In this document: in pieces, positions 1 through 64,000 of the stretch
Layout of the letters: the number at the start of each line of letters is the position of its first letter
Numbering within the stretch: position 1 is the first letter of the stretch
Made by a program: the position numbers and the translations under genes
Virus record (IMG/VR): IMGVR_UViG_3300037156_000189
Location: 1 to 64,000 of that record
Direction: 5' to 3' (one strand)
Source of the DNA: a virus
DNA: 64,000 nt
Notes under the pieces: model-generated
What the model was told of the DNA's origin: nothing
What the model saw: only the letters and a program-made list of their open reading frames with translations
Databases searched by the model: none

Positions 1-2
1 CC

Positions 3-3000
3 AATCAAGGTCAAATCTATATAGATAACCTGAATGGACAGATTTATTCCTGCAACGGGACTATCTGGCAAATAGCTTCCACCACCACCGTGCCAGCTTC
101 TCCTTCCTTTGCAATACAGTTTGCTAACTCGGGGGCTACACACTTTCAGGCGGACTCATCTATAACTGTGAATCCAACTACGCACACGTTCACAGCACCG
201 AATGTATCTGCAAGCAACGTTGCGGCTAGCATTGTCAACACGGTCTATTACTCAAACATGTACGCCTCTCTTTCGGCGGGTGTGTCTGCGGCTTGCAACG
301 GTACCGCGCCCGGCAAGCTGGTAGTTCCGGTCGGGACCACCCAAATATCCTCCACTCTGACGATCCCATCGAACTGCCACGTAACCGGCGCAGGCAAAGG
401 GCAGACCATTATCCAAGCGTCTTCCACGTTTCCCGGTGGCGAACTGATCGTCATTCCGACCGGGGCATCGAATGTCACGATTGACGATCTCGCTGCCGAT
501 GGCAACCGTTCGGTAAATTCAGCCGGTATTTGGTGCATCTCTTTGGATGGCGCTTCGGGTGTTGACTTGAAAGGCGTCACGGCTTCGAACTGCCTGAATC
601 AAGGTGTTCGGCTCATCGGCAACAATGCCCACGTGCACATCGAAGATTCGGAAATATTCAACAACGGCTCTGCGGCTGCTAGTTCTCAATCCGGGGGTGG
701 AATCTCCGTGCAGTACTATACGGGGCTTGGAACAGCCTCGGACGTGTTGATCTCGCACAATAAGATTCACGACAATAACACAGGTATCCTTGTCAGTGGC
801 AGTGGGGTGGTTGGACAGGATGTGAACGGAGTCACCATCTCGGAAAATCACATCTACAGTAATGCCAACGATGCCGTCAGCATAGGCGCATCTAATGTGG
901 CGGGCGGAAACATCAACGGGCTGGTGGTGACAGGGAACGAAATCAACTGCAATGGCTGGCCACCGTCCGGGGCGGGATTTTCTGTTTCCTGCACTCCCGG
1001 ATTTCAGCAGAACGGTGCAAGTCAATCGCAGGGCGGTGTAGGGGTGGACCTCATCCAGCAGGGACTCGGCACGATCAACCGGCCCATCGTGAGCTTAAAC
1101 AATATCCACGACAACGTGTTTGAAGGGATCGCCCCCACCACGAACATCACGCCTATTGTGAGTACGTCGGGAACTGCGGTTAGCTGGGTGTCTGGTCCAC
1201 ATTTCAATGTCAATCTCAAGGCTTATCAGCCAGTGATTATCAATGGAACCAATTACTTCTTATCGTCGGTAGGCAGCACAACATCGGCAACTCTGACAAC
1301 CTCCGCAGGAACGCAGACTTCGGTAACTTCCAATTTCCCTGGCTATATGGGGGGCACATTCACCGGCAATACCATCGTGAACAGCGGCAATGGCAACATG
1401 GGATTCGGGGGCGTTGGCCCCTGTATCTACAACGCCTTCTCCGATTCCAACGTCTTCACCGGCAATGTGGGGGTTGGCTGCTGGCTTGAGGGCTTCGAGG
1501 ACTTCTACTCCAGTTTCACAATCCACAACGGCGACAAAGCGTATAGCAACGGCGTAGGTGGAGCCGCACTTAGAACGAGTGGCTTCAACAACTTCTTTGG
1601 CCTTAGTAATTCCTATGCCGACATTGGCACGTGGGATGTGACAAGTTCTCCCTCGCAGACCGTTGGTTGGAAAAACAGTGGCACCAATGCCTCGATCACA
1701 TCGAATCAGATTTATGCAACGACGCCGATATCCGATTTAGGAACACTGACTACTTCCCTGATAAACGGCAACGTTGCGGCTAGCACTATGGTAACTACGC
1801 CAAAGGTAAACGGATACGTCTATGCTAGTCAATTTGCCACAAGCGGAACGGGGACTCCCAGCAGCCCTTGGACATCTGCAAGCGGCACAGGTGGTATACA
1901 GGAAGCCATCAATAGCCTGCCGGTTACGACGGGCAACGCGGCAGCCCGCACGGTATACATCTCATCCGGCTATTACCTCATCACCGCGAATATTTTGATT
2001 ACTACGCCAGTAACCCTCCGTGGTGCGGGGTGGGACAGCGTTTTATATGTCTCATCTTCACTAGGCTCTACGACGGACGTGATAAATGTCACCCCCACGT
2101 CTTCCGCAGAGATGAAGGGCATCACCCTTGAGGACTTCGCTATTATCCCTCAATCAGGAACGCCGGGGAGATATGGAATTAACTTTGACGGGTCGAACAA
2201 TGTAATTGTGGATGGCGTGATACGGCATGTGAGTGTCCACCCTCTCGGGAGCTATGCGTTTTATGCGTATTCCAGCGGCCCGAGCGCATGGTATGGCACC
2301 CCATCTCACTTCACGATTGAAGAGTCCAATCTTCTCGGCGGTATCTCGTGTACCACTTGCGGCGATAACGTTCTAATTAAGCATAATCTGCTGGGTCTAA
2401 ATGGTACCAACACCTTTGATTTTGTCGCGGGTGGGACCAGTTTTGTGTTTGAGAATAACCTCGTAACCAACTCCGGGGGAACATACTTTGGTGGGGCAAC
2501 TCAAGTAACATCCTTGCAAATCCAGAACAATGAGTTTGAGACAGAACCGGGGTTCACCGGGTCAAACAGTTCTGTTCTTGATTTAGATGGGCCGGTGTAC
2601 GCTGGTTCTGTCTCAGGAAACTCTTTTCAGGTTGTAAACGGCATCACTGCGAATGGGTTGCGCCTGAATAACACAGTGGGGGTTACGGTTGAACACAACA
2701 ACTTTATGCGCGGCGCAACGACATCCAGCGACATCCTTGCTACCTCTACCTCTGCCCACAACCACATCGGCGTGAACTATTGGGTCAACGGACCACCTTA
2801 TACCTCGATGTTCAACGATTCTGGATCAGGTAATGTGTTCTACCCCGATTACAGTGCCATAACTGGCTTTGCTGGACCTCTCTTAGGTAATAACACGGCA
2901 TTCAACGCTATTGATGGCTCCGGGGTTGTGCATCCGTTGTTAAAAGTTGATAGTTCAAGCATCGTGTATTACTACGGCAATGCTGGCGTTCGTACAGTAG

Positions 3001-3473
3001 AAAGCGTACCCGGCTTGAACTATTGGTTTAATGGCAGTGCCAACAGCCAAATCTTCATGGTGAGCGGGTTATATGCTGTCGGTACCCAGCCGTCGCAGGT
3101 CGCACAATCGGCATCTTACGCCGCCTTTTATAACATTGCACTGACACAGATGCTGATGTCCCGCACATTGCCGACAGTGGGCAGCGGGTTTGGGACGGGC
3201 GCATTCGTCGCTGCTGGCAACGGTACGGCGGTCTTTACCGTAAACGTGGGCACCGGAGGGACGGCCACAAGCGGAGTCATTTCATTACCCACGGCGGCAC
3301 AGGGGTGGGGTTGTACTTGTGCAGACACATCCACAACGTCAGCCACGGTTTTTATGACCAAGCAGACAGCCTCGTCAACCACCAGTTGCACGGTCGGTAA
3401 CTTCAATACGAGTGGTGTGGCGGCAGCGTGGGCGTCAACTGATTACCTCTCCTGCAAGGCGTTGGCATACTAG
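3..3473 (+). CDS. Tail fibre / depolymerase, right-handed beta-helix (5' partial)
   Basis: Likely a receptor-binding or capsule-degrading tail appendage. The frame is open to the left edge, so the N-terminus is missing and the first possible internal start (GTG 90) is not the real one. At least 1157 residues are seen. Short Gly/Asn/Ser-rich repeats with alternating V-I-N patterns (for example GVTISENHIYSN and VVTGNEINCN) are typical of parallel beta-helix pectate-lyase-like fibres. Two such regions are visible, around residues 80-400 and 590-900. The C-terminus is a Cys/Thr-rich beta domain. No signal peptide can be judged. The carbohydrate target is unknown. Confidence 0.8.
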   Translation, partial: NQGQIYIDNLNGQIYSCNGTIWQIASTTTVPASPSFAIQFANSGATHFQADSSITVNPTTHTFTAPNVSASNVAASIVNTVYYSNMYASLSAGVSAACNGTAPGKLVVPVGTTQISSTLTIPSNCHVTGAGKGQTIIQASSTFPGGELIVIPTGASNVTIDDLAADGNRSVNSAGIWCISLDGASGVDLKGVTASNCLNQGVRLIGNNAHVHIEDSEIFNNGSAAASSQSGGGISVQYYTGLGTASDVLISHNKIHDNNTGILVSGSGVVGQDVNGVTISENHIYSNANDAVSIGASNVAGGNINGLVVTGNEINCNGWPPSGAGFSVSCTPGFQQNGASQSQGGVGVDLIQQGLGTINRPIVSLNNIHDNVFEGIAPTTNITPIVSTSGTAVSWVSGPHFNVNLKAYQPVIINGTNYFLSSVGSTTSATLTTSAGTQTSVTSNFPGYMGGTFTGNTIVNSGNGNMGFGGVGPCIYNAFSDSNVFTGNVGVGCWLEGFEDFYSSFTIHNGDKAYSNGVGGAALRTSGFNNFFGLSNSYADIGTWDVTSSPSQTVGWKNSGTNASITSNQIYATTPISDLGTLTTSLINGNVAASTMVTTPKVNGYVYASQFATSGTGTPSSPWTSASGTGGIQEAINSLPVTTGNAAARTVYISSGYYLITANILITTPVTLRGAGWDSVLYVSSSLGSTTDVINVTPTSSAEMKGITLEDFAIIPQSGTPGRYGINFDGSNNVIVDGVIRHVSVHPLGSYAFYAYSSGPSAWYGTPSHFTIEESNLLGGISCTTCGDNVLIKHNLLGLNGTNTFDFVAGGTSFVFENNLVTNSGGTYFGGATQVTSLQIQNNEFETEPGFTGSNSSVLDLDGPVYAGSVSGNSFQVVNGITANGLRLNNTVGVTVEHNNFMRGATTSSDILATSTSAHNHIGVNYWVNGPPYTSMFNDSGSGNVFYPDYSAITGFAGPLLGNNTAFNAIDGSGVVHPLLKVDSSSIVYYYGNAGVRTVESVPGLNYWFNGSANSQIFMVSGLYAVGTQPSQVAQSASYAAFYNIALTQMLMSRTLPTVGSGFGTGAFVAAGNGTAVFTVNVGTGGTATSGVISLPTAAQGWGCTCADTSTTSATVFMTKQTASSTTSCTVGNFNTSGVAAAWASTDYLSCKALAY

Positions 3474-3512
3474 CAACGTGGTTGAGGGCGCAGCGGTACC
3501 CTGAGGAGCAAT

Positions 3513-4190
3513 ATGCAAACAACCTTCGATCAGATTCAAGCGATGCCGGGATGGGGTTTCCATCTTCCGAACGATGGCAGCAAGATCGGTGGAGTCCAGC
3601 CCACAACCTACGGCTTCGAGCAGGGGTTGCCGGAAGATGAGCAGGCGATGCTTATATTCGTGGGCGGCGTTGCCTACGCGACCTACGAGGTTTACAAGTC
3701 AATTCCTCTGCCGGTGAGCACGGTCAACCCCTCCATCGTGGGCGCAATTCTGAGTTTCGACCTAATGCCAGATGCGCGGGTTCCGCTGGGCAATGAGATC
3801 GTGGAGACTGACTTCCTGTACACTTCTTCGGCCGGCCTGACGCACAACTGCTCAGTGCAGCGCAACTTCGTCGAGAAGGAGATGATGCAGGTTTCCGACC
3901 AGACCGGCCACTGGCTCGATAGCGGTTTCACAGCACCGCCGTTGACTGCGGATGTTTGGCATACGCACAAGTTCTACTACAGTTTCGACCTGAACAAAGG
4001 GCGCTACGGTACTCAGGCGATGCAGATTGACGGCTCGCTCGGCATTGTGCCTTTTCAGTTGCAGGGCCTGACGCCGATTGCAAAAGGTTGGGCTCCGGGT
4101 ATGATGATTCAGTTGCAGACCACATTGAACTCGAAGCAAGGGGCATCCTCGATCAAGGTGCGGAATATGCGTTTGGTAATATCGCAATGA
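3513..4190 (+). CDS. Putative carbohydrate-binding appendage protein
   Basis: A 225-residue protein 40 bp after the fibre gene with a good ribosome site (GAGGAGCAAT then ATG). The sequence is beta-rich with alternating aromatic strands and no membrane segment or signal. Phrases such as WHTHKFYYSFDLNKGRYG and the C-terminal IKVRNMRLVISQ resemble concanavalin-like jelly-roll domains on phage tails. This fold guess comes from pattern only. Its position next to the beta-helix fibre suggests a receptor-binding or fibre accessory role. It overlaps the next gene by ATGA. Confidence 0.75.
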   Translation: MQTTFDQIQAMPGWGFHLPNDGSKIGGVQPTTYGFEQGLPEDEQAMLIFVGGVAYATYEVYKSIPLPVSTVNPSIVGAILSFDLMPDARVPLGNEIVETDFLYTSSAGLTHNCSVQRNFVEKEMMQVSDQTGHWLDSGFTAPPLTADVWHTHKFYYSFDLNKGRYGTQAMQIDGSLGIVPFQLQGLTPIAKGWAPGMMIQLQTTLNSKQGASSIKVRNMRLVISQ

Positions 4191-4348
4191 GGAATCCCGC
4201 GCTGGAACTGCTTGCCGACTTCGATAACTTGCACGACAGGATGCAAGATTTGCCACATCACGGCTTTACGCCGCTATGGATGCTGAAGCGGTTGGATGCT
4301 CTGATTGAACGTCTGGAAGAACTACAGAGAGGGCCTCAGTGCCGATGA
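4187..4348 (+). CDS. Small hypothetical protein, helical
   Basis: A 53-residue protein whose ATG overlaps the preceding stop (ATGA), indicating translational coupling. The sequence (MRNPALELLADFDNLHDRM at the start) is predicted helical and charged, with a Leu-rich C-terminal helix and no Cys or membrane segment. Function unknown. A longer upstream start in this frame would run through the previous gene and is rejected. Confidence 0.6.
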   Translation: MRNPALELLADFDNLHDRMQDLPHHGFTPLWMLKRLDALIERLEELQRGPQCR

Positions 4349-4377
4349 AGGAAGATAAGCGAAGTAGAGGATAGTTC

Positions 4378-4611
4378 ATGGAAAAAATTATCTCAATTCG
4401 AGATACACCGCTCAAGAATTGCATCGGAGCGCGGATTCTAGACATAACCGGAGTCGATACCGAAGACTTCCTAGCAGGCGAAGACAATACAATCTACTTT
4501 CATCTCGACAATGGCGAAACTTTATATGCCACGATGGGTGTAGATGGTCAAAATCTTCTTGGTATGCTGAACATGGAAGCGCCTGAAGGTGAAGATGAAC
4601 AGTCCGTCTAA
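4378..4611 (+). CDS. Hypothetical acidic protein
   Basis: A 77-residue acidic protein 29 bp after the previous gene, with AGAGG upstream of the ATG. It contains a TIYFHLDNGETLYATMG segment that reads as a small beta sheet, and an acidic tail EAPEGEDEQSV. No family is recognised. It overlaps the next gene by 17 bp in another frame. Confidence 0.65.
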   Translation: MEKIISIRDTPLKNCIGARILDITGVDTEDFLAGEDNTIYFHLDNGETLYATMGVDGQNLLGMLNMEAPEGEDEQSV

Positions 4612-4759
4612 CAAGCCGAAACCCCCGAAGAAGCGTTTTACGCGCAAGCGTAACCAGCCGCTAGACCTGGTACCTGGGGAACCGCGAGAATTGACGCCGG
4701 AAGAGAACGCGAAGCTGGACAGAAAACTGCTCCAGTGGAAGAGGGAGCAGGGCCTATGA
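4595..4759 (+). CDS. Small basic hypothetical protein
   Basis: A 54-residue protein starting inside the end of the preceding gene, with AAGGTGAAG upstream of the ATG, and ending in an ATGA overlap with the next gene. The N-terminal half is Lys/Arg/Pro-rich (KPKPPKKRFTRKRN), the C-terminal half a charged helix (LTPEENAKLDRKLLQWKREQ). Both junctions are tight, which supports it as real. Function unknown. The basic tail could bind nucleic acid or membrane, which is inference. Confidence 0.6.
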   Translation: MNSPSNKPKPPKKRFTRKRNQPLDLVPGEPRELTPEENAKLDRKLLQWKREQGL

Positions 4760-5277
4760 CGGATGCGAGTAACGGCACCAATATAGACCCGACTCAAAAT
4801 GTCAAAGAACTCGTCAATCTTCAAATGCGGCGGCAGGATGATCTCCGCGATGCGGAAGGGCGTAGGACCAACGATCTGCGGGAGGCTGAGTCAAGACGAG
4901 TGAACGAAGCTCTTGCGCTGACCTCATCTTATGAGGAAAAGCTCAGGCTGGCTGAAGCGAAGAGAATTGACGCCATCCGCGCCGTCGATGTGAATGCTGT
5001 TTCAATTGCTAACGAGCGGGCCGTCCAGCAGGCAGCGGTATTGCAGACTCAGGTTGCATCCTCGGCAGAGGCGCTGAGGGGACTGGTTGCTACCACCGCT
5101 TCGACCATTGCCCAGCAACTGCAGCAACTCACCACCCAGATTACCGAACGCCTTGCCGCTGTCGAGAAAGCGCAATACGAGGGGCAGGGGCGTGGCGGCG
5201 GGCTCAAAGACTTCTACGGGTGGCTTGTCGGGCTCGTAGGTCTAGGGCTCTATTTGTGGTCAAAGATGAGCAAGTGA
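4756..5277 (+). CDS. Coiled-coil protein with C-terminal membrane anchor
   Basis: A 173-residue protein. Residues about 15-150 are a long charged coiled coil with repeats of RR-DDLRDAE, RRTNDLREAE and RRVNEA type. A single C-terminal membrane segment follows (FYGWLVGLVGLGLYLW) with a short KMSK tail. This architecture is common in phage genomes next to lysis genes, but its biochemical role is unknown. With the small membrane proteins around it, it may be part of the lysis or superinfection-exclusion machinery. Start at 4756 fixed by the ATGA overlap. Confidence 0.75.
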   Translation: MTDASNGTNIDPTQNVKELVNLQMRRQDDLRDAEGRRTNDLREAESRRVNEALALTSSYEEKLRLAEAKRIDAIRAVDVNAVSIANERAVQQAAVLQTQVASSAEALRGLVATTASTIAQQLQQLTTQITERLAAVEKAQYEGQGRGGGLKDFYGWLVGLVGLGLYLWSKMSK

Positions 5278-5351
5278 TGAAAAGGGGAACCGCCTAGTGC
5301 AGTAATAGCGAACCCGAAAGGGCGGCGGAGTAGTAGACCAAGGGGCTACCA

Positions 5352-5864
5352 GTGGCAACTAAACTATCTGAGGCTGAAATGAAACGTATCGCCGCAGAAG
5401 AGGTCAGAACGGAACTAGCACCCGTATTGGCAGCGCTTGCCAAGCTCAACTCTTGGAAGCTATCACTGTGGGCAAATGGCTCTGGCGGTCCCCCTGGATA
5501 TTTAGAAAAAGCGCGTCAGGAAGACGATGAGCGTTATGGGCGATTGTTGGCGATGGCCCAGGAATCAAGTGCGGCCCGAACCTGCATGAATAATTTTATG
5601 TCTCTCCATGAAGATCGAGAGAAGCGATGGGATGAAACCAAGTCGAAACTGTTCAAGATTGGATGGAAGGCGGCAGTCGGCTTATTTGCTGTCTTCATGG
5701 CCGTTATGGGATGGGCCTATCACGCAACTGCTCCGGTTCTGAAGATTCTTTGGGAAGACTATCTTCGCGCCCATCCGATTGCTGAGCAGAAGTTGAAAAC
5801 GCTCTCCTATAATCCAGAGTGTGTAGTTGTAGCGTCTGAAGCCGCACTTCCGAATATGAGGTAA
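5352..5864 (+). CDS. Membrane protein, possible holin-module component
   Basis: A 170-residue protein with a GTG start after AAGGGGCTACCA. The N-terminal 90 residues are a charged helix, followed by one strong membrane segment near residues 104-122 (KAAVGLFAVFMAVMGWAY) and a C-terminal domain of about 45 residues. It lies between two other small membrane genes at the end of the late operon. That position fits a lysis accessory protein. No endolysin is recognisable in the window, so the lysis assignment is contextual only. Confidence 0.7.
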   Translation: MATKLSEAEMKRIAAEEVRTELAPVLAALAKLNSWKLSLWANGSGGPPGYLEKARQEDDERYGRLLAMAQESSAARTCMNNFMSLHEDREKRWDETKSKLFKIGWKAAVGLFAVFMAVMGWAYHATAPVLKILWEDYLRAHPIAEQKLKTLSYNPECVVVASEAALPNMR

Positions 5865-5867
5865 GAT

Positions 5868-6008
5868 ATGGGCACGAAACCAAATCAGCCGCTCCCGCCA
5901 GATCCGAATAACCCGAACCCAACTCCTCAACCTCAACCGCAACCGTGCAGCCAACCGCAGCGGTACGACCTTTTCGAGAAGGCGTACAATCCTTTACGTG
6001 TACCATAA
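5868..6008 (+). CDS. Pro/Gln-rich small protein
   Basis: A 46-residue protein starting 3 bp after the preceding stop. Residues 5-32 are almost entirely Pro, Asn, Gln and Thr (for example NPNPTPQPQPQPCSQP), followed by QRYDLFEKAYNPLRVP. A single Cys is present. Such Pro-rich short proteins next to membrane genes can be outer-membrane spanin subunits, but no lipobox is visible here, so that role is not supported. A strong terminator follows 10 bp later. Confidence 0.55.
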   Translation: MGTKPNQPLPPDPNNPNPTPQPQPQPCSQPQRYDLFEKAYNPLRVP

Positions 6009-6017
6009 AACCGGCTT

Positions 6018-6048
6018 GGGGGTGCTTACAGGGCGCCCCCGATTTTTT
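6018..6048 (+). terminator. Rho-independent terminator
   Basis: An 8-bp GC-rich stem (GGGGGTGC with GCGCCCCC, one G-U pair) and 7-nt loop followed by six T. It ends the fibre-to-lysis transcript, although the next gene starts 12 bp later, so read-through is likely needed or a promoter overlaps. Confidence 0.8.
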
Positions 6049-6059
6049 GAAAGGAAACC

Positions 6060-6359
6060 GTGAACTGGAAAGGCTGGATTTACTCGCTGATTTCCGCAGG
6101 AATCGGAGGCGCAGCTAGTGCCCTTGGCGGCGCTGTTGTGGCCCCATCGGTATTCAACTTCACGCCCACTGGCCTGCAAAAACTAGGGGAACTGGCGATT
6201 TTCGGATTCGCTGTTCCGGTACTCGCGTACCTAAAGACATCTCCGCTGCCGCCAGAATCGCAAGTTACGACCGTACAGAACGTGCAGACCAGCACAACGA
6301 CGGTCACCCCTGTTCCTATGCCAGCGCCGCCGTCTACAGCAAACACTTCCACAAAGTAA
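6060..6359 (+). CDS. Small two-segment membrane protein, holin candidate
   Basis: A 99-residue protein with a GTG start preceded by GAAAGGAAACC. It has two hydrophobic segments, near residues 8-28 (SLISAGIGGAASALGGAVV) and 42-59 (LGELAIFGFAVPVLAYL). The C-terminal tail from about residue 62 is Pro/Thr/Val-rich and unstructured. Size and topology match class II holins, which form the membrane lesion that releases endolysin. No endolysin is adjacent, so the name rests on topology and position. Confidence 0.65.
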   Translation: MNWKGWIYSLISAGIGGAASALGGAVVAPSVFNFTPTGLQKLGELAIFGFAVPVLAYLKTSPLPPESQVTTVQNVQTSTTTVTPVPMPAPPSTANTSTK

Positions 6360-6370
6360 AGGAGCCTCAC

Positions 6371-6892
6371 ATGTGTACCAACGCCACAAAGACCGCCGCT
6401 AGCCTCATGCTGGCAATCGAGCCAACTATCAAGAGCCTGCTTACTCTCACAGGCATCATCAACACGCCGCAAGGCATCGCGGCTATGGCTGCATACAACG
6501 CCGCACTGACCGCCCTACAGGGCTGGCAATCAGGAACCGCAGCACAGACTGTGCTCGAATTGATGGCCGCATTCCAGTCCGTCTTCAACACGCTTCCGAT
6601 TCCTGCCACGTATCAAGTGCTCGTGAACATCATCCTTGCGGGCATTGAAACCGTGATCGGCGTTCTGACCGCAAACAGCCCTGCGCCCGCCGCGCCCGTT
6701 GGCGTCAAAGCACACGCGGATACTCAGGCTATGCACGCTTCGTTCGTTGCAATGGATACCACGTCGAAGGTCGAAGCTCTGGTCCCCGGCTTCAAGCGCA
6801 GCATTTGGCACTCCCCGGAATCGCAGTACAACAAGGCGTGGGACAACGCAGTGACCACCGGCGGATTCGATTCGAGCCTGAAAGTAGCGTAA
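6371..6892 (+). CDS. Hypothetical Ala-rich protein
   Basis: A 173-residue protein with AAAGGAGCCTCAC before its ATG. It is mostly helical and rich in Ala, Thr and Leu. A hydrophobic stretch (YQVLVNIILAGIETVIGVL, residues about 76-95) could be a membrane or buried helix. The C-terminal 45 residues are more polar, ending in DSSLKVA. No family is recognised. It is the last rightward gene before a terminator and faces convergent genes. Confidence 0.7.
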   Translation: MCTNATKTAASLMLAIEPTIKSLLTLTGIINTPQGIAAMAAYNAALTALQGWQSGTAAQTVLELMAAFQSVFNTLPIPATYQVLVNIILAGIETVIGVLTANSPAPAAPVGVKAHADTQAMHASFVAMDTTSKVEALVPGFKRSIWHSPESQYNKAWDNAVTTGGFDSSLKVA

Positions 6893-6916
6893 GATTCAGA
6901 CAGACAACATCGGTTT

Positions 6917-6945
6917 GGGGCGGCTTTCGAGTCGCCCCTATTTTT
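6917..6945 (+). terminator. Strong terminator with TTCG tetraloop
   Basis: Perfect 9-bp stem (one G-U) around a TTCG loop, 6917-6938, then a T-rich run to 6945. It closes the rightward late operon. The stop codon of the convergent leftward Cys-rich gene lies within its 3' side, so the hairpin may serve both directions. Confidence 0.9.
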
Positions 6946-7087
6946 GCGCCCTCTTCCCGCACTTCACGCATGTGCAAGCCTTCATGGTGCAGCGGTTGCA
7001 TTCGCCGGCCTTACAGCGGTAGCAGATGCGCGGAGCCCGCAGTTCGCGGTGGATTGGCAGCTTGATGCAGCGGGAGGGTGTGCTCAT
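6938..7087 (-). CDS. Small Cys-rich zinc-binding protein
   Basis: A 49-residue protein with eight Cys. A CYRCKAGECNRC segment is followed by a CTCVKC pair near the C-terminus, a pattern expected for two small zinc knuckles. Its ATG overlaps the upstream stop by ATGA. The reading frame ends inside the convergent terminator, where its TAG uses the terminator's 3' flank. Function unknown; small zinc ribbons of this kind often bind nucleic acid. Confidence 0.65.
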   Translation of the reverse strand: MSTPSRCIKLPIHRELRAPRICYRCKAGECNRCTMKACTCVKCGKRAQK

Positions 7088-7278
7088 GCCAAATCACCCT
7101 TTGTTGGATCATCGTTCGGCCCTTTGCATGGGCGCATCAGTTGTGCATAAACCTCGTCAGAAGACAGCGTGTTACCTTCCTCGGGAGGCTTGCTCACGAT
7201 CTTAGCTACGGCCGCGTTCTGCGTCACTTGCAGCCAAAGGTTGTTCAGATCCAATGGTGGTCTTGGTTCGTTGCTCAT
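7084..7278 (-). CDS. Hypothetical protein
   Basis: A 64-residue protein (starts MSNEPRPPLDLNNLWLQVTQ). Its start overlaps the end of the upstream gene by 4 bp. The upstream gene's C-terminal codons supply GGAG as ribosome site. Charged and without Cys or membrane segment. Function unknown. The longer frame upstream of this ATG is a shadow of the neighbouring gene. Confidence 0.65.
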   Translation of the reverse strand: MSNEPRPPLDLNNLWLQVTQNAAVAKIVSKPPEEGNTLSSDEVYAQLMRPCKGPNDDPTKGDLA

Positions 7279-7697
7279 GGCTGCTCCTGCGGTAGCGCAT
7301 CCTCGTCGTATTCCGTTTGCGCTTTGCGATCGGCCTCTTCCTCTTCTGGCGTGATTTGTTTCCGGCACTCGACGCAGAGAGTCTCGTCGCTGTAGTACCC
7401 GGAATCGCACTCGACGCAAATCTCCTTGCCGCAATCAACGCATGTGGAGTCAATGGCATTCTCTTTGCAGAGATCACATATCCTATCGCTCACTGAGCCT
7501 TCCAGCCGCTCGCACTTCGCCACCAGTGCCCTCACAGCATCTGCAATGCTTCCAGAGTGCGTCTGCGGTCCCAGTGCCTCAGTAATCTGCGCCATATCTT
7601 CAGAGGCATCGCGGAGCAGGTTGTTGGTGCTCTCTACCTGCGCTTCAAGGTCACGAATTATGGTCATTGCAGTTTCAAAATCAGGAATTGCTCCCAT
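7275..7697 (-). CDS. Coiled-coil and zinc-ribbon protein
   Basis: A 140-residue protein. Residues 1-70 form a charged helix/coiled coil. Residues 72-110 hold four CxxC-type pairs (CDLC, CVDC, CVEC and CVEC), likely a double zinc ribbon. An acidic tail ends in EEADRKAQTEYDEDALPQEQ. Its first 20 residues (MGAIPDFETAMTIIRDLEAQ) are identical to those of the next upstream gene, because 89 bp around the start are duplicated. Function unknown. Confidence 0.75.
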   Translation of the reverse strand: MGAIPDFETAMTIIRDLEAQVESTNNLLRDASEDMAQITEALGPQTHSGSIADAVRALVAKCERLEGSVSDRICDLCKENAIDSTCVDCGKEICVECDSGYYSDETLCVECRKQITPEEEEADRKAQTEYDEDALPQEQP

Positions 7698-7722
7698 TAC
7701 CTATCCTCCTTGGCGCGGTCTG
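7634..7722 (-). repeat. 89-bp direct repeat, copy A
   Basis: Near-identical to 7914-8002, with two single-base indels and a few substitutions at the edge. It spans the ribosome site (AAGGAGGATAG), start codon and first 20 codons of the zinc-ribbon gene, plus the last codons of the gene upstream. Confidence 0.95.
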
Positions 7723-7977
7723 TATGTTCTCAGCAGCGCGGCCCTCGTACAGTGCAGGCCATTGCGGTTGATTGGGCCACGCGTCAGCGCAAGCAATCTT
7801 CAATGCTTCTTTCAGCACCACAACCTGAGCCTCAGCTACGGCGAAGTCCTCTTTCAGACAGCGGATCGTTTCCTTGCTCATGCTCCAGTCAAGACGGGCA
7901 AGGTCGTCTGCCGCTACCTGCGCTTCAAGGTCACGAATTATGGTCATTGCAGTTTCAAAATCAGGAATTGCTCCCAT
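7681..7977 (-). CDS. Hypothetical coiled-coil protein with duplicated N-terminus
   Basis: A 98-residue protein sharing its first 20 residues exactly with the downstream zinc-ribbon protein. After the shared part it diverges into a helical region (MSKETIRCLKEDFAVAEAQV) without the Cys pairs. It overlaps both neighbours by 17 bp. The overlap on each side is the same because the repeat carries the junction. Function unknown. Confidence 0.65.
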   Translation of the reverse strand: MGAIPDFETAMTIIRDLEAQVAADDLARLDWSMSKETIRCLKEDFAVAEAQVVVLKEALKIACADAWPNQPQWPALYEGRAAENIQTAPRRIGNGSNS

Positions 7978-8002
7978 TACTATCCTCCTTTGGCGCGGTC
8001 TG
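7914..8002 (-). repeat. 89-bp direct repeat, copy B
   Basis: Partner of 7634-7722. A third, shorter match to its ribosome-site end (CCTCCTTTGGCGCG then TCTGGG, allowing one mismatch) lies at about 8135-8154 in front of the next gene. The start module therefore looks copied more than once. Confidence 0.95.
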
Positions 8003-8128
8003 GGATTCAATAGCGCGCGCGATGCGGTTGAGTGTGTTTATCGTAAAAACAAAACCTATACTGACAGCTAACAACAAAAGTAAGAGTTCAGGGATTAAAT
8101 CACGGACGGCTGACTCTAGCTCATTCAC
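7961..8128 (-). CDS. Small single-pass membrane protein
   Basis: A 55-residue protein from a GTG start preceded by AAAGGAGGCGGAAC. Residues 11-30 are a strong membrane segment (LIPELLLLLLAVSIGFVFTI) with a charged tail. It overlaps the genes on both sides. The in-frame tail NGSNS arises inside the 89-bp repeat and is shared with its neighbour's C-terminus. Function unknown. Confidence 0.6.
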   Translation of the reverse strand: MNELESAVRDLIPELLLLLLAVSIGFVFTINTLNRIARAIESQTAPKEDSNGSNS

Positions 8129-8219
8129 GTTCCGCCTCCTTTGGCGCGATCTGGGCGATGGCAGTCGGCTCCATCGCTTCCACGAACGCAGTCCATGCCG
8201 CTCTGTCTCGGTCGCTCAT
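8121..8219 (-). CDS. Very small hypothetical protein
   Basis: A 32-residue protein (MSDRDRAAWTAFVEAMEPTA at the start) overlapping the upstream stop by ATGA and the downstream GTG by 8 bp. Its codons include the AAAGGAGG ribosome site of the next gene, so it may exist mainly as a coupling leader. Supported by junction logic only. Confidence 0.45.
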   Translation of the reverse strand: MSDRDRAAWTAFVEAMEPTAIAQIAPKEAERE

Positions 8220-8458
8220 TGCGCCTCCGGGGGTGCGGGAAAGGGTTGCCAGTGGGTAATGCTATCCCACAGTTGCCATTCAGAACTCATCGTTGAGGAA
8301 GCCCGCCACGCATAGGTCCGCTTTTCGTTCCACCAGTCGATGCTCTTCAAATAGAACTCGGCGGGTATTACATACCGTCCATCTGACACAAGGACGCGAA
8401 CTATGCCGCCGACTGCTACCTCTGGCAACCGCTCGCTGACGCTGATCCATTCGCTCAC
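8216..8458 (-). CDS. DUF551-type protein
   Basis: An 80-residue protein. It opens SEWISVSERLPE and closes ITHWQPFPAPPE, the two signature ends of the DUF551 family, common in phages of Gram-negative bacteria and of unknown function. The start is GTG at 8458 overlapping the upstream TGA. A TTG at 8473 is possible but less likely. Confidence 0.8.
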   Translation of the reverse strand: MSEWISVSERLPEVAVGGIVRVLVSDGRYVIPAEFYLKSIDWWNEKRTYAWRASSTMSSEWQLWDSITHWQPFPAPPEAQ

Positions 8459-8664
8459 TGCCTCACCACCCAATCTACGGTTACCTTGCCGCCGAACCTC
8501 ATCCCGTCGCGTGAGTCGATCACTAGCGCCCGGTTGGGGATGATGCGGTCAATCATCGGGCGCACTGCCTGGATGCTTGCCGATCCGCAATCACAGCGGA
8601 CAGAGTTAGCCCCGACGCAGTTGCAATCCGAGCATAAATACGCCGATCCGAGTGGAATGCTCAT
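8455..8664 (-). CDS. Small zinc-ribbon-like protein
   Basis: A 69-residue protein with an N-terminal CSDCNC and a CDCG pair, suggesting a small zinc site, followed by a basic region ending in TVDWVVRQ. The ATG at 8664 has GTGAGG seven bases upstream and is preferred to an earlier in-frame ATG at 8724 that would overlap the next gene. Function unknown. Confidence 0.6.
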   Translation of the reverse strand: MSIPLGSAYLCSDCNCVGANSVRCDCGSASIQAVRPMIDRIIPNRALVIDSRDGMRFGGKVTVDWVVRQ

Positions 8665-8674
8665 AACCTCACAT

Positions 8675-8878
8675 CTAGCCCTTCGGTCTGACAAATTCCG
8701 TAACCACGCGCCGGTCGCGTTCATACTGCGTCACGTCCAGCTCCCGGTACATCACCCGCCGGTTGAGCTTGATATAAGGGCAACCCTTTCCCTGGCTCCT
8801 CAGATTGGCCAGATAGCTGCAGGAGGTTGACCATCTCGCTGCAAGATGCTCCGGTGTGATGAGCTTTATTCCGGCCAT
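8675..8878 (-). CDS. Helix-turn-helix protein, excisionase/AlpA-like
   Basis: A 67-residue protein. LITPEHLAARWSTSCSYLAN followed by a GKGCPYIKLNRRVMYRELDV segment matches the winged-helix fold of MerR/Xis/AlpA-type small DNA-binding proteins. Such proteins act as excisionases or regulators. Its ATG lies inside the end of the primase gene. No large integrase is seen in the window, so regulation or replication is as likely as excision. Confidence 0.75.
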   Translation of the reverse strand: MAGIKLITPEHLAARWSTSCSYLANLRSQGKGCPYIKLNRRVMYRELDVTQYERDRRVVTEFVRPKG

Positions 8879-11043
8879 GGCGTGGACCCCCCGATGTACG
8901 TGTCAAACTCCTGCCGCAGGACCTCAAGTGACGATTTGAAATAGGCATAGCTTGTGTCGCCGTCCGCGACCTTCGATCCGCCGATCTTTTTCTTCTCGAA
9001 GCTGGGAGCCATCTGGCGAAGAATCTTTCCAAAGCCCACGTCGTTGGGCAGACGGCCCTTGATGTTGCGATTCCCGACCCAGCGCCTGAGCGCGTCCCGC
9101 AATCGATTGGATGGGATCGTATCCGGCCATTCCCCGCCCCAATCGCCGCCTGCAATCATACCGGCCGAGAGGGTGTCGTACCACCATTGCTGGACTGGCT
9201 CCAAGGAGGAGATTTTCTGCGATACAAGCCCGGCCGTGTTCGGAGCCAGATTGATGTCCTGGGTGATTTTGTAGTCCATGAGGTACCGGAGCAGGTAGGC
9301 CGCGCCACCTTGATCGTCCAGGCCCACACGCATCTCCTCGAAATACTTCCGGTCCTGCCTGCGGCCGTCTCCCACTTCAAAGACCGCCCAGCGGCGCTCG
9401 TCTTCCGAGGCCGGCACGAGCCACTCCTCGTTGCCGATGACGACCACTCGGGTCAGGTTGCGCACGGTGTAGGTTTCCTTGCCCTTCGGCTCGATTACAT
9501 GTTTGGCGCCAGTCACCAGATCCTTGACGACTCCTTCGCATTCCTTATCCCCGGACCAGAAGGCCTCGTCGAGAATGAACAGCAGAGAGTATTGAAGATG
9601 GGCTGTAAAATTGCTGACAAGGTACCGGCGCCGGGCCGTAGTCATCGCGTGGCCTCCGAGCAATTTGCTGATGCGCTCGACCAGCGCGTTCTTGCCCACG
9701 CCTTTCCCGCCGCGGAAGACGGTCGCCACCAGGGGCTTTTCGTAAGGCTTTTGGATCAAATGAGCGAACCAGCAGGTCAGCCAGTCAGCGAGGCCTTTAT
9801 CGTGGTTGCAGATGTTCTCGAACAGGTGCTCTTTCCAGCGCTCGACCATCGGGTGATTAGGAGAATCAGCAGGTTTCACGGAGAATCCGTGCCACATGTT
9901 ATACCATCTTTTGGACACGTCGACTTCAGGCTCAAAAACTACGCCGTCGTAGCTCCTGCGTTCTCCCCACTCCAACCACAATTGCGCCGTGGGCTTGCTC
10001 TTGTCCCCGATCGGCAGCTTGTTGCCGGCGTTCATGTCAAAGAACGACTGCTTGTTCATCAGGTGAAAGACATACGATCCATCTGGATTCGTGGTCTCCC
10101 ACAAAATGTTCCCCGTTCCCCCGGAGAAGACAAAAGCGAAAGACTTATTCATCTTGTGGAATGGATGGGCCTTTTCAAGTTCTTTCGCTGGCTCGGGGAT
10201 CGGCGGGAAGATCGCCTCGGGTGCTGCGACTCCTTGCGGTTCCCGTCCATACTTGAACGCATTGCGGACCTTGGTTTCGAGTTCTTCTTCAGACCATGGG
10301 GGCAGGCAGCGCTCGTTCCAGGGGCTCAGTAGCTCGAGCGCTTGATCGGCGTCGCAGCCGAGGTCTTTGAGATGCAGAGCGACCTTGTAGGTCGTGTCGT
10401 CACCTCCCTGGCCTTCGATGGCCAGGGGAGCTTGGTTCGCGAGCCATTGGGATGCCCGCTGCGCCGCGCGATCGGGTTCGATGCCTTCCAGAGTCTCTGC
10501 TTTGACTTCTGCGCGCTCTTGGACACCGGCAAGTTTTTCGACTAACCAAGCAGGAGCCGATGCGATGTGTGACTTGTTCACCACCTCGTACTTCCGGCCG
10601 TCGATGACCGAGCCCGGCGCCAACACATAGCCCCCGACACAGCGGGTGTCGATGCCCTGCCCCAGGGTATTCACTCCCTGACGCAAAGCAATCGGCGCGT
10701 GGTAGTAGAGGTGCCGGCCGTTCGATGGCGTCCGAACTTCAAACGTGGGAGGAAATTCGAAACCTTCCGTTTCCAATTGGAAGAGAGTCGCATCTCCTCT
10801 CTTACCGTCTTTTACGTCAACGTCTACGACCGTGAGGATTCCGCCCTCGCCGAGATGTCCGGTCGACACCGCAACGTTTTTCGGCTTTCCATTCCACCAT
10901 ACTGCAACCTGCGCCGGGTCAGTAGTCGCTCTCTCGGGATAATTTTTAATCGCGGGCAATTTACCGTTGACTTCGCACGGGAATACCGGCAGACCGCTCT
11001 TGGCCAGGAGTGCCGCGAATTCCGATTGAGAGGTGGTGGTCAC
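8866..11043 (-). CDS. Bifunctional primase-polymerase / SF3-like helicase
   Basis: A 725-residue replication protein. N-terminal PrimPol domain: VVDVDVK at 72-78 supplies the two catalytic Asp (74, 76), then TPSNGRHLYYH at 105-115 and GGYVLAPGS at 137-145. The C-terminal half is a P4-type (DUF5906-like) helicase: Walker A GGKGVGKN at 445-452, Walker B LLFILDEAFW, then a VVVIGNEEW sensor motif. It would synthesise primers and unwind DNA at the origin. GTG 11043 overlaps the methyltransferase stop, with AGAGG upstream. Longer N-terminal frames are shadows. Confidence 0.93.
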   Translation of the reverse strand: MTTTSQSEFAALLAKSGLPVFPCEVNGKLPAIKNYPERATTDPAQVAVWWNGKPKNVAVSTGHLGEGGILTVVDVDVKDGKRGDATLFQLETEGFEFPPTFEVRTPSNGRHLYYHAPIALRQGVNTLGQGIDTRCVGGYVLAPGSVIDGRKYEVVNKSHIASAPAWLVEKLAGVQERAEVKAETLEGIEPDRAAQRASQWLANQAPLAIEGQGGDDTTYKVALHLKDLGCDADQALELLSPWNERCLPPWSEEELETKVRNAFKYGREPQGVAAPEAIFPPIPEPAKELEKAHPFHKMNKSFAFVFSGGTGNILWETTNPDGSYVFHLMNKQSFFDMNAGNKLPIGDKSKPTAQLWLEWGERRSYDGVVFEPEVDVSKRWYNMWHGFSVKPADSPNHPMVERWKEHLFENICNHDKGLADWLTCWFAHLIQKPYEKPLVATVFRGGKGVGKNALVERISKLLGGHAMTTARRRYLVSNFTAHLQYSLLFILDEAFWSGDKECEGVVKDLVTGAKHVIEPKGKETYTVRNLTRVVVIGNEEWLVPASEDERRWAVFEVGDGRRQDRKYFEEMRVGLDDQGGAAYLLRYLMDYKITQDINLAPNTAGLVSQKISSLEPVQQWWYDTLSAGMIAGGDWGGEWPDTIPSNRLRDALRRWVGNRNIKGRLPNDVGFGKILRQMAPSFEKKKIGGSKVADGDTSYAYFKSSLEVLRQEFDTYIGGSTPWPE

Positions 11044-12257
11044 GAGAGAACCTCTGCAAGGAGGCGACGATTCGCCATTGCGATGTAATCCGCGTTCAAT
11101 TCTATGCCGATGAAATCCCGCTGGTGGCGCAAAGCGACAACACCCGTCGTTCCTGATCCCGCGAAAGGATCGAGAACGACTCCCCCAATTGGGGATCCGG
11201 CGAGGACGCAAGGCTCGATCAACTTGGGCGGGAAGGTAGCGAAGTGAGCTTCTTTGAAGGGCTGCGTAGCGACAGTCCACACATCGCGTTTGTTGCGAGT
11301 CTCTTTCGCAGGAATCCCCAAAGACGATCGCTCGGTGCCCCCGCTTATTAAGCCGCCTGTACGTGCAATAGCCTGCTCCGCCAGTTTGCGCGAAGATGGG
11401 CCACCAACCGCTTTCATCGGCCCGTTCGTCTTTCCCGGTACACGGTCAGAACCCTTTTGATTCTCGATGTCCTGATCCCAGCGGGCCAAAGAAGAAGAAG
11501 CGCAAGGTTCCTTGATCGCTTCATGATCGAAATAATACTTCTCTGATTTCGTCAACAGGAACAGATACTCATGGCTCTTGGTGCAGCGGTCGGTCACGCT
11601 CTCGGGCATCGGGTTTGGCTTGGCCCAGATGATGTCCTGCCGCAGATACCAGCCATCGGTGCGGAGAGCGAAGGCGAGCATCCAGGGAATACCTACAAGG
11701 TCTTTGTGCTTCAATCCGTATTTAGTACAATCACGTTTTGGATTGTAGTCTGACCTATCGCCACGGCCCCGGTGTGAACTTTCGTCTCCGTGTCCCCCAA
11801 CTCCTCCAGCGAGCGTTTCAGCAGGCATCCCGGTTCCGCCGCGCGCAGCGGCGTAAGAATCCCCAATATTCAACCACAACGTTCCGTCATCTCGCAGTGT
11901 TCGCCTGACTCCACGGAATATTTCAACGGCGTGCTCGACGTACAATTCGGGTGTCGGTTCCAACCCAAACGATCCGAGCCACGCGCCGCAGTTTATGCAA
12001 AATCTTCCACGTGCTGCGTCTCTTCCATAACCCTCGCCGCGGCCATTCTTATCGGTTGGAGTACCGCTTCCGCCACGGTTGCTACCGGGAATTGTTGCGC
12101 CCCATTCGTGTTTGCAAGACAACTCGCCACCCCAAATTTGTGGCTCGGATTTATAGTCCCGCAAACCCCAATAAGGAGGCGACGTAATGCAGCATTGAAT
12201 GGACTCGCTTTCCATCTCTCGCAACCTATCGAGTACGTTCCCTTGCAGCATTTTCAT
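11040..12257 (-). CDS. DNA methyltransferase (beta-class, amino-MTase)
   Basis: A 405-residue enzyme transferring methyl from SAM to an exocyclic amino group in DNA. The catalytic motif ITSPPYWGLRDY is near residues 24-35 and the SAM-binding motif LDPFAGSGTTG near 362-372. The order catalytic-then-SAM marks the beta class. TSPPYW fits N4-cytosine or N6-adenine methylation. A CKHEW...CINCG insertion may bind zinc. No restriction endonuclease is adjacent, so it is an orphan, probably protecting phage DNA from host enzymes. Start 12257 set by ATGA overlap. Confidence 0.93.
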   Translation of the reverse strand: MKMLQGNVLDRLREMESESIQCCITSPPYWGLRDYKSEPQIWGGELSCKHEWGATIPGSNRGGSGTPTDKNGRGEGYGRDAARGRFCINCGAWLGSFGLEPTPELYVEHAVEIFRGVRRTLRDDGTLWLNIGDSYAAARGGTGMPAETLAGGVGGHGDESSHRGRGDRSDYNPKRDCTKYGLKHKDLVGIPWMLAFALRTDGWYLRQDIIWAKPNPMPESVTDRCTKSHEYLFLLTKSEKYYFDHEAIKEPCASSSLARWDQDIENQKGSDRVPGKTNGPMKAVGGPSSRKLAEQAIARTGGLISGGTERSSLGIPAKETRNKRDVWTVATQPFKEAHFATFPPKLIEPCVLAGSPIGGVVLDPFAGSGTTGVVALRHQRDFIGIELNADYIAMANRRLLAEVLS

Positions 12258-12769
12258 CGTTCTTTCCAAGGCTGGCCCGGTGATTCGCGCGCGGCCTGCG
12301 CCTGCTCACGTTGAGCGAAAACGCATTCCAGCATGCAGTTGAAAGCCGCGGCGGCCAGATGCGCCTGCAAAGTCCCCAGCTTGTCGTGCGGAATCTCGTC
12401 CTCGTACTGCAACAAGTGCTTCCGGGCATGCCTCAGAATCTCTTCCTTCTGGTGGCGCCCAATCTTCCGCACACTGCCAGCGGCCTCGAAAGCATCGGCG
12501 CCGAACTTCTCATGGCCTAAGCGGCCGATGTCGTTCATCAGGGTGAGGAAGTCACTATGAAGAAAGGGGAACGGAGGCGTCACTATGATGGTTCTGTCTT
12601 GTTTGAGCACGGCAATTTCTTCTGCCATTGCGTTGAACACCTTGACCAGGGCTTCACCAACAGCATAGTCCTCAACTCGGCCAACGTATGCCCCGTCCAA
12701 ACGGAGAACTCTGTAACCGCCGGCATCAGCGCCATAGTCACTATGCCTCGATTCAATTTCCAGTTTCAT
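12254..12769 (-). CDS. Hypothetical replication-cluster protein
   Basis: A 171-residue protein. The first 60 residues are a small beta domain (YRVLRLDGAYVGRVEDYAVG). Residues about 75-160 are helical, with HARKHLLQYE and a helix HLAAAAFNCMLECVF. This C-terminal helix resembles phage MazG/DUF5664-like nucleotide-hydrolase helices, but I do not see convincing metal-binding E-x-x-E motifs. Overlaps both neighbours by ATGA. Function unknown. Confidence 0.7.
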   Translation of the reverse strand: MKLEIESRHSDYGADAGGYRVLRLDGAYVGRVEDYAVGEALVKVFNAMAEEIAVLKQDRTIIVTPPFPFLHSDFLTLMNDIGRLGHEKFGADAFEAAGSVRKIGRHQKEEILRHARKHLLQYEDEIPHDKLGTLQAHLAAAAFNCMLECVFAQREQAQAARESPGQPWKER

Positions 12770-12927
12770 TGGAACCCTTTCCCCTTCGGATCAGGCTTGA
12801 TCCGTTCCCCGCACTTGCTGCAACGAGCTTCGCGCTCCTCGAAGTCAAACAGGATGCGCTCGCCCTCGTCGATGTTACGGGTGCATTGGACGCACTCGCC
12901 CTTGAATTTTGCTGTCATCCAGTTCAC
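12766..12927 (-). CDS. Zinc-ribbon protein
   Basis: A 53-residue protein with two pairs, CVQC and CSKC, 25 residues apart, a classic rubredoxin-type zinc ribbon, and a basic Lys/Gly tail. GTG 12927 overlaps the upstream TGA and has GAGAGGG four bases upstream. An internal ATG at 12918 would be too far from that site. Function unknown. Confidence 0.7.
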   Translation of the reverse strand: MNWMTAKFKGECVQCTRNIDEGERILFDFEEREARCSKCGERIKPDPKGKGFQ

Positions 12928-13184
12928 ATGGCCCTCTCTTTCTCGATCTTCGCCTTCGTCGCCTGATACTGCTCTTTATTCCAAACGAGCAGGCACAAAT
13001 GAAGCTCGTTGTTCATGACAGCGCCGATCACGTTGCCCGCGACGCCGATGGTGATATCGGTGTCCTTGCCTTTGTGGACTGCATTCATGTGGCGCAGGTT
13101 TTCACTCGTTGAAAGACGAATGTCAAGGTTGTCATCGCACATCCGTTTCAAGATGTCGAAAGAACTGATTTTGGTTTCACTCAC
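12924..13184 (-). CDS. Hypothetical protein
   Basis: An 86-residue protein (MSETKISSFDILKRMCDDNL at the start). Mixed alpha/beta, with a central ITIGVAGNVIGAVMNNELHL that reads as two strands. Its start and stop both overlap neighbours by four bases. No family is recognised. It lies within the replication operon. Confidence 0.7.
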   Translation of the reverse strand: MSETKISSFDILKRMCDDNLDIRLSTSENLRHMNAVHKGKDTDITIGVAGNVIGAVMNNELHLCLLVWNKEQYQATKAKIEKERAM

Positions 13185-13462
13185 CGCTGTTTCCTCTCTT
13201 CAATCCTGCGCACTAATTCGCCAGCGATATCTTCCTCGTTCAAGTGCTTCCATGGGTTCGGCTCACCTGCAGATCGAACAATCTGGATGGCCGCATCGCA
13301 CCACTCTACGGCAGAACGAAAGCCGGCTGAAATATTCTCCCCCTTGGAAAGAAAGGTCAACGCCGCTGACAGTCCTTCTCCATCTGGCACAGCGTCCTTG
13401 GCCATCTTGAGAAATACAAACTTTTTGAAGTTTGGCCCCAACGGACGTTTCGGATCACTCAT
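13181..13462 (-). CDS. Hypothetical protein
   Basis: A 93-residue protein (MSDPKRPLGPNFKKFVFLKM at the start), helical, ending in a basic helix VRRIEERKQR. Start 13462 has GAGG upstream. The frame extends further upstream only as a shadow of the polymerase. Function unknown. It directly follows the polymerase gene. Confidence 0.65.
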   Translation of the reverse strand: MSDPKRPLGPNFKKFVFLKMAKDAVPDGEGLSAALTFLSKGENISAGFRSAVEWCDAAIQIVRSAGEPNPWKHLNEEDIAGELVRRIEERKQR

Positions 13463-13472
13463 CTCAAATACC

Positions 13473-15518
13473 TCAGTTCTTGCGATATCGTTTTGCGTGA
13501 TATCCCTCCGCGGCCAACGGCAATCCTGGTGCGTAACTTGGTGTAGTGGACATGATCGCCACCATGCGCTCAAGCGCGTACTGCGCGCGGAACTTCTGGA
13601 CTTCAGCCACGGGCTCATCGTGGACGTGCATTACGATTGGTATACCTTCAGCCTCAATCGTGGTCATCGCAGTGGCCAGGAGATCACGGCAGAAGCCTTG
13701 CGTTGCGTTCTCAGCAAGCGGGCCTCCGTGAGTTGACACACGCATCCACCTGCCCTTGGAATTCGGATCGGGGAGGACTTTCTTTTTCTGAGCGAAATCG
13801 ACGATCGTCATGAACGTGAGAGCTTCCTTCTCCGCTCCCCACGGTGTCATGACTGTGCGAATTTCCGGATACGGATAGCAGAGAGCGCGATTGCTTGGCA
13901 GCAGCATCCACAGGAAAGATCCGGCCTTGCGGAACTTCACTTGACGGCCTGGGAGGCCAACTGCGAAGACCCCGCTCGACTCCATAGAGTCCATTGCTGC
14001 CCGCTCAAGGGCGTACCAGTAAGAAACCGTCTTTCGATTGGCTTCGCGCCAGGCCGTTTTGATTGTGTCAGCCTCGGCATCAGGAACCTTGACATTGTAA
14101 TTTTTGGCCATGGATTGAAAGGCACCTACTGAACCTCCATAACCCAGAGCCAAAATCGAAACCTTGCCTATCAATCTTTGAAACCAATTCACTTCATCCA
14201 TCGGTACGTGATAGATACCAGACGCCGCGTGCTCATAAATCTTGCCATGAGTGCGGAATACTTCAAGCACGTTGTCCTGTCCTGCGAGCCACGGGAGCGC
14301 GCGGGCCTCGACCTGGGAGAAGTCGCAAGCTACTAACTCATTCCCTTCGGAGGCGACCAGCATCCCACGAAGACAATCGGAGATAGCCGTCATGCTTGGA
14401 CCGTAAAAGAAGTCGAGCATCTCCTTGTTGTCGAATAGCTCGAACATCGCGTCAACATCTTTTTGCTTCGTCTCCAGGCGGGGCCTAGGAAGATTTTGAC
14501 ATTGTACTCCGCGTCCGGCCCAACGGCCCGTAGATGCCGCATGGAACTGGTGCATATTGCGCATGCGACCGTCAGTGGACGCCTTCTCCCGCATAGTAAC
14601 CAGCTTCGCTGTGGAGGACTTGGCCGCTTCCTGGCGGAGTTCCAACGCGCGGCGCACGGCAGGCGGGAGGCCAATCGGAACAGTCTGCCCGTCGTCATCG
14701 ATTCCGTCGCTTTCTTCTTCGGCCAAAGCATCCAGCACATCTGCCTTGGCCAGCCCGTCCATCTCGACGCCCTGGGATTTAATCCACTTGCCGAGCATCT
14801 GGACCTCGGTGCAAGCGCCAACCACACCTCCGGTGACCTTGAGCATCTCAGCGTTCAGCCTCTTCTGTTCGGACTGGATAATCGCAATCGCCTTGTCGGC
14901 GCTCGTGAGATCACACATGACGCCGCGGTTGTTGATCTTGTAGTCCAGTTCCCACAAAGCGCATTCGGACGGAGACAATTCCATCAGACGCTCAAGACAG
15001 GAAAGCTCGGTGCGCACGTCCTGCGCGTTGTATTCGTAGAGCCTGAGAAATTTGTCGAGGGATTCCGGAGTGCGGCGCCACATGCTGCCGTCTTTCTTCG
15101 GTTTGCTTAGCTGCAGCATGATCCGGTGGCCTGCAGCGTCCTTGCGCTGGTCGACGCCCAGGGCAGGTGCGGCGTCGTCCAGGGCTCCCGGCAGGGCCAT
15201 CGCGTAGGCCCGCACCATGGAGCAGCGGACCTGACGGATGGGGAGGGGAATCCAGCCATACTTACGGACGCAACAGAGATTCCAGATCGCTAGTTCGAAC
15301 TGAGCGTTCCAGGCGGTGAGGATGCCACCGGCCGCGATGTGGGCTGCGAGGTCTGCGGGGAACAAATCGTTTTCAAACCAAGTCTTGATGTGGTCGGGAT
15401 CGGGGCCATAAGAGAGGCAATGAACGCCGGTAGATGGGTCTGTGGCGTAGTTGTGCAAGCCTGATTTCTTCAGGTCTATTCGGGAAAAAGTTTCATAGTC
15501 AATTCCAAAAGAGGGCAT
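13473..15518 (-). CDS. DNA polymerase, family A, with 3'-5' exonuclease
   Basis: A 681-residue replicative polymerase. Exonuclease motifs: DYET at 7-10, WNAQFE at 70-75, YNAQDV at 163-168. Polymerase motif A VACDFSQVEARA at 397-408 (metal Asp 399), motif B R448-x3-K452-x7-Y460 (RLIGKVSILALGYGG), motif C MHVHDEP at 630-636 (metal Asp 634). The STGRW and QNLPRP motifs are also present. The DUF2815 SSB, DUF2800 nuclease, SNF2 helicase and primase nearby complete a self-contained replication module known from several siphophage groups. Confidence 0.96.
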   Translation of the reverse strand: MPSFGIDYETFSRIDLKKSGLHNYATDPSTGVHCLSYGPDPDHIKTWFENDLFPADLAAHIAAGGILTAWNAQFELAIWNLCCVRKYGWIPLPIRQVRCSMVRAYAMALPGALDDAAPALGVDQRKDAAGHRIMLQLSKPKKDGSMWRRTPESLDKFLRLYEYNAQDVRTELSCLERLMELSPSECALWELDYKINNRGVMCDLTSADKAIAIIQSEQKRLNAEMLKVTGGVVGACTEVQMLGKWIKSQGVEMDGLAKADVLDALAEEESDGIDDDGQTVPIGLPPAVRRALELRQEAAKSSTAKLVTMREKASTDGRMRNMHQFHAASTGRWAGRGVQCQNLPRPRLETKQKDVDAMFELFDNKEMLDFFYGPSMTAISDCLRGMLVASEGNELVACDFSQVEARALPWLAGQDNVLEVFRTHGKIYEHAASGIYHVPMDEVNWFQRLIGKVSILALGYGGSVGAFQSMAKNYNVKVPDAEADTIKTAWREANRKTVSYWYALERAAMDSMESSGVFAVGLPGRQVKFRKAGSFLWMLLPSNRALCYPYPEIRTVMTPWGAEKEALTFMTIVDFAQKKKVLPDPNSKGRWMRVSTHGGPLAENATQGFCRDLLATAMTTIEAEGIPIVMHVHDEPVAEVQKFRAQYALERMVAIMSTTPSYAPGLPLAAEGYHAKRYRKN

Positions 15519-15543
15519 GGGGATTCTTTCTGAGAGTGCCTAT

Positions 15544-15876
15544 TTATTCGATTGGGTAAAGTGCGTCAGCAATAATCTTCCGTGGCACTTCATGAGCGCG
15601 CTGGCGCATCATCCACAACGGATCGTTGGTGTCAGTCCCCTGGAGCGCCTCGAACCATGCTGCGAGTTTCTTCAACCCATCCTCAAGTGCCGCAGTACGC
15701 TGCTCCGCTAAAAGTAAATCGATCGCGAGGTCCATCCCCACGAGAGTTTCCGTGTCTTTTCCTTCATTCATCAATCGCAGGCCCATGTCCTCGGAACTGT
15801 CGATTAGTTCCACACACCGGCTATTCCAGAGATTGATTCCGTCGTTCTTCAATTCCTCGCGAGTCTTCATTTTCAT
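15544..15876 (-). CDS. Hypothetical helical protein
   Basis: A 110-residue, largely helical and acidic protein with an AGGGAGAA ribosome site. A second ATG two codons in is an equally good start. Contains a Leu-rich stretch (LVGMDLAIDLLLAEQ) and a C-terminal basic helix (MMRQRAHEVPRKIIADALY). No family is recognised. Lies between the polymerase and SSB genes. Confidence 0.7.
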   Translation of the reverse strand: MKMKTREELKNDGINLWNSRCVELIDSSEDMGLRLMNEGKDTETLVGMDLAIDLLLAEQRTAALEDGLKKLAAWFEALQGTDTNDPLWMMRQRAHEVPRKIIADALYPIE

Positions 15877-15998
15877 TTCTCCCTCTTAAATTACGTGGGG
15901 CTTCTCATTCACGGATCAATGCCATCGCCGCTGATCTTGCCACCTTTTCGAAGGGTAGCTCTGCGTGTAACACGCCGCCCCACGTATCAAATTGAGAC

Positions 15999-16571
15999 TT
16001 AGCCGAAGATCGACGTTGCGGTCTTCCCGTTCGCCGCCCCGGCAGGCACGTCGACGGGCTCGAATGCCTTGGATGCGGGGATGCGGCCGGAACCGAGCGG
16101 ATCGTCGTCGCGCAGCTTCTGCACGTTCTGCAGGCCGAACGACACGCCCTTGTTGCCGGCGTTCTCGTAGGCAAAGGCGCGCACCTGGGCGCGGTACCAC
16201 GCGCCAGAGTACACGTCAGCGTCGTCGATAATGTCCTGCAGCTTGGCGTCGACGATGCCGGGCCGGCGATCTTCGTTGGCGGAGAAGCTCATGATCACCC
16301 AGTCGTCACCGATGCCGACGATGGGGTTTTCGAGTTCCTCGTTCAAACGAAACGGGCTGCGGAGGGTCTTCGGGATTTTGTCACCCCATTTTTCCTGTGC
16401 GGCGGCCTGGGCTTCCTTCTTGAGCGCGTCGAGCTTTGCCCCGGGCGGGAACACGGCGCGGATGGAATACTTGGGCTTGTTGGTTGTGCCGTCAGCATTC
16501 TTCATGCTGGTGGCGCGAAATACGCTGATGAACGCAGCGCGAAATTCAGGGGTCAAAAGGTTCTCGGACAT
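15999..16571 (-). CDS. DUF2815-type single-stranded-DNA-binding protein
   Basis: A 190-residue protein. The opening LLTPEFRAAFISVFRA, the KYSIRAVFPPG strand and the AYENAGNKGVSFGLQNVQKL region match DUF2815, the phage Enc34-type SSB family with an OB fold. An acidic patch (DIIDDADVYSGA) and a flexible tail complete the pattern. It would coat ssDNA for the adjacent polymerase and nuclease. Start fixed by GGAGAGCAATAA before the ATG. Confidence 0.88.
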   Translation of the reverse strand: MSENLLTPEFRAAFISVFRATSMKNADGTTNKPKYSIRAVFPPGAKLDALKKEAQAAAQEKWGDKIPKTLRSPFRLNEELENPIVGIGDDWVIMSFSANEDRRPGIVDAKLQDIIDDADVYSGAWYRAQVRAFAYENAGNKGVSFGLQNVQKLRDDDPLGSGRIPASKAFEPVDVPAGAANGKTATSIFG

Positions 16572-16648
16572 TTATTGCTCTCCTTGATGTTGTCGGTTGA
16601 TAGCTGTGGTTGTCGGATATCGGCTTGGGGAGCGTAATGCTCTTGGCC

Positions 16649-17866
16649 TTACGAAAGTAAATCTTGAATGACTGGGCCCGCGAAAGCCGCCTTCGCGTCG
16701 ATCCTTACTGGATCGCGCTTGTCCGAGATGTGAACCAGGGTGTGGCCGCTGGACTTCCGTTCCACAAATGGTTCCAGCATCGCGGCGCGCTCCTTGGCGT
16801 TCTTGCCCGGAGCCAGTTTCTCAGCATCGCCTACGTTGATGAGTTCCTTGGGCTTCCAAACATCTTTCTCATCGCAGCCGAGGTGCTTCGCCAGAGCGTA
16901 ACCCGGATCCGGAAGACCTTCTTTCCACTTGCGGACAGCCAGCTTCTCGACCAACTTATAGTCGGGAATCTCAACGCCCTTCTCGGCCTCCTGGTAGGCA
17001 AACTCGCGGGTGTTTTTGATCCAAGCTTCCAAAATCGGAAGAAAATCGAGAGCGCGCGCGAGTTCCAGTGGATCGTAGGTAGGCACGGGAGGCAGGATCT
17101 CGCCGCTTGTCGGGACGATTGCAAATACCTGCTTCGCCAATGCCTGAGCCCTGTTTTTGATCGCAGGACATTTGGGAGACGCGGCACACCACCGGCAGCC
17201 CTTCTCGGAAGGTTTGAGAAAGTTGTCTTCCCACCCCTTCGAGCCTTTCGCCTGTTCAGCCGTGGCGGCGCGGCCTACCGCGTCCACCACATCTGCGTGC
17301 AAGTCCAGAAGATCGGCAACGTCGAAGTCCACGCTGCGGATCGGGCCGTCGGGATGATCGTACCGCGGCTGGACGATGCCGATGTTGATCGTGCGGGCCG
17401 GCAGCTTCATGGTGATCAGCGTCGCCAGGGCGTAAATGCGGAGCTGGATGTTGCGCTCCACATTGACGACCACCCCGGCGCCGTACTTCAGATCCCGCAC
17501 GTAGAGGGTATGGGTATCCGGGTGCCAAGTGATGAAATCAGCGGTCCCGTATACCTCATTGTTGACCGCTACCTGCTTTTCCACATAGACCTTGGAGCCC
17601 TTAATCCGAATGCATTCATCGATGTAGATTTTGACGTGGTTGTGGATCTCGATCTCTTCACCAGGAAGCGGGGTTGGTATCGAGCCGTGCTGCGCGAAGT
17701 GCAGCAGCAGCCACTTCTCCGCGTAGGCGTGGGCTCGCGTGCCCTCATCAGCGTATTCGGATTCGCTCTCCGGCATGCCTTCGGAGAGCACGACTGAGCC
17801 GGGGCAGGTCATCCAGCGTTCTGCCCCTGACGGCGGGAGTTTGGAGTGAAGACTGGGGCTACCCAT
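16649..17866 (-). CDS. DUF2800-type PD-(D/E)XK exonuclease
   Basis: A 405-residue protein. The N-terminus HSKLPPSGAERWMTCPGSV and EGTRAHAYAEKWL match DUF2800. A core GTADFITWHPDTHTLYVRD then LKYGAG supplies the nuclease residues (D-x-n-D-x-K, here VRDLKYG). GCRWCAASPKCPA is a Cys cluster, as in Cas4/AddB-like Fe-S nucleases. It is probably a recombination or end-processing nuclease working with the DUF2815 protein. Start 17866 overlaps the upstream stop in an AATGGGTAG junction, with GGGGGA upstream. Confidence 0.88.
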   Translation of the reverse strand: MGSPSLHSKLPPSGAERWMTCPGSVVLSEGMPESESEYADEGTRAHAYAEKWLLLHFAQHGSIPTPLPGEEIEIHNHVKIYIDECIRIKGSKVYVEKQVAVNNEVYGTADFITWHPDTHTLYVRDLKYGAGVVVNVERNIQLRIYALATLITMKLPARTINIGIVQPRYDHPDGPIRSVDFDVADLLDLHADVVDAVGRAATAEQAKGSKGWEDNFLKPSEKGCRWCAASPKCPAIKNRAQALAKQVFAIVPTSGEILPPVPTYDPLELARALDFLPILEAWIKNTREFAYQEAEKGVEIPDYKLVEKLAVRKWKEGLPDPGYALAKHLGCDEKDVWKPKELINVGDAEKLAPGKNAKERAAMLEPFVERKSSGHTLVHISDKRDPVRIDAKAAFAGPVIQDLLS

Positions 17867-18017
17867 TGGCTGTCCCCCGTTCCGCGCGCGCTCTACGAAC
17901 CGCTTCGGCATACGAAGCCTTGTCCCGTCTACCACGGCGCACGACATCAATACCTATGGTCGCGAGGTTGCAAGCGAGGCACACGAGAAGCGCCCCGAGT
18001 GTGATGTACCCAATCAT
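17859..18017 (-). CDS. Small membrane protein
   Basis: A 52-residue protein with one N-terminal membrane segment (MIGYITLGALLVCLACNLAT) and a strongly basic tail (VVRRGRRDKA...RARAERG), which predicts the tail in the cytoplasm. ATG 18017 overlaps the upstream gene. Function unknown. Confidence 0.6.
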   Translation of the reverse strand: MIGYITLGALLVCLACNLATIGIDVVRRGRRDKASYAEAVRRARAERGTANG

Positions 18018-18289
18018 TTCTTTACTCCTGTCTTGGCGAGCGCGTCTACTGCCCAAGCGGCTACTGAAGCCCATGCGTGTTGGTTGCCGAGGCTTACGGG
18101 GTACTCGCGATAGGCAAGATCCCGTATTTTAACCAGTGCCGCATGGAGTTCCGGCGCCGCCGCCATCAAACGGGCGTCTGCTTCGATAAAATTCTCATTG
18201 CCGTAGCTCGGGGGCTTTGGACCGTCTATATTCCAATCGTTGTTGCATATCCAGCGCGCTGTCCACGGCCCCGGCGTGAAGCTACCCAT
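18014..18289 (-). CDS. Phage protein with FTPGPW / AAPELxxAL signature
   Basis: A 91-residue protein starting MGSFTPGPWTARW and containing EADARLMAAAPELHAALVKI. These two blocks define a very common phage family (Ead/Ea22-like accessory proteins) of unknown function. Its ATG at 18289 overlaps the preceding stop through the same ten bases, AATGGGTAGC, seen at the junction near 17860. Confidence 0.8.
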   Translation of the reverse strand: MGSFTPGPWTARWICNNDWNIDGPKPPSYGNENFIEADARLMAAAPELHAALVKIRDLAYREYPVSLGNQHAWASVAAWAVDALAKTGVKK

Positions 18290-18887
18290 TGAGAGTAGCT
18301 GCAAGTTCGTTCAACTTGACAGCCTCCAAGGCGAGGGCCTCGGTAACCCGGTTGCAGCCGAAGGCGCGCAGCTTCTCGATCGCCTCTTCCATGCTGTGCC
18401 TCGCAATGTAGCCGTTCAGCAAGGCGCGTAGCTCGTCCGCGGAGAGCTTTGCGGCTCCGTTGACGGCTTGTGCGGCTGGAGTGGCTGTGGTGGCCTGAGC
18501 AGCCTCAGCAGCAGCGGCCTTCCGCGCGGCCTCGGCGGCCATGAGCTGATCTCCGGTGGTGGGAGGCCTGTCAGCCTGCGCAGCAGCATCGGCAGCCATC
18601 TCGGCCTTGGTGCGACGCTTGCGCGTGGTGGTCTCGGCTGTAGGTACGGGATCGGATTGGACGAGAGTGGGGCCGGTGGGAAGGTTATCACTGACAGCGG
18701 TGACGGCGGTCACAGGTTCGGATTGGAGGGGAACGCCGAAGATGGCTTCCTGCTCATTCTTTGGCGCTGGCGCTGGAAGGTTGGAATCAGTCCGACCGCA
18801 GAGAACGGACAAGAGCGCGATGAGGGCCTGCCCGTCTCGTTTGTTCGTGGAAGTGGTGTCGAAATTGATGTCGAAATTGATGATCAT
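18282..18887 (-). CDS. Low-complexity Ala/Thr/Pro protein with structured ends
   Basis: A 201-residue protein. The N-terminal 35 residues (MIINFDINFDTTSTNKRDGQ) and C-terminal 50 residues (LSADELRALLNGYIARHSME) look folded. The middle is Ala/Thr/Pro-rich with a basic RKRRTKAEM patch, a form common in phage recombination accessory proteins. ATG 18887 is preceded by AAAGG. Role unknown; it heads the nuclease gene group. Confidence 0.65.
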   Translation of the reverse strand: MIINFDINFDTTSTNKRDGQALIALLSVLCGRTDSNLPAPAPKNEQEAIFGVPLQSEPVTAVTAVSDNLPTGPTLVQSDPVPTAETTTRKRRTKAEMAADAAAQADRPPTTGDQLMAAEAARKAAAAEAAQATTATPAAQAVNGAAKLSADELRALLNGYIARHSMEEAIEKLRAFGCNRVTEALALEAVKLNELAATLNG

Positions 18888-18977
18888 TTGTTTGTAGCCT
18901 TTCTGATGTGAAGTTAACTGTAGATCACGTTGGTTGGGATTGCAAGTGGAAAATTTAGAGAATTTTGGCACCAGATT

Positions 18978-19187
18978 CTACGGCTCAAATCCAGGCTGTA
19001 ACTGGTACTCGGAATCAACAACTTTCCAAAACCGAGTTGCGTGGTCGTCCTTGCAAAGTTCCGCATTGATAGCATCCGCTACACGTTGCGCGCTTTTCTG
19101 ACTCCAGAAAGTCAGTGGCAAAAAAGACTCTTCCGGGTAATCGCTACCGAAGTTATCGGTGTTGACTATCTTGAATAACTTTGTCAT
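18978..19187 (-). CDS. Small hypothetical protein
   Basis: A 69-residue protein (MTKLFKIVNTDNFGSDYPEE at the start), mixed alpha/beta, with SAQRVADAINAEL as a probable helix. Ribosome site GAGAGGATGAAATGAG. Resembles small phage proteins carrying one alpha/beta unit; no function known. A 90-bp gap follows before the next gene. Confidence 0.6.
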   Translation of the reverse strand: MTKLFKIVNTDNFGSDYPEESFLPLTFWSQKSAQRVADAINAELCKDDHATRFWKVVDSEYQLQPGFEP

Positions 19188-19188
19188 C

Positions 19189-19293
19189 TCATTTCATCCT
19201 CTCTATAATATCTTTGCAAGCTTGGTGAGTATCCGAAAGCTGAAGGCGCAATGCAAGCGCGACCGAATCTTTCCCGCCGACAACGTGTCTCAT
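19189..19293 (-). CDS. Tiny hypothetical protein
   Basis: A 34-residue protein (MRHVVGGKDSVALALRLQLS at the start). Its ATG overlaps the helicase stop by ATGA and its stop lies two bases before the next ATG. It is helical with a basic end (ERMK). Supported by the tight junctions only. Too short for family assignment. Confidence 0.5.
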   Translation of the reverse strand: MRHVVGGKDSVALALRLQLSDTHQACKDIIERMK

Positions 19294-20645
19294 AGGATTT
19301 TTGAAAGCTCGCGGGTTTTACGAACCAGAACTTCAGAAATTCTCTCATCGACCGAGTTGAAGAGGCTGAACACGCGGACCCGGACAGAGTTTTTCTGATT
19401 GACTCCCTGCAGCCGTGCCACAGCTTGTTGGTTGTCTCCGGGTACAAAGGAGCATTCGAGGAGTACGCATTCGGAACAGTGCGCAAGATCGATGCCTACG
19501 CCCGCGGCCACCAAATTTCCCACGAACACGCGGACGTTAGGACTGGTGCGAAAAGAATCGATGTTCTCCTGACGCTGTTTGGATGGTGTATCTCCGTTGA
19601 GGGTCACCACCCCAAATTTCTCAAGACGTTTAGCCATATAGTCCACGCCAATTTTGAACACACAGAACACCACAATTTTATCAATACCGCCGGTCGATAA
19701 ATCTTCCTCCAACTGGTCTCCGATGGCGGGGAGTTTACTCGCGAGAATGAACCGGCGTAGTGTCGTCACACTGCTCGCGGTCTTTTCTAACATCGAAACT
19801 TGCGATGCTTGGCCCATGGATGAGAGCGCCGCCTGAAGTTCCGCATCGGCTTGAATGAGTTGAGGAAACTGATCGCGGAACTCGGGGCTCAGGAAGGCAT
19901 CAGATCGCGGCACGGTGACAGTCTCGAATGTGACCGGGGGAAGCTGTGGCATCACATCTTGAAGAGTACGTCTCAGCACGAAGCCGGAGAGACGCTGCTT
20001 GAGTTCCTCGACGTTCTTGGAGCCTGTACAAACATATCCGTAAGCTGACTCCCAACCCGTTGTGTATTTCAATGTGAAGTCCCAGTAACTTTCGTCGGCT
20101 AACCCGGCCGCGTGAAGGTGGACCCAGAGTTCTGACGCATTATTTGGAGCTATTGTACCCGAGAGTCCCCAAAATCTTTTGCAAGTGGAAGCTATGCCCG
20201 CCGATCTTCGGCCACACCCATACACCGTTTTTGCACGACGGCTAGTCCTAGATTTTAGAAAATGTACTTCGTCGCATATAAGGGTCTGGAACCCAACCGA
20301 TTGAAGAATTTCCTTGTGCTTGACCGCTCCTTCATAACTGACTATCGTAACTCCGACTCCGGAAATGCGCGGGATTTCATTCGGCATCACCGCTTGAGTA
20401 ACACGGTCCATTGGTGAAAATCGCTGGAATTCCCTCAGCCAATTGATTCTCAGATTCGCCGGACAAATCACAAGAATTTTCTCCAAGCCAAGCATGTCAC
20501 AAGCTCTGATCGCACTGGGCGTTTTCCCAACCCTCATGCCGTCCCCCAACACGCAAAACGTCTTCGACGCCATCCATTCAGCCGCAACGATCTGGAAGGG
20601 AAAAGGCTGGACGAATTCGGGACGGAAGCCGGCGGCGAAGATCAT
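19290..20645 (-). CDS. SNF2-family DEAD/H helicase
   Basis: A 451-residue ATP-dependent DNA translocase. Q/P-loop region LGDGMRVGKTPSAI at 33-46; Walker B CDEVHFLKS at 124-132 (DEVH in place of the usual DEAH); motif III GLSGT. The C-terminal helicase lobe has VVFCVFK and AAGVGIDLAHC, and QAVARLQGVNQ stands where family members have QAxxRxxRxGQ. The second Arg and the Gly are altered, which could change coupling. Works with the resolvase, polymerase and primase of this operon. Confidence 0.9.
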   Translation of the reverse strand: MIFAAGFRPEFVQPFPFQIVAAEWMASKTFCVLGDGMRVGKTPSAIRACDMLGLEKILVICPANLRINWLREFQRFSPMDRVTQAVMPNEIPRISGVGVTIVSYEGAVKHKEILQSVGFQTLICDEVHFLKSRTSRRAKTVYGCGRRSAGIASTCKRFWGLSGTIAPNNASELWVHLHAAGLADESYWDFTLKYTTGWESAYGYVCTGSKNVEELKQRLSGFVLRRTLQDVMPQLPPVTFETVTVPRSDAFLSPEFRDQFPQLIQADAELQAALSSMGQASQVSMLEKTASSVTTLRRFILASKLPAIGDQLEEDLSTGGIDKIVVFCVFKIGVDYMAKRLEKFGVVTLNGDTPSKQRQENIDSFRTSPNVRVFVGNLVAAGVGIDLAHCSECVLLECSFVPGDNQQAVARLQGVNQKNSVRVRVFSLFNSVDERISEVLVRKTRELSKIL

Positions 20646-21196
20646 CTGTTGCTGCCCCAGTATATGTCTTCTGCGAGCAAGCGCGCTGCTTTGGCGGCTT
20701 CGATGTTCTTGAATAAGTAAAAACGCCCGATCAAATACGCTTCCGCGCGATCCGCGTTTTTAACTTTCTCAAACTTGTCTGCGCATTTTGGCAGAAGCTT
20801 CGAAGCTAATTGACGCGCTCGGCTTTTGGTATCGCTTTGAGATTCGTTAACCGCTCGGCCTAAACCCATCGCCGGTTTCCATTGGGAGGCCGAAACCAAA
20901 CTATAGGGTACGCCAGCGGCTTCGAGAATTCCCAAAACTTTTCCGAAGCCTGTTCCAAACGCGAAAGAATGAGCTTGACCTGGACGACTTGAAACGTTCT
21001 CAACTGCGGCGTGAAGCCCTCCCGATCCTACCTGGACCAAACACATTTCTACAATTGCCGCAAGGCGCGCACCATCGACCTTACCATCTTTGGCCGGCAT
21101 ATCGAAAAACTCCACAGGAACCGCGGACGAATCCATGAGGCAGAGAGCGCCCTTTATCCCTGGATCGATTGACAGGATATATCGTGGCGGAGTCAC
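20642..21196 (-). CDS. RuvC-like Holliday-junction resolvase
   Basis: A 184-residue RNase H-fold nuclease. ILSIDPGIKGA (Asp 11), AAVENVSSRPG (Glu 66) and KNADRAEAYLIG (Asp 149, Glu 152) supply the four acidic residues of RuvC. It would resolve branched replication or recombination intermediates before packaging. GTG 21196 overlaps the upstream stop. It overlaps the helicase by ATGA, so they are co-translated. Confidence 0.9.
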   Translation of the reverse strand: MTPPRYILSIDPGIKGALCLMDSSAVPVEFFDMPAKDGKVDGARLAAIVEMCLVQVGSGGLHAAVENVSSRPGQAHSFAFGTGFGKVLGILEAAGVPYSLVSASQWKPAMGLGRAVNESQSDTKSRARQLASKLLPKCADKFEKVKNADRAEAYLIGRFYLFKNIEAAKAARLLAEDIYWGSNR

Positions 21197-21447
21197 GGAC
21201 GCGGCTCCAAAGTTTTGGCGATTTGAAGAGGGATACTGGCCTTCAGCCCGGACTCTCCGGTCAGAATGAATTTTTCCCAACAGCTTACATGCTGCCAACC
21301 CGCAACATACTCTTCGTTGATGTGCCCGTTAACATAATGCGCGCGCGAACCTTGCTCGACAACTTGAGGGCACAAATCACAAGCGTGGTCGGTCATGGTG
21401 GGATTCACATATTTACCCCAAAAGCTAATGCTGAACAAATTCGCCAT
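21193..21447 (-). CDS. Zinc-finger protein, PARP-like Cys/His pattern
   Basis: An 84-residue protein. A Cys pair CDLC, then HYVNGH and WQHVSC, give a C-C-H-C arrangement like small PARP-type zinc fingers that recognise nicked or branched DNA. ATG 21447 has AGTGAGG upstream. Its position directly before a junction resolvase fits a DNA-structure role, but that is inference. Confidence 0.65.
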   Translation of the reverse strand: MANLFSISFWGKYVNPTMTDHACDLCPQVVEQGSRAHYVNGHINEEYVAGWQHVSCWEKFILTGESGLKASIPLQIAKTLEPRP

Positions 21448-21452
21448 TGGCC

Positions 21453-21650
21453 TCACTTTTTCTTCACCCAAAGAAGTTGATAGCCGAGCCCCGCGGCGAC
21501 CTTCTGGCTGATCGACCGGCCGCCGGATTTCATTTCCCTCAAATGCCTCGGCTCCACGCCCAACTCCCGCGCCGCGCGTTCTCCGTTGCCGTGACCGGCC
21601 ATGCGCCGGTCCAGTTCGTGGAGAACCTCTTCATCATTGACAGGGCGCAT
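21453..21650 (-). CDS. Small helix-turn-helix regulator
   Basis: A 65-residue protein. GNGERAARELGVEPRHLREM forms a helix-turn-helix, followed by KSGGRSISQKVAAGLGYQLL, as in Cro/CII-like phage regulators. It starts in a TGATG overlap. It could control the leftward operon, but no operators are mapped to it. Confidence 0.65.
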   Translation of the reverse strand: MRPVNDEEVLHELDRRMAGHGNGERAARELGVEPRHLREMKSGGRSISQKVAAGLGYQLLWVKKK

Positions 21651-21847
21651 CAGCGGCCTTCGATCCAGTCGCGCTTGGCTTGTGGGGTGTCGGTAAGAAC
21701 ATCGAGGAAAACCAGCAAGTCGGCCACACACAACTTCCGCTCCCAGGACCACTCGTCGCGATGGTTGCTACCGAGAGACCTGACTACAGCCAGCGCCAGT
21801 CTTTCCAATTCCTGCTCGGCGATCTGCTGCCTTGACAATGTGATCAT
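21650..21847 (-). CDS. Hypothetical protein
   Basis: A 65-residue helical protein (MITLSRQQIAEQELERLALA at the start) with a Trp/Arg-rich middle (RDEWSWERKL). Start overlaps the upstream TGA. No family recognised. Confidence 0.6.
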   Translation of the reverse strand: MITLSRQQIAEQELERLALAVVRSLGSNHRDEWSWERKLCVADLLVFLDVLTDTPQAKRDWIEGR

Positions 21848-22149
21848 AAAACCCCCAACCATTTCAAAATTGCGTATGTGATTCCGAGCACGAAGCCGAT
21901 GACGATCGTGCCGTTACGAAGGCCAATCCAGAACTTTCCCCACTCATCGTCCTCGGTGTGGCTCACGTTCGGACCTTCGCCCAGGATGCCGGCTTGCGGG
22001 TAGGGCGGCAGGAGGTCGATGTTCTGCTCAAGAGATTCAGGCAGGTGCGACCGGTCGTAGGCCTGATTCGGAAAGCTGATGCCCATGTCTTCGTATCCCG
22101 TCTCTTCCCAGAGGTTGTCGAGCGTGATCTTCGTGCGGTCGTTCGTCAT
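21844..22149 (-). CDS. C-tail-anchored membrane protein, paralogue of 23354-23521
   Basis: A 101-residue protein with a soluble N-terminal domain of about 75 residues and a C-terminal membrane segment (IVIGFVLGITYAILKWL). A middle block, LPESLEQNID then AGILGEGPN, closely matches LPESLARYID and NILGEGAN of the 55-residue membrane protein at 23354-23521, so the two are paralogues. Function unknown. ATG follows a GAGGCCGCAAA ribosome site. Confidence 0.65.
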   Translation of the reverse strand: MTNDRTKITLDNLWEETGYEDMGISFPNQAYDRSHLPESLEQNIDLLPPYPQAGILGEGPNVSHTEDDEWGKFWIGLRNGTIVIGFVLGITYAILKWLGVL

Positions 22150-22823
22150 TTTGCGGCCTCTTTCTCAACCCATTGCGGTTCAGGTAATTCGCGCCGGACG
22201 ATCGCCGCGCACTCCGCGAGCGCTATCGCGCGAGCGTCGGCGGCGTCGGCGGCCCAGGCGGCGGCGGCGGCGGCGACGGCGGCGGCGGCGACGGCGGCGG
22301 CGACGGATGTGGCGGCGGCGGATGTGGCGGCGGCGGCGGCGGCGGCGACGGACTTGCGGCGCGCCGCGTGCAGCTTGTCCACCCGCTCGTCGACGACGTG
22401 GGTGGCGGCGGCGGCGGCGTAGGCGGCGGTGGTGGCGGTGGTGGCGGCGTCGGCGTCGGCGGCGTCGGCGTAGGCGGCGTAGGTGGCGGTTCTAGCTCGG
22501 CGAACATCTTCGATGTTCACCTCGCCGCGTGCCCACGCGCGGGCCGTTTCGATGGCCAGGCGCGGCCGATCTTCTCCCACCTTGACATATTTCAACGCGG
22601 TTTCAGCGCACGCGCAGGCGGCCAGAACAATCTGTTGGCGCGTATGCCATCCGGGCGCTCCGCACATGCGACCAGCGAGCCACAACCCCCAATCGCCGCG
22701 ATCGCAGGTTGTCCAAACTTCGTGCAGGTCTTTGCCTTCCGCCCAGCGAGTCGCTTCGGCGCAGGCGCTCAGATCGTGCAGCAAGTCGTGGAATCGTTGT
22801 GCGTTCATGGAGCTATCTTTCAT
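22146..22823 (-). CDS. Imm-5-like protein with polyalanine repeat
   Basis: A 225-residue protein. LAGRMCGAPGWHTRQQIVLA and LAIETARAWARGEV match the widespread phage family annotated as putative Imm-5-like immunity protein. Residues about 110-210 consist largely of Ala with interspersed Asp, Thr, Tyr and Val, encoded by GCC/GCG triplet runs, then ECAAIVRRELPEPQWVEKEA. Whether it has any immunity role here is unknown. The triplet runs suggest slippage-driven length variation. Start by ATGA overlap. Confidence 0.7.
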   Translation of the reverse strand: MKDSSMNAQRFHDLLHDLSACAEATRWAEGKDLHEVWTTCDRGDWGLWLAGRMCGAPGWHTRQQIVLAACACAETALKYVKVGEDRPRLAIETARAWARGEVNIEDVRRARTATYAAYADAADADAATTATTAAYAAAAATHVVDERVDKLHAARRKSVAAAAAAATSAAATSVAAAVAAAAVAAAAAAWAADAADARAIALAECAAIVRRELPEPQWVEKEAAK

Positions 22824-23011
22824 TTCGCGGCTTCCCTCATCTCAACGCCGTCAAAGCCAGTGAAATAATTACCGCGCTTCGCCAGCACCGTATTGACGGC
22901 CCGCGCAAGTTCTTCTTCGTCCAGTACGATGTACTCATAGCTGTATACAAAATAAAGATCGCGCATCTCGGTAGCTTCTGTGAGCGTGACAGGGGTAAAA
23001 GTAGCGTTCAT
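22820..23011 (-). CDS. Hypothetical protein
   Basis: A 63-residue protein (MNATFTPVTLTEATEMRDLY at the start) with LDEEELARAVNTVLAKRGNY as a probable helix, ending in REAAK. Both junctions are ATGA and share a GAGG(C)CGCGAAATGA motif with the genes on either side. Function unknown. Confidence 0.65.
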   Translation of the reverse strand: MNATFTPVTLTEATEMRDLYFVYSYEYIVLDEEELARAVNTVLAKRGNYFTGFDGVEMREAAK

Positions 23012-23151
23012 TTCGCGGCCTCTTTCTGACGGCGGGCAGTCTGCCAGTAAGGCGTCTTGCACTTCCCGCAGCGGATTGGCGCAAGCAAGCGCGAGGTAAA
23101 GCTTTTCGCGCACCGCTTGCACTTGTGCTCATACATCGTGATCTGTTTCAT
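23008..23151 (-). CDS. Small zinc-ribbon protein, first gene of a transcript
   Basis: A 47-residue protein with CKRC and CGKC pairs, a compact zinc ribbon, and basic surroundings (RRQKEAAK tail). It follows a TTGACA promoter placed about 36 bp before the ATG, so its mRNA would have almost no leader and no clear ribosome site. Function unknown. Confidence 0.65.
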   Translation of the reverse strand: MKQITMYEHKCKRCAKSFTSRLLAPIRCGKCKTPYWQTARRQKEAAK

Positions 23152-23157
23152 ATATGC

Positions 23158-23187
23158 ACCATAGAGTACCCGCAAGGTGTATGTCAA
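23158..23187 (-). promoter_or_regulatory. Sigma70-type promoter, near-leaderless
   Basis: On the minus strand a perfect TTGACA (23182-23187), an 18-bp spacer and TATGGT (23158-23163). The predicted start point falls within a few bases of the ATG at 23151. Confidence 0.65.
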
Positions 23188-23236
23188 GAAAAATTTGAGG
23201 GCACTCGAAAATAATATGTGGGCTGATGCAGGAAAA

Positions 23237-23267
23237 CGGCCAGCTCTCACTGCTTGAGATCTGGCCG
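23237..23267 (-). terminator. Hairpin terminator between leftward transcripts
   Basis: A 13-bp stem with one mismatch (CGGCCAG-CTCTCA with its complement) and a short loop, followed by GTTTTCC on the minus strand. It separates the unit ending at 23354 from the promoter at 23158-23187. Confidence 0.75.
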
Positions 23268-23353
23268 CTTTGTTTGGTGGGATGTGCGGCGGGCGTCCAT
23301 CGGTTGTGCGCGTAACGTTCCCGGTACGCCAATGTGGACGGGTGACGGTGGGC

Positions 23354-23521
23354 TTAGTGGAAGATCATACAAAGTGCACCGAGAATGAGCGTCACAATGC
23401 AGAAAATAGAAGTGTAGTTCATTCGCCGGCAGCTCTTGTTTGCCCCTTCGCCGAGGATGTTGGCATGGTCGTAGAGCGGTTCGTCAATGTAACGAGCGAG
23501 TGATTCAGGCAGGTCATTCAT
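23354..23521 (-). CDS. Small membrane protein, paralogue of 21844-22149
   Basis: A 55-residue protein. The soluble N-terminus MNDLPESLARYIDEPLYDHA and NILGEGANKSC repeat the block seen in the 101-residue protein at 21844-22149. A membrane segment follows (SIFCIVTLILGALCMIF). Its start overlaps the upstream stop by ATGA. It appears to be a shortened paralogue. Function unknown. Confidence 0.6.
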   Translation of the reverse strand: MNDLPESLARYIDEPLYDHANILGEGANKSCRRMNYTSIFCIVTLILGALCMIFH

Positions 23522-23664
23522 GGCTTCCTCCGGTCTGCGCCCTTGCGCCGCTCTTCCCCAAACCAGCGATAGGCTGTGACCAGTTTGTAAATCTCAAACG
23601 CGAGCCAAACCAGCAGCCCGGCGATCATGCCCACGAGCAGAAAAATCAAGTCGCGATCTACCAC
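23518..23664 (-). CDS. Small membrane protein with basic tail
   Basis: A 48-residue protein from a GTG start overlapping the upstream TAG. One membrane segment (LIFLLVGMIAGLLVWLAFEI) is followed by a basic tail EERRKGADRRKP. Positive tail predicts cytoplasmic C-terminus. Function unknown. Earlier in-frame codons belong to the upstream gene's shadow. Confidence 0.55.
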   Translation of the reverse strand: MVDRDLIFLLVGMIAGLLVWLAFEIYKLVTAYRWFGEERRKGADRRKP

Positions 23665-23963
23665 GGCATGCCTGCTCTCTGGGCAAAGAAAACAACAGCC
23701 CAGATCAGGACCACGGCAATGATGGCGACGAGAGCTACCAGACTCCAATCCTCTTTCTGCAGCTGCTCATCCTGCTTGAAGCTGGCCATGATGCTTTTAA
23801 CGTCAGTGGCCCGCATCTGAGATTCGAGCGCGAGGGCTTCAAGAAGGTCCAGTCGGTTGGCTTCCTCGACGCCGGTGGTGTCAATCGCTGTTTGGTGATA
23901 TGTGGTTGTCAGCATGGCCTTCCTTTGTACCGAGGGTGGGATGGGCGGGATCGCGCGATTCAT
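23658..23963 (-). CDS. C-tail-anchored membrane protein
   Basis: A 101-residue protein with an N-terminal helical region and a C-terminal membrane segment (LVALVAIIAVVLIWAVVFF) near the end. Two starts are possible. ATG 23963 overlaps the upstream stop by ATGA. ATG 23915 has a much stronger AAGGAAGG site, which would give 85 residues. Function unknown. It belongs to a run of four small membrane proteins. Confidence 0.6.
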   Translation of the reverse strand: MNRAIPPIPPSVQRKAMLTTTYHQTAIDTTGVEEANRLDLLEALALESQMRATDVKSIMASFKQDEQLQKEDWSLVALVAIIAVVLIWAVVFFAQRAGMPW

Positions 23964-24268
23964 TTTATGTACACCTTCCCGGCGCCAGTGTAAGAGTCTT
24001 GTTTTTTGGGGGTTGGGGTTTTGAGGGGTAGCTTGCCTATGACTGTGACTTTCAGCCACGGTCCTTCCTCATCGATTCGGACGGTGAAGCCGGCCTCAAT
24101 AGCTCCCGCGTGGATCTGCTTAGGAGTGAACCTGGCCTTTGGGGTGCGGAAGATTCCACCAATGCCCATCAGCTTATAGTTGCCCTTGAGAAAGGCTGTG
24201 CTTTCCTTGGGGCCTTTCAGCGGATCCGTCTCATTATCAAAGTGCCAGTGTCTGTTTTGTACGAGCAT
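23960..24268 (-). CDS. Hypothetical protein
   Basis: A 102-residue protein. The C-terminal half is beta-rich (GFTVRIDEEGPWLKVTVIGK), with a basic KTPTPKKQ linker. GAGAGGACC lies upstream of the ATG. No family recognised. Confidence 0.65.
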   Translation of the reverse strand: MLVQNRHWHFDNETDPLKGPKESTAFLKGNYKLMGIGGIFRTPKARFTPKQIHAGAIEAGFTVRIDEEGPWLKVTVIGKLPLKTPTPKKQDSYTGAGKVYIK

Positions 24269-24282
24269 GGGATTGGTCCTCT

Positions 24283-24711
24283 CTATTCAAAAATGGTGTC
24301 TTCAGTAACCGGGACGGCATCGAGGTCATCGGTCCAAAAACGAGAGCTCCATTGATTCGTCCGGTAGTAGCCCGAGCGCTTCGGTGACTTGAGAGTCGTG
24401 GGTGGGGCCGGGGCTGCGGTCGGAGTTGGAGCGTCGTCAAAGATCGAGGTTGGGACTGAGGTTGGGGCCACGGCGGGGCTTACCGCTGCGGAGCCCGAAC
24501 CCGCAGCCGAATCTGTCCTCCAGACGGTCACAGTCCCATCTCCGTTGCCGCGAGTCTTCACCCTGGCGCCGACGGATCGCGCGCAAGAATGAACGCTCAT
24601 CTGTTGCGCGGCAGGTATATCGATGCAGTCCCCATGACCCATAGATTTGATGGCGCCCGACAAACCTTTGGATCGAGGAATCGGAACGCCTCTGCGTATT
24701 GTGTATTGCAT
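24283..24711 (-). CDS. Hypothetical protein, first gene of leftward transcript
   Basis: A 142-residue protein. Its N-terminal 60 residues (GVPIPRSKGLSGAIKSMGHG, then SVHSCARSVGARVKTRGNGD) match a small phage domain seen next to replication genes. The middle is Ala/Pro/Ser-rich and the C-terminus aromatic (SGYYRTNQWSSRFW), acidic at the end. The gene has both a promoter and an AAGAGGTG ribosome site. Possible DNA-binding accessory role, not established. Confidence 0.65.
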   Translation of the reverse strand: MQYTIRRGVPIPRSKGLSGAIKSMGHGDCIDIPAAQQMSVHSCARSVGARVKTRGNGDGTVTVWRTDSAAGSGSAAVSPAVAPTSVPTSIFDDAPTPTAAPAPPTTLKSPKRSGYYRTNQWSSRFWTDDLDAVPVTEDTIFE

Positions 24712-24731
24712 GGAAACACCTCTTATTGTGC

Positions 24732-24760
24732 ATGGTATAGGATAGGCGCGGGAATGTCAA
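24732..24760 (-). promoter_or_regulatory. Sigma70-type promoter
   Basis: Minus-strand TTGACA (24755-24760), 17-bp spacer, TACCAT (24732-24737). The start point is about 15 bp before the ATG at 24711. A TGTAAAA motif abuts the -35 box. Confidence 0.7.
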
Positions 24761-24810
24761 TGTAAAATGGATGGATACAAGGGGTATACGCGAAGGAAGC
24801 CATGCAAGGG

Positions 24811-24893
24811 TTGTGTAAAATCCTTTTAACGCTGGGGGAGAATGTGTGTGATGTTTTTGTAAAAAACCGGACGAAGCACTTATTTTTACACAA
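24811..24893. repeat. Inverted repeat TTGTGTAAAA, possible operator pair
   Basis: A 10-bp sequence at 24811-24820 recurs exactly inverted at 24884-24893. Two further TGTAAAA copies lie at 24761-24767 and 24858-24864. Four related sites in 130 bp upstream of the promoter at 24732-24760 look like regulator-binding sites. Confidence 0.5.
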
Positions 24894-25384
24894 AACATGT
24901 ATTGTCACTGTGGGATCGTTGCGAGATTGTTGCGCTGTCCGCGCAAAAACGACCGGTGGTCTCCTGTACCAAGGTGGTGGAAGACTGGCGATCCCAGGGG
25001 CGGGACCGCTCCGCAAAACCACAAACATCTCTGTGTCAAAAACCCCTGTAGGTGCGCAAGGTTGGAAAGGCCGCGGCTGAGGGTGCCGTAGGCTGTCACA
25101 GGCTCACGGCGGCCCCGCAGAGACCTCAGACAACCCCCACAAGAGGGGGGCTCACGGAGCGGTCCAGATGGCTTTTCCAGGCAATTCCATGCTGACCTGG
25201 TGATTCCCTGTCATTCTGAGTGAAAAAAACAGGGGATATACGTCTGATTCCACAAGAGATACTAACCGCCGAAAGGTCGAAACGCGTCGGTTCAGATCAG
25301 CCATGAAAAACGCATTATCATGAATACAATGTATTGCAGTGAAAATACACGGTATACAACATTTCAATCCCCTATTATTTATTA
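24894..25384. other. Gene-free region between leftward operons
   Basis: No open frame with a ribosome site or coding pattern is seen. GC-rich for 200 bp, with a CCCCC/GGGGG hairpin (25134-25149) and a 9-bp direct repeat GGCTCACGG (25101-25109, 25149-25157). It then becomes AT-rich from 25200. It could contain a replication origin or control region, but no iteron set is obvious. Confidence 0.5.
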
Positions 25385-25413
25385 TTGAATTGATTTTCTA
25401 CCTAGAATATAAA
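25385..25413 (+). promoter_or_regulatory. Rightward promoter in front of no gene
   Basis: TTGAAT, 17-bp spacer, TATAAA, in an AT-rich stretch. No coding frame with a ribosome site follows before the terminator at 25578-25608, which suggests an untranslated transcript. Confidence 0.65.
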
Positions 25414-25419
25414 GAAAGC

Positions 25420-25608
25420 TTAGAAAAGAGGTGCTAAACGCTTTGTTTTCAACAGTGATTTTTTCTACGTGAAGATGAGGCTTTCTATGTAGCAGATAGA
25501 ACGAAAGCTCCCACCTCTGCCGCTGGGCCTCAACTGTCTCTCTGTCTGTTGATTCTAAAGGGGTTGCATGAAAATAGAAAAGGCTCCCCCGATGAAGAGG
25601 AGCCTTTT
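25420..25608 (+). ncRNA. Candidate small non-coding RNA
   Basis: The segment from the start point of the 25385-25413 promoter to a strong hairpin is about 190 nt and carries no credible gene. It can fold. A local hairpin at 25480-25508 pairs GCTTT-CTAT with ATAG-AAAGC around a 3' bulge. A 7-bp long-range stem joins AGAGGTG (25427-25433) to CACCTCT (25512-25518). The terminator hairpin closes it. It could be a regulatory RNA or antisense control of replication. Expression is inferred only. Confidence 0.45.
25578..25608. terminator. Bidirectional terminator
   Basis: Perfect 10-bp stem AAAAGGCTCC with GGAGCCTTTT and an 11-nt loop. A and T tracts on both sides allow it to stop the leftward gene ending at 25628 and the rightward candidate RNA. 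Confidence 0.85.
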
Positions 25609-25627
25609 AGACGCCGTGCGGCGAAGA

Positions 25628-26122
25628 TCAGAGCCCAACCAGGTCGGAACGACCCTCGGCAATAGAGGCCATCATTGTGCTGATCGCATCCTGAACGTGG
25701 GCCTCCCATTTGTCGGCGTTGATGTGCTCCACGAGCCAAGCAATCTCAGCGTCAGTTGCAGCCACATCAGAGCAGAGGATTGCTTTGGCCCAACCCTTAT
25801 CTGGCCGTGCCATCAAATTCAAAAAACCGCGCGACACTGTGTACTCGCCAAAACGGTAGCCACGGGCCTTAAGCATATCCTTGATCGGATAAGTGGAGCG
25901 CGTAAACACGATCTCCAAGGTACGCTTTACGCCATCGCCATACACGCGGGATGTGATGAGTGGCCCTTTGGCCTCATCATCTGCGCGCTTGGCTTTGCCC
26001 CAGCACTGTGGGCAATCTTGAGAGGCGCGATAAGCTACGGTACGATCCCGCTCTTTGCCGGGGCCATACAGTTGGACGGTTGAGGTGTGTCCACAGGAGT
26101 GATTGATTGTAGTCCAAGCCAT
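25628..26122 (-). CDS. Plasmid-type accessory protein with N-terminal zinc site
   Basis: A 164-residue protein. MAWTTINHSCGHTSTVQLYG and CPQCWGKAK give a C-H-C-C zinc site. The rest is mixed alpha/beta (YTVSRGFLNLMARPDKGWAK). Proteins with this opening are found on plasmids and in accessory regions; function unknown. Its ATG sits 18 bp downstream of a heptanucleotide tandem repeat, with GGAAAGGAC between them. Confidence 0.7.
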   Translation of the reverse strand: MAWTTINHSCGHTSTVQLYGPGKERDRTVAYRASQDCPQCWGKAKRADDEAKGPLITSRVYGDGVKRTLEIVFTRSTYPIKDMLKARGYRFGEYTVSRGFLNLMARPDKGWAKAILCSDVAATDAEIAWLVEHINADKWEAHVQDAISTMMASIAEGRSDLVGL

Positions 26123-26140
26123 TTCGGGTCGTCCTTTCCG

Positions 26141-26196
26141 TTGTCTGTTGTCTGCTGTCTGTTGTCTGTTGTCTGTTGTCTGTTGTCTGTTGTCTC
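26141..26196. repeat. Heptanucleotide tandem repeat (TTGTCTG)8
   Basis: Eight units, of which one (third) and the last carry single substitutions. It occupies the leader of the gene at 25628-26122 and touches the stop of the 32-residue membrane gene. None of the three frames contains a stop across it. A non-triplet repeat in a leader is typical of slippage-variable loci. Confidence 0.95.
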
Positions 26197-26293
26197 ACTC
26201 GACGGCTAGGGCCAGTACTGCGCACACCAAGGCTATGATCAGCCAGCCGAAAGCGCGCAGGAGGTGAGAGTGGTCAGAGGATGAGGGGGTCAT
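26195..26293 (-). CDS. Very small membrane protein
   Basis: A 32-residue protein with one membrane segment (FGWLIIALVCAVLALAV). ATG 26293 overlaps the upstream stop by ATGA. Its TGA lies in the last repeat unit of the heptamer array. Function unknown. Confidence 0.5.
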   Translation of the reverse strand: MTPSSSDHSHLLRAFGWLIIALVCAVLALAVE

Positions 26294-26859
26294 AAATTGG
26301 CCTCCTGTTTTGCTTTCAATAACCATTCTCCCAACACGGGGAACCGTTCTGCGATCTCGCCCCAGGTCGGATACTTACCACACGCTTTGCTGTATTCGGC
26401 TGGCCATTGAGTGCTCGTTTTGTATCCCCGCTGGTATCTCTTCCGAGCGGTCAGCAGATTCAGGAAGTAGGCGTCCAGCTCGCGTAAGGGGGTGCTGATC
26501 CCCCAGGCAGGTTCGCAGGCTGTCAAGCTTGGGTAGCCGTACCCGCCGGTTCCCACCACTGGAACTTTCCTTGGCAGCTCGACCCTGAAGGCTTCGCGGT
26601 ATTTGGCGATGTCGTCTGTGTCGGCGTCATAAATCCGGACGTTGCAATGGTCGTGCCAGGCGATGCAGTTGTACCGGGCCAGGACTTCGAAGTCAGCCGG
26701 TGGGATAAGGGCCTCAAAATGCCGCGTGATGGCCTCTGTGACCTCCGCCTGGCGTTCCGGGGACGCGATCCGGTCTGAATAGTCCTGCCATGCCTCTTGC
26801 ACCAGTCGGGACAGCAGCCCGGCCTCGGCGCGTGGTTTGAATCTTGCTTTTAGGTTCAT
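26290..26859 (-). CDS. Hypothetical protein
   Basis: A 189-residue protein (MNLKARFKPRAEAGLLSRLV at the start), rich in aromatic residues. A central beta region (NCIAWHDHCNVRIYDADTDD) is followed by RVELPRKVPVVGTGGYGYPS. The start overlaps the recombinase stop by ATGA, so the two are probably translated together. No catalytic signature is recognised. Confidence 0.7.
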   Translation of the reverse strand: MNLKARFKPRAEAGLLSRLVQEAWQDYSDRIASPERQAEVTEAITRHFEALIPPADFEVLARYNCIAWHDHCNVRIYDADTDDIAKYREAFRVELPRKVPVVGTGGYGYPSLTACEPAWGISTPLRELDAYFLNLLTARKRYQRGYKTSTQWPAEYSKACGKYPTWGEIAERFPVLGEWLLKAKQEANL

Positions 26860-27431
26860 GCCGCGACCTCCTCTTTTGCTTGGTTTTTCAGCCACGAATA
26901 CACCGTTTGCCTTGAAACGCCCACGGCGCGTGCCATCTCCGCCACACCTTTGCCCTCGGCCGCGAGTTTGGTCAGTTGGTCGAGCTTGCCGTTGTTTGAG
27001 CGGATGGCGGGCGCTCTGCCCTTGTAGACCCCTTTGGCGCGAGCGATTGCGACGCCTTCCCGTTGCCGGGACAGTATCATCGCTCTTTCCAGTTCTGCGA
27101 ACGAGCCCATGATGTTTAGCATGAATTGGGCCATAGGCGTGGAATCGTTTGTGAAGACCATATTTTCTTTAATGAACTCCACTGCGACTCCGCGAGACGT
27201 GAGGTTTTTCACAATGTCTCGCAAGTCGCCCAGGTTGCGACAAAGCCTGTCCATGCTGTGGACAATCAGCCGGTCACCCTCGCGAGCCCACTCAAGCGCC
27301 GCCTGTAGCTGGGGCCTTTGGATATCCTTACCTGACAGATGGTCTTCGAAAATTTTATCAACTTGCACGCCTTCGAGCTGGCGAGCTGTGTTCTGGTCGA
27401 TTGAAGAGACGCGCTTATATCCGATTTTCAT
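26856..27431 (-). CDS. Serine recombinase (resolvase/invertase family)
   Basis: A 191-residue site-specific recombinase. YKRVSSIDQNTARQ places the nucleophile at Ser 9. GDRLIVHSMDRLCRNLGD carries the conserved Arg pair. FAELERAMILSRQREG forms the E helix, and VAEMARAVGVSRQTVYSWLK the DNA-binding domain. Length and layout match resolvases of transposons and plasmids, not large phage integrases. It could resolve multimers or invert a segment. The palindrome at 29245-29312 is a possible but unproven target. Confidence 0.93.
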   Translation of the reverse strand: MKIGYKRVSSIDQNTARQLEGVQVDKIFEDHLSGKDIQRPQLQAALEWAREGDRLIVHSMDRLCRNLGDLRDIVKNLTSRGVAVEFIKENMVFTNDSTPMAQFMLNIMGSFAELERAMILSRQREGVAIARAKGVYKGRAPAIRSNNGKLDQLTKLAAEGKGVAEMARAVGVSRQTVYSWLKNQAKEEVAA

Positions 27432-27961
27432 AAGTTTTTCTTTCTTGCTTCGGCTTCGGTTGCTTCCAGTTGTTCGATAGCTGCGGCGGATGGCCAGCGG
27501 TGATAATCATCTCGGCAGTCTCCGTTAAATCCAGCTGGATGGTAGCCATCGCATTGGCCACACTCTTCCCAATCGTCAGGCGGGTTTTTAACGTAAAAAC
27601 CGGCGTGTTTCAAGGCCGGCGCCCAAGTGCCGGCCGCCTTTGTTTTCGCCATGATGGCCCGGTACCTATCACCATCTTCAGAGCAGCTATAGCAGGTGAT
27701 GAGATCCCGGCCTTTCATGCCGTATTCGTTTGCGTGGTAGAGGTTCATGCAGTGTTCGGGCGGAATGATGCCGCGCGGGTCCGGGCTGGAGGCTACTGTG
27801 TCTCCGCACGGTTTCGCCCCTTGGCAGCCGTGCGAATAGACGGATCGGTTGCAAGCCTCGCAGGTTCCCATGAAGCGAATAACGTGAACCTGGCCGCATC
27901 CGAAGGATTGAAAGAATTGAGCTTGTTTGGTGCGCCAAGATAGGCGCTTGGTAAGTTCCAT
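27428..27961 (-). CDS. Cys-rich hypothetical protein
   Basis: A 177-residue protein with several Cys/His pairs: CEACN, CQGAKPC, CYSC and CGQCDGYH. It may bind two zinc ions. Aromatic and acidic in the C-terminal third. GAGGATCACA precedes the ATG. Not recognised; one of several plasmid-like accessory genes in this island. Confidence 0.7.
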   Translation of the reverse strand: MELTKRLSWRTKQAQFFQSFGCGQVHVIRFMGTCEACNRSVYSHGCQGAKPCGDTVASSPDPRGIIPPEHCMNLYHANEYGMKGRDLITCYSCSEDGDRYRAIMAKTKAAGTWAPALKHAGFYVKNPPDDWEECGQCDGYHPAGFNGDCRDDYHRWPSAAAIEQLEATEAEARKKNL

Positions 27962-28006
27962 TGTGATCCTCGTTTTTCTCGTCCTGAGTGCCGGACGTTG
28001 GGTGTT

Positions 28007-28162
28007 TTAGTATTTGTTGGAACGGCGGACAGTGATACTCACGTCGTAGCCGTCGTGATTGATGAGACTCCGCCGAACGTCCCCGGCGTCGTCTGTTGGG
28101 CTGCAGAAAACGGTGTCGATTTTCTTGCCGTGTAAGTAAACGTTCCATGCTTGGTGGGCCAT
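28007..28162 (-). CDS. Small plasmid-type protein
   Basis: A 51-residue protein (MAHQAWNVYLHGKKIDTVFC at the start, then RRSLINHDGYDVSITV). It matches from memory a small family frequent on Gram-negative plasmids, with KKIDTVFF and RRSLIxHDGY motifs, of unknown function. It has its own promoter at 28184-28212. Confidence 0.75.
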   Translation of the reverse strand: MAHQAWNVYLHGKKIDTVFCSPTDDAGDVRRSLINHDGYDVSITVRRSNKY

Positions 28163-28183
28163 TTTGTCCGTCTCCGTTCTTAA

Positions 28184-28212
28184 ATCCTATTACACTTTCA
28201 TCCTCTTGTCAA
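28184..28212 (-). promoter_or_regulatory. Sigma70-type promoter
   Basis: Minus strand TTGACA (28207-28212), 17-bp spacer, TAGGAT (28184-28189). Start about 14 bp before the ATG at 28162. Diverges from the rightward promoter 10 bp away. Confidence 0.75.
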
Positions 28213-28221
28213 TATGCTATT

Positions 28222-28250
28222 TTGACAAAAGATCCAATTTTCGTTACCCT
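28222..28250 (+). promoter_or_regulatory. Leaderless rightward promoter
   Basis: TTGACA (28222-28227), 17-bp spacer, TACCCT (28245-28250). The predicted start point coincides with the A of the ATG at 28257, and no ribosome site is present. Confidence 0.65.
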
Positions 28251-28256
28251 CTACCC

Positions 28257-28652
28257 ATGTCCGCATCTGCCCATCCGACGCGTAAGCCGGCAAGCGCTAA
28301 AGCTAACGGCCGTATTGACGTGCTGCGGGCTGCTCGGAAGAATTCTGTTGAATTGACTTGGGAACAGCAAAAAGTTGCAGAGCAATGGCTTTTCAAGTTC
28401 TGTGCGAGATGGGGCAACGATTTGCCCCAGTGGCGGGTCAACATTCTTAAGGGCGTAGCTCGGCGATTGGCTGTCCATCCGGTTCCCGCTGGATTCGGTC
28501 TGTCTTTGCTTAATCATCGTGGCGCGAATGCCCTTGCTTGCCGATGCCGCGCGGAAGGCGTACAGCATCCCCATATCGCCGCAATGTGGCGTGGGCAGGC
28601 GTGGAAGCGGGCAGGCCGGCCGGTATTGCCTGCCTGCCAACTTCTGGTTTAG
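28257..28652 (+). CDS. Hypothetical protein from a leaderless mRNA
   Basis: A 131-residue protein on the strand opposite to its neighbours. Basic N-terminal tail (HPTRKPASAKANGR), then a helical domain with ELTWEQQKVAEQWLFKFCAR. No ribosome site, but the promoter places the transcript start on the ATG. Could be a regulator of the divergent operon. Function unknown. A longer upstream frame crosses the promoter and is rejected. Confidence 0.5.
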   Translation: MSASAHPTRKPASAKANGRIDVLRAARKNSVELTWEQQKVAEQWLFKFCARWGNDLPQWRVNILKGVARRLAVHPVPAGFGLSLLNHRGANALACRCRAEGVQHPHIAAMWRGQAWKRAGRPVLPACQLLV

Positions 28653-28653
28653 G

Positions 28654-29172
28654 CTACATCTCTTTTATTGCTGCAGAGATGGCCCGCTTTGAGAATCCTA
28701 TTTCGTGCAGTACCCCACGCAATTCTGATATCTGCTCTTGCTCGACTTCCGCCAGGTAACTGGCGTCTGAGTCTGATTCGATTCCCCAGAGCCCGCCCGA
28801 TGTGACTTTTTGGCAGATGTTGCCAATGACAATCTCAGCTTTGGCGCCGATACCGATAAATTCAAATTCTCCATCGTTTAGCGCGCACATCCGTTTATAG
28901 TCCTGCTCAGCATTCTTCAGCATGGCGTCATGCCAGTATTGGCGCCGTTCTTGTGCAGTCCGGCCCTTGATCCAGTCCGCATCCGGCCGGAAGTCTTCGA
29001 CCGTACCGGGATTAAACCATTGTTTTACCCTGTTCGATCCGGTTCGCTCTTGATGGTCGATTGCGAATTGAGTGTCCGCGTGGTTCGAGAACTCGCCCAT
29101 CCAAGACGTATCGGGGGATTCGTCAAACATCCGTTTAACTTCGATCTTGAGAATGCGTTTCGTTTGTTTCAT
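28654..29172 (-). CDS. Plasmid-type hypothetical protein
   Basis: A 172-residue protein. MKQTKRILKIEVKRMFDESP opens it and VEQEQISELRGVLHEIGFSK closes it. Both are familiar from a family carried by plasmids and integrative elements of Gram-negative bacteria, function unknown. Ends two bases from the convergent gene at 28257. No signal or membrane segment. Confidence 0.75.
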   Translation of the reverse strand: MKQTKRILKIEVKRMFDESPDTSWMGEFSNHADTQFAIDHQERTGSNRVKQWFNPGTVEDFRPDADWIKGRTAQERRQYWHDAMLKNAEQDYKRMCALNDGEFEFIGIGAKAEIVIGNICQKVTSGGLWGIESDSDASYLAEVEQEQISELRGVLHEIGFSKRAISAAIKEM

Positions 29173-29244
29173 GGCGTCTTTTCTCTTCTTTTGTGCTCGG
29201 CATCTCCGCCGGCCGGTAAAACATGCGTAAACGAGTCTGAGTTT

Positions 29245-29312
29245 TATTCTCATTTCGATGACCATCGAACTATCGTTTAAACGACATTTCGATAACCATC
29301 GAAATGAGAATA
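29245..29312. repeat. 68-bp near-perfect palindrome
   Basis: Two 34-bp halves match in 29 of 34 positions when one is inverted, centred on GTTTAAAC (29278/29279). The outer 16 bp on each side (TATTCTCATTTCGATG) are perfect. Each half contains a smaller palindrome, TTCGATG-CATCGAA or similar. It lies between two leftward genes without a T-run. This points to a protein-binding or recombination site more than a terminator. Confidence 0.9.
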
Positions 29313-29330
29313 GGCTTTAAATCTCTCAAA

Positions 29331-29723
29331 CTAAGCAACTTGCTCTCTGTTCAGTTCCAATCGCTGCAGTTCGACCGCATGAAAGTACAGCGCTTGAAAC
29401 TTGCTTGTGACCGTCTGAGAGTCGAAGGAATGGCCTTCATACGCGCGTGCGATGTCCGCCAGGTAAAAGCAACGGACTGTTTTATCTCCGTTCACTCGGC
29501 TGGCGAATGTTTCCATGATGACAGCATCGTGCATGCGTGGGGTAAAGGCCATTTGCCACACCCAAGAGTCGCCTTCGTGATAAACGGAGCCAACACGCTG
29601 CAGAGTTCCCCACTTGCCAGGTCCGGTTACCATCGCGGACAGGATGAAATGATACGCAAGGCGCTCCCGCTCGGTCGCGCGATAGGCGTCGACCTGGGCC
29701 TGATGTGCCGCACTGAGTTTCAT
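29331..29723 (-). CDS. Plasmid-type hypothetical protein
   Basis: A 130-residue protein (MKLSAAHQAQVDAYRATERE at the start), helical, with WQMAFTPRMHDAVIMETFAS. ATG 29723 has GAGGAAACT upstream. No known domain. The palindrome at 29245-29312 begins 19 bp after its stop. Confidence 0.65.
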   Translation of the reverse strand: MKLSAAHQAQVDAYRATERERLAYHFILSAMVTGPGKWGTLQRVGSVYHEGDSWVWQMAFTPRMHDAVIMETFASRVNGDKTVRCFYLADIARAYEGHSFDSQTVTSKFQALYFHAVELQRLELNREQVA

Positions 29724-29774
29724 AGTTTCCTCATTCGTGCCGTCCATACCCGCGGCTGGTTAGCTTACCGGGTC

Positions 29775-29799
29775 GACCGCGCGCCAAATACGCGCGGTC
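29775..29799. repeat. Perfect 9-bp GC hairpin
   Basis: GACCGCGCG and its exact complement around CCAAATA, between two leftward genes. A second GC hairpin (GGCGCGCG-TGCAAT-CGCGCGCC) lies at 29844-29865 in the next gene. May be a terminator-like or rearrangement scar. Confidence 0.7.
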
Positions 29800-29818
29800 A
29801 TTCTCTTCTTTCGAATTC

Positions 29819-29965
29819 TCACATTTTTGGTACAGCGTGAACCGCGGCGCGCGTGCAATCGCGCGCCGCGCGCCCCTGTTGTTTGGTTTGGGTCTTCGGA
29901 TCGTAGGAATAACCCCCATGGCGGAGGAAAAACAGATAGGCTTGCTGTTTGGCAGTGGTGGACAT
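29819..29965 (-). CDS. Truncated plasmid-family protein
   Basis: A 48-residue protein starting MSTTAKQQAYLFFLRHGGYS. This opening, with PKTQTKQQGRA, matches a family of about 60-120 residues common on plasmids, whose C-terminal half should follow GRA-R. Here the sequence goes into GC-palindromic DNA and stops early, so it is probably a truncated or frameshifted copy. GGTGAGAGAT precedes the ATG. Confidence 0.6.
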   Translation of the reverse strand: MSTTAKQQAYLFFLRHGGYSYDPKTQTKQQGRAARDCTRAAVHAVPKM

Positions 29966-29994
29966 ATCTCTCACCTTTCTTTGGTTGGATTGGA

Positions 29995-30516
29995 TTAAAC
30001 GGTTGTGCAGACTTCCCATTTGCGGATGACTTCATTCCGTTCCATTTGGAAGTCAAACAAGTAAACAGTCATGCGCAGTTCCGAATTGATGCGCGCGTCG
30101 ACGAATCCATGGAATCTACGCTCGCCATTGGCGCAATAGCAGATGAGCATTCCCATGTCCTTATTGATAGGACCGTCGCCATCTGTGCGCATCTGCTTCG
30201 GAACCCAGACGGATTTGACGATAGAAGACCAGCCTTTAGTGGTCATTGTTTCTTGGGGCAGATAGCGCCACGGCTTAAGGTTGCGCGCGTACACTGTGCG
30301 GCCGTTGAAACGCGCGGTAAACTTACACGTGCCATACTGCAGGCGCGACGTGCACTCTACGCGGCCGTCCGCAAAGCATCTCATCTCACGTTCGATCACG
30401 TCGCCACGGCCATACAGCCAGTTCAATCGCTGAATAGCTGTGAAGAGCTCAGCGCGCGTCAAACGGCCATGCTCAGGCGATAGACCGTTAGCCAGATGCG
30501 TTAGTTGATTGTTCAT
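29995..30516 (-). CDS. Plasmid-type hypothetical protein
   Basis: A 173-residue protein (MNNQLTHLANGLSPEHGRLT at the start). Mixed alpha/beta, with FDFQMERNEVIRKWEVCTTV at the end. A FTARFNGRTVYARNLKPWRY stretch suggests two beta strands. GAGGTGATCCG lies before the ATG. Unknown function. Confidence 0.7.
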   Translation of the reverse strand: MNNQLTHLANGLSPEHGRLTRAELFTAIQRLNWLYGRGDVIEREMRCFADGRVECTSRLQYGTCKFTARFNGRTVYARNLKPWRYLPQETMTTKGWSSIVKSVWVPKQMRTDGDGPINKDMGMLICYCANGERRFHGFVDARINSELRMTVYLFDFQMERNEVIRKWEVCTTV

Positions 30517-30543
30517 CGGATCACCTCAGGTGATGGGTTTGGA

Positions 30544-30762
30544 TTAGTCAAACATGTAAAAGCCGAACCAGGTGCGGCGTGGCGTCTTTGTTCCGAGCTG
30601 GTACAGCGCGTGCTTCCAATCGTGGCAACCAGCGAGGACAATCGGCAAACCCTTATAGGTTCCGATGATCCTATCGGTGGCGCATTCCACGTATGCGGTC
30701 GGATCAGCAAGTATGATGTGTGCTTCACATTCTGCAGGCGTCATTAGTTCAAAGGCAGTCAT
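30544..30762 (-). CDS. Hypothetical protein
   Basis: A 72-residue protein (MTAFELMTPAECEAHIILAD at the start), C-terminus YQLGTKTPRRTWFGFYMFD. ATG 30762 is preferred (AAAGG 9 bp upstream) to ATG 30777. First gene of the plasmid-like operon, driven from 30790-30819. Confidence 0.6.
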   Translation of the reverse strand: MTAFELMTPAECEAHIILADPTAYVECATDRIIGTYKGLPIVLAGCHDWKHALYQLGTKTPRRTWFGFYMFD

Positions 30763-30789
30763 AATCAAACCTTTCATGATGCTGGTATC

Positions 30790-30819
30790 ACTCTAAACGC
30801 CGTTCCATTCTCTTGTCAA
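30790..30819 (-). promoter_or_regulatory. Promoter of the leftward accessory operon
   Basis: Minus strand TTGACA (30814-30819) with TAGAGT (30790-30795, 18-bp spacer). The same TTGACAAGAG start is found at 28203-28212, so the two promoters share sequence beyond the box. Confidence 0.65.
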
Positions 30820-31172
30820 TAGCCTCTATGAATTTATTTTGACTTGCTAGTCCATCAAGGCTACACCGTATAGGGCCATGAGTTTAGACATACAGATACG
30901 TTCGGCTAGATTCCTTTTCACCTCTAGTTAGACAGTTAGGGGAGTTCCTAAGAGTCTAGTTAGACAATTGGACGCTCGCCAGGTCGACCAGATTCAGCGT
31001 CGACCCCCGTTGACTCCCTTGGGGGGTCCAATGCGGAACGTCGAGCCCCCCGTTCGCCGGCTGGATACGGGATGGTTGTCCTTGTCTAAGCTCGTGTAGA
31101 AATCAGGGCGGCTTTTGTTATTTGCAAACTAAGTACATGTTTAGGGGGTTCCTGCCGAATAAAAAATTTTAG
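30820..31172. other. Intergenic switch between divergent halves
   Basis: No gene found. This is the point where transcription diverges. A rightward TTGACT-17-TACACC promoter candidate lies at about 30839-30867. It also holds two 11-bp repeats TCTAGTTAGAC 32 bp apart (30923-30933, 30955-30965) with a TTAGG/CCTAA hairpin between, and a GACCCCC/GGGGGTC hairpin (31002-31028). Confidence 0.6.
30923..30965. repeat. Paired 11-bp repeats TCTAGTTAGAC, possible operators
   Basis: Exact copies at 30923-30933 and 30955-30965, three helical turns apart (32 bp). Each contains an imperfect dyad, suggesting binding of a dimeric regulator to the divergent control region. Confidence 0.5.
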
Positions 31173-31202
31173 TTGGATTTCTACCCACAAGTCTAGTAGA
31201 AT
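31173..31202 (+). promoter_or_regulatory. Promoter for the first HNH cassette
   Basis: TTGGAT (31173-31178), 18-bp spacer, TAGAAT (31197-31202). The predicted start point falls on the first bases of the structured leader at 31206. Confidence 0.55.
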
Positions 31203-31205
31203 AAA

Positions 31206-31266
31206 GGGGTCAGGAGGCTGTAACCTCCGGCAAGCCTAATCTCCCCAAGGAGGAGACCATGACCCC
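31206..31266 (+). promoter_or_regulatory. Structured leader, copy 1 of 3
   Basis: P1: GGGGTCA (31206-31212) pairs with TGACCCC (31260-31266), which contains part of the start codon. P2: GGAGG-CTGTAA-CCTCC (31213-31228), directly stacked on P1. P3: TCTCC (31240-31244) with GGAGA (31252-31256) masks the ribosome site. GGCAAGCCTAAT is shared with copy 2. See findings. Confidence 0.7.
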
Positions 31267-32047
31267 AGAACCAGCATACATCGAATTGTCCACCAGCCGT
31301 GGCATCAGATTTTGGGTTGACATCGAGGACTACCCCAAGATTAGGTGCCGGCCGTGGTGGGCGCAAGCGACAGACCAAGGTACTTTCTACTTGACCAGCA
31401 GAGATACTGGGCTTGATGAGGACGGGCACAAGTGGCAGCGTTCTGTGCAGATCGCTCGCCTGATCATGGGCTTGGAGTCGGGTAACCCACTTGTTGTAGG
31501 CCACATTAACGGCGAGCCCCGCGATAACAGGAAGATCAATCTGCGCGTCTGCACTCAGCGCGATAATGCGCGGAACAGACGGATATCTTGCATCAATACG
31601 TCGGGGTTTAAGGGTGTATCGCAGCTAGGCTTGGATTGTTGGGCAGCCGTGATAAGGGTGAACGGCCACGCATACCATTTGGGCACATTCGATTCCGCGG
31701 AGAAGGCATACCAGGCTTATTGCGAAGCGGCAGCATGGGCTTTCGGGCAGTTTGCTAACTTCGGGGAGGTTCGTGACGATAATTTCCGATTGCCTTCAGT
31801 ACCGCGTTCTGTCGTGATGCCGCCAAGACTGGCGGATAAGAAGCCCATGCGGCGTAGGCTGGCCGAATGGACTCCTGGAATAAGGGAAGAGGTCCCTGCC
31901 GATTTTGCGGGGCACCGACACGAAGAGTTCTGTTCGGTTGCGTCTTCGGTTCTCAAGCCTCGCACTCAGAGAGCAAGAGCGGGCCTTGGAGTTTGGGGTT
32001 TGTCCAAGAGCCCATTGGCCATCAGGAGCCACTTCATTTTCTCCTAG
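31259..32047 (+). CDS. HNH homing endonuclease with AP2 domain (cassette 1)
   Basis: A 262-residue protein starting MTP. HNH core: VVGHINGEPRDNRKINLRVC near 78-97, then RDNARNR. AP2-like DNA-binding domain: SGFKGVSQ through KAYQAYCEAAAWAFGQFANF. It would nick or cut DNA at a specific site and promote its own spread. Compared with cassette 3 it carries about 85 extra residues after the FANFG end, which do not look like a known domain. Translation is likely controlled by the leader. Confidence 0.88.
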   Translation: MTPEPAYIELSTSRGIRFWVDIEDYPKIRCRPWWAQATDQGTFYLTSRDTGLDEDGHKWQRSVQIARLIMGLESGNPLVVGHINGEPRDNRKINLRVCTQRDNARNRRISCINTSGFKGVSQLGLDCWAAVIRVNGHAYHLGTFDSAEKAYQAYCEAAAWAFGQFANFGEVRDDNFRLPSVPRSVVMPPRLADKKPMRRRLAEWTPGIREEVPADFAGHRHEEFCSVASSVLKPRTQRARAGLGVWGLSKSPLAIRSHFIFS

Positions 32048-32131
32048 CGCCTGTTCACGTTTTAATGTTTGCAATTTATTATTGCTTCGGTTTATAATCC
32101 GTAATGCGTGAGGATCTAGGAGGTCGCCAAC

Positions 32132-32383
32132 ATGCTGACTGATTCAGAATTTTGCTGCCCTCTCTGCGGTCTCGTCCTCACTTCCCTCCATGCTTTCCAC
32201 CAACATCTCGCCAAAGTTCACAACTCTCGGTCTCAGCAGGCGGCTGTGGGACCGGGACCCACAGCGGAGCCCGGACCCGCCGCTGCTGTGGGACCGGGGC
32301 CTGCGGCGGAGCCCGCAGCTGCCGCAGCCAGTTATGTCAATGGCTGCCCAATCCTGGACGACAAGATCGAGGTTTGGTCATGA
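32132..32383 (+). CDS. C2H2 zinc-finger protein with Pro/Ala repeat tail
   Basis: An 83-residue protein. CCPLCGLVLTSLHAFHQHLA then KVH is a classic single C2H2 finger. A tail follows of two imperfect GPGPxAEP-type repeats, then YVNGCPILDDKIEVWS. AGGAGGTCGCCAAC lies before the ATG. Single fingers of this kind occur in phage transcription regulators. Target unknown. Confidence 0.75.
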   Translation: MLTDSEFCCPLCGLVLTSLHAFHQHLAKVHNSRSQQAAVGPGPTAEPGPAAAVGPGPAAEPAAAAASYVNGCPILDDKIEVWS

Positions 32384-32451
32384 GCAAGGATTCTTTTCCT
32401 ATCGTTGACCATTGTTTTGAGCCTCCCCAAGTACGATTCGAAAGTTCCTGA
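32380..32451 (+). CDS. Tiny hypothetical protein
   Basis: A 23-residue frame (MSKDSFPIVDHCFEPPQVRF) starting in an ATGA overlap with GAGG seven bases upstream. A CCCCAA/TTGGGG hairpin surrounds its stop. Evidence is only the junction and ribosome site. Confidence 0.35.
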   Translation: MSKDSFPIVDHCFEPPQVRFESS

Positions 32452-32466
32452 TTTGGGGAGGGTATC

Positions 32467-32580
32467 TTGAGCGGCAAGGTGTATCGTGTGTGCCCGAGGT
32501 GCGGTCGTAGGGTTGGTGTGAAAAAAGATGGTCGTCAGGTTTGCGGGGGTAAGTTGGGTTGTGGTTGGAGGACAAAATGA
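32467..32580 (+). CDS. Tiny zinc-ribbon protein
   Basis: A 37-residue protein from a TTG start four bases after GGGAGGG. CPRCG and a C-x5-C pair form a four-Cys ribbon, as in small phage proteins resembling Com translational regulators. ATGA overlap with the next gene. Function unknown. Confidence 0.6.
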   Translation: MSGKVYRVCPRCGRRVGVKKDGRQVCGGKLGCGWRTK

Positions 32581-32978
32581 GCAAGTATGTGGTTCCTGAA
32601 GGTATGCTGAAGGCGGTAGACAAGGCAATCGGTGAGATGCGACTTGGACAGGCCAGCCGGTTAGCCCCACGCAATGGCGAACTTTGGCCGAACGAGTTGA
32701 AGCAGGTAGCTTTGGAGGCGGCTATCGGATGGCTGGACGGGAAACTAACCGAATTCGACCAGCCCGGGGCCTTCGATCAGTACCGGAATGGTTACAACGC
32801 GGCTATCAGATGTGTGCGCCGGATGTTTCTTGCTCCCGAGCCGGAAGTACCAGAAGCGATCAAAGACTTGATGTGGAGTCAACCGCTCTATAAATGCGAC
32901 ACGGAGTTCTACGAGGCGATACCAAATGCCAACGCCTCTGTCCTCGAAGCCTACCGGCGCGGCAAGGCCGGAAAGTGA
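32577..32978 (+). CDS. Hypothetical helical protein
   Basis: A 133-residue protein (MSKYVVPEGMLKAVDKAIGE at the start). It contains LKQVALEAAIGWLDGKL and a Pro-rich C-terminal third. Start fixed by ATGA. No family recognised. Confidence 0.7.
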   Translation: MSKYVVPEGMLKAVDKAIGEMRLGQASRLAPRNGELWPNELKQVALEAAIGWLDGKLTEFDQPGAFDQYRNGYNAAIRCVRRMFLAPEPEVPEAIKDLMWSQPLYKCDTEFYEAIPNANASVLEAYRRGKAGK

Positions 32979-33078
32979 GTTCCTCGTCCTCTGCTGGATG
33001 GGGTGGGTGCCGGTTCCATGCCTGGCCGGTTGTTTCCGTGGGGAGCGCATTCGGAGAACCCAAGACGCTTAGAATTTA

Positions 33079-33092
33079 GTGCGATATCGCAC
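33079..33092. promoter_or_regulatory. 14-bp palindrome GTGCGATATCGCAC
   Basis: Perfect palindrome 17 bp before the RNA ligase start. A copy with one change (GTGAGATATCGCAC) lies just after the ligase gene. Together with flanking bases (TAGTG-GATATCGCACC) this is a direct repeat framing one gene, likely an operator or insertion scar. Confidence 0.6.
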
Positions 33093-33109
33093 CTTTTGGA
33101 GAGAAAGAC

Positions 33110-34039
33110 ATGCCGGAATTTAGAGAGTTCCCGTCTATTGAGCAGTACAGGAATGTCGTAAAACTCGTCCGTGAGAGAGCGCAGTTCGACGGAAAGCCTC
33201 TGCCTACGATCTTGTTTTACGGGTCCGTCAAGCTCCACGGCACGAACGCGGCTGTTGGATTCGATGAAGACGGTGAATTGTTCACCCAGTCCAGAAGCCA
33301 GATCATCACTCCGGATAATGACAATGCCGGGTTTGCGAAGTGGGTGCGGGCCAACGATCAGATGTTCCCGAAACTCAAGTCGGCTGTGATCTACGGGGAG
33401 TGGTGCGGGCAGGGCATTCAGAAGAACGTTGGAATTAGCCAACTCCCAAAGATGTTCGTCCCTTTCGCCATCAAGTCGGGAGACAGGTGGTGGTCCCCGG
33501 AAGAAATGAAGACGTTCTTCTTCCACTCCGGCTTGCGTTGCATCTACGATTTCCCGTCATGGTCGATGCTGATTGATTTCAGCCGGCCAGAAGAGTTTCA
33601 GAACGATCTTGTCGATCTGACCGTAAAAGTGGAGCAGCAGTGCCCCGTGGCTCTCGCGCACGGCGTTGAGGGTATCGGTGAGGGCATCGTGTGGTGGGCG
33701 GCTCCCTGTGACGGGTTTAACACTGAGGGGCTGGTATTCAAGGTGAAGGGCGAGAAGCACAGCGAAACCAAAGTCAAAACCCTTGCCGCCGTCGATGTGG
33801 AGAAGATTGGAAATATCCGGGAGCTGGTAGCGACGATTGCTACCCCTCACCGCATGGAGAAGAAACTAGAAGGGATTCCGGTGGATATCAAGAACACAGG
33901 AACCTTCCTAAAAGCGGTCACGGAAGACGTGATGAAGGAAGAGGCCGACACCATCGACGCCAGCGGGTTGCCGAAAACGGACGTGATGAAAGGCATTGCA
34001 ATGGCTGCAAAGAAGTTCTTCATGGAACAGGTAAAGTAA
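33110..34039 (+). CDS. RNA ligase, Rnl2-like
   Basis: A 309-residue nucleotidyltransferase that seals RNA nicks. Motif I SVKLHGTNAAV with the adenylated Lys 41; motif III VIYGEWCGQG (Glu 97); motif IV EGIVWW near 191; motif V LVFKVKGEKHS (Lys 211, 213). The C-terminal 90 residues are helical. In phage T4-like systems such ligases repair host-cleaved tRNAs. No tRNA or polynucleotide kinase gene is present here. Framed by palindromic repeats, it looks like a self-standing module. Confidence 0.92.
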   Translation: MPEFREFPSIEQYRNVVKLVRERAQFDGKPLPTILFYGSVKLHGTNAAVGFDEDGELFTQSRSQIITPDNDNAGFAKWVRANDQMFPKLKSAVIYGEWCGQGIQKNVGISQLPKMFVPFAIKSGDRWWSPEEMKTFFFHSGLRCIYDFPSWSMLIDFSRPEEFQNDLVDLTVKVEQQCPVALAHGVEGIGEGIVWWAAPCDGFNTEGLVFKVKGEKHSETKVKTLAAVDVEKIGNIRELVATIATPHRMEKKLEGIPVDIKNTGTFLKAVTEDVMKEEADTIDASGLPKTDVMKGIAMAAKKFFMEQVK

Positions 34040-34050
34040 GCCCAACTCTA

Positions 34051-34064
34051 GTGAGATATCGCAC
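34051..34064. promoter_or_regulatory. Second palindrome copy, GTGAGATATCGCAC
   Basis: One-base variant of the site at 33079-33092, 11 bp after the RNA ligase stop and 15 bp before the next gene. Confidence 0.55.
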
Positions 34065-34079
34065 CTCCCGGGAGCAAGC

Positions 34080-34304
34080 GTGAAAAGCATCAAGCGTGAC
34101 ACCAGAAAGCCGAGAATGCGTCAAAGGGATCGTGTGAACGCCCGCGAACAGTACGAGGAGTACAAGCGCCTGGAGGCCGAGTACCTGGCCGCGAGATGTG
34201 AGGATTCCTGCGACTACGGGTTTTCGGAGCTGCGGGACCGGGACCCGCAGCGCCTGACGCCCTATGACCGTATGTTCCTGCGGGCTTTGAAGATCAAAAC
34301 CTGA
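34080..34304 (+). CDS. Basic helical protein
   Basis: A 74-residue protein from a GTG start with GGGAGCAAGC upstream. Highly charged, Arg/Lys/Glu-rich (TRKPRMRQRDRVNAREQYEE). Two Cys around CEDSC. Probably binds nucleic acid; function unknown. Confidence 0.6.
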   Translation: MKSIKRDTRKPRMRQRDRVNAREQYEEYKRLEAEYLAARCEDSCDYGFSELRDRDPQRLTPYDRMFLRALKIKT

Positions 34305-34369
34305 GAAAGTTCAAAATAGCTCATCCACTTGTATCCGCCCTGGCGTACTATTCCTAGTGGAGATTCATC

Positions 34370-34921
34370 ATGCACGAACGTTACCGTTATCTTCTCGAAG
34401 TTCTCGAAACGACCCTCAAGACCGTCGAGCGCGTCACTCGCCGCATGGATAAGGAGGCCGCGGAGGACCGGGAGACCCTGGGCTTCCTGCTCCACGAGCT
34501 GAGAAACATCGAGCACGACCTGCACCCGCCCACCCCTCCCCCGCCACCTCCCCCTCCCCCTCCCTCTCCAACTTTCGCAACCAGCATCAGCTTCACGGAG
34601 ACTTCAATGAACCCGACTCAAGCAGGCAACACCCAAGTATTTACCGGCACGCTCGTTCCCGCCGGCGCAACTTACCCCGCGGACACCACGTTTACTCTGA
34701 CGTCCAACGATCCGGCGGTAAGCCCCACTGTGGATTCAACAGGGCTGGTGGTCAGCGTTACCTATCCCGACGGATGGGTTGAGAGCACCAGCACACCCCT
34801 CGCGTTCTCCTATGGCGCTGCCAGCGTCAGCGAGAACGGAGCCATCAGCGCGACCATTACCCCCTCGGCTCCCGTCGGCGGCGCGTTCCCCAGCGGAATT
34901 TCCTTTCAACAGTCTCAGTAG
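34370..34921 (+). CDS. Coiled-coil, polyproline and Ig-like domain protein
   Basis: A 183-residue protein in three parts: a charged helix (1-50), a polyproline spacer (PTPPPPPPPPPPSP, about 54-67), and a beta-rich Ig-like domain (70-183) with repeated Thr/Ser/Gly strands. Ig-like domains decorate phage capsids and tails, so it may be an exposed accessory protein, unusual in this early/accessory region. A terminator follows. Confidence 0.7.
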   Translation: MHERYRYLLEVLETTLKTVERVTRRMDKEAAEDRETLGFLLHELRNIEHDLHPPTPPPPPPPPPPSPTFATSISFTETSMNPTQAGNTQVFTGTLVPAGATYPADTTFTLTSNDPAVSPTVDSTGLVVSVTYPDGWVESTSTPLAFSYGAASVSENGAISATITPSAPVGGAFPSGISFQQSQ

Positions 34922-34944
34922 TCAGCGGCTTCCCATCACTAAAG

Positions 34945-34978
34945 AAGGCCTCGGCCCTAACCAGGACCGGGGCCTTTT
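34945..34978 (+). terminator. Rho-independent terminator
   Basis: Stem AAGGCC-CGG with complementary CCG-GGCCTT around a GCCCTAACCAGG-type loop, then TTTT. It ends the unit of the Ig-like gene; a promoter follows within 15 bp. Confidence 0.8.
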
Positions 34979-34990
34979 CTGCACCAATAG

Positions 34991-35022
34991 TTGACAACAT
35001 AATCTAATCGTGGCGGTATTAT
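34991..35022 (+). promoter_or_regulatory. Near-leaderless promoter
   Basis: TTGACA at 34991-34996, exactly 35 bp before the ATG at 35026, with CGGTATTAT around the -10 position. No ribosome site is present. Confidence 0.55.
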
Positions 35023-35025
35023 TGA

Positions 35026-35289
35026 ATGAGCGCGCGCGATCCCATCCCCCATCTTCCGTCTGCCCCGCCTCTCGCTCTCTCCCTTTCTACTCTCCCCACC
35101 GCGCGCGATCTTCTCTCCATCCAGGATTTCCGCCTGCGCCTGCGCAGGACTCTTCTCGACTGTCCCACCCTGACTCTCAAACAGGTTGCTCAAGCCCTCG
35201 GCGTCACCAGGCAGTACGTCGGAGCCCTCGTTGGCTCCCTCGGCCGCCCCACATGTGCTCGTCACGACAAGCCGGGGGCCGAAGCGTGA
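35026..35289 (+). CDS. Helix-turn-helix regulator
   Basis: An 87-residue protein. LTLKQVAQALGVTRQYVGAL is a clear helix-turn-helix with wing. The N-terminal 30 residues are Pro/Ser/Leu-rich. It has no ribosome site and probably comes from a leaderless mRNA. Function as repressor or activator of the accessory region is inferred. Confidence 0.65.
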   Translation: MSARDPIPHLPSAPPLALSLSTLPTARDLLSIQDFRLRLRRTLLDCPTLTLKQVAQALGVTRQYVGALVGSLGRPTCARHDKPGAEA

Positions 35290-35686
35290 TCAAGCCCAAT
35301 CCCACCTCAAGGAACTGACCGTACGGGTGGCCAGGGGCGAATCAGCGGAGCAGGCCGCCCGCGCTCTCGGCATCTCCCTCCCTGCTGCGGCGAAACTTGG
35401 CTTTAGAACCAAAGCCATTCGCCCCTCTCATGGCGGCGGGCGAAAGGATTGTTTTTGTTGGCGATGTAAGAAGGCTCAGGGACTTGTCACGCCGAGAGGG
35501 CCAAAGAGCGGAGCGGCGACAAGGGCCGAGGTCGAAGACTGGTTGGCGTGGACAGATCCCTATGACGGAACTCAGCTAACACAGGCAACGATTGGGCGCC
35601 TGGCGGGAACGCATCAGGGCGCAGTGTCCAGGATTGCGAGGAGAAGAGGAAGGTTCGCGCTACTTGACGAAGTTACCGATCAATAG
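35255..35686 (+). CDS. DNA-binding protein with two HTH units and zinc site
   Basis: A 143-residue protein if read from GTG 35255, overlapping the previous gene by 35 bp. ARGESAEQAARALGISLPAA and LTQATIGRLAGTHQGAVSRI are two helix-turn-helix-like units, with CFCWRC between them as a zinc site. The true start is uncertain: no good ribosome site is found, and TTG 35186 is an alternative. Confidence 0.55.
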   Translation: MLVTTSRGPKRDQAQSHLKELTVRVARGESAEQAARALGISLPAAAKLGFRTKAIRPSHGGGRKDCFCWRCKKAQGLVTPRGPKSGAATRAEVEDWLAWTDPYDGTQLTQATIGRLAGTHQGAVSRIARRRGRFALLDEVTDQ

Positions 35687-35806
35687 GCTGAGGCACCAGA
35701 ATGCCATTCCTGCCCATCCAAGGTTGACTCGTGGAGACGATGGGACATTCAATGCGGCTAGGGCCAACAGCACAAACGCGAAAACCAGAAGGATTGTTCC
35801 GAGCAC
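35660..35806 (-). CDS. Small membrane protein on opposite strand
   Basis: A 48-residue protein from a GTG start six bases after GGAGG. Two membrane segments (GTILLVFAFVLLALAAL and WAGMAFWCLSLLIGNF) are linked by a NVPSSPRVNLG loop, a pattern familiar from small phage membrane proteins. It converges on and overlaps the end of the preceding gene by 27 bp. Unusual leftward gene in a rightward region. Confidence 0.6.
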   Translation of the reverse strand: MLGTILLVFAFVLLALAALNVPSSPRVNLGWAGMAFWCLSLLIGNFVK

Positions 35807-35907
35807 AGACTACCTCCAAGACTAGATCATTGGATGCCTCACCCGCCCATCCACGCTGTACTCTTTGGATCACCCCTTAAATTTTCCTCTTGATAGTTGC
35901 TATTATT

Positions 35908-35916
35908 TGGTATACT
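35908..35916 (+). promoter_or_regulatory. Extended -10 promoter (TGG-TATACT)
   Basis: TATACT with an upstream TG, and a weak CTTGAT/TTGATA -35. The transcript would begin at the first bases of the structured leader at 35917. Confidence 0.6.
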
Positions 35917-35985
35917 GGGGGTGTCTCCAGTTGCATCTGGAGGTCCCACACTCAAGCGCCTTGGAGGACGATCGGTGACACCCCC
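35917..35985 (+). promoter_or_regulatory. Structured leader, copy 3 of 3 (middle in position)
   Basis: P1: GGGGGTGTC (35917-35925) with GACACCCCC (35977-35985), overlapping the GTG start. P2: TCCAG-TTGCAT-CTGGA (35926-35941), with the same 5-bp/6-nt geometry as the other copies but different bases. GTCC (35943-35946) can pair GGAC of the ribosome site (35966-35969). CAAGC is conserved. Confidence 0.7.
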
Positions 35986-36685
35986 GAAGAAAAGTCTAGT
36001 GCAGATTCGCGCAGAGCGCGAGCAACGTTGTGCTGAGATGCGAAGGTTATCAGGTCAAGGAAAAAATCAGACAGAGATTGCAGAATTGTTTGGGCTTACG
36101 CCTCAACGTGTAAGCCAGTTGGTGGGGAAGGCCCGCGGCCCTGGGTGTAACTATCCCAGGACTGTATCAGAGCGCATAGATGCCGATCAAAAAGCGTATT
36201 TAGAAATTCAAATGTGCAGCGGCGAGAAGTTTCTTTTGGACCCAGAAGAATTGGAGAAGGTCAGCGGATTCGGTTGGCGTACGCGCTCAAACCGTTCTGC
36301 ACAAGCTCGTTACGTAGTTGCCCCGCTGGTTGAAATTGTGGATGGAAAGAAGTTATCCACTACCTTGCAACTTGGTCGTGTGATCATGGGGCTGGGTCGA
36401 GGCGACCCGCGCGTTATCGATCACATTAACGGGGACACTTTGGATAATCGTAAGGCTAATTTGAGGGTGTGTACTAACGCGGAGAATATTAGAAACAGGT
36501 GCAGGGACAAAGACAACGCTTCTGGATTTAAAGGGGTTACATGTGAGGGCAAGAAATGGTTAGCCCAAATATTTCACAATGGGCGGGGGTACCGTTTAGG
36601 TAGGTTTTCTACTCCGGAAGAGGCGCACGCTGCGTATTGCGCGGCGGCCGTGCGTTTCTACGGTAAGTTTGCGAATTTTGGTTGA
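35975..36685 (+). CDS. HNH homing endonuclease with HTH and AP2 domains (cassette 3)
   Basis: A 236-residue protein from GTG, starting M-T-P like the other two. An N-terminal HTH (GKNQTEIAELFGLTPQRVSQ) is unique to this copy. HNH core: VIDHINGDTLDNRKANLRVC, then NAENIRNR. AP2 domain: SGFKGVTCEGKKWLAQIFHN, ending AAAVRFYGKFANFG. Probably a mobile endonuclease. Its leader would hide the start codon. Confidence 0.88.
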   Translation: MTPPKKSLVQIRAEREQRCAEMRRLSGQGKNQTEIAELFGLTPQRVSQLVGKARGPGCNYPRTVSERIDADQKAYLEIQMCSGEKFLLDPEELEKVSGFGWRTRSNRSAQARYVVAPLVEIVDGKKLSTTLQLGRVIMGLGRGDPRVIDHINGDTLDNRKANLRVCTNAENIRNRCRDKDNASGFKGVTCEGKKWLAQIFHNGRGYRLGRFSTPEEAHAAYCAAAVRFYGKFANFG

Positions 36686-36733
36686 AAAAGATTTATTGCA
36701 AACCTTCGACTTTATGTTATGCTTTGTCCTGTT

Positions 36734-37108
36734 ATGTCAGACAAGTCCCCCACTACCGTAGCTGAGAAGCGCCTGCTCTGGCTGATCCGTGATATCGTGG
36801 CGCAGTCCTGCGCTGACTACAAGAAAAGCGCTACCCCCGCTTACGATGATCCCATCCATGTCTTCTCTGGTTTCATCGGCATCCATGCCGAGGCGATCGC
36901 GCTGCTTGCCGAGTATGGGTTGGTAAAGGACCTGGCCGACAACGGCGGCCGAGTGGTCAGAGGGAAGCTGTTGCCGGTGGGCGAGGCAGCCAAAGTGCTG
37001 AAGACGGGGCCATTCCGTCCGAAGGAGGATGTGAATCCTCTCCCATCCGCCGCGGACCTCGATGCCGTGGCGCAAGAAGACTCAGCGCGGGAGGCCACGC
37101 AGAAATGA
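36734..37108 (+). CDS. Hypothetical protein
   Basis: A 124-residue helical protein (MSDKSPTTVAEKRLLWLIRD at the start). Acidic C-terminus. A TTGCAA-16-TATGCT promoter (36696-36723) lies directly before it and leaves almost no leader. Overlaps the next gene by ATGA. Unknown function. Confidence 0.65.
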   Translation: MSDKSPTTVAEKRLLWLIRDIVAQSCADYKKSATPAYDDPIHVFSGFIGIHAEAIALLAEYGLVKDLADNGGRVVRGKLLPVGEAAKVLKTGPFRPKEDVNPLPSAADLDAVAQEDSAREATQK

Positions 37109-37476
37109 CCGACAAGCCCCCCATCATTCGGATCGATCCCTGCAGAAGCCGTGTTTTTGCTTGGATCGAGTTCAACTCCGATGCCTCTGAGGTGAGGGAC
37201 GAAGTCACAAATCGTTTGGTTCAGCCGGCGGGGCCTGCGATCACAGCGAGATATCGAACCACTGGCATGGAGATGACGGCGTGGCCGATCACAGAGGAAG
37301 AGGCGAGGCGCATCATGCAGCCCGGCGCCGAGTTCGACTACTCCTCCGGCCGCGCCTGGTCCCAGATCGTGATGCCTTACAAATCCAAGAGAACGGTCAA
37401 ATCAGGCCAAAGACAAGAGACGGTCAAACAACGTACCGAGATCGAGCAGCGCGCGGGAAGGCGGTGGTTGGCGTGA
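37105..37476 (+). CDS. Hypothetical protein
   Basis: A 123-residue protein. N-terminal half is beta-rich (IRIDPCRSRVFAWIEFNSDA), C-terminal half charged and basic (YKSKRTVKSGQRQETVKQRT). Coupled to the ATPase gene by a GTGA overlap. No family recognised. Confidence 0.65.
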   Translation: MTDKPPIIRIDPCRSRVFAWIEFNSDASEVRDEVTNRLVQPAGPAITARYRTTGMEMTAWPITEEEARRIMQPGAEFDYSSGRAWSQIVMPYKSKRTVKSGQRQETVKQRTEIEQRAGRRWLA

Positions 37477-39188
37477 GACAATCTCTCCGAATCAGCGAGT
37501 CCCTCTCTCTTCCTTCCAACGCGGTGACTCAGACCTTCGCGTGCATTGGTCGCAAAGGTGCCGGGAAAACATACCTCGCGTCTATGCTGGCTGAGCAGAT
37601 GCTCGATCTCGGTGCGCAGGTAGTCATCATTGATCCTGTCGGAAATTGGTGGGGGCTACGTGTAGATGCCGATGGGAAATCCAAAGGCAAAGACATCTTC
37701 ATTGCCGGCGGTGAGCGCGGAGACGTGCCAGTCCTGCCTGAATCCGGTGCGCGGTTCGCGCGGCTGGTTGTCGAGCGCAATGTTTCGATGGTGTTGGACG
37801 TTTCTGGTTTTCGTCAGGGCGAGCGCAAGCGATTTGCTGCCGATTTTGCTGAGGAGTTTTTTCATCTCAAGAAGACTCAACGTAGTGCTGTTCATCTGTT
37901 CGTTGAGGAAGCGCAATTGTTTGTTCCTCAGCGGTGCGGTCCTGAAGAAGCGCGAATGCTCGGTGCGTTTGAGAACATCATTCGACTTGGCAGGAATTAC
38001 GGAGTGGGTGCGACTTTAATTTCCCAACGGCCGCAATCGGTCAATAAGGAAGTTCTCTCCCAGGTCGAATGCCTTTGCGTGCTTCAGGTCAACGGTTCGC
38101 ACGAGCGAAAGGCTCTGGAAGAATGGGTGCAGGAAGCCGGTGCAGACCGAAAGCTCGTCGGCGAGTTGCCGGGGTTGTCGCAAGGTCAAGGCTATGTCTG
38201 GTCGCCTTCTTGGCTCAGGGTATTCGAGCGGGTCAAGTTCGCTAAGAAAGTTACGTTCGATGCCTCGGCGACTCCGGAAGTCGGTAAGGCGACGAAGGCC
38301 GCGTTGTTGACTGCTGTCGATGTTGAAGCGCTAAAGGCCGATCTCCAGTCGGTGATCGCCAGTGCTGAGAAAGACGATCCGAAAGTTCTGCGGCGAAAGA
38401 TTGCAGAATTGGAGCGTGCTGTGAATCAGACGGCTCCTAAAGATTCTGAAGAGACAAAACGGCGGTTGGCAGTAGCCGAGGAAGATGTTCGCAAGCTTGC
38501 ACAGTCGTTGTCGGAGGCACAACTTCGCTGTAACACGCTTCAGGGCTACATGGCTGCGTTGCAGAAGATTCAGGCGGCAGCAGAAACGATGCAGCCCCTG
38601 GAGTCTGTCGTAGTCACGCGATCTGAATATCGAAGCCCTGTGACCCCTAAGTTGAAGCCACAGCGAGAATGGCCGAAGCCGTTCAAGTCTGTTGCGGCTT
38701 CGTCGAACGGTCATCTTCGCGCCGGAGCACGCCGCATGCTCGCGTGTCTGTGCCAGTGGCTTCCTGCCGGTCGCACTGAGTCTCAGGTTGCTGCGCAGGT
38801 GCAGATGAAGAAAACCGGAGGTACGTGGTCGGCTTACAAATCCGATCTGCGCAATGGCGGTTACATCGAGATTGGTGGTGGCGGCCTCTGGTACGCTACC
38901 GATCAGGGACGCAATTATTTAGGCGCGGATGTTCCCGATACACCTACCACTACTAATGAGGTTGTTGAACTCTGGGGTCAGAAACTTCGCCTTGGTGCGC
39001 GGAATATGCTGGATGTACTCGTGCGGCACAAAGGCCGGGCGATTGCCAAGGATGAATTGGGCCAGGCTGTGAACATGGAGTCGAGCGGCGGAACATTCTC
39101 CGCTTACCTCTCTGATCTCAAGCAGGCGGGACTGATTGTAGTGGACCGTGACGGCGTGCGTGCGAATACGGAGACATTGTTGCTATGA
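37473..39188 (+). CDS. HerA/FtsK-like ATPase with two C-terminal winged helices
   Basis: A 571-residue protein. Walker A IGRKGAGKTY near 25-34, Walker B HLFVEEAQLFVPQ, and a QRPQSVNKEVLSQ motif are typical of HerA-type DNA-translocating ATPases. A coiled coil follows. Two repeated winged-helix units (ARRMLACLCQWLPAGRTESQ; ARNMLDVLVRHKGRAIAKDE) share G-GT-SAY-SDL. Possible roles are DNA pumping, partition or defence. No nuclease or Sir2 partner is adjacent. GTG start overlaps the upstream stop. Confidence 0.85.
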   Translation: MRQSLRISESLSLPSNAVTQTFACIGRKGAGKTYLASMLAEQMLDLGAQVVIIDPVGNWWGLRVDADGKSKGKDIFIAGGERGDVPVLPESGARFARLVVERNVSMVLDVSGFRQGERKRFAADFAEEFFHLKKTQRSAVHLFVEEAQLFVPQRCGPEEARMLGAFENIIRLGRNYGVGATLISQRPQSVNKEVLSQVECLCVLQVNGSHERKALEEWVQEAGADRKLVGELPGLSQGQGYVWSPSWLRVFERVKFAKKVTFDASATPEVGKATKAALLTAVDVEALKADLQSVIASAEKDDPKVLRRKIAELERAVNQTAPKDSEETKRRLAVAEEDVRKLAQSLSEAQLRCNTLQGYMAALQKIQAAAETMQPLESVVVTRSEYRSPVTPKLKPQREWPKPFKSVAASSNGHLRAGARRMLACLCQWLPAGRTESQVAAQVQMKKTGGTWSAYKSDLRNGGYIEIGGGGLWYATDQGRNYLGADVPDTPTTTNEVVELWGQKLRLGARNMLDVLVRHKGRAIAKDELGQAVNMESSGGTFSAYLSDLKQAGLIVVDRDGVRANTETLLL

Positions 39189-39352
39189 CCCATGAAATCC
39201 CCCACACTTGCCACAGTCTTACCCCCACCGAGCGCCAACAGATCCTAAGGCGCCTCAAGTACGGCCCCGCTCTTCCGCGAGAGGAACTGGCTGAATACGC
39301 GAACAAGCTGAAGCGGGATGTGTTGGACAAACGAGAGGGAGTGAAGAAGTGA
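39185..39352 (+). CDS. Small hypothetical protein
   Basis: A 55-residue protein (MTHEIPHTCHSLTPTERQQI at the start), basic and helical. ATGA and GTGA overlaps at both ends support it. Function unknown. Confidence 0.6.
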   Translation: MTHEIPHTCHSLTPTERQQILRRLKYGPALPREELAEYANKLKRDVLDKREGVKK

Positions 39353-39489
39353 GCGCCAGTACCCAATTCCTAGTTGCGTTTGTTGCAGGCGGCGTTCTCA
39401 TGTTGCTCGGCCGTATAGTCGGCGAATGGATGAGCGAGCGCAAGTTTAACAGAGAAAGGCTCGCAGCGAAAGAGAAGGTGCAGAAGTGA
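39349..39489 (+). CDS. Small membrane protein
   Basis: A 46-residue protein from a GTG start overlapping the upstream stop. One N-terminal membrane segment (FLVAFVAGGVLMLLGRIVG) and a basic tail. Function unknown. Confidence 0.6.
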   Translation: MSASTQFLVAFVAGGVLMLLGRIVGEWMSERKFNRERLAAKEKVQK

Positions 39490-39833
39490 GCCCCCGCCCC
39501 CGACTTCCCAAAACGCAGTGGGCCAACGACAGTATCCGGGTGGACGTGAAGGCCGCCGGACTGGTTGACGAGCCGGCCAATCAAGAGGTTTTCAACGCCT
39601 GTCTCAATGAGATGGGTTCTGTGAGATTCAGAATCATGCTGGGCTGTTACGGCCCTGGGACAGAAACTGCTCCGAAGCCCAAGTACCACTGGATTCTCGG
39701 GGAGTCGGCGACAATTCTATGCCGCGATCTTGAAACTGCCGAATGGTTCAGGGAGTCTCTTCTCTCCTGGCTGAAGTCTCTTGACGGCATTCGTCTAGAG
39801 GCCGTCGACGACGGAGCGGAGGACGCGCAATGA
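39486..39833 (+). CDS. Hypothetical protein
   Basis: A 115-residue protein, GTG start in a GTGA overlap. Central beta region (VRFRIMLGCYGPGTETAPKP). WFRESLLSWLKSLDGIRLEA looks like a helix and strand near the C-terminus. Directly precedes the methyltransferase. Unknown function. Confidence 0.65.
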   Translation: MSPRPRLPKTQWANDSIRVDVKAAGLVDEPANQEVFNACLNEMGSVRFRIMLGCYGPGTETAPKPKYHWILGESATILCRDLETAEWFRESLLSWLKSLDGIRLEAVDDGAEDAQ

Positions 39834-40390
39834 AACTCGAACGCGCTCTCGCTTGTGCAGGCTGGATGTCCGAAGCTGAGTTGGCCTACATCGCCGGTCT
39901 TGCTCCTCGCAGCAAGATCGTTGTTGAACTCGGCTCGTGGCGCGGGCGCTCCGCGATCGCATGGGCCGAGAACGGGGCCAAGGTTGTCTACTGCGTGGAT
40001 ACCTGGGATGACTCCGCATTTGGTTGCGAGAATTTCCCCGGCGATGCTCCTGATCTCAAGCAGCGGCCCGAGTGGCTTTGGAATGAGTTCCTGCGCAATA
40101 CCGTGGGCCTCCCCAACATTTTCCCTTTGCGCATGACCACGGCGGAGGCGGCTGGATTCTTAGCCCCCCTGGGGATCAAAGCCGATGTGGTTTTTATCGA
40201 CGCCGGGCATCTCGCGCATGAAGTTGTTGCCGACATCGAAGCGTGGCGGCCGTTGCTGAGGGATGAGAATTCAGTTCTTTGTGGCCATGATTACAATTTC
40301 TCAGGATGGCCTGACGTGAAGACCGTAGTAGACCAGATGATTCCCAAATTCAGTGTGATTGGGACGATCTGGACCACGGAGGGCGTCTGA
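39830..40390 (+). CDS. SAM-dependent methyltransferase, class I
   Basis: A 186-residue enzyme. IVVELGSWRGRSAIAW is the SAM-binding loop (motif I), VVYCVDTWDDS strand 2, and VVFIDAGHLAHEVVADIEAW the Methyltransf_24-type motif with a metal-binding D-x-x-H pair. Typical substrates are sugars or small molecules. With the next two glycosyltransferases it could modify a surface glycan, phage structure or DNA. Confidence 0.88.
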   Translation: MKLERALACAGWMSEAELAYIAGLAPRSKIVVELGSWRGRSAIAWAENGAKVVYCVDTWDDSAFGCENFPGDAPDLKQRPEWLWNEFLRNTVGLPNIFPLRMTTAEAAGFLAPLGIKADVVFIDAGHLAHEVVADIEAWRPLLRDENSVLCGHDYNFSGWPDVKTVVDQMIPKFSVIGTIWTTEGV

Positions 40391-40974
40391 TGCCTCCCAC
40401 TTTCACGATTATTACTGCCACGATTCAAAGAGAGTCCCTTGTTCGCTGCTGCGCCTCTGTGAATGCTCAGTCTCTTACTGATTGGCAGCATCTGATCGTC
40501 ATGGACTGCGCGATAGAGGATGTGAATTCAGAGTTGATGTTTTCCCTGGCGCATCCTCGCCGCCGATTCTACTGCTGTGGTCAGCGCTACAACGATTTCG
40601 GTAACTCACCGAGGCATCAGGCTTACGAGTTCGCCACGGGAGATTTTGTATACTTCTTGGACGATGATAACGAGTTTGCGGATTCCGACGCGCTGCAGCG
40701 CATGTCCGACGCGCTTGCCAAAGCGGGTTGTCCTCTGGTTTCCATCTTTCCAATCATCCGTGATGGCCAGAGGTTCTTCAATGACCCTCCCGGCCTTTGC
40801 CTGACCGACACTGCCAACTTCTGCCTGCGCCGCCAGATTGCGCAGTGGCTTGCGGGGCCGGAGTACGAAATGGATGGGATCTTGATCGAGCGGTTGGTCA
40901 AGAAGTGCGGATACGAAGCGTTCCCCGACGTCGAACCGATCGCTATCATGGAGAAATCGAATCATGGAAAATAG
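40390..40974 (+). CDS. Glycosyltransferase family 2
   Basis: A 194-residue GT-A enzyme. TFTIITATIQRESLVRCCAS and WQHLIVMDCA give the nucleotide-binding N-terminus, and FVYFLDDDNEFADSDAL contains the D-x-D metal site. It lacks membrane segments. Overlaps the methyltransferase by TGATG. Acceptor unknown. Confidence 0.85.
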   Translation: MPPTFTIITATIQRESLVRCCASVNAQSLTDWQHLIVMDCAIEDVNSELMFSLAHPRRRFYCCGQRYNDFGNSPRHQAYEFATGDFVYFLDDDNEFADSDALQRMSDALAKAGCPLVSIFPIIRDGQRFFNDPPGLCLTDTANFCLRRQIAQWLAGPEYEMDGILIERLVKKCGYEAFPDVEPIAIMEKSNHGK

Positions 40975-41815
40975 TCCCCGCATTTTACTTGGCTTCCTTT
41001 CGGCTTACCACCCATCGCGTTGGCACCGTCGTCAGATCTTGCGTGAGCAGTGCCTCAAGAATTCTCCGCTCCCTTGGAAGTTCGTTTTCGGGGACGAGCC
41101 CTATCCAGGGGATCGTGAGCGTTGTGGAATCCCTGACGATGAAATTCTTCACGCGTCAGGATCGGACGCGAAGAAGTATCTTCATCTTAAGGATGTCGCG
41201 CTGTTCAAATATGCGCTTGATAATGGGTTCGACTACTGCTTAAGAGGGTGCGACGACTCATGGGTTTTCCCCGACCGCATCGTCCGCGCCGGCTTGGAGC
41301 CTTTCGATTATGCCGGCAATTTTCCGTGCAAGTTCAAACTGGGTGGAACTTTTGATGTTCCCATGGCGAGAATGAATTACGCGCACGGCGGGTGTGGAAT
41401 CTGGCTCTCGCGTAAGGCCATGCAGATGATCGTGGATACTCCCTGGGATGAGCATTATTTGGACTCGTGGCCTGAGAAGCTCGATGTGGGGTTTGGGATC
41501 AAATTTCCCAAGATGCCCTGGTATTGGGACGACCATTTTCTGGGGGAGGTCTTGCAAGGGAATTTGGGTTATTTCGATCCTCTGCGCGACCAGCCGTGGC
41601 AATCCTACGCGGCCAATGGAATTGCCTGTTACGAAGACTCGGACTTGTTCTTCAACGACGAACCCCAACGGCCCCTCACGATCCATGATCCCGGCGTGCA
41701 CAAGCCAAACTCACGTGAGATGGATGAAGTTGTTGAGCAAGCGAGAGCAAGGAACATCGCGGCGATGATGATTGGTCAGCCAGTCGATGTGGAATTGGAG
41801 CCCACCCATGGTTGA
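40964..41815 (+). CDS. Glycosyltransferase, GT31/fringe-like
   Basis: A 283-residue enzyme. CLRGCDDSWVFPDRI holds a D-D-x metal motif (Asp 97-98), and HGGCGIWLSRKAMQM the G-G-x-G acceptor loop. PWYWDDHFLG is similar to the E/D-D-V motif of GT31 galactosyltransferase-like enzymes. C-terminal 70 residues are polar. Probably transfers a sugar in the same pathway as the preceding GT2. Confidence 0.75.
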   Translation: MENSPRILLGFLSAYHPSRWHRRQILREQCLKNSPLPWKFVFGDEPYPGDRERCGIPDDEILHASGSDAKKYLHLKDVALFKYALDNGFDYCLRGCDDSWVFPDRIVRAGLEPFDYAGNFPCKFKLGGTFDVPMARMNYAHGGCGIWLSRKAMQMIVDTPWDEHYLDSWPEKLDVGFGIKFPKMPWYWDDHFLGEVLQGNLGYFDPLRDQPWQSYAANGIACYEDSDLFFNDEPQRPLTIHDPGVHKPNSREMDEVVEQARARNIAAMMIGQPVDVELEPTHG

Positions 41816-42329
41816 TTTCAATCTCTTTCAAAGAGTCGGCAGTTTCTTCGAGCAGCGTCGTGAGTACAGAGCCCAAGCTCTCAAGAACCTCCGTAAGCGC
41901 GAGGGACTTCCTTCCCCAGTTGACGAGAACGGTTCTCCTCTCGAAACTCGCATGGATGACTACGGCAACGCGACATATCACAATGCTGCGGGAGAGAAGG
42001 TCGACCGAGTTCTCTTCGCCGGGGCCGGCAAGGACGGCAAGCCCGGATCGTTCGCTGTCGGCCAGCGCCGCGGTGATCCGCTCGACGAGGCAACTCGGAA
42101 CTGGGCCAGTGGCCACTCAGCTTTTGAAATCCTCGACGTCGCAGAAGACGGTCGTCGCCTTTCCGATGAGCTGAACGATCTCGACCGGGATTCCAGCACC
42201 TTCGCCATGGCTGAAACTGTGTCCCACGGCGTCGAGTCCGAGCAGGCGCCGGGATTTGAGATCACTGGGACTTCGGACGAAGAGATCGACCAACGGCTGC
42301 AGGAGTTTTTGAAGAGAGGTCCGCGGTGA
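41808..42329 (+). CDS. Hypothetical acidic protein
   Basis: A 173-residue acidic protein (MVDFNLFQRVGSFFEQRREY at the start). It contains DDYGNATYHNAAGEKVDRVL and a helical C-terminus. ATG overlaps the upstream stop by 8 bp. No family recognised. May belong to the glycosylation cluster by position only. Confidence 0.65.
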   Translation: MVDFNLFQRVGSFFEQRREYRAQALKNLRKREGLPSPVDENGSPLETRMDDYGNATYHNAAGEKVDRVLFAGAGKDGKPGSFAVGQRRGDPLDEATRNWASGHSAFEILDVAEDGRRLSDELNDLDRDSSTFAMAETVSHGVESEQAPGFEITGTSDEEIDQRLQEFLKRGPR

Positions 42330-42778
42330 TGAGCGATAGGCCAAAGATTGTGTGTCTCTGCGGGTCCACGCGGTTTCGCGATCAGTTTGCTCAAGCGAAC
42401 TATCGTGAAACGCTGAAAGGGAGCATAGTCCTGAGTGTGGGCTTTTATGTCCATGCCGCAGATGAGTGCCCGAACTGCGATGCGTCGCAGAGCTTCGCGA
42501 AAGAGCAGAATGCTGAGGGTCCGCAAGGAAAGTGTTGGCAGTGCGGTGCAGACCTCGGCTGTACGTCGGAGCAGAAGATCGCTTTGGATGAACTTCACAA
42601 GCGCAAGATTGATTTGGCCGACGAGATTTTGGTGGTTACCGTTCAAAGATATATCGGCGAGTCTACGTTTTCTGAGATAGAATATGCTCGGCAGTGTGGT
42701 AAGTCTGTCCGATGGCTAGAGCCTACTGCTGAGGAGCGATTTCATGAGTTGGCCGAAAGGCGTGCCGCGCGCACCTGA
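42329..42778 (+). CDS. Nucleoside 2-deoxyribosyltransferase-like / DUF4406-like protein
   Basis: A 149-residue protein. IVCLCGSTRFRDQFAQANYR is the CGSTR motif of the nucleoside-deoxyribosyltransferase-like family common in phages. A CPNC and CWQC insertion (residues about 48-73) is a zinc ribbon inside the fold. ILVVTVQRYIGESTFSEIEY forms the second conserved block. Probably acts in nucleotide metabolism. Start in a TGATG overlap. Confidence 0.8.
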   Translation: MSDRPKIVCLCGSTRFRDQFAQANYRETLKGSIVLSVGFYVHAADECPNCDASQSFAKEQNAEGPQGKCWQCGADLGCTSEQKIALDELHKRKIDLADEILVVTVQRYIGESTFSEIEYARQCGKSVRWLEPTAEERFHELAERRAART

Positions 42779-43358
42779 AACGATTGCAAAAATGAAGGCG
42801 TCTTCTCCGCGCAGATCAGGATGGCGCCATTCGGAAGAGACAAAGTTGAAAATAGCAGCGGCTCGTCAAGCGCGCGAAGCGTTAAAGCCGCCGAAGGCTG
42901 CATGTAAAAAACGAGGTCGAAATGGGTGGAAGTGGACTGATGAGCAGAGGGAAAAATACAGTGCAAGTCGCAAAGGACGCCATTTTAGCGACGAGGCAAG
43001 AGCACGGCTTGCTGACAATAGGCGTATGTTTTGGGATAGTCTCCCCTCTGAAGATCGAGAACGACGATTGGTGCGTTGGCGAGGGTACGGTTCTGAAGGT
43101 GTGCGTTCACGACGCCCTAGCGGCGCTTGTCAAAAGTGTGGAGTTTATCGTCAGTCTCTTCATCGTGAGCACATTATTCCGCGTTGGAAGGGTGGAAAGG
43201 ACGATAGCGAGAATATCCAATGGCTTTGTGCAAATTGCCACGAGGATAAGACTCGCGAGGATCTCCGTGGTATACCGGGACCGAACAGAGGTAAAAAACC
43301 AAGCGAGGAGACACGAGTTAAAATGCGTGCGGCCGCGCTTCGTCGTTTGAGTCGCTAA
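42744..43358 (+). CDS. NUMOD3-HNH homing endonuclease
   Basis: A 204-residue protein. NUMOD3-like repeats (APETIAKMKAS, SEETKLKIAAARQA, SDEARARLADNRR, and PSEETRVKMRAAALR at the end) surround a zinc HNH core: CQKC, HREHIIPRWKGGKDDSENIQ, CANCHEDKT. It overlaps the end of the preceding gene by 35 bp, with GAGGAGCG before the ATG. Unlike the three other HNH genes it has no structured leader. Confidence 0.9.
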   Translation: MSWPKGVPRAPETIAKMKASSPRRSGWRHSEETKLKIAAARQAREALKPPKAACKKRGRNGWKWTDEQREKYSASRKGRHFSDEARARLADNRRMFWDSLPSEDRERRLVRWRGYGSEGVRSRRPSGACQKCGVYRQSLHREHIIPRWKGGKDDSENIQWLCANCHEDKTREDLRGIPGPNRGKKPSEETRVKMRAAALRRLSR

Positions 43359-43430
43359 CAGTGGTAGTACGAATATTGAAATTGAGTATCCAGTAACGAG
43401 AGGTAAACCTGTGCGATATACGGAGTCAGT

Positions 43431-43709
43431 ATGAGTAACACGGCTGACACTCGTCCTGATCTTATTCACCCGTTCCAGTTCCAACCGGGGCGTGAGTCTG
43501 AATGCAGCCACTTTTACCCGTGGCTCGGCGGATACGTCAAGTGCAACGCGAAGGAATCCAGTCCAATTCATCGCAATGGCCCACATCTGCTGACGGCGAA
43601 AAACGGCGAGCAGGCTTATTGCCTTGGCGATCCTGCTGTTTGTCAGTTTTGTGCGGAAGGCCGTCCCGCAACATTTTACAACTGGAAGGCGGCTGAAGAT
43701 GCCCGCTGA
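43431..43709 (+). CDS. Hypothetical Cys/His-containing protein
   Basis: A 92-residue protein with scattered Cys and His (CSHFYPWLGGYVKC, CLGDPAVCQFC), a possible zinc-binding protein. No strong ribosome site beyond GGAG. Function unknown. Overlaps the next gene by 11 bp. Confidence 0.65.
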   Translation: MSNTADTRPDLIHPFQFQPGRESECSHFYPWLGGYVKCNAKESSPIHRNGPHLLTAKNGEQAYCLGDPAVCQFCAEGRPATFYNWKAAEDAR

Positions 43710-43923
43710 CTTTTTCCTCTGTCCCGGTTGCGAACTGCCGGTAGCCGAAGAAGGTTCTCTTTGCGAGTCCTGTGCTGCATGGCAGGCACAGAAGTTGGCA
43801 GCTATGAATTCCGAGTATCAGGATAGCTTGGCGAGGCAAGTGCGTCGCCGTATGAGCCCTGGCGCGCGATTCGCCGAAGACTTGTCGGATATGGCGAAGG
43901 CCGTGGAACGGAGTCGGAGATGA
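43699..43923 (+). CDS. Zinc-ribbon protein
   Basis: A 74-residue protein with CPGC and CESC pairs near the N-terminus and a charged helical C-terminus (RQVRRRMSPGARFAEDLSDM). Start within the end of the previous gene. Function unknown. Confidence 0.65.
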   Translation: MPADFFLCPGCELPVAEEGSLCESCAAWQAQKLAAMNSEYQDSLARQVRRRMSPGARFAEDLSDMAKAVERSRR

Positions 43924-44129
43924 ACATAACCGGTGTCTACCAGTTCCCGCAGAATCGGTGTATTTGCTCCATCTGCAACTTCATGTGCTGGACGGAGCAG
44001 AAGAGCGGAAAAGTGGTGGTGTCGCATCCGACTCACCCGACTTGTCCCAATTCGCATCAGGCTTTCGAAGTGCCTGTGACTGAGTGCAAACCACTACCGC
44101 CAGAGTTTTTCTCGGACCAGATAGGATAG
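43920..44129 (+). CDS. Cys-rich hypothetical protein
   Basis: A 69-residue protein (MNITGVYQFPQNRCICSICN at the start) with CICSIC, CW and HPTC, probably zinc binding. Start overlaps the upstream stop by ATGA. Function unknown. Confidence 0.65.
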   Translation: MNITGVYQFPQNRCICSICNFMCWTEQKSGKVVVSHPTHPTCPNSHQAFEVPVTECKPLPPEFFSDQIG

Positions 44130-44131
44130 CA

Positions 44132-44887
44132 ATGACTCAAGAAATCGAATCCATCAAGCCCGCCCTGTCGGTCATTCTTGACGACGGTGACTTCATCGTC
44201 AATTCCACCGGCCCGGTCGGCAAGGCAATGGCGCAGGCAATCTTACCTCTCGCCGCCGGTGCGAGGAAAGTGACGATCATCACAGATGGTGAGATGAAGG
44301 TGATGAAGCGGAATGGGAACGGGACTAACGCGGGACAAGCGCCGCAGACAGCGGCTCAGGCGATGGCTCAGCGCCGGCCTGCGCTCCCCGATGGTCCCGA
44401 TGTCCAGGATTCTTTTGTCTCCGATATCGAAACTGGAGTTACGGGCGAGCAGGCCATGGGTGAAACTCCTGCCCCTACTCCCGGCCCGTCCGAGCCAGTC
44501 AAGATCCCAACTAAGCGCAAACCAGTCATTTTCCAGGATGCTGCCGCCCCACCGGCTCCCGAGCTGGCTGAGGAGGAGATGGACCGGCTTATGGCCGAGG
44601 CGCAGCAGGCGGAAGCGGAAGCGGCCAAGGTGGCCGAGGATCAGCGGTTCCAGCGGCAGCAGGCTGTGCAGGCTAATCAGGAGCCCTCTGATGTTCCTGC
44701 CGAGCAGCCCGCTGAGGCCGCCAAGCCACGGCGTCGTGAGCGCCAGCTTGCCACCACGGGCCGGCCCTGCGGCCGCTGCGGCGGTGGCGGGAAGGTCATG
44801 GGGGACGCCGGGTTCACCGGAGCCTGTCCCGTGTGCCATGGTGAGGGCCAGGTGAAGACCTGGGACCGGTCGTTGAAGGTTCGATAG
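44132..44887 (+). CDS. Disordered protein with DnaJ-type zinc finger
   Basis: A 251-residue protein. N-terminal 60 residues are folded (MTQEIESIKPALSVILDDGD). A long Pro/Ala/Glu-rich middle follows. The C-terminus carries CGRCGGGGKV and CPVCHGEGQV, one DnaJ-type C-x-x-C-x-G-x-G repeat pair. ATG 44132 lies two bases past the previous stop. Probably an RNA- or protein-binding accessory; unknown. Confidence 0.7.
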   Translation: MTQEIESIKPALSVILDDGDFIVNSTGPVGKAMAQAILPLAAGARKVTIITDGEMKVMKRNGNGTNAGQAPQTAAQAMAQRRPALPDGPDVQDSFVSDIETGVTGEQAMGETPAPTPGPSEPVKIPTKRKPVIFQDAAAPPAPELAEEEMDRLMAEAQQAEAEAAKVAEDQRFQRQQAVQANQEPSDVPAEQPAEAAKPRRRERQLATTGRPCGRCGGGGKVMGDAGFTGACPVCHGEGQVKTWDRSLKVR

Positions 44888-44930
44888 GCTGAATCTGTAG
44901 TATGGTAATGTTGCAAACCAAGGATACCTG

Positions 44931-45533
44931 ATGGCTCACATGCCCGATTCCGCGCTTCCTCTCTGCAACAATCCGCAGCATCCTGCGGGTCTCCCGAGGC
45001 GTATGATCTATCTTCAGACCAAGGACCAGGCCCATGTCTTTGGCTGCCAGGCCTGTCGCGACGTTAATCGTAAGCTCTCTGTCCGCGTGATTACCGATCA
45101 GTTCTACCGGCGCGAGGTCAGGAAGTCCCTGGCCGCATCCGGCCAGTTGCTGAAGGGTCCGATGCGCCGTCGTGAACGCTCTCCCATGGAACTTGGCCTG
45201 ATGCGGGAGATGAGTCTCGATGCCGCTCGCCGCGACACTCGCTCTCGCACGATCGATTGGGATTCCGAGCATCGGCGTTCCCGCGACGGCAAGTACGAAT
45301 TGGTTCGCTACGAGAGCCTGGGCAACGGCAGCCTGCGAATCCAGATGGCGATCAACGGCAAGCTCTGCCCTCAGATGGATGATCATGTAGCCAGCCGGGA
45401 AGAGTTCAAGACTGAGGAAGCATACTGGAGCCGGGTCGCGCGAGGCAGCGAGCTTATCCTGCACCTCTACGGCGATCCTAGAAATCCGTTGACGCCGGAA
45501 GAAAGCGCGCAGCGGGAAAGTGAAACTTACTAA
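44931..45533 (+). CDS. Hypothetical protein with N-terminal Cys motif
   Basis: A 200-residue protein. LCNNPQHPAG and FGCQACRDV supply a four-ligand zinc site. The rest is basic and helical, ending in ELILHLYGDPRNPLTPEESA. No catalytic signature. Function unknown. Confidence 0.65.
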   Translation: MAHMPDSALPLCNNPQHPAGLPRRMIYLQTKDQAHVFGCQACRDVNRKLSVRVITDQFYRREVRKSLAASGQLLKGPMRRRERSPMELGLMREMSLDAARRDTRSRTIDWDSEHRRSRDGKYELVRYESLGNGSLRIQMAINGKLCPQMDDHVASREEFKTEEAYWSRVARGSELILHLYGDPRNPLTPEESAQRESETY

Positions 45534-45553
45534 GTCAGAACGGAGAACCAATC

Positions 45554-45787
45554 GTGAATTTTCAAATTACCTACGCTCAAGTCGATCCTGCGAATAACAG
45601 CATCAACAGGCAGCAGACTTTGTACAACTGCATTATCGACGGCAGCGTTGTGCGCTCCGATCTTGTTGTATTCCGGGACGAGGCCAACACCGGCTCGGTA
45701 GTCGCAGTAGTTCCGCTTGCCGGGGTGCTGATGATAGTGGAGAGCGAGCATTTGACTGCCCCGGCCGCTCCTGCTCCGGCCGTCTGA
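45554..45787 (+). CDS. Small beta-rich protein
   Basis: A 77-residue protein from a GTG start (MNFQITYAQVDPANNSINRQ), with TGSVVAVVPLAGVLMIVESE as alternating strands and an Ala/Pro tail. Function unknown. Confidence 0.65.
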   Translation: MNFQITYAQVDPANNSINRQQTLYNCIIDGSVVRSDLVVFRDEANTGSVVAVVPLAGVLMIVESEHLTAPAAPAPAV

Positions 45788-45834
45788 GCGGGAATCTCTT
45801 AACAGGTCCAACCAGAATCGAAAGGATTACACAG

Positions 45835-46362
45835 ATGTCTCGACTTGCCGCAGTCCGCACCGGTCAACCAACTCAAGGTTTAGGCACAGTTCCTAACGGA
45901 AAGCATCTGCCTGCCGGCATTGATGATCTTGAACCGCCTGTGACTATAAACCCTCGCTCCGCGCATTCCGCCGCGGCTGCGACTGTGACGGCCGCCTGGC
46001 TGTCGCTGACCGCAACCGAGCTGGAGGTCCGGAAGTATTTCAAGTCGATCCCGGTTCCTTCCGGCTTGGAGGCTCTGGCAAAGATGCGCCACCAATGCGA
46101 CCTGGCGGCCGAGACTCTTCAGGGCCGGATGGACGAATCAAATACCGAACGCTGCACTGGCTGTGGGAAGACGCTTGAGGAGACGCATAAGAACCAGTGG
46201 CTGATGATCGGGGCGGATGTTGACGCTGAGACAGGCGTGCCGATGCCGTACCGCTTCTGCGGCCCGTTATGTATTCGTGAGCGCAATCGCGAGAAGATGC
46301 TTCCGAAGGAACTGCGCGATCAGAAGCGGTTTGATGGCGCCGACATGGGCGAGGTGCGGTGA
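45835..46362 (+). CDS. Zinc-finger hypothetical protein
   Basis: A 175-residue protein. CTGCGKTLEETHKNQWLMIG and YRFCGPLC give four Cys ligands, as in TRASH-like or other treble-clef zinc fingers. N-terminal 60 residues are disordered. TGATG overlap with the next gene. Function unknown. Confidence 0.65.
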   Translation: MSRLAAVRTGQPTQGLGTVPNGKHLPAGIDDLEPPVTINPRSAHSAAAATVTAAWLSLTATELEVRKYFKSIPVPSGLEALAKMRHQCDLAAETLQGRMDESNTERCTGCGKTLEETHKNQWLMIGADVDAETGVPMPYRFCGPLCIRERNREKMLPKELRDQKRFDGADMGEVR

Positions 46363-46676
46363 TGTCTCAAAAATACGAAGACATCCTCAAAAACTCCGTC
46401 GAGAAGCTCTCCCTCGGTCCGAATGACATCCTTATTGTGAAGTCTCAGGAAGCGATGTCGACGTTTCTGGAGATGACCCAGGCCGGTGTCGGCTTCTCCA
46501 AATATGCGAACCCGATTCTCCTTGTCCCCGGCGGCCTGGAGAAGGCAACACGGGACGATCTTCTCGACGCGATCAGGATTCTGGATGAGAAGATCGCGAA
46601 CGAAGGAAAGCCGGAGGAAGCGGTCAGCCGGATCATTACTGATTTGCATGCGCCGCTTGTAAGGAGAGTCCAATGA
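46362..46676 (+). CDS. Hypothetical protein
   Basis: A 104-residue protein (MSQKYEDILKNSVEKLSLGP at the start), alpha/beta. Contains NDILIVKSQEAMSTFLEM and ANPILLVPGGLEKATRDDLL. Start ATG 46362 by TGATG overlap; a GTG one codon upstream is possible. No family recognised. Confidence 0.65.
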   Translation: MSQKYEDILKNSVEKLSLGPNDILIVKSQEAMSTFLEMTQAGVGFSKYANPILLVPGGLEKATRDDLLDAIRILDEKIANEGKPEEAVSRIITDLHAPLVRRVQ

Positions 46677-46858
46677 GCCACACCTACTCCATCTTGAATC
46701 CGCGAGTCCCTTGCTGCGCGCAGATATTTCTTGATCTTTCCAACCGGTCCAACACCTATTGCCAACGCGAACTGGGCCATCCGGATGAGGCCGTGAAGGA
46801 ATTTCCCGGCGGGCACAACATTGTCGACGAGCCTCCTGTGGCGAAGGTACAGAAATGA
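46673..46858 (+). CDS. Small Cys-containing protein
   Basis: A 61-residue protein with CCAQIF and CQRELGH, perhaps a zinc site. Overlaps both neighbours by ATGA. Function unknown. Confidence 0.6.
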   Translation: MSHTYSILNPRVPCCAQIFLDLSNRSNTYCQRELGHPDEAVKEFPGGHNIVDEPPVAKVQK

Positions 46859-47136
46859 CCCGTCCCCTGAGCCCGATTCATGCGCCGCTCGACGCCGACC
46901 CGCCGTCGAGCCCGCCACCGATTCCGCGCATCGCCCGCCTTGCCAAGCTCGATTCGCGCCCGCTGTCCGGTTTGCCGCGTTCGCTCGGCCCCGGCGGAGC
47001 ATCCTCCGCGTTCGCGCGGGCAGTGGACAAGGCGCTGGTCGATGAGATGGCGGATCAGTTGCGAGGATTAGACACGGGCGAGAGTGAGATCGGCGATTGG
47101 GCCGGTGAGATCATCGCTGCGTTTTGTGAGGAGTAA
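46855..47136 (+). CDS. Pro-rich hypothetical protein
   Basis: A 93-residue protein. N-terminal 55 residues are disordered and Pro/Arg-rich (PIHAPLDADPPSSPPPIPRI), then a helical acidic C-terminus. Overlaps the next gene by one base (TAATG). Function unknown. Confidence 0.6.
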   Translation: MTRPLSPIHAPLDADPPSSPPPIPRIARLAKLDSRPLSGLPRSLGPGGASSAFARAVDKALVDEMADQLRGLDTGESEIGDWAGEIIAAFCEE

Positions 47137-47426
47137 TGGACTCCATTTCTCCGGTTCTGACAGAACTCGAAGTGCCCGCTGAGCAGGTCGTCGCGCTCGG
47201 GCAAGATGGGTTCTACCCGATCGTTGTTGCGCGCGTCAGTTGGCGAGATAAAGACGAGAAGCTCATGGCGGTGTGCTCCTACACTCGCTACCGCTTCACC
47301 GCCGCGGAGAGGGAGTTGATTTTGAAAGGGGCGGACTTGATCCTGGGGCAGCCGCATCATGGTCAGATGATGCCGGTATCGCTGCAGTTGGCGATGCCAG
47401 GAGAGTATCCGGTACAGGAGAAATAA
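47136..47426 (+). CDS. Hypothetical protein
   Basis: A 96-residue protein with beta-strand pattern (VVALGQDGFYPIVVARVSWR) and MMPVSLQLAMPGEYPVQEK at the end. It is the last gene before the second-strand leader cassette. Its stop codon lies inside a 10-bp AAATAAAGTA that recurs 24 bp later. Function unknown. Confidence 0.65.
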   Translation: MDSISPVLTELEVPAEQVVALGQDGFYPIVVARVSWRDKDEKLMAVCSYTRYRFTAAERELILKGADLILGQPHHGQMMPVSLQLAMPGEYPVQEK

Positions 47427-47461
47427 AGTATCCAGTTGGAGGGTAAATAAAGTACACTTAT

Positions 47462-47522
47462 GGGGTCAGGAAGTTGTAGCTTCCGGCAAGCCTAATCATT
47501 CTGGAGGAATGATCATGACCCC
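47462..47522 (+). promoter_or_regulatory. Structured leader, copy 2 of 3, adjoining terL
   Basis: P1: GGGGTCA (47462-47468) with TGACCCC (47516-47522). P2: GGAAG-TTGTAG-CTTCC (47469-47484). P3: ATCATTC (47495-47501) with GAATGAT (47507-47513), loop TGGAG with the ribosome site. GGCAAGCCTAAT is identical to copy 1, while both P2 and P3 stems differ by compensatory changes. Confidence 0.75.
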
Positions 47523-48228
47523 GCCCCAAGGATACTACAAAGATTTGACCGGACAGACGTTCGGCCTGTGGACAGTGCTCTCTTTTTGCGAATGCACCGC
47601 AAGAGGCACAGTCTGGTTATGCAAATGCGGGTGCGGAAAAGTACAGCGCGTCAGAAGCAGAAACATGCAGGATGGAATAAGTAAATCCTGCGGGTGCGCG
47701 GCTATTCGCAAGGGTAAAGGATGGATCAAGGGATATGTTGGATATATTCCATTGACTAAAGGTATGGTAGCCGCTGTCAGTGTGCATAGGGTTGCTGATT
47801 TGCAGCGATGGAATTGGTATGTGGTAAAGAAGAAAGGGCTGTATTACGCGTACCGAAACGGCGACCGAAGCAAAGGCGAGGGGAAAATATCAATGGCTCG
47901 GTACATTCTTGGAATGGACTATACTGATAAACGAGAAGGCGACCATCGGAATCGCTGCACGCTCGATAACAGGGATCGTAATCTTCGGCCAGCCACGCGC
48001 AATCAAAGCCAGACCAACAAAGGAGTGCGTCGGGATAGCTACACAGGATTCAAGGGCATACGCCGTTGTAAGGCAAAGGGATCTTTTGTAGGAAGATTTC
48101 AGGTGCGGCTAACGCACATGGGCGTATGTCTGCATTTAGGAACGTACGACACGATTGAAGAGGCGGTAAAGGCCCGCGATGAAGTAGCTTTGAAATTGCA
48201 CGGAGAGTTCGCTACGACTGGCGAGTAA
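47515..48228 (+). CDS. HNH endonuclease with zinc and AP2 domains (cassette 2)
   Basis: A 237-residue protein starting MTP. An N-terminal zinc domain (WLCKCGCGKVQRVRSRNMQD, KSCGC) is typical of phage HNH homing proteins. HNH core: EGDHRNRCTLDNRDRNLRPA, then NQSQTNK. AP2-like C-terminus: YTGFKGIRRC to ALKLHGEF. It ends 12 bp before the conserved coding sequence of the terminase. It is probably mobile and inserted in, or just before, terL. Confidence 0.88.
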   Translation: MTPPQGYYKDLTGQTFGLWTVLSFCECTARGTVWLCKCGCGKVQRVRSRNMQDGISKSCGCAAIRKGKGWIKGYVGYIPLTKGMVAAVSVHRVADLQRWNWYVVKKKGLYYAYRNGDRSKGEGKISMARYILGMDYTDKREGDHRNRCTLDNRDRNLRPATRNQSQTNKGVRRDSYTGFKGIRRCKAKGSFVGRFQVRLTHMGVCLHLGTYDTIEEAVKARDEVALKLHGEFATTGE

Positions 48229-48239
48229 GTAGGAGGTCT

Positions 48240-50054
48240 GTTTCGCCGCTCGATCTTCAGCACGTTGAAAAATTCTTCACCCGTCTGCACATAAGGGATA
48301 GGGACGACGGGAATTTTGTTCCTTTTACGCTTCGGCCTCAGCAACAAGAAGTATTTCAGATGGCCAAGGATCATCTCGCGCGGCGTCGTAGACTATTTAT
48401 TATTTTTCTGAAGGCACGGCGTTTAGGAATTTCTACGATTGCGACCGGGCTCGGTCAAGCCCATTGTATTGCACATCCTGGGTCGATGGCTCGTTGTATT
48501 GCGCAGAACGCCAAAGTGGCATCCGCTAATTTTGAGATGGCCAGTAGCTTTTTTAAAGACTGTAGAGAACTTTATCCAGGTGCGACTAAACCAACCAAGT
48601 CTCTTCTCACTTGGCCTCATTCTGACGGTCCTGATTCAACTTTCGAGCATCACACTGCAGCTACAGTTCACGGTCAGCGCGGGCTAACTTCGTCATTCCT
48701 TCACATGACCGAAGCAGCCTTCTATCCGTATGAAAATGTGTTCACTAGTTTGATGAACACTTTAAGTATGGACAAGAACAACATTTGCTTGGTGGAAACG
48801 ACCGCCAACGGCCAAGAAGGCCCCGGTGAAGCCTACTATCAGTATTGGGAAGGGGCTATGTCGGGGGAGAATGAGTTTCTTCCTATCTTCCTTCCTTGGT
48901 GGGACGACCCAGCTTACGTTCTCCCCGGCGAGTTAGCGATGGACGCTCCGAGGGACGAGTACGAAAAGTTCTTGATGAATGACATTAAGCATTGGAAGAC
49001 AGGAAAACGAGTCCGCCTCGGTAAAGATCGCATAGCATGGTTCCGTGAAACTTTGGCAACCAAGTGCGAAAACGTGATCGAGAAGTGGAGGGCCGAAATG
49101 CCTTCTACTCCAGAAGAAGCTTTTGTCGCTACTGGCAACCCCGCGTTCACCATTGAAGAGATTCAGTTCGCGGAGAATTCGTGCGTCAAAATTCCTCCGT
49201 TCCGGGGCCGCTGCGTTCTGTCTTCAGACCTCAAGCATGGTGAATTGCAAAAAGGTACGGATGGCCCCTTGGTGGTTTACGAGACTCCACAAAAAGGGGC
49301 TCATTATTTTGCGGGGGTCGATTCGGCAAGAGGTGAAGAAAACACGATGGCTCCTGGCGATTACGCGGCCATCGTAATGTGGAACGCGGAGACCGGAGAT
49401 ATGGCGGCCCGCTATATGTCTCGTGTTTCTCCGGAGGATCTTGCACCCGCAGCCGCCGCCCTTGGGTATTACTTCAACGGGGCCATGCTCAATGTTGAGT
49501 TGAATAACATTGGGTATGTGACCATGAAGGAACTCCGTGACCGGCTCTATTATCCTAACCAGTACATCTGGAAGGGCCGTGATGACCGAGTAGATCGCTC
49601 GAAGCAGGGAGTAGCTTACGGATTTGAGACTAGTGACCGTTACCGCAAGATGATGTTCTCTATGTTTCGCATGTCTTTGTACAAAAAAGAAGTCGTGCCG
49701 AAGGACCGGATATTCATTGACCAAATGAAGAAGGCGAAGATGGAGATGGCCTGGCGGTGGAACGTTGCGGTTGGGCACGATGATGTTTTAATGGCGGGCT
49801 TCCTCGGTTGGATAGCTCGTGAGCAAAACCACCCCACTGCGTGTCAGCATCGCGCTTCTAAAAACATCATGCTCACCAAAGAAGAACTCGAAACCGCAGG
49901 GTTCTCTCCCGCACGAGGTCAGATGCCTCAGTGGCTGAAATCGCCAGAGGTGACGGGCATGGGTACATTGATCACGACTGGCAACGATCATCTTCGCAAG
50001 TTAGAACTCTATGCAAAAAACAAGCAAAAACTAAAACGCTTGGAGTGGGTATGA
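48240..50054 (+). CDS. terL: Terminase large subunit
   Basis: Packaging motor ATPase and nuclease. Conserved N-terminal coding sequence reads from about 48240, with an adenine-binding LRPQQQEVF, then Walker A-like FLKARRLGIST. The Walker B region is SSFLHMTEAAFY. Nuclease acids: AGVDSARGE, NVELNNIG, VGHDDVLMAG. The frame is open from 48183, but no ATG, GTG or TTG occurs before 48360. Starting there removes the adenine-binding motif. The HNH cassette ends immediately upstream, so the original start was probably displaced. Annotation programs would call 48360. Confidence 0.9.
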   Translation, partial: VSPLDLQHVEKFFTRLHIRDRDDGNFVPFTLRPQQQEVFQMAKDHLARRRRLFIIFLKARRLGISTIATGLGQAHCIAHPGSMARCIAQNAKVASANFEMASSFFKDCRELYPGATKPTKSLLTWPHSDGPDSTFEHHTAATVHGQRGLTSSFLHMTEAAFYPYENVFTSLMNTLSMDKNNICLVETTANGQEGPGEAYYQYWEGAMSGENEFLPIFLPWWDDPAYVLPGELAMDAPRDEYEKFLMNDIKHWKTGKRVRLGKDRIAWFRETLATKCENVIEKWRAEMPSTPEEAFVATGNPAFTIEEIQFAENSCVKIPPFRGRCVLSSDLKHGELQKGTDGPLVVYETPQKGAHYFAGVDSARGEENTMAPGDYAAIVMWNAETGDMAARYMSRVSPEDLAPAAAALGYYFNGAMLNVELNNIGYVTMKELRDRLYYPNQYIWKGRDDRVDRSKQGVAYGFETSDRYRKMMFSMFRMSLYKKEVVPKDRIFIDQMKKAKMEMAWRWNVAVGHDDVLMAGFLGWIAREQNHPTACQHRASKNIMLTKEELETAGFSPARGQMPQWLKSPEVTGMGTLITTGNDHLRKLELYAKNKQKLKRLEWV

Positions 50055-51016
50055 CCAATGATCACTCAGCACCAGAACGTACTCACACTGACCTTCCTGA
50101 CGGAAGCTTCAGCGACGACCTTCGCAGCTTTCTTGGGCAGCCTGCTGACGAGCCAAAACCCGCCACCCGCACCCGAAATCTCCGAACCTCCTTCCGAGCC
50201 GTCCCAGCAGCGTTCGCACCACGTCCTGTTGACGGACGACCGGCTGGAGCAACTCTCGAACCAGCGCGCCCAGGGCCTGACCGCGCACCAGCGGCTCCTG
50301 CGCGCGCAAAGTTCTTTAAGGGATGGCGTGCTCCCGTTCAGCAAGCCGGGGCAGGCGCCTCAACCGACAAACCAGTCCAGCCCGCGGATGCGAGCCCAGC
50401 AGGAGGGCGGGTTCGCGGATGGGGGCGCGGTCGCAGTGCGACCAACAGCGCCGCAGTTACGGAGCCCGGACCCGCAGCCGCAGGCCGACCTCGTGGCCGT
50501 CCACCAGGAAGCGGGAAGAAGGCCAAGCAAGCTGCGGCCAGTGACGCCAAGCCAGATCTCCCCAAAGACATAGCGAAGCTGGTTGGCAAGGTAGAACCGT
50601 CCGCGCCTCGTGCGATCATTCCCACTGAGTCCGAGCGGTCGAGCGCCACCCGTCTCTTCCGCCAGATCGGCGAGACTTTCAACACCAACCGGAAGAAGTC
50701 AAAGACTGCAGCTTATGCCGCCTTCCGTCACGACCTGATGGCGAATCTCGACACCCTGATCATGGGTGGCGCGATCGATCTCAAGGAAGCGACAACCATC
50801 ATCACCAACTTGGAGCAGTACACCAAGGAGACTGAGGCCGAGTCGACAGAGACGCCGGCGACGATCCTGGGCCGCTGGCTCAGGATGGACGCTGCGGAAG
50901 TGGCTGGGTTGTCGGTGGGCGAGCCCGGCGAGTTGGTTGCGAACGAACCGGATGAAGAGGACGAAGAGGAAGTGTCGGCTGAAGCGGATCCGGACGGAGA
51001 ACTAGAGAGCGCTTAG
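50051..51016 (+). CDS. Structural or packaging accessory, disordered N-terminus
   Basis: A 321-residue protein in an ATGA overlap with terL. Residues 1-200 are Pro/Ala/Arg-rich and probably disordered (RGRPPGSGKKAK patch is AT-hook-like). Residues about 215-290 are folded and helical (FRHDLMANLDTLIMGGAIDL). The last 30 residues are very acidic. Its place after terL suggests packaging or capsid accessory function. Not recognised. Confidence 0.7.
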   Translation: MTNDHSAPERTHTDLPDGSFSDDLRSFLGQPADEPKPATRTRNLRTSFRAVPAAFAPRPVDGRPAGATLEPARPGPDRAPAAPARAKFFKGWRAPVQQAGAGASTDKPVQPADASPAGGRVRGWGRGRSATNSAAVTEPGPAAAGRPRGRPPGSGKKAKQAAASDAKPDLPKDIAKLVGKVEPSAPRAIIPTESERSSATRLFRQIGETFNTNRKKSKTAAYAAFRHDLMANLDTLIMGGAIDLKEATTIITNLEQYTKETEAESTETPATILGRWLRMDAAEVAGLSVGEPGELVANEPDEEDEEEVSAEADPDGELESA

Positions 51017-51093
51017 TGTTGTGGCCCGAATTTCCCAAACCATCTTTTTTTCGACTATCCTTCCCGGTAGTAACGTTTTGAGGAGGAACTCCT

Positions 51094-51294
51094 TTGTCTA
51101 CCGCCCGTGCGAAATACCAGACGACCGCTCCTGCCGAGTTCTCCTCCGATCTTCCTCGGAACCCGCGCCGGGAATTCAACTCCCCTTCGGCCCGGCCTTC
51201 CGGCCGCTCCGGCGGTGGCCCCGCCGTTTCCACCCCCCACCGCGTTTCATCCTCGATTCGTAAGGGGAAGAAAGCGAGCCGCCGCCGTGGATGA
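51094..51294 (+). CDS. Small basic disordered protein
   Basis: A 66-residue protein from a TTG start seven bases after GAGGAGG. Rich in Ser, Pro, Arg and Lys, ending SIRKGKKASRRRG. No fold predicted. One of a series of small basic proteins in the capsid region that may bind DNA. Confidence 0.6.
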   Translation: MSTARAKYQTTAPAEFSSDLPRNPRREFNSPSARPSGRSGGGPAVSTPHRVSSSIRKGKKASRRRG

Positions 51295-51637
51295 CGACCA
51301 GGCCCCTCCGGAAGTCACCATTGAGCCAGCCGACAATGGTCATGTCGTCCGTTGGCATCAGCGCTCGACCAAGAAGGATCAGTCTGGCCGCACAGTTCGC
51401 CGCGTGGCTTCGACTGTTGACGAAGCCCTGGGCCACGCTAAGGCCGCGCTCAGCGGTGGGCCAACCAAGTCGTCCAAAAAGAAATCATCCAGGGATGGGC
51501 AATCTGGCGCCGGGCTTGGCTCGGATGCTGAGGGGGAGTCAGGTTCGGCCTCCTCCCCCGCTGCCCATTCTTTTGGAGGCAAGTCGCGTAACAGTGCGCG
51601 TCGTCGCCGTCCCAGAGTCGGAAGCCGGCGGGCATAG
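51287..51637 (+). CDS. Small basic protein with beta domain
   Basis: A 116-residue protein from GTG 51287 overlapping the previous stop. An N-terminal beta part (VTIEPADNGHVVRWHQRSTK) resembles a small phage family with GGHVVxHxR features. The C-terminal half is Ser/Lys/Arg-rich. An overlapping longer frame belongs to the next gene and is rejected upstream of 51675. Confidence 0.65.
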   Translation: MDDDQAPPEVTIEPADNGHVVRWHQRSTKKDQSGRTVRRVASTVDEALGHAKAALSGGPTKSSKKKSSRDGQSGAGLGSDAEGESGSASSPAAHSFGGKSRNSARRRRPRVGSRRA

Positions 51638-51674
51638 CATCGGCTCAAACCAGTTTCCCTACAGGAGGATCATC

Positions 51675-52247
51675 ATGGAAAAATTCGTAGCAGTAACCAA
51701 ATCTTCGCCGCAGGATATCGCCGCTGTTCAGTTCAAAGGCAAGCCCGACAACGCTACGGATGGCACATTCGCAGGCTTTCCTACTCGCGAAGATCCTTCT
51801 CGCAATCCGGTCGAGGTTGCTGTACTCGTTCCTACAGCGCACGGCGGAACACCGGCTTTCCCTGGCGATTGGATTGTGAGCGACGCCGATGGCAAGTTGT
51901 CGGTCGTCTCCGATTCGCATTTTGGCACGCACTACAAATCATCGGCGCCGTCTAAGCCTTTTGTCCCGGCTCCGCAGCTCACGTCGGAGCAGCTTGCGGC
52001 CCGGCAGGCCGGGGCTTCGCCCGTTCCTCCGCTTGTCCCGGCTGTCCCCACGCTCACGCCGCAGCAGCTCGCTGCGCAGCAGGCCGCCGGCGTCGTGTCT
52101 GCCCCAGCGCTTACGCCACAGCAGATTGCTGCGCAGCATGCTGTGCCGCCGGTTCCACAGGTCCCATCGGTTCCGCCAGCTCCGCAGTTAACGCCGCAGC
52201 AGCTTGCCGCACAAAAGGCTGAAGCGGCCAAAAACGTGATGAAATAA
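51675..52247 (+). CDS. Protein with LTPQQLAAQ repeats
   Basis: A 190-residue protein with ACAGGAGGATCATC before the ATG. Folded N-terminal 95 residues, with TPAFPGDWIVSDADGKLSVV as a possible beta domain. Then four LTPQQLAAQ-type repeats (LTSEQLAARQ, LTPQQLAAQQ, LTPQQIAAQH, LTPQQLAAQK), separated by Pro-rich linkers. Structural role likely by position; not recognised. Confidence 0.7.
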   Translation: MEKFVAVTKSSPQDIAAVQFKGKPDNATDGTFAGFPTREDPSRNPVEVAVLVPTAHGGTPAFPGDWIVSDADGKLSVVSDSHFGTHYKSSAPSKPFVPAPQLTSEQLAARQAGASPVPPLVPAVPTLTPQQLAAQQAAGVVSAPALTPQQIAAQHAVPPVPQVPSVPPAPQLTPQQLAAQKAEAAKNVMK

Positions 52248-52270
52248 CGATTGCAAGTAGGAGGCAGTAG

Positions 52271-52417
52271 ATGGAGAAGAGTCAAAGTTGTGGCGTTCCA
52301 GAGAGTCAGGAATCGCCTGCTTTTGAGGCGAAAAATCACTCTACTGCTTTCCTGCGCAAGGCCGTCCGCGCATCCGAGAAGAAGCCGGGCAGGCGTGCGG
52401 CGAAGAAACGGGGCTGA
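52271..52417 (+). CDS. Small basic protein
   Basis: A 48-residue protein with AGGAGGCAGTAG before the ATG. Acidic/Ser N-terminus, very basic C-terminus (RKAVRASEKKPGRRAAKKRG). Unknown; similar in character to the other small basic proteins here. Confidence 0.6.
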   Translation: MEKSQSCGVPESQESPAFEAKNHSTAFLRKAVRASEKKPGRRAAKKRG

Positions 52418-52419
52418 TC

Positions 52420-52629
52420 ATGCCTTGGGCGCCGAAAGAATCTTCCCGGTTTACGAAGAAGGCCAAGTCGCCGAAGCGCAAGCGCCAGTGGGCTCATGTC
52501 GCGGACTCCATGTTTGAGCGAACCGGTGATGAGGGAGCCGCGATCCGTGCGGCCAATGGCGTGGTTCGCAAGTCTCGGTCCAAATCCTCTGCCCATCATC
52601 GTGCCCCCAGAAGGAGTTATCGCTCGTGA
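52420..52629 (+). CDS. Small FTKKA-family protein
   Basis: A 69-residue protein. SSRFTKKAKSPKRKRQWAHV and RTGDEGAAIRAANGVV match a small family found in phages and bacteria whose members share FTKKAxTPKxxRQWxxVAN and TGDEGxAIRxAN motifs. Function unknown. Basic tail. GTGA overlap with the fibre gene. Confidence 0.8.
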   Translation: MPWAPKESSRFTKKAKSPKRKRQWAHVADSMFERTGDEGAAIRAANGVVRKSRSKSSAHHRAPRRSYRS

Positions 52630-55058
52630 AGGTTCATCTGTTGACTCGTGTCTTTCTTCTCTCCGTAATTCTCTTCCTGCCTTCCGTCGCTCTCGCCTCT
52701 CCTCCCTCTGGTGGATACTGCATGAATCCCTCTGGCGCGTGGATACCTATCGCCACGCCGTCCGGTATCGCCTTCCCCGGCGCCCCTCCCTCGACAGGTC
52801 TCTACGGCAGTTCCGACGGTGGCGCGACTTGGTTCCCTCTTCAGTGCGATGCCAGCGGGAATCTGGCCGCGCTTCCCGCAGGTTGGACGGTAACAGGCAC
52901 AGGATCATCGCAGGTAGTTACAGCGCCGGGAAGCCTCAAGATACCCTACTATCTGGCGGTCGGTACGCCATTCAATCTGACCAATTACCCAGGCACGGGT
53001 TTTTCGGTAAGTGAAGCGGCAGCCAGCGGAGGTTACGAACAGGCGATTATGCAAGACCAAACCCCCAGCGGGCAAGGGTGCTGGATCGCGCAGTCGGACG
53101 ACGGCACGAATGCAACACATTACGCCGAGTTCTGCATGAACAACAGCGTTGCTCCCAACCCGGCGAACGTGTATTTCACCAATCCGCATGCTGCGACGGT
53201 ATACAACGCAGACGGAGAATTCGATATCGCGGCGGGCTTGGTAACAGGGGGAACACCTGCCGGGGCGATAAATTTCTACGTCGATAACACGTCGCCGCAA
53301 GGGACGGGGCCGGTTGCGAAGATCACGTCCTCCGGAATTGCGGCCGTGAACCAGCGCGACGTGAGCAACCCGCTGCTGCAAACCTACAACGCCGCCTTGC
53401 ACAATGCCGCCAACGCACCAGTTTCCATCGTGTTTATGATGGACAGCTACGCCAACTGCGGGGGACTCACGCTTTACGTGAACTGCGACATCACCCAGGT
53501 GCAGCGGTACCTGCAGACGAAGTTTGGATCGCACGGAACTGGATTGATTACTCCGGTTGCCGCTGGCGGAATTATTGGAGCGCTGACAGTTTGGACAACT
53601 AATCCTGCTATGGGACCGACACAGACCGGGTACGGAACCAACTTCAACACCCTCTACGACGGGACAGTTGCTTCAAATTCGATGTGCACGACCACAGCGC
53701 AGTACACCGACCATTGGAACATCTACTACGCGACGTTCACAGACACGGCATCGGGTTTCGGTGTGACGGTGGATGGCGGCGGCGCAACGACCTATGGGGC
53801 GACGACCAGCGGCAGTTACACGGCGGCGGTGCAGAACATCTCCGTGGCGGCAGGCTACCACAACATCTGCGTGGTCCCGCCCGCCTCTGGGAAGGTCCAC
53901 ATATATGCGTTGCAGGGCATCGTGGGCACGACGGGCGTCGAAGTAAGCATCCTCGGCAACGGCGGCGCGGTCTCGGCATCCCTTGCAACCGCTCCAGCCG
54001 CGCAGATGGCGTTCCTGAGCGTGATGACTCCAGTCCCTCAGTTGTTCATCGTTACGGACAACGTCAATGAAGCTGGCAACTCGGTTCCGGTGGCGACCTA
54101 CACGGCGAATATGGGCACGATCCTGACGCAGTTGGCAACGCTCTCAACGCCGGGGCCGTCTGTGCTGATGTTGGATGAGGCGAATGCTTCGACCGGGGAA
54201 AGCGGCAGCGTGAAACAATCGGCTCTGCGGGTGGCGGAAGAGTCTATCGCGCAGTTGAACAACCTGGCCTTTGTATCGATGGCGCAGCGGTGGGGAACCT
54301 ACGCGAATGCGAGCTCACTCGCCTTGATGAACGGAGACGGTATTCACCCCTCAGACAAGGGGCATCTGGACACAGCCGCGATGATTCTGGAGCGTATCGA
54401 CGAGAACGCGAACAACTATCAGTACCGCGATGGAGCATCGAATCTGTTCATAGGGAGCATTCCGAATTTCATCAATAACTACATGAACACAGGGCTTGGG
54501 CTGGGGGGCTCTGGTGGGACTGGAAACAGCACGAACTACCAGAACACATGGGCTGGGTATCAGTCCTGCTCTGCGATCACTACCGGCCACAACAATGTGT
54601 GTATCGGAAGGTTCGCGGGTGGCAACAACCTGAGCAGCGGCAGCAGCAACGTGGCAATCGGCGATGGGTCGGGATTGAAAACCGCAGGCGACGGTAATGA
54701 GGATGTGATCGGCTCGGGTGCAGTTGGAAACGGCTCCAACACCGCAACCATCGGCAACTCTTCCCTCATTGGAACGTGGCTCAAGGGCACGATGCACTTT
54801 ACCGGGACCGCCCCAACTGCTAGTGCGGGTAGCGTCACAGGCTCAAACGCTGGCGGGACGATTGCCAGTCTGACCGCTGCCACTACAACCACGTTGACAT
54901 TCAACACCGCATCGCCGTGGACGGTCTGGAGTTCATGTACAGCCTCCGCCAGTGCCGCGGCTACCCCGGTGCAGGTGAGCGCGATCAGCTTGACGGCGGT
55001 GACGTTTACGTTTGCGGCGCTGACGGGTAGCGTCTACTATCAGTGCAATGGGAACTGA
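52626..55058 (+). CDS. SGNH hydrolase fibre protein with signal peptide
   Basis: An 810-residue protein. N-terminal Sec signal (residues 1-24, VFLLSVILFLPSVALA), unusual for a phage fibre. SGNH/GDSL-like catalytic blocks: FMMDSYANCGG (Ser) and GDGIHPSDKGHLD (Asp-His), about 320 residues apart. C-terminal repeats with AWAGYQS/NVCIG-type patterns (NNVCIGRFAGGNNLSSGSSN) resemble YadA-like head or fibre repeats. Probably deacetylates surface glycans. GTG start in a GTGA overlap. Confidence 0.8.
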   Translation: MKVHLLTRVFLLSVILFLPSVALASPPSGGYCMNPSGAWIPIATPSGIAFPGAPPSTGLYGSSDGGATWFPLQCDASGNLAALPAGWTVTGTGSSQVVTAPGSLKIPYYLAVGTPFNLTNYPGTGFSVSEAAASGGYEQAIMQDQTPSGQGCWIAQSDDGTNATHYAEFCMNNSVAPNPANVYFTNPHAATVYNADGEFDIAAGLVTGGTPAGAINFYVDNTSPQGTGPVAKITSSGIAAVNQRDVSNPLLQTYNAALHNAANAPVSIVFMMDSYANCGGLTLYVNCDITQVQRYLQTKFGSHGTGLITPVAAGGIIGALTVWTTNPAMGPTQTGYGTNFNTLYDGTVASNSMCTTTAQYTDHWNIYYATFTDTASGFGVTVDGGGATTYGATTSGSYTAAVQNISVAAGYHNICVVPPASGKVHIYALQGIVGTTGVEVSILGNGGAVSASLATAPAAQMAFLSVMTPVPQLFIVTDNVNEAGNSVPVATYTANMGTILTQLATLSTPGPSVLMLDEANASTGESGSVKQSALRVAEESIAQLNNLAFVSMAQRWGTYANASSLALMNGDGIHPSDKGHLDTAAMILERIDENANNYQYRDGASNLFIGSIPNFINNYMNTGLGLGGSGGTGNSTNYQNTWAGYQSCSAITTGHNNVCIGRFAGGNNLSSGSSNVAIGDGSGLKTAGDGNEDVIGSGAVGNGSNTATIGNSSLIGTWLKGTMHFTGTAPTASAGSVTGSNAGGTIASLTAATTTTLTFNTASPWTVWSSCTASASAAATPVQVSAISLTAVTFTFAALTGSVYYQCNGN

Positions 55059-55208
55059 GCTGATGACACTGTGGCGCAAGGGACGCGATCGATGTCTTGC
55101 TGGTGCAGCAGGCTGAAGCGGTGCTATTGTGGGAAGAGGAAAGCCAATGCCAGTTCCGAATAGAGTCGAGGGACGTAGCGGGTCACAAGCTCTTCAAGGA
55201 GCCGTTCA

Positions 55209-56477
55209 ATGAAAATCAAAGCGTTACTGGTACTGGCCTGTCTCGGCTTTCCGTTCACAATCTGTGCTCAGGCTCCTGTCCTCGTGACCGCGACAATTGT
55301 GGGCACTAACTCAGCGCCGTACATTTCCGGCACCTATCAAATCCAGCTTGTGGACGCAAATGGAAACCTAATTCCGAGTACCGGTCTGCCGACCTCATAC
55401 AACGGAGGTCTGACTTCCGTCGGCGCGTTATCGGTGACAATCAATCCGAATTCCGCTTTCGTCTCTGGCTCGCAGTGGAAGTTCACTATCTGCTCACAGA
55501 CTCCGAATCTGAATTTGCCGGTCACGGTGCAAGCGCAGAAATGCTTCAGCCAGGCGGTAACAATCGCGGGAGCAGGAGACGTCTCTGCAGCGCTTTCGGA
55601 GTTCGCTCCCGCGATTTACTATTTCAACCCTGTGACAGGGACATTGTATTCGACCAATAGCGGAGTAAGTCTTCTCCCTACAGCAAATACGTGGACCCTC
55701 CAGCAGACATTTAACCAAGGCATTCTGTTGAGCAACAATGCTCCAATTCAGGCGAACAATTCCAGCGGCATCCCTGGAACCCTTGCTTACGTTGACGTGA
55801 GCAACAACTACTACTTTGGGGATATTGGAAGCAATCTGGTGGGGACCGGGTATTGGTATCATGCAGGGTCGCCATCTCTCACATTCACCGCCGGAGCCGT
55901 AACGTTCAACCGTCCTCCCGTATTTGCATCGTTTATCTTGAACGGATCGCAGAGCGTCACCGGGGTTCAGGGTAGTTCGTCTACGAATTTGATGTTGGCA
56001 AATAGTGGGACATTCACTCCTGGGGACTGTTTGAAGGTGGCTACAGACGGAAGCGCACAGGATTTCGGGGCTGCGTGCGGTAGTGGCAGTGGAGGTGTGG
56101 TAACAGCTCTCACGACAACAGGGAGTAGCGGCGCGGCAACCTTGGGGGGAGGTATCCTCAACATTCCTGTCTACACAGGCGGTGGAGTCGCCGACATAAA
56201 CCTTACGGTTTCGGCTTTGACTATCGCGGGCAATGGATCATATCCCCAATATCCGGCGGCCGCCTCGACTGTATCCTTTCCAGGGCTAACAACCGCCATG
56301 GTTCCACTTTGCGGATTTTCAGGCGATCCGGTCATTACTAACGGTTGGGGCCAAGTGGGCGGCGCCATAATCAGGGCTTGGGCATCGGCACCCGACAATA
56401 TGTCTTACCGCATCATCAACCAGACAAATGTATCACTCACGACCAACACCACAGGTCTACGATGCAGCGCCCAATGA
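55209..56477 (+). CDS. Fibre-like protein with signal peptide
   Basis: A 422-residue protein. Sec signal at 1-20 (KALLVLACLGFPFTICAQA), then beta-rich Gly/Ser/Thr/Asn sequence in short repeated strands, including SALTIAGNGSYPQYPAAAS. A ribosome site AAGGAGCC lies before the ATG. Similar in style to phage tail-fibre or lectin proteins. Three successive genes share the signal peptide feature. Confidence 0.75.
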   Translation: MKIKALLVLACLGFPFTICAQAPVLVTATIVGTNSAPYISGTYQIQLVDANGNLIPSTGLPTSYNGGLTSVGALSVTINPNSAFVSGSQWKFTICSQTPNLNLPVTVQAQKCFSQAVTIAGAGDVSAALSEFAPAIYYFNPVTGTLYSTNSGVSLLPTANTWTLQQTFNQGILLSNNAPIQANNSSGIPGTLAYVDVSNNYYFGDIGSNLVGTGYWYHAGSPSLTFTAGAVTFNRPPVFASFILNGSQSVTGVQGSSSTNLMLANSGTFTPGDCLKVATDGSAQDFGAACGSGSGGVVTALTTTGSSGAATLGGGILNIPVYTGGGVADINLTVSALTIAGNGSYPQYPAAASTVSFPGLTTAMVPLCGFSGDPVITNGWGQVGGAIIRAWASAPDNMSYRIINQTNVSLTTNTTGLRCSAQ

Positions 56478-57634
56478 AGATATTCATTGTCCTGATTTTG
56501 GCATTCAGTTCCGCGATTGCCCAAGCTCAGGTGGGGGCAAGCGAAACCCAGGCGACGTTGACCTCTACACCGCCACCCCCGCCGACAGGGAACATCACTT
56601 TCTCTCCTGTGGCTGGTACGTATACCGGTGCGCAGACCATTACCATCTCGACCACACTGGGAAGTGGAAGCGTGTTCTGCACTACGGATGGAACGCCGGC
56701 CAATGCTGCCGCTACGTTTGTGGGGACGGCTCCAGCGGGCATCGGAGGCGTGGCGGGTACGATTTCCGTCCCCGTTTCCGAAACGCTCAACTGCCAAGCC
56801 GTGCAGGGTGCGGTGACTCATCAGAACCTGCAAGCTTCATCTTCGGGATGGAAAGTGGTTATCGCCACCTGCACCGTGAGCGGAGTCAATGTCTGCAACC
56901 GTGGCACACCAACGGCCACATCGGGCGGCGGCGTAGGAAGCACTGTCCCGACGACCTGGACCTACACATGGGGCTCTCCACTCTCAGAAAGCATGACCAG
57001 CCCTGCTTTCGTGCAGATTCTGGCGCCGTTCTCCGGGTCAAGCAACGACAACGCAACGATGCTGGTACAGCGCAAGATTGCGCAGTCAACCACGGCTAGC
57101 CCTAATCCACAAAACAATGAAGCGGATTCACAGTCTTTCGATTCGACACACAAGGTTAGCGGTCTGACGATTGAGCACAATTTCGGTCTCCAGTGCGAAC
57201 AAGCTTCCGATACTAGTTGCCCTGGCCATTGGGCTATAGGCGGTGGAAATTCCAGTGGTTCCGATCACTGGGCCTGCACATCCATAACGGCATCCTGTCC
57301 ATGGCCAGCGAACACTAACGTCGAGTTTGCGACTCAGGGGCACTGGACGATTGGCGATACTGGATGCGCTGGCTACGGGTGCATGTACTACGACTGGCTT
57401 GAGATCAACGGAGCCAGATACGACCTCAGCACTACGCAGTGGGTGACCGGATTTCCGTTGGGGGCAATGGCCAACGAGACGAAAACATGGTCTAGTTTTA
57501 TGGGATCACAAGACCAACTCGACCAGTACAACACCACCATGACCATCGGACGCAAGGTGAACTATGCCGCGGTGACTGTGGGGACGTATTCGGCAACGCC
57601 GGTAACCGGATCAGCGCCCTATGTCATTCACTAG
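56474..57634 (+). CDS. Fibre-like protein with signal peptide and CHB_HEX-like domain
   Basis: A 386-residue protein in an ATGA overlap. Sec signal at 1-19 (KIFIVLILAFSSAIAQAQ). A CHB_HEX_C-type Ig-like domain at about 35-115 (ITFSPVAGTYTGAQTITIST, VFCTTDGTPANAAATF). The C-terminal half is a beta domain rich in Trp, Gly and Cys, perhaps lectin-like. Likely an exposed host-interaction protein. Confidence 0.75.
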   Translation: MKIFIVLILAFSSAIAQAQVGASETQATLTSTPPPPPTGNITFSPVAGTYTGAQTITISTTLGSGSVFCTTDGTPANAAATFVGTAPAGIGGVAGTISVPVSETLNCQAVQGAVTHQNLQASSSGWKVVIATCTVSGVNVCNRGTPTATSGGGVGSTVPTTWTYTWGSPLSESMTSPAFVQILAPFSGSSNDNATMLVQRKIAQSTTASPNPQNNEADSQSFDSTHKVSGLTIEHNFGLQCEQASDTSCPGHWAIGGGNSSGSDHWACTSITASCPWPANTNVEFATQGHWTIGDTGCAGYGCMYYDWLEINGARYDLSTTQWVTGFPLGAMANETKTWSSFMGSQDQLDQYNTTMTIGRKVNYAAVTVGTYSATPVTGSAPYVIH

Positions 57635-57664
57635 GCTTGTAGGATACGGTAGAGAAGAGGGAAA

Positions 57665-59440
57665 GTGGCAAACGTATTTTTGATCTCGAATCCGTCGCGC
57701 AAGTCGGCCAAGCAGGAACATCTTGACCCGAGAAGCCGTCATATTTCTGAATGGGTAGAAGCTTCTGACAGTGCCCGTAATAAGGCCTTGGGGGAGAACT
57801 TCGCAAAAGACGCAGAATCCCTCTACAATCTTTCTGACGCGATGACCCCCGGCCCGGTCTATCGGCCTTCCCTCTCGATCCCCATGCTGCAGAGGATCAT
57901 GCTGGAGGAAGCGAACCAGGTCAGCAATCTCTCGCCGAGAATGTACATTTTTCCCTCTGCCGGTGCTGGCGATCCATCCTACTCCGGCGCCAAGCAGGCT
58001 GACTCTTCACTAAGTCCAACTTCGTCCCGTGATCTTTCTCGTGAGGTCTCGCTCCAAGCTCAGTGGCAGATTTCCAAAATGAATCTGCATTTGCTGATGG
58101 CTGGATTGACCGCGCGATATTGCGGCGCTGGGTGGATCGTTGCCGGGTTTGATCCAGACCTTTCTCGTGCTCGTGGCGGTATGTGGGCAAGGTCCATCGA
58201 CCCTCGTTTGGTCTTCTTTGACCCCGGCACCGACTACACATGGAACCCCAGCTATGCCGGCTGGGGAACGTGGATGAATCTCGAAGATGTCCGGTTGAAG
58301 TGGCCGGAGACGTCGCGCGCCATTTCCCCGCGGCACACTTCAGGCGGGTTCCAGCCGTTCTCCGGCGATTCCGGTTATGGGATCTCGCAGCCTCCGGGAC
58401 CGATGAGTACGATGCCTTCTTCTCCAGGACAGAATGCGAAGACCCAAAGTTCTGAATGGCGCGTCTTAGTCCGGCATTGCTTCTGCCGCGATTACACGCG
58501 GGAACAGGTGGAGAAGCCGGACGTTCCGACTACATCTTTGATAGACCCAGAAGTTCGGTTGAAATACCCCAACGGCCGTTGGCTTGTGGAATGCGAAGGA
58601 GTTGTGCTTCAGGACGGAGATAACCCCTATCCTCCCCGGCGTGACATCTCCGCTCCGCGGTTCCCGCTCTTTCCAAATTACGTACTTCCTCCGCTGTTTG
58701 GCCCCTGGGGAATCCCCGTCACCCGTATGACCGAGAACATGCAGCGCCTCGGTCAGAGGTTCATGTCACAGACCTTCGAGAATGGTCTTCGTATGAACAA
58801 CGCGCTCTGGGTCATTGATGAAAATACAGGCATCGATATCGACGGATTTGGTGGGCTCCCAGGCGAAGTGGTGACGATCAAGCCGGGCAGCCGGCCTCCC
58901 CAGCCGATCACACCGGCTGCGATCGGTGCTGGTGCTCTCCAGGCCGTCGATAAATTATTTTCAATGCAGAACGATGTGCTCGGGTTCTCTGCCTCACGGC
59001 AGGGCAACCCCGGCGCAGGGAATGTCTCGACCGACCTGTTCGATTCCGCAGTTCTGCAGTCGTCCGGTTTACTGCAATTGGCGGGACGATTCTTGAGTGA
59101 GACAGCGCAGAGCGTTGGCGAGTTTATGTTCGACGCGATGTGCAAGTACCAGCAGAAGTCCACTCTTCCCTATCGTGGACCGGAGGGGATCACTCTCGCC
59201 TCGTGGAATGGCCAGGTTGATCCTTCGACTTACGACCTCGCTTTGGATGACGCGAGTGTCAGGCCTTTGTCTGAAGCGATCGTTCGCAAAATCACGCCGG
59301 ATTTGATGAAATCCGGAGTAGTTGGGCCAGAGCGCGGTCTTCGCACCCTCGGTTACCCTGATCCTGAAGGAATCGCCAAGGAGCAGGAGACAAGCCAGGC
59401 CCTGGCCGCTTTAGCTAAAGTTCGGAGTGGAAGGAAGTGA
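57665..59440 (+). CDS. Portal protein (probable)
   Basis: A 591-residue protein. Order terL - accessory - this - scaffold - capsid fits portal. Residues 40-110 helical, a central beta region with WARSIDPRLVFFDPGTDY, then FGPWGIPVTRMTENMQRLGQ, and a long C-terminal helical region. Similar in length and layout to podovirus-type portals that form the dodecameric DNA gate. GTG start with AGAAGAGGG upstream. Confidence 0.72.
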   Translation: MANVFLISNPSRKSAKQEHLDPRSRHISEWVEASDSARNKALGENFAKDAESLYNLSDAMTPGPVYRPSLSIPMLQRIMLEEANQVSNLSPRMYIFPSAGAGDPSYSGAKQADSSLSPTSSRDLSREVSLQAQWQISKMNLHLLMAGLTARYCGAGWIVAGFDPDLSRARGGMWARSIDPRLVFFDPGTDYTWNPSYAGWGTWMNLEDVRLKWPETSRAISPRHTSGGFQPFSGDSGYGISQPPGPMSTMPSSPGQNAKTQSSEWRVLVRHCFCRDYTREQVEKPDVPTTSLIDPEVRLKYPNGRWLVECEGVVLQDGDNPYPPRRDISAPRFPLFPNYVLPPLFGPWGIPVTRMTENMQRLGQRFMSQTFENGLRMNNALWVIDENTGIDIDGFGGLPGEVVTIKPGSRPPQPITPAAIGAGALQAVDKLFSMQNDVLGFSASRQGNPGAGNVSTDLFDSAVLQSSGLLQLAGRFLSETAQSVGEFMFDAMCKYQQKSTLPYRGPEGITLASWNGQVDPSTYDLALDDASVRPLSEAIVRKITPDLMKSGVVGPERGLRTLGYPDPEGIAKEQETSQALAALAKVRSGRK

Positions 59441-59679
59441 AAAAGGTGGATGATAAAACGGAATCTGTGGTCCTTTCTTCTACCCGTCTCGTCCCTATTT
59501 ACAACTGGCGCGCTCATTGGTTGACCGTTCAGGAATTTAGCCGTTTAATGGGTCGAAAACCGAGGACGGTTTACGACTGGATTGACGACGGCACGCTGGC
59601 CGAATTTGGGATTCCATCATGTCAGTTCCGATACGGCAAATTACATTCAGGCCGGACTTTTATACGAAACGTGTTCTAG
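59437..59679 (+). CDS. Small helix-turn-helix protein
   Basis: An 80-residue protein, GTG start in a GTGA overlap with the portal. LTVQEFSRLMGRKPRTVYDW then IDDGTLAEFGIPS is an excisionase/MerR-like winged-helix pattern. A DNA-binding protein in the structural module is unusual; perhaps a regulator or packaging-related factor. Confidence 0.65.
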   Translation: MKKVDDKTESVVLSSTRLVPIYNWRAHWLTVQEFSRLMGRKPRTVYDWIDDGTLAEFGIPSCQFRYGKLHSGRTFIRNVF

Positions 59680-59802
59680 TTCTTCTTTTTGCAAACTTAG
59701 TGTTGCGGTGGCAACTTGCCCCCACCCCCTTCCCGTTCTATCCTCTCCTTAATCGCACTTCCATAGGCATTCGTGCTTACGCTCGTGCAAAGGAGAAACA
59801 CC

Positions 59803-59865
59803 ATGGCTCATCACAAGCGCAAGGAAACCAAGAAAGAGCGGCGCGCAGCCGCGCGGCGCAAGTAG
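59803..59865 (+). CDS. 20-residue Lys/Arg peptide
   Basis: Sequence MAHHKRKETKKERRAAARRK, ribosome site AAAGGAGAAACACC. Eleven of 20 residues are Lys or Arg. First of four such peptides before the capsid genes. Confidence 0.5.
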   Translation: MAHHKRKETKKERRAAARRK

Positions 59866-59872
59866 TTAGACC

Positions 59873-59903
59873 CAGCGGATTCGTCCGCTGTTTCTTTCTG
59901 TTT
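59873..59903 (+). terminator. Terminator-like hairpin
   Basis: CAGCGGA-TTCG-TCCGCTG followed by a T-rich stretch TTTCTTTCTGTTT. May trim expression between portal and capsid genes. Confidence 0.75.
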
Positions 59904-59954
59904 GCCCGGCTTTAGCCGTCCCGCACCTAACTTCCGAAAGGAGCCTCAGTCCAG

Positions 59955-60083
59955 ATGGCCGGAACCCCTCGAACCAAAGCTTCCAGCGTCGTCAAAGACT
60001 TTGACCAACCCCGGAAGTTCCTGCGTGACATGCGTGCCAAGATCGGCAAGAACTCTCGCAAGAGCGGTTCCCGCCGGCCCTGA
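59955..60083 (+). CDS. 42-residue basic peptide
   Basis: A 42-residue protein (MAGTPRTKASSVVKDFDQPR at the start) with GKNSRKSGSRRP at the end. GAAAGGAGCC is about ten bases upstream of the ATG. A short helix (FLRDMRAKIGKN) may form. Function unknown. Confidence 0.55.
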   Translation: MAGTPRTKASSVVKDFDQPRKFLRDMRAKIGKNSRKSGSRRP

Positions 60084-60189
60084 CTCATTCCGGAGACGGC
60101 GCTGCTGGCCTTCGCGCCCCGTCTTCTTAACCGCTGAGCATTGGACTTGTCCAGCATGCCTCGGCAACCGGAGCGAAGGAGGTACGCAG

Positions 60190-60249
60190 ATGGCAGCTCG
60201 TGGGGGCAGACGATCCACGCGGCGTCGGCGCACCGCCGCTCGCAAGTAG
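60190..60249 (+). CDS. 19-residue Arg-rich peptide
   Basis: Sequence MAARGGRRSTRRRRTAARK, preceded by GAAGGAGGTACGCAG. Nine Arg in 19 residues. Protamine-like composition. Confidence 0.5.
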   Translation: MAARGGRRSTRRRRTAARK

Positions 60250-60411
60250 GGGACGAGACTAACCTCTCGGCCTCGTTCGGCGGTGAGATGGGATTTGGTG
60301 GGGGACTAGGCCCCATCTTCTCCGTCGAAAGCGTTCGATGCGCAAGACAGGGCAAAGGTCGAGCAGGGACGGTAACCCCCGGCTCGGCCTGAGTCCCAAG
60401 GAGGTTTGACC

Positions 60412-60483
60412 GTGAAGATGACTAGTAAGATCGCTCGGATGACCCATAAGGTGGACCGCAGGGTCGGAAAAAAGCGGAAGTAA
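60412..60483 (+). CDS. 23-residue basic peptide
   Basis: GTG-started peptide (MKMTSKIARMTHKVDRRVGK, then KRK) eight bases after AAGGAGG. Lys/Arg-rich, short amphipathic helix. The 160 bp before it form GC-rich hairpins (AGATGGG/CCCATCT) with no other gene. Confidence 0.5.
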   Translation: MKMTSKIARMTHKVDRRVGKKRK

Positions 60484-60537
60484 GCTGGATAACCGGACAT
60501 TTTAGTAGCACCAATCTCACCCTCGAAGGAGCAGCAG

Positions 60538-60723
60538 ATGGCGAAGATCAAGGAAAGCATGGGCAACACTTTCAATTCCGAAATTTTGAAGAGCCCCCTC
60601 ACGGTCGGCCGTACCGGTAACGAGCCCGGCGCCGATGTGAACAATAACCCGATTGCCATGCCCAAGGATCCCCTTGGCCTGATCCCCGAAGGCGGCGACA
60701 AGCCCTATTGGTCGGGAAAGTAA
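60538..60723 (+). CDS. Small hypothetical protein
   Basis: A 61-residue protein (MAKIKESMGNTFNSEILKSP at the start), then GADVNNNPIAMPKDPLGLIP. GAAGGAGCAGCAG before the ATG. Adjacent to the scaffold group; function unknown. Confidence 0.65.
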   Translation: MAKIKESMGNTFNSEILKSPLTVGRTGNEPGADVNNNPIAMPKDPLGLIPEGGDKPYWSGK

Positions 60724-60726
60724 GCG

Positions 60727-61272
60727 ATGGCAGCAGGGAACCCAGCCTTGGCGCAGATGATGGCTCGGCAGTTGATCAGTAAGATCGCCGGAGCCGGGGG
60801 CGGTCCCTCCGCTGGCGGGCCTCCCACTGGCCCTGGCGGCCCGATGCCTCCTCCGCCAGGGATGATGGGAGCCGCCGGCTCAGGCGGCCCAGGTGCAGGT
60901 GGACCTGGCGGCCCTCCCGGTGCTGCCGGTCCGGGTGCTGCTGGACCCGGTGCTCCTCCTACCACTCCAGCCGGTATGCAGCTTTCGCAGCAACTCTCGG
61001 AACTCCAGGGAGCCGATCCTGACGCGATCATTAAAGGCCTGACCGGCATGAAGTCCATGGCCGTTCAGTTCTATACGCGCGCAGCGTTCACAATGCCGGG
61101 AGTGACGCGCAATCTCGCCCAGGTTGTCAAGTTTCTCGATAACTCAATTCAGGAAGCGGAGAAGGCTGCGGCGACGACTTCCGCTGCCGGACCCATCGCC
61201 AACAATGCAGCTATCCCCAATCCGGCCGGTCAGAACGGCTCAGGGCCGGTATCGGGATCGAACGGTCAGTAA
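60727..61272 (+). CDS. Gly/Pro-rich protein of the capsid operon
   Basis: A 181-residue protein. Residues 20-80 are low-complexity Gly/Pro/Ala (GGPPTGPGGPMPPPPGMMGA). Residues 83-150 are helical (LSQQLSELQGADPDAIIKGL, QVVKFLDNSIQEAEKA). Lies three bases after the previous gene and before the scaffold. Possibly a head-assembly accessory. Confidence 0.65.
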   Translation: MAAGNPALAQMMARQLISKIAGAGGGPSAGGPPTGPGGPMPPPPGMMGAAGSGGPGAGGPGGPPGAAGPGAAGPGAPPTTPAGMQLSQQLSELQGADPDAIIKGLTGMKSMAVQFYTRAAFTMPGVTRNLAQVVKFLDNSIQEAEKAAATTSAAGPIANNAAIPNPAGQNGSGPVSGSNGQ

Positions 61273-61289
61273 GAAGGAGTATCCCCCCG

Positions 61290-62273
61290 ATGGCTCTCAA
61301 GGACATTCTCTCGAACGCGAAGTATCCCGACGACATGGTTTTGAACCTGCCTGATGGCAGCACGGTCAATGTGGGCGAGATCCGGTCTCTCCCGGTTGCC
61401 GAACGTCAGGCCCTCACCTCTCAGATCGAGCAGCGCCAGAGCACCCTCGGTCAGGCCGAATTGGCTTTTGCGGCCAAGTTTCAGCAGGCGGTACAGGCCG
61501 GCTGGCTGGCGCAGGACGGCAGAATCGTCCCGCCGCAGCAACAGACGACCCAACAGGCCCTGTCCAAGGCTCCCACGGCTGCTGAGCTTCGTACCATGGC
61601 TCAGAATGAGTACGGTCTCTCCGACGACGATCCTCTCCTCGGCCCGGTGGTCAAGCAGATGAAGGCGGAGCTGGCCAAGCGGGATACCGAGATGGCCGAC
61701 CTTCGCACCAAGCTCGATGCTTTGCCTGGTCAATTTGACAGTCTCAAGTCCACCCTCACCGACGGTCTTGGCCGCGTGACCGGCGTGGTCAACACCTCGG
61801 TTGGCCGTTATTTGAGCGATCAGTACCAATCGCAGTTCGCACAGGCCACCAAGGATTTGCCCAAGGGCGTGACCGTTGGCTACGAAGATGCGTTCAAGTA
61901 CGCCACCGAGAAGAGTCTCAAGGACAAGGATGGCTTCCTCCAGATCGACGCCGCCGTGGACCGGCTGACCTGGGATGCGCGCAAAAAGGCCGAGCGCGAC
62001 GAGTGGAAGGCTGCGGAAACCACCAATATCAGGAAGCAGTTGGAAGAGTCCAACCGCGTCGCCACCCTGACCCCGCCTTCGCGCAATCCTCTGCAGTCGC
62101 AGGCCAAGGTCAAGGATGGAGAATTCAATCCCTACAACGAGCGTACCGACTCCAAGGGCAACAAGGTCCGTGCGGTCAAATCGTTCGAGGAAGCGATGTC
62201 GGAAGCGATGTCGGACGACGATGTTTTGAAATCGGCGCTCTCAACCGCGAGTTTCGGCGGCGGAGTGCAGTAG
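61290..62273 (+). CDS. Scaffolding protein (probable)
   Basis: A 327-residue acidic, mostly helical protein. Central coiled coil (KQMKAELAKRDTEMADLRTK), charged N-terminal region and a C-terminal acidic patch (FEEAMSEAMSDDDVLKSAL). Its place immediately before the major capsid gene and its composition are typical of internal scaffolds that direct procapsid assembly and are later expelled. AAGGAGTATCC precedes the ATG. Confidence 0.75.
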   Translation: MALKDILSNAKYPDDMVLNLPDGSTVNVGEIRSLPVAERQALTSQIEQRQSTLGQAELAFAAKFQQAVQAGWLAQDGRIVPPQQQTTQQALSKAPTAAELRTMAQNEYGLSDDDPLLGPVVKQMKAELAKRDTEMADLRTKLDALPGQFDSLKSTLTDGLGRVTGVVNTSVGRYLSDQYQSQFAQATKDLPKGVTVGYEDAFKYATEKSLKDKDGFLQIDAAVDRLTWDARKKAERDEWKAAETTNIRKQLEESNRVATLTPPSRNPLQSQAKVKDGEFNPYNERTDSKGNKVRAVKSFEEAMSEAMSDDDVLKSALSTASFGGGVQ

Positions 62274-62290
62274 CCAAGCAAGTTTCTCTG

Positions 62291-62311
62291 AGAAGCGGTT
62301 ATTCCGCTTCT
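62291..62311 (+). terminator. Hairpin between scaffold and capsid genes
   Basis: AGAAGCGG-TTATT-CCGCTTCT stem of 8 bp, with no long T-run after. Probably an attenuator or mRNA-stabilising hairpin that lets the capsid gene be expressed at a different level. Confidence 0.55.
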
Positions 62312-62373
62312 CTCACCTCAATCACTAACCCGTCGGCAACCTCCCCCGTTTGCCCGACTCAGGAGCAGCCATC

Positions 62374-63360
62374 ATGGCCAATAGCGTGGTTGGACTGGGA
62401 CTAGCATCGCCGCCGGTACAGCTCTCGAACACCGTCAACGCGATTTCCCAGAAATTTATCGTCCCTGTCCTCGGCGACAACGTGTTCAAGCCCTCCCCTG
62501 TTTTCTGGGCGCTCACGCGCGAGGGAAAACGGTTTGGAGCCGGTGAGTTGATCTTCCCGGAAATCTACCAGGAAGAACTCCCCGGTGGCGCCTATTACGG
62601 CGACCAGTTGCTGGACACTTCGGTTGTCGATTCCGTGCAGCCGGCCAACCAGCAATGGAAGCCATACCGCCAGCCGGTGGTCATTCCGATTACCGACATC
62701 ATCCTGAACCGCGGCGGATCGAACAACCTGGACATCATCCGGGCGAAGTTCCAGACGGCATCCGGTTCGTTCCTGCAGAAGCTCTCCCGCGCGCTGTGGC
62801 ACACCTCGCCGCAGAACACCTCGCTCGACGTGGACGATCTGAACTCGTGGGTGGTGTCGACCACCAACACAATCGCTGGGATCAACCGCGCTTCCTCGGC
62901 CAATGCCTGGTGGCTGGCCGCAACGGCCGCGGCCGGCGGTTCCGCGGCTCTCTCATCGGCCACGGCTGAGCCAGCATATCAGTCGGTCACCTGGGGCTAC
63001 GACGAGCCCGATCTGTTCGTGATGAACCGGACTTCCTACGCTGCGTTCAAGAACAACTTCGTCACCAACATCCGCTATGGACAGGGGATGGAGGATGACG
63101 AGGCCTTGCAGGTCGGCTTCCGCAATCACTTCCTGTTCAACAACGCCGTCACGGTGGCCGATTATTTCGCGACCGCCAATCAGGCTCTGTTGCTGAACTC
63201 GAAGTACATCTTCCCGGTCTTCCATGAGGCTGACTATTTCAACGTCGACCCGTTCCTCAAGCCGAGCAATCAGCGTGTCCTGGTCTCGTGCATGTACCTG
63301 ACCTGGAATCTGAGCTGCATCTCGACAAGAATGAACGTGGCGATCACGCCCATCACGTAG
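62374..63360 (+). CDS. Major capsid protein (probable)
   Basis: A 328-residue protein with AGGAGCAGCCATC before the ATG. Beta-rich with aromatic conserved regions: RFGAGELIFPEIYQEELPGG, QQWKPYRQPVVIPITDIILN, a DEPDLFVMNRTSYAAFKNNF loop. Size, abundant ribosome site and position after the scaffold fit a HK97-fold major capsid protein. Start ATG 62374 (an earlier ATG at 62350 lacks a site). Confidence 0.8.
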   Translation: MANSVVGLGLASPPVQLSNTVNAISQKFIVPVLGDNVFKPSPVFWALTREGKRFGAGELIFPEIYQEELPGGAYYGDQLLDTSVVDSVQPANQQWKPYRQPVVIPITDIILNRGGSNNLDIIRAKFQTASGSFLQKLSRALWHTSPQNTSLDVDDLNSWVVSTTNTIAGINRASSANAWWLAATAAAGGSAALSSATAEPAYQSVTWGYDEPDLFVMNRTSYAAFKNNFVTNIRYGQGMEDDEALQVGFRNHFLFNNAVTVADYFATANQALLLNSKYIFPVFHEADYFNVDPFLKPSNQRVLVSCMYLTWNLSCISTRMNVAITPIT

Positions 63361-63443
63361 GACTGAGCTTGGAGCAGGGTAGGCAGACTGGACCTCTGGC
63401 CTGGATTCAACCTACCCGGCCCCCACCCCCAAGGAGATTTCCA

Positions 63444-63875
63444 ATGGCACTTCCTTTCGCAAATCCAGTTTCACAGTGCATGCCGGGGTTCGGCTCGCCG
63501 AGTTTCTACGGGTCGGCCACTCAGACTCCCACCACCACGGCTGCCGTTACCATCACCATCGGTGCGACGGCCACCACACCGAGCACTGGCGGCACCGGGT
63601 TCAACCTCAACGGCGGCCCGGCTCCGACTTCGGGCAAGTGGCATCTGCGTATGACCAACGCGACTTCGACCGCCACGCTCGCGCTCCAGGTCACGGTCTC
63701 GGATGGTACCAACACCTGGACCGTCGCGACGATCCCGGCTTCCGTGGCCACCGGCTACGCAGACTACACTGGGGAATTCAAGACGGATGTCGGAATCACC
63801 TCAGTTGCGTTCGTCACCACACCGGGCGGGACCGCGGCTTCGATCCCGCTGGACGCCGAAGTTTCGATGGTCTAA
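63444..63875 (+). CDS. Capsid decoration or minor head protein (probable)
   Basis: A 143-residue protein with AAGGAGATTTCCA before the ATG. Almost all beta (Thr/Ala/Gly/Val-rich strands such as ATLALQVTVSDGTNTWTVAT) and no Lys patch. Small beta proteins right after the major capsid gene are commonly head decoration proteins. Strong terminator follows. Confidence 0.65.
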   Translation: MALPFANPVSQCMPGFGSPSFYGSATQTPTTTAAVTITIGATATTPSTGGTGFNLNGGPAPTSGKWHLRMTNATSTATLALQVTVSDGTNTWTVATIPASVATGYADYTGEFKTDVGITSVAFVTTPGGTAASIPLDAEVSMV

Positions 63876-63912
63876 AGGCTGTTCTACCGCTGATTAACCG
63901 CTGCCCATTGTC

Positions 63913-63953
63913 GGCGGATGCGTCACCTGACCGGGCGCATCCGCCATTTTTTG
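63913..63953 (+). terminator. Strong Rho-independent terminator
   Basis: Perfect 10-bp stem GGCGGATGCG/CGCATCCGCC, 13-nt loop, then ATTTTTTG. Ends the capsid transcript; the next gene starts 15 bp later. Confidence 0.92.
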
Positions 63954-63967
63954 TAGGGAGGATTTAG

Positions 63968-64000
63968 ATGAGTCAGTGGAGTCTAGTCGGGGATGTTCTG
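63968..64000 (+). CDS. 3'-truncated gene at window edge
   Basis: ATG after GGGAGGATTTAG, eleven codons visible (MSQWSLVGDVL), continuing past the window. Probably the next head or connector gene; no more can be said. Confidence 0.5.
   Translation, partial: MSQWSLVGDVL

Follow-up and report, generated by a model that had tools for sequence, protein, structure and literature searches.

How is an endonuclease gene that has inserted itself into a phage kept from cutting at the wrong time? Phages are rich in homing endonucleases; what is understood about restraint of the cutting by inserted copies comes mostly from T4 and Aeh1. The window analysed here (64,000 nucleotides, positions 1 to 64,000 of IMG/VR virus record IMGVR_UViG_3300037156_000189) raises the question three times over, at genes whose start codons lie within leaders that can fold. 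HNH_3 and/or AP2 domain matches occur in 3/3 of the downstream proteins, for which a homing-endonuclease role is predicted. An initial annotation had assigned the three leaders one structural plan and proposed a translational switch or a conserved homing element.

Leader structure in the window

All features lie on the plus strand. Leader A (31206–31266; identified by sequence, pair counts and the covariance model R1) and leader C (47462–47522; sequence and R1) are closed by the same P1, GGGGTCA/TGACCCC, at 31206–31212/31260–31266 and 47462–47468/47516–47522. P1 closes over the start codon (31259–31261 in A, 47515–47517 in C). P2, capped by a 6-nt loop, stacks immediately on P1, as it does in leader B, and reads GGAGG/CCTCC in A (31213–31217/31224–31228) and GGAAG/CTTCC in C (47469–47473/47480–47484). 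P3, TCTCC/GGAGA in A (31240–31244/31252–31256) and (A)TCATTC/GAATGA(T) in C (47496–47501/47507–47512), holds the Shine-Dalgarno sequence of the full copies in its loop and 3′ strand. Between P2 and P3 sits a mini-hairpin, GG-CAAG-CC, absent from the initial annotation (31229–31230/31235–31236 in A, 47485–47486/47491–47492 in C). The fold of A, C and three relatives is a four-way junction of P1, stacked P2, the mini-hairpin of 2–3 bp and P3. Downstream of A lies a predicted HNH_3 and AP2 homing-endonuclease gene (31259–32047, 262 aa, MTPEP...), and downstream of C an HNH-AP2 gene (47515–48228, 237 aa, MTPPQ...) whose product has an N-terminal Cys-rich region and a weak HNH_3 match.

Leader B (35917–35985; sequence and a weak model score) is a weaker, partial member of the family, with P1 and P2 only. 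Its P1 is GGGGGTGTC/GACACCCCC (35917–35925/35977–35985) and its P2 TCCAG/CTGGA (35926–35930/35937–35941), and its GTG start codon (35975–35977) opens a gene with HNH_3 and AP2 domain matches (35975–36685, 236 aa, VTPP...) whose product carries an N-terminal sigma-70 region-4-like helix-turn-helix. The coordinates and the P1 and P2 arms of the initial annotation were confirmed in the sequence, whereas the single plan holds for A and C and in part for B; pairing of the ribosome site, likewise claimed for all three, is found as P3 in A and C, with B having a possible GTCC/GGAC pairing (35943–35946/35965–35968) and no fuller P3.

Energy folding yields the four-way plan in C and the three relatives, and in A a close variant of it (−26.6 versus −24.9 kcal/mol for the plan). 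The minimum of B is a different rod with the same closing P1 (−29.8 versus −18.0 kcal/mol). Leader C folds with a z-score of −3.4, which 0/200 shuffles reach. A shuffled-leader control had been named beforehand, and the combined P1 and P2 plan is present in 1/120,000 dinucleotide-shuffled leaders versus 6/6 real leaders; when any start codon is allowed, a comparable plan has 23 matches in 1.1 Mb of other sequence.

A covarying leader family

Model R1, a covariance model trained on leaders A and C alone, finds relatives in two other phage contigs, L004 (E 8e-11) and L006 (E 6e-7), each directly 5′ of an HNH-AP2 start codon and with the compensatory changes that the initial annotation had asked for. 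The gene in L004 is an 80% identical orthologue of the gene behind leader C, preceded by its own covarying leader. Model R2, which describes the cloverleaf of P1, P2, mini-hairpin and P3 with an AAGCCTMMTC junction, returns A, C, L004 and L006:1157 at E≤5e-16, all four being its training sequences, so the independent test of the family is R1. R2 matches L006:4933 (11.1 bits) and B (10.7 bits) weakly. A divergent sixth copy (L6b) was recovered by descriptor.

Leaders A and C belong to one covarying RNA family. Across A, C, L004 and L006, 100% of structure cells are paired and six pairs are changed on both sides; covariation is 0.461. Shuffles give 0.201, with 0/500 reaching the real value, and sliding the pairing partners gives ≤0.176. 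Adding L6b and B, for which pair tables were made by hand because a MAFFT alignment of the six leaders misaligned them, gives 13/19 pairs in which both bases change and pairing survives, in line with the earlier observation that stem bases vary while pairing is retained. The junction GGCAAGCCTNATC is common to A, C and the L004 leader (one substitution) despite the changed stems, and is not kept in L6b (CACCAAAGTGAC) or B. As the C and L004 leaders are orthologues at one locus, P2 and P3 there have changed in place with the junction kept.

Could A and C simply be recent copies of one mobile cassette, alike without regulatory meaning? Their leaders are 74% identical, as such copying would predict, but their proteins are 29% identical and identity in the flanks and downstream coding sequence is at background. 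With stems changed in compensation even between orthologous leaders, this account was already disfavoured, and we regard it as highly improbable. The leader appears, from these sequence comparisons, to move separately from its protein. It belongs to the gene and does not mark a gene boundary, which speaks against the homing element of the initial annotation.

The 3′ arm of P1 lies in the first codons, so the RNA limits which residues the protein can begin with, a case of a leader shaping its product. The M-T-P,[P/E] starts previously ascribed to P1 are indeed present as MTPE, VTPP and MTPP in A, B and C, but the sixth copy starts MPTT, with a P1 that matches accordingly; the constraint is M-T-P, or M-P-T where P1 differs.

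Predicted promoters at the 5′ edge of the leaders

The covarying leaders before HNH-AP2 genes support translational control as their simplest reading, as initially suggested. Each also adjoins a −10-like hexamer, which ends 0–3 nt before P1 and has the best score in 60 nt in 6/6 copies (equal-best in C); a score of at least 5 has a probability of 0.0025 per position. In the window these are TAGAAT (31197–31202, the top score in the 60 nt upstream), ending 3 nt 5′ of P1 of leader A; TATACT with an extended TGG (35911–35916), directly adjoining P1 of leader B; and TACACT (47453–47458), ending 3 nt 5′ of P1 of leader C. The spacing from −10 box to +1 is established for sigma-70 promoters, and at these distances it puts the predicted start inside the 5′ arm of P1, at ~31209, ~35923 and ~47465, respectively. 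The box is 3–6 nt too near for a start at the first base of P1, where the initial annotation had begun the transcript. A consensus scan found no −35 box beside the hexamers, no T4 late box was recognised at these promoters and no terminator-like site was found just upstream of the leader copies in the window.

We lean towards a model in which the leaders sequester the start codon and ribosome site and so gate translation of freestanding HNH-AP2 genes, each with its own promoter embedded in the 5′ margin of the fold. RNA reading in from upstream would contain the whole of P1 and be poorly translated. RNA from the embedded promoter would start near P1 base 3–7 and keep ~3–4 nt of the 5′ arm, so that P1 could not close and translation would follow. 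The endonuclease would then be made only upon firing of its own promoter, probably during a single phase of infection, and harmful cutting would thereby be limited. Opening the start region is predicted to cost 12.5–16.2 kcal/mol in read-through RNA and 7.3–11.2 kcal/mol when transcription starts 7 nt past the −10 box; since P3 still covers the Shine-Dalgarno sequence in the shortened RNA, the energy model gives no more than partial release (14.5 to 11.2 in C).

An argument against simple read-through control comes from L006. Both leader copies there are antisense to neighbouring genes, so that no upstream sense transcript that could include P1 is obvious, and still their P1 pairing is perfect. 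Perfect, covarying pairing at such a site would be expected if the gene's own RNA held the whole structure and opened it on a signal, be it temperature, a metabolite or a protein (the endonuclease itself or an RNA-binding protein of host or phage). An architecture more elaborate than a plain hairpin and a junction that stays unchanged among A, C and the L004 leader while stems change, like a binding site, point the same way. Nevertheless, the junction differs in L6b and B and so forms no invariant ligand core, scans against the riboswitches and protein-binding leaders of Rfam gave no match, and −10 spacing places +1 inside P1 in all copies; we consider such a switch rather unlikely. It is also doubtful, to a slightly greater degree, that promoter, cloverleaf leader and first codons form a dedicated regulatory module that is swapped among distantly related homing-endonuclease genes without the protein and is opened by a factor recognising the conserved junction.

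The inverted repeats around the promoter start might instead be half-sites in DNA to which the endonuclease binds to repress its own gene. I-TevI is known to repress itself from an operator that overlaps its late promoter (PMC2988022), HNH-AP2 proteins have DNA-binding domains, and the P1 arms vary by gene, as target specificities would. The I-TevI operator resembles the leaders in overlapping the endonuclease's own promoter, but it acts on DNA, whereas the leaders conserve RNA pairing: covarying P2, P3 and mini-hairpin, and the Shine-Dalgarno sequence in P3 of every full copy, would go unexplained. An operator in place of RNA control is therefore improbable, although one may act in addition to the RNA structure.

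Known systems and distribution

No described RNA was recognised in the initial annotation, and no Rfam family matches: a whole-window scan gave no hit to any leader at E≤1, and a scan of leader C alone gave no meaningful one at E≤10. A sub-threshold CPEB3-ribozyme match lies elsewhere than the leaders, and inspection by eye found no core matching ribozyme, tRNA-like or riboswitch readings. HEARO (ogeu), the HNH endonuclease-associated RNA, is the long guide RNA of OMEGA (IscB) systems and is likewise a structured RNA beside an HNH gene; the leaders differ in spanning 60–69 nt, including the start codon and having no Rfam match.

In outline the proposed principle is not new. It closely resembles an arrangement that the initial annotation had left unmentioned, the ribosome-binding-site-sequestering hairpins of I-TevI, I-TevII, I-TevIII and segB in T4 and mobE, a freestanding HNH endonuclease, in Aeromonas phage Aeh1, where read-through RNA hides the ribosome site and own-promoter RNA does not (PMC2988022). 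Shared features are a phage homing endonuclease (here predicted) and an RNA structure hiding the ribosome site; an own promoter so near that its transcripts miss the 5′ part of the structure is described there and predicted here. Unlike those elements, described as hairpins, the leaders form a recurrent four-way-junction family that precedes HNH-AP2 proteins of differing build; the copies have sequence and covariation in common, and their 3′ arm extends into the first codons. In T4, soc, e and 49 also conceal the start region in an RNA helix, for e in longer early transcripts (PMC3014915, PMC2988022), but these are not homing genes and share no RNA family with the leaders.

The family was seen only before HNH-AP2 genes. 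A first leader pattern gave 0 matches in a collection scan; a second gave 7 viral matches, the sole member being the known L006 locus, and 52 bacterial matches, none convincing, of which the best (L104, E 0.003) falls within a long ORF that has no relation to HNH genes. Searches by blastn against phages and plasmids returned nothing meaningful, and among 80 HNH-AP2 loci retrieved with the B protein the leader occurs at L006 only. HNH genes examined in isolated phages (Rhizobium, phiEco32, Dickeya, Pseudomonas, Geobacillus, Erwinia, Bacillus, Pam5, Salmonella and Microcystis) mostly abut or overlap the upstream gene, leaving no space for a leader.

With a descriptor devised after the leaders were seen, −10-abutted hairpins hiding the Shine-Dalgarno sequence precede 11/58 HNH ORFs versus 16/1134 others (p 1e-8; p 5e-6 without the window's three leaders); the enrichment is weaker without any family member (5/52 versus 16/1134, p 0.0016). 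Covarying leaders in other phages suggest that embedded-promoter gating may be a general feature of mobile endonucleases, for which the family supplies a testable sequence signature. In G000 and G003 the leader accompanies all HNH-AP2 genes seen, and in the sister phage G002 it accompanies the orthologue of the leader C gene. The second HNH-AP2 gene of G002 has a reduced leader, in the order −10 box, P1, Shine-Dalgarno hairpin and start codon, and this reduced form recurs 5′ of HNH genes in cultured Tunturiibacter phages, in one of them with the same order, making the hypothesis accessible at the bench.

Leaders and their genes

Leaders A, B and C (window 31206-31266, 35917-35985 and 47462-47522), in an IMG/VR virus record of 74,763 bases, are present as the initial annotation described. 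In each, stem P1 spans the start codon of an HNH/AP2 homing-endonuclease-type gene, and P2 stacks on P1; in A and C, P3 holds the Shine-Dalgarno (SD) sequence. The encoded proteins (262, 236 and 237 aa) differ at their N-termini, with a sigma-70 region-4-like helix-turn-helix behind leader B and a Cys-rich region behind leader C. As an HNH_3 family search of the whole record matched exactly these three genes (C weakly), all its detectable HNH genes have a leader. An RNA-ligase-family gene (PF09414; window 33110-34039) lies between leaders A and B, with no link to them shown.

Leaders A and C are identical at 45 of 61 bases, with 100-base flanks on each side at shuffled level and proteins only 29% identical across 142 residues; proteins A and B are the closer pair (42%), yet their leaders are unlike. 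Leader and protein sequences therefore appear to have different histories.

A narrow family of covarying RNAs

Model R1, a covariance model built from A and C only, matched leaders at two loci chosen by protein similarity rather than by leader: L004:4948-5008 in a sister phage (53.1 bits, E 8e-11), before an 80% identical orthologue of gene C, and L006:1157-1215 in a distant phage with few genes in common (38.6 bits, E 6e-7). Both extend to and across an HNH-AP2 start codon. L006 has a second leader, located by a descriptor at 4932-4991 (GGGCATC/GATGCCC) and preceding a different HNH-AP2 gene; this leader scored weakly with the model (11.1 bits, 81-base region), as did B (10.7 bits, 91-base region).

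When the four sequences were aligned, 100% of cells were paired and six pairs differed at both partners; their covariation score was higher than in any of 500 shuffles or in any of the slid controls. With the second L006 leader and B, both placed by hand, 13 of 19 pairs had both bases substituted yet still formed Watson-Crick pairs (P1 4/7, P2 4/5, mini-hairpin 2/2, P3 3/5). Covariation evidence from these sequences is strong, below R-scape grade because they number only four to six. As a measure of chance, the P1+P2 plan arose in 1 of 120,000 dinucleotide-shuffled leaders; a similar plan with the start codon anywhere matched 23 times in 1.1 Mb of other sequence.

Energy folding gave C, L004 and both L006 leaders one common four-way junction: a 7-bp P1, P2 stacked on it, a mini-hairpin of 2-3 bp (GG-CAAG-CC, GC-CGAA-GC, CAC-CAAA-GTG) and P3 with the SD in its loop and 3' strand. 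The minimum for A is a variant 1.7 kcal/mol below the plan, and that for B a rod with the P1 closing stem as planned; C folded better than 200 of 200 shuffles, A than 193 and B than 182. Of the three-member family originally proposed, A and C hold, with B a partial member only.

No additional members turned up when 2.9 million viral contigs and about 85,000 genomes were scanned with patterns that divergent members would escape, since an A/C-like junction is demanded; other HNH-AP2 loci gathered with the B protein lacked the leader. The leaders are a real, narrow RNA family. Elsewhere, window 22981-23054 matches the CPEB3 (HDV-like) ribozyme below threshold (27.4 bits, cut-off 35); several pairs are broken there, and the match is probably chance.

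Promoter position and proposed control

The best-scoring -10-like hexamer within 60 nt upstream (tied in C) ends 3 nt before P1 in A (TAGAAT), C (TACACT), L004 and the first L006 leader (both TATACT), 2 nt before it in the second (TATGCT) and 0 nt in B (TATACT). Standard sigma-70 spacing places +1 about 7 nt past the hexamer, so transcripts are predicted to begin at base 4 to 7 of P1 rather than at base 1 as initially annotated. B is the clearest case, because its hexamer abuts P1 directly and leaves a start at base 1 not plausible. A consensus scan for -35 boxes at the leaders found no match.

This arrangement closely resembles that of T4 I-TevI, I-TevII, I-TevIII and segB and Aeh1 mobE, whose ribosome sites are hidden in long transcripts and whose own promoters yield RNA too short for the folding (PMC2988022). 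We moderately favour such control as the most likely mechanism: long read-through RNA would hide the ribosome site, and own-promoter RNA would lack the complete fold, leaving the site freer. In the energy model, the start region needs about 12.5-16 kcal/mol to open when the RNA reads through, and 7-11 kcal/mol when the RNA begins 7 nt past the -10. The structure, its covariation and the position of the -10 are shown by the sequences, whereas read-through, repression and its timing are, like the start site, putative here. The principle is already known, and the leader family is a variant of it.

Both L006 genes are antisense to their neighbours, and their perfect P1 is unexplained if their transcripts begin within P1 and no RNA enters from upstream. 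Either unseen upstream transcription occurs there, or the gene's own RNA includes P1 and is switched some other way; for this reason we keep the latter as an unlikely but live general alternative to T4/Aeh1-type control.

Reduced leaders in other phages

In sister phage G002, an extra HNH-AP2 gene separates two genes that lie side by side in the window's genome; L164 8900-9551 and L162 1260-1325 form an occupied/empty insertion-site pair for it. The leader of this gene has the structure in reduced form: TACAAT, then GGG, AGCAGG/CCTGCT with the 3' side in codons 3-4, and SD hairpin CACAC-TTAGGAG-GTGTG. The nearest isolated-phage relatives of its protein are HNH genes of Tunturiibacter phages Tunturi_1 and Tunturi_2. 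The Tunturi_2 leader (L180 600-680, PP885685.1) has the same plan, with TATAAC directly before GAGCAGG/CCTGCTC and a completely different P3 stem (TGTCT-TGTGAGG-AGACA); as a cultured Acidobacteriota phage, Tunturi_2 offers a test case open to bench work. Tunturi_1 (L187) shares its gene arrangement.

Across all loci compared, a -10-abutted SD-hiding hairpin, by a descriptor set only after the leaders had been seen, preceded 11 of 58 HNH ORFs and 16 of the 1134 remaining ORFs (p 1e-8). Leaving out the three window genes gave p 5e-6, and leaving out every family member gave p 0.0016. Related HNH genes at L045 4805-4905 and L049 4246-4346 have differing but compensated SD-pairing hairpins (CCTCCTTCT/AGAGGGAGG and GTCCCTCC/GGAGGGAC), each immediately preceded by a -10-like hexamer.

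Window ORFs 37281-39188 and 48360-50054 both match terminase large-subunit families (phrog_2666, phrog_2), and G002:9713-10966 is an additional 418-aa ORF that shares 65% identity with part of the second. Between divergent ORFs 28654-29265 (minus) and 29304-29840 (plus), an inverted repeat at window 29247-29310 (TTCTCATTTCGATG...CATCGAAATGAGAA flanking GTTTAAAC) takes in both start codons and resembles a symmetric operator.
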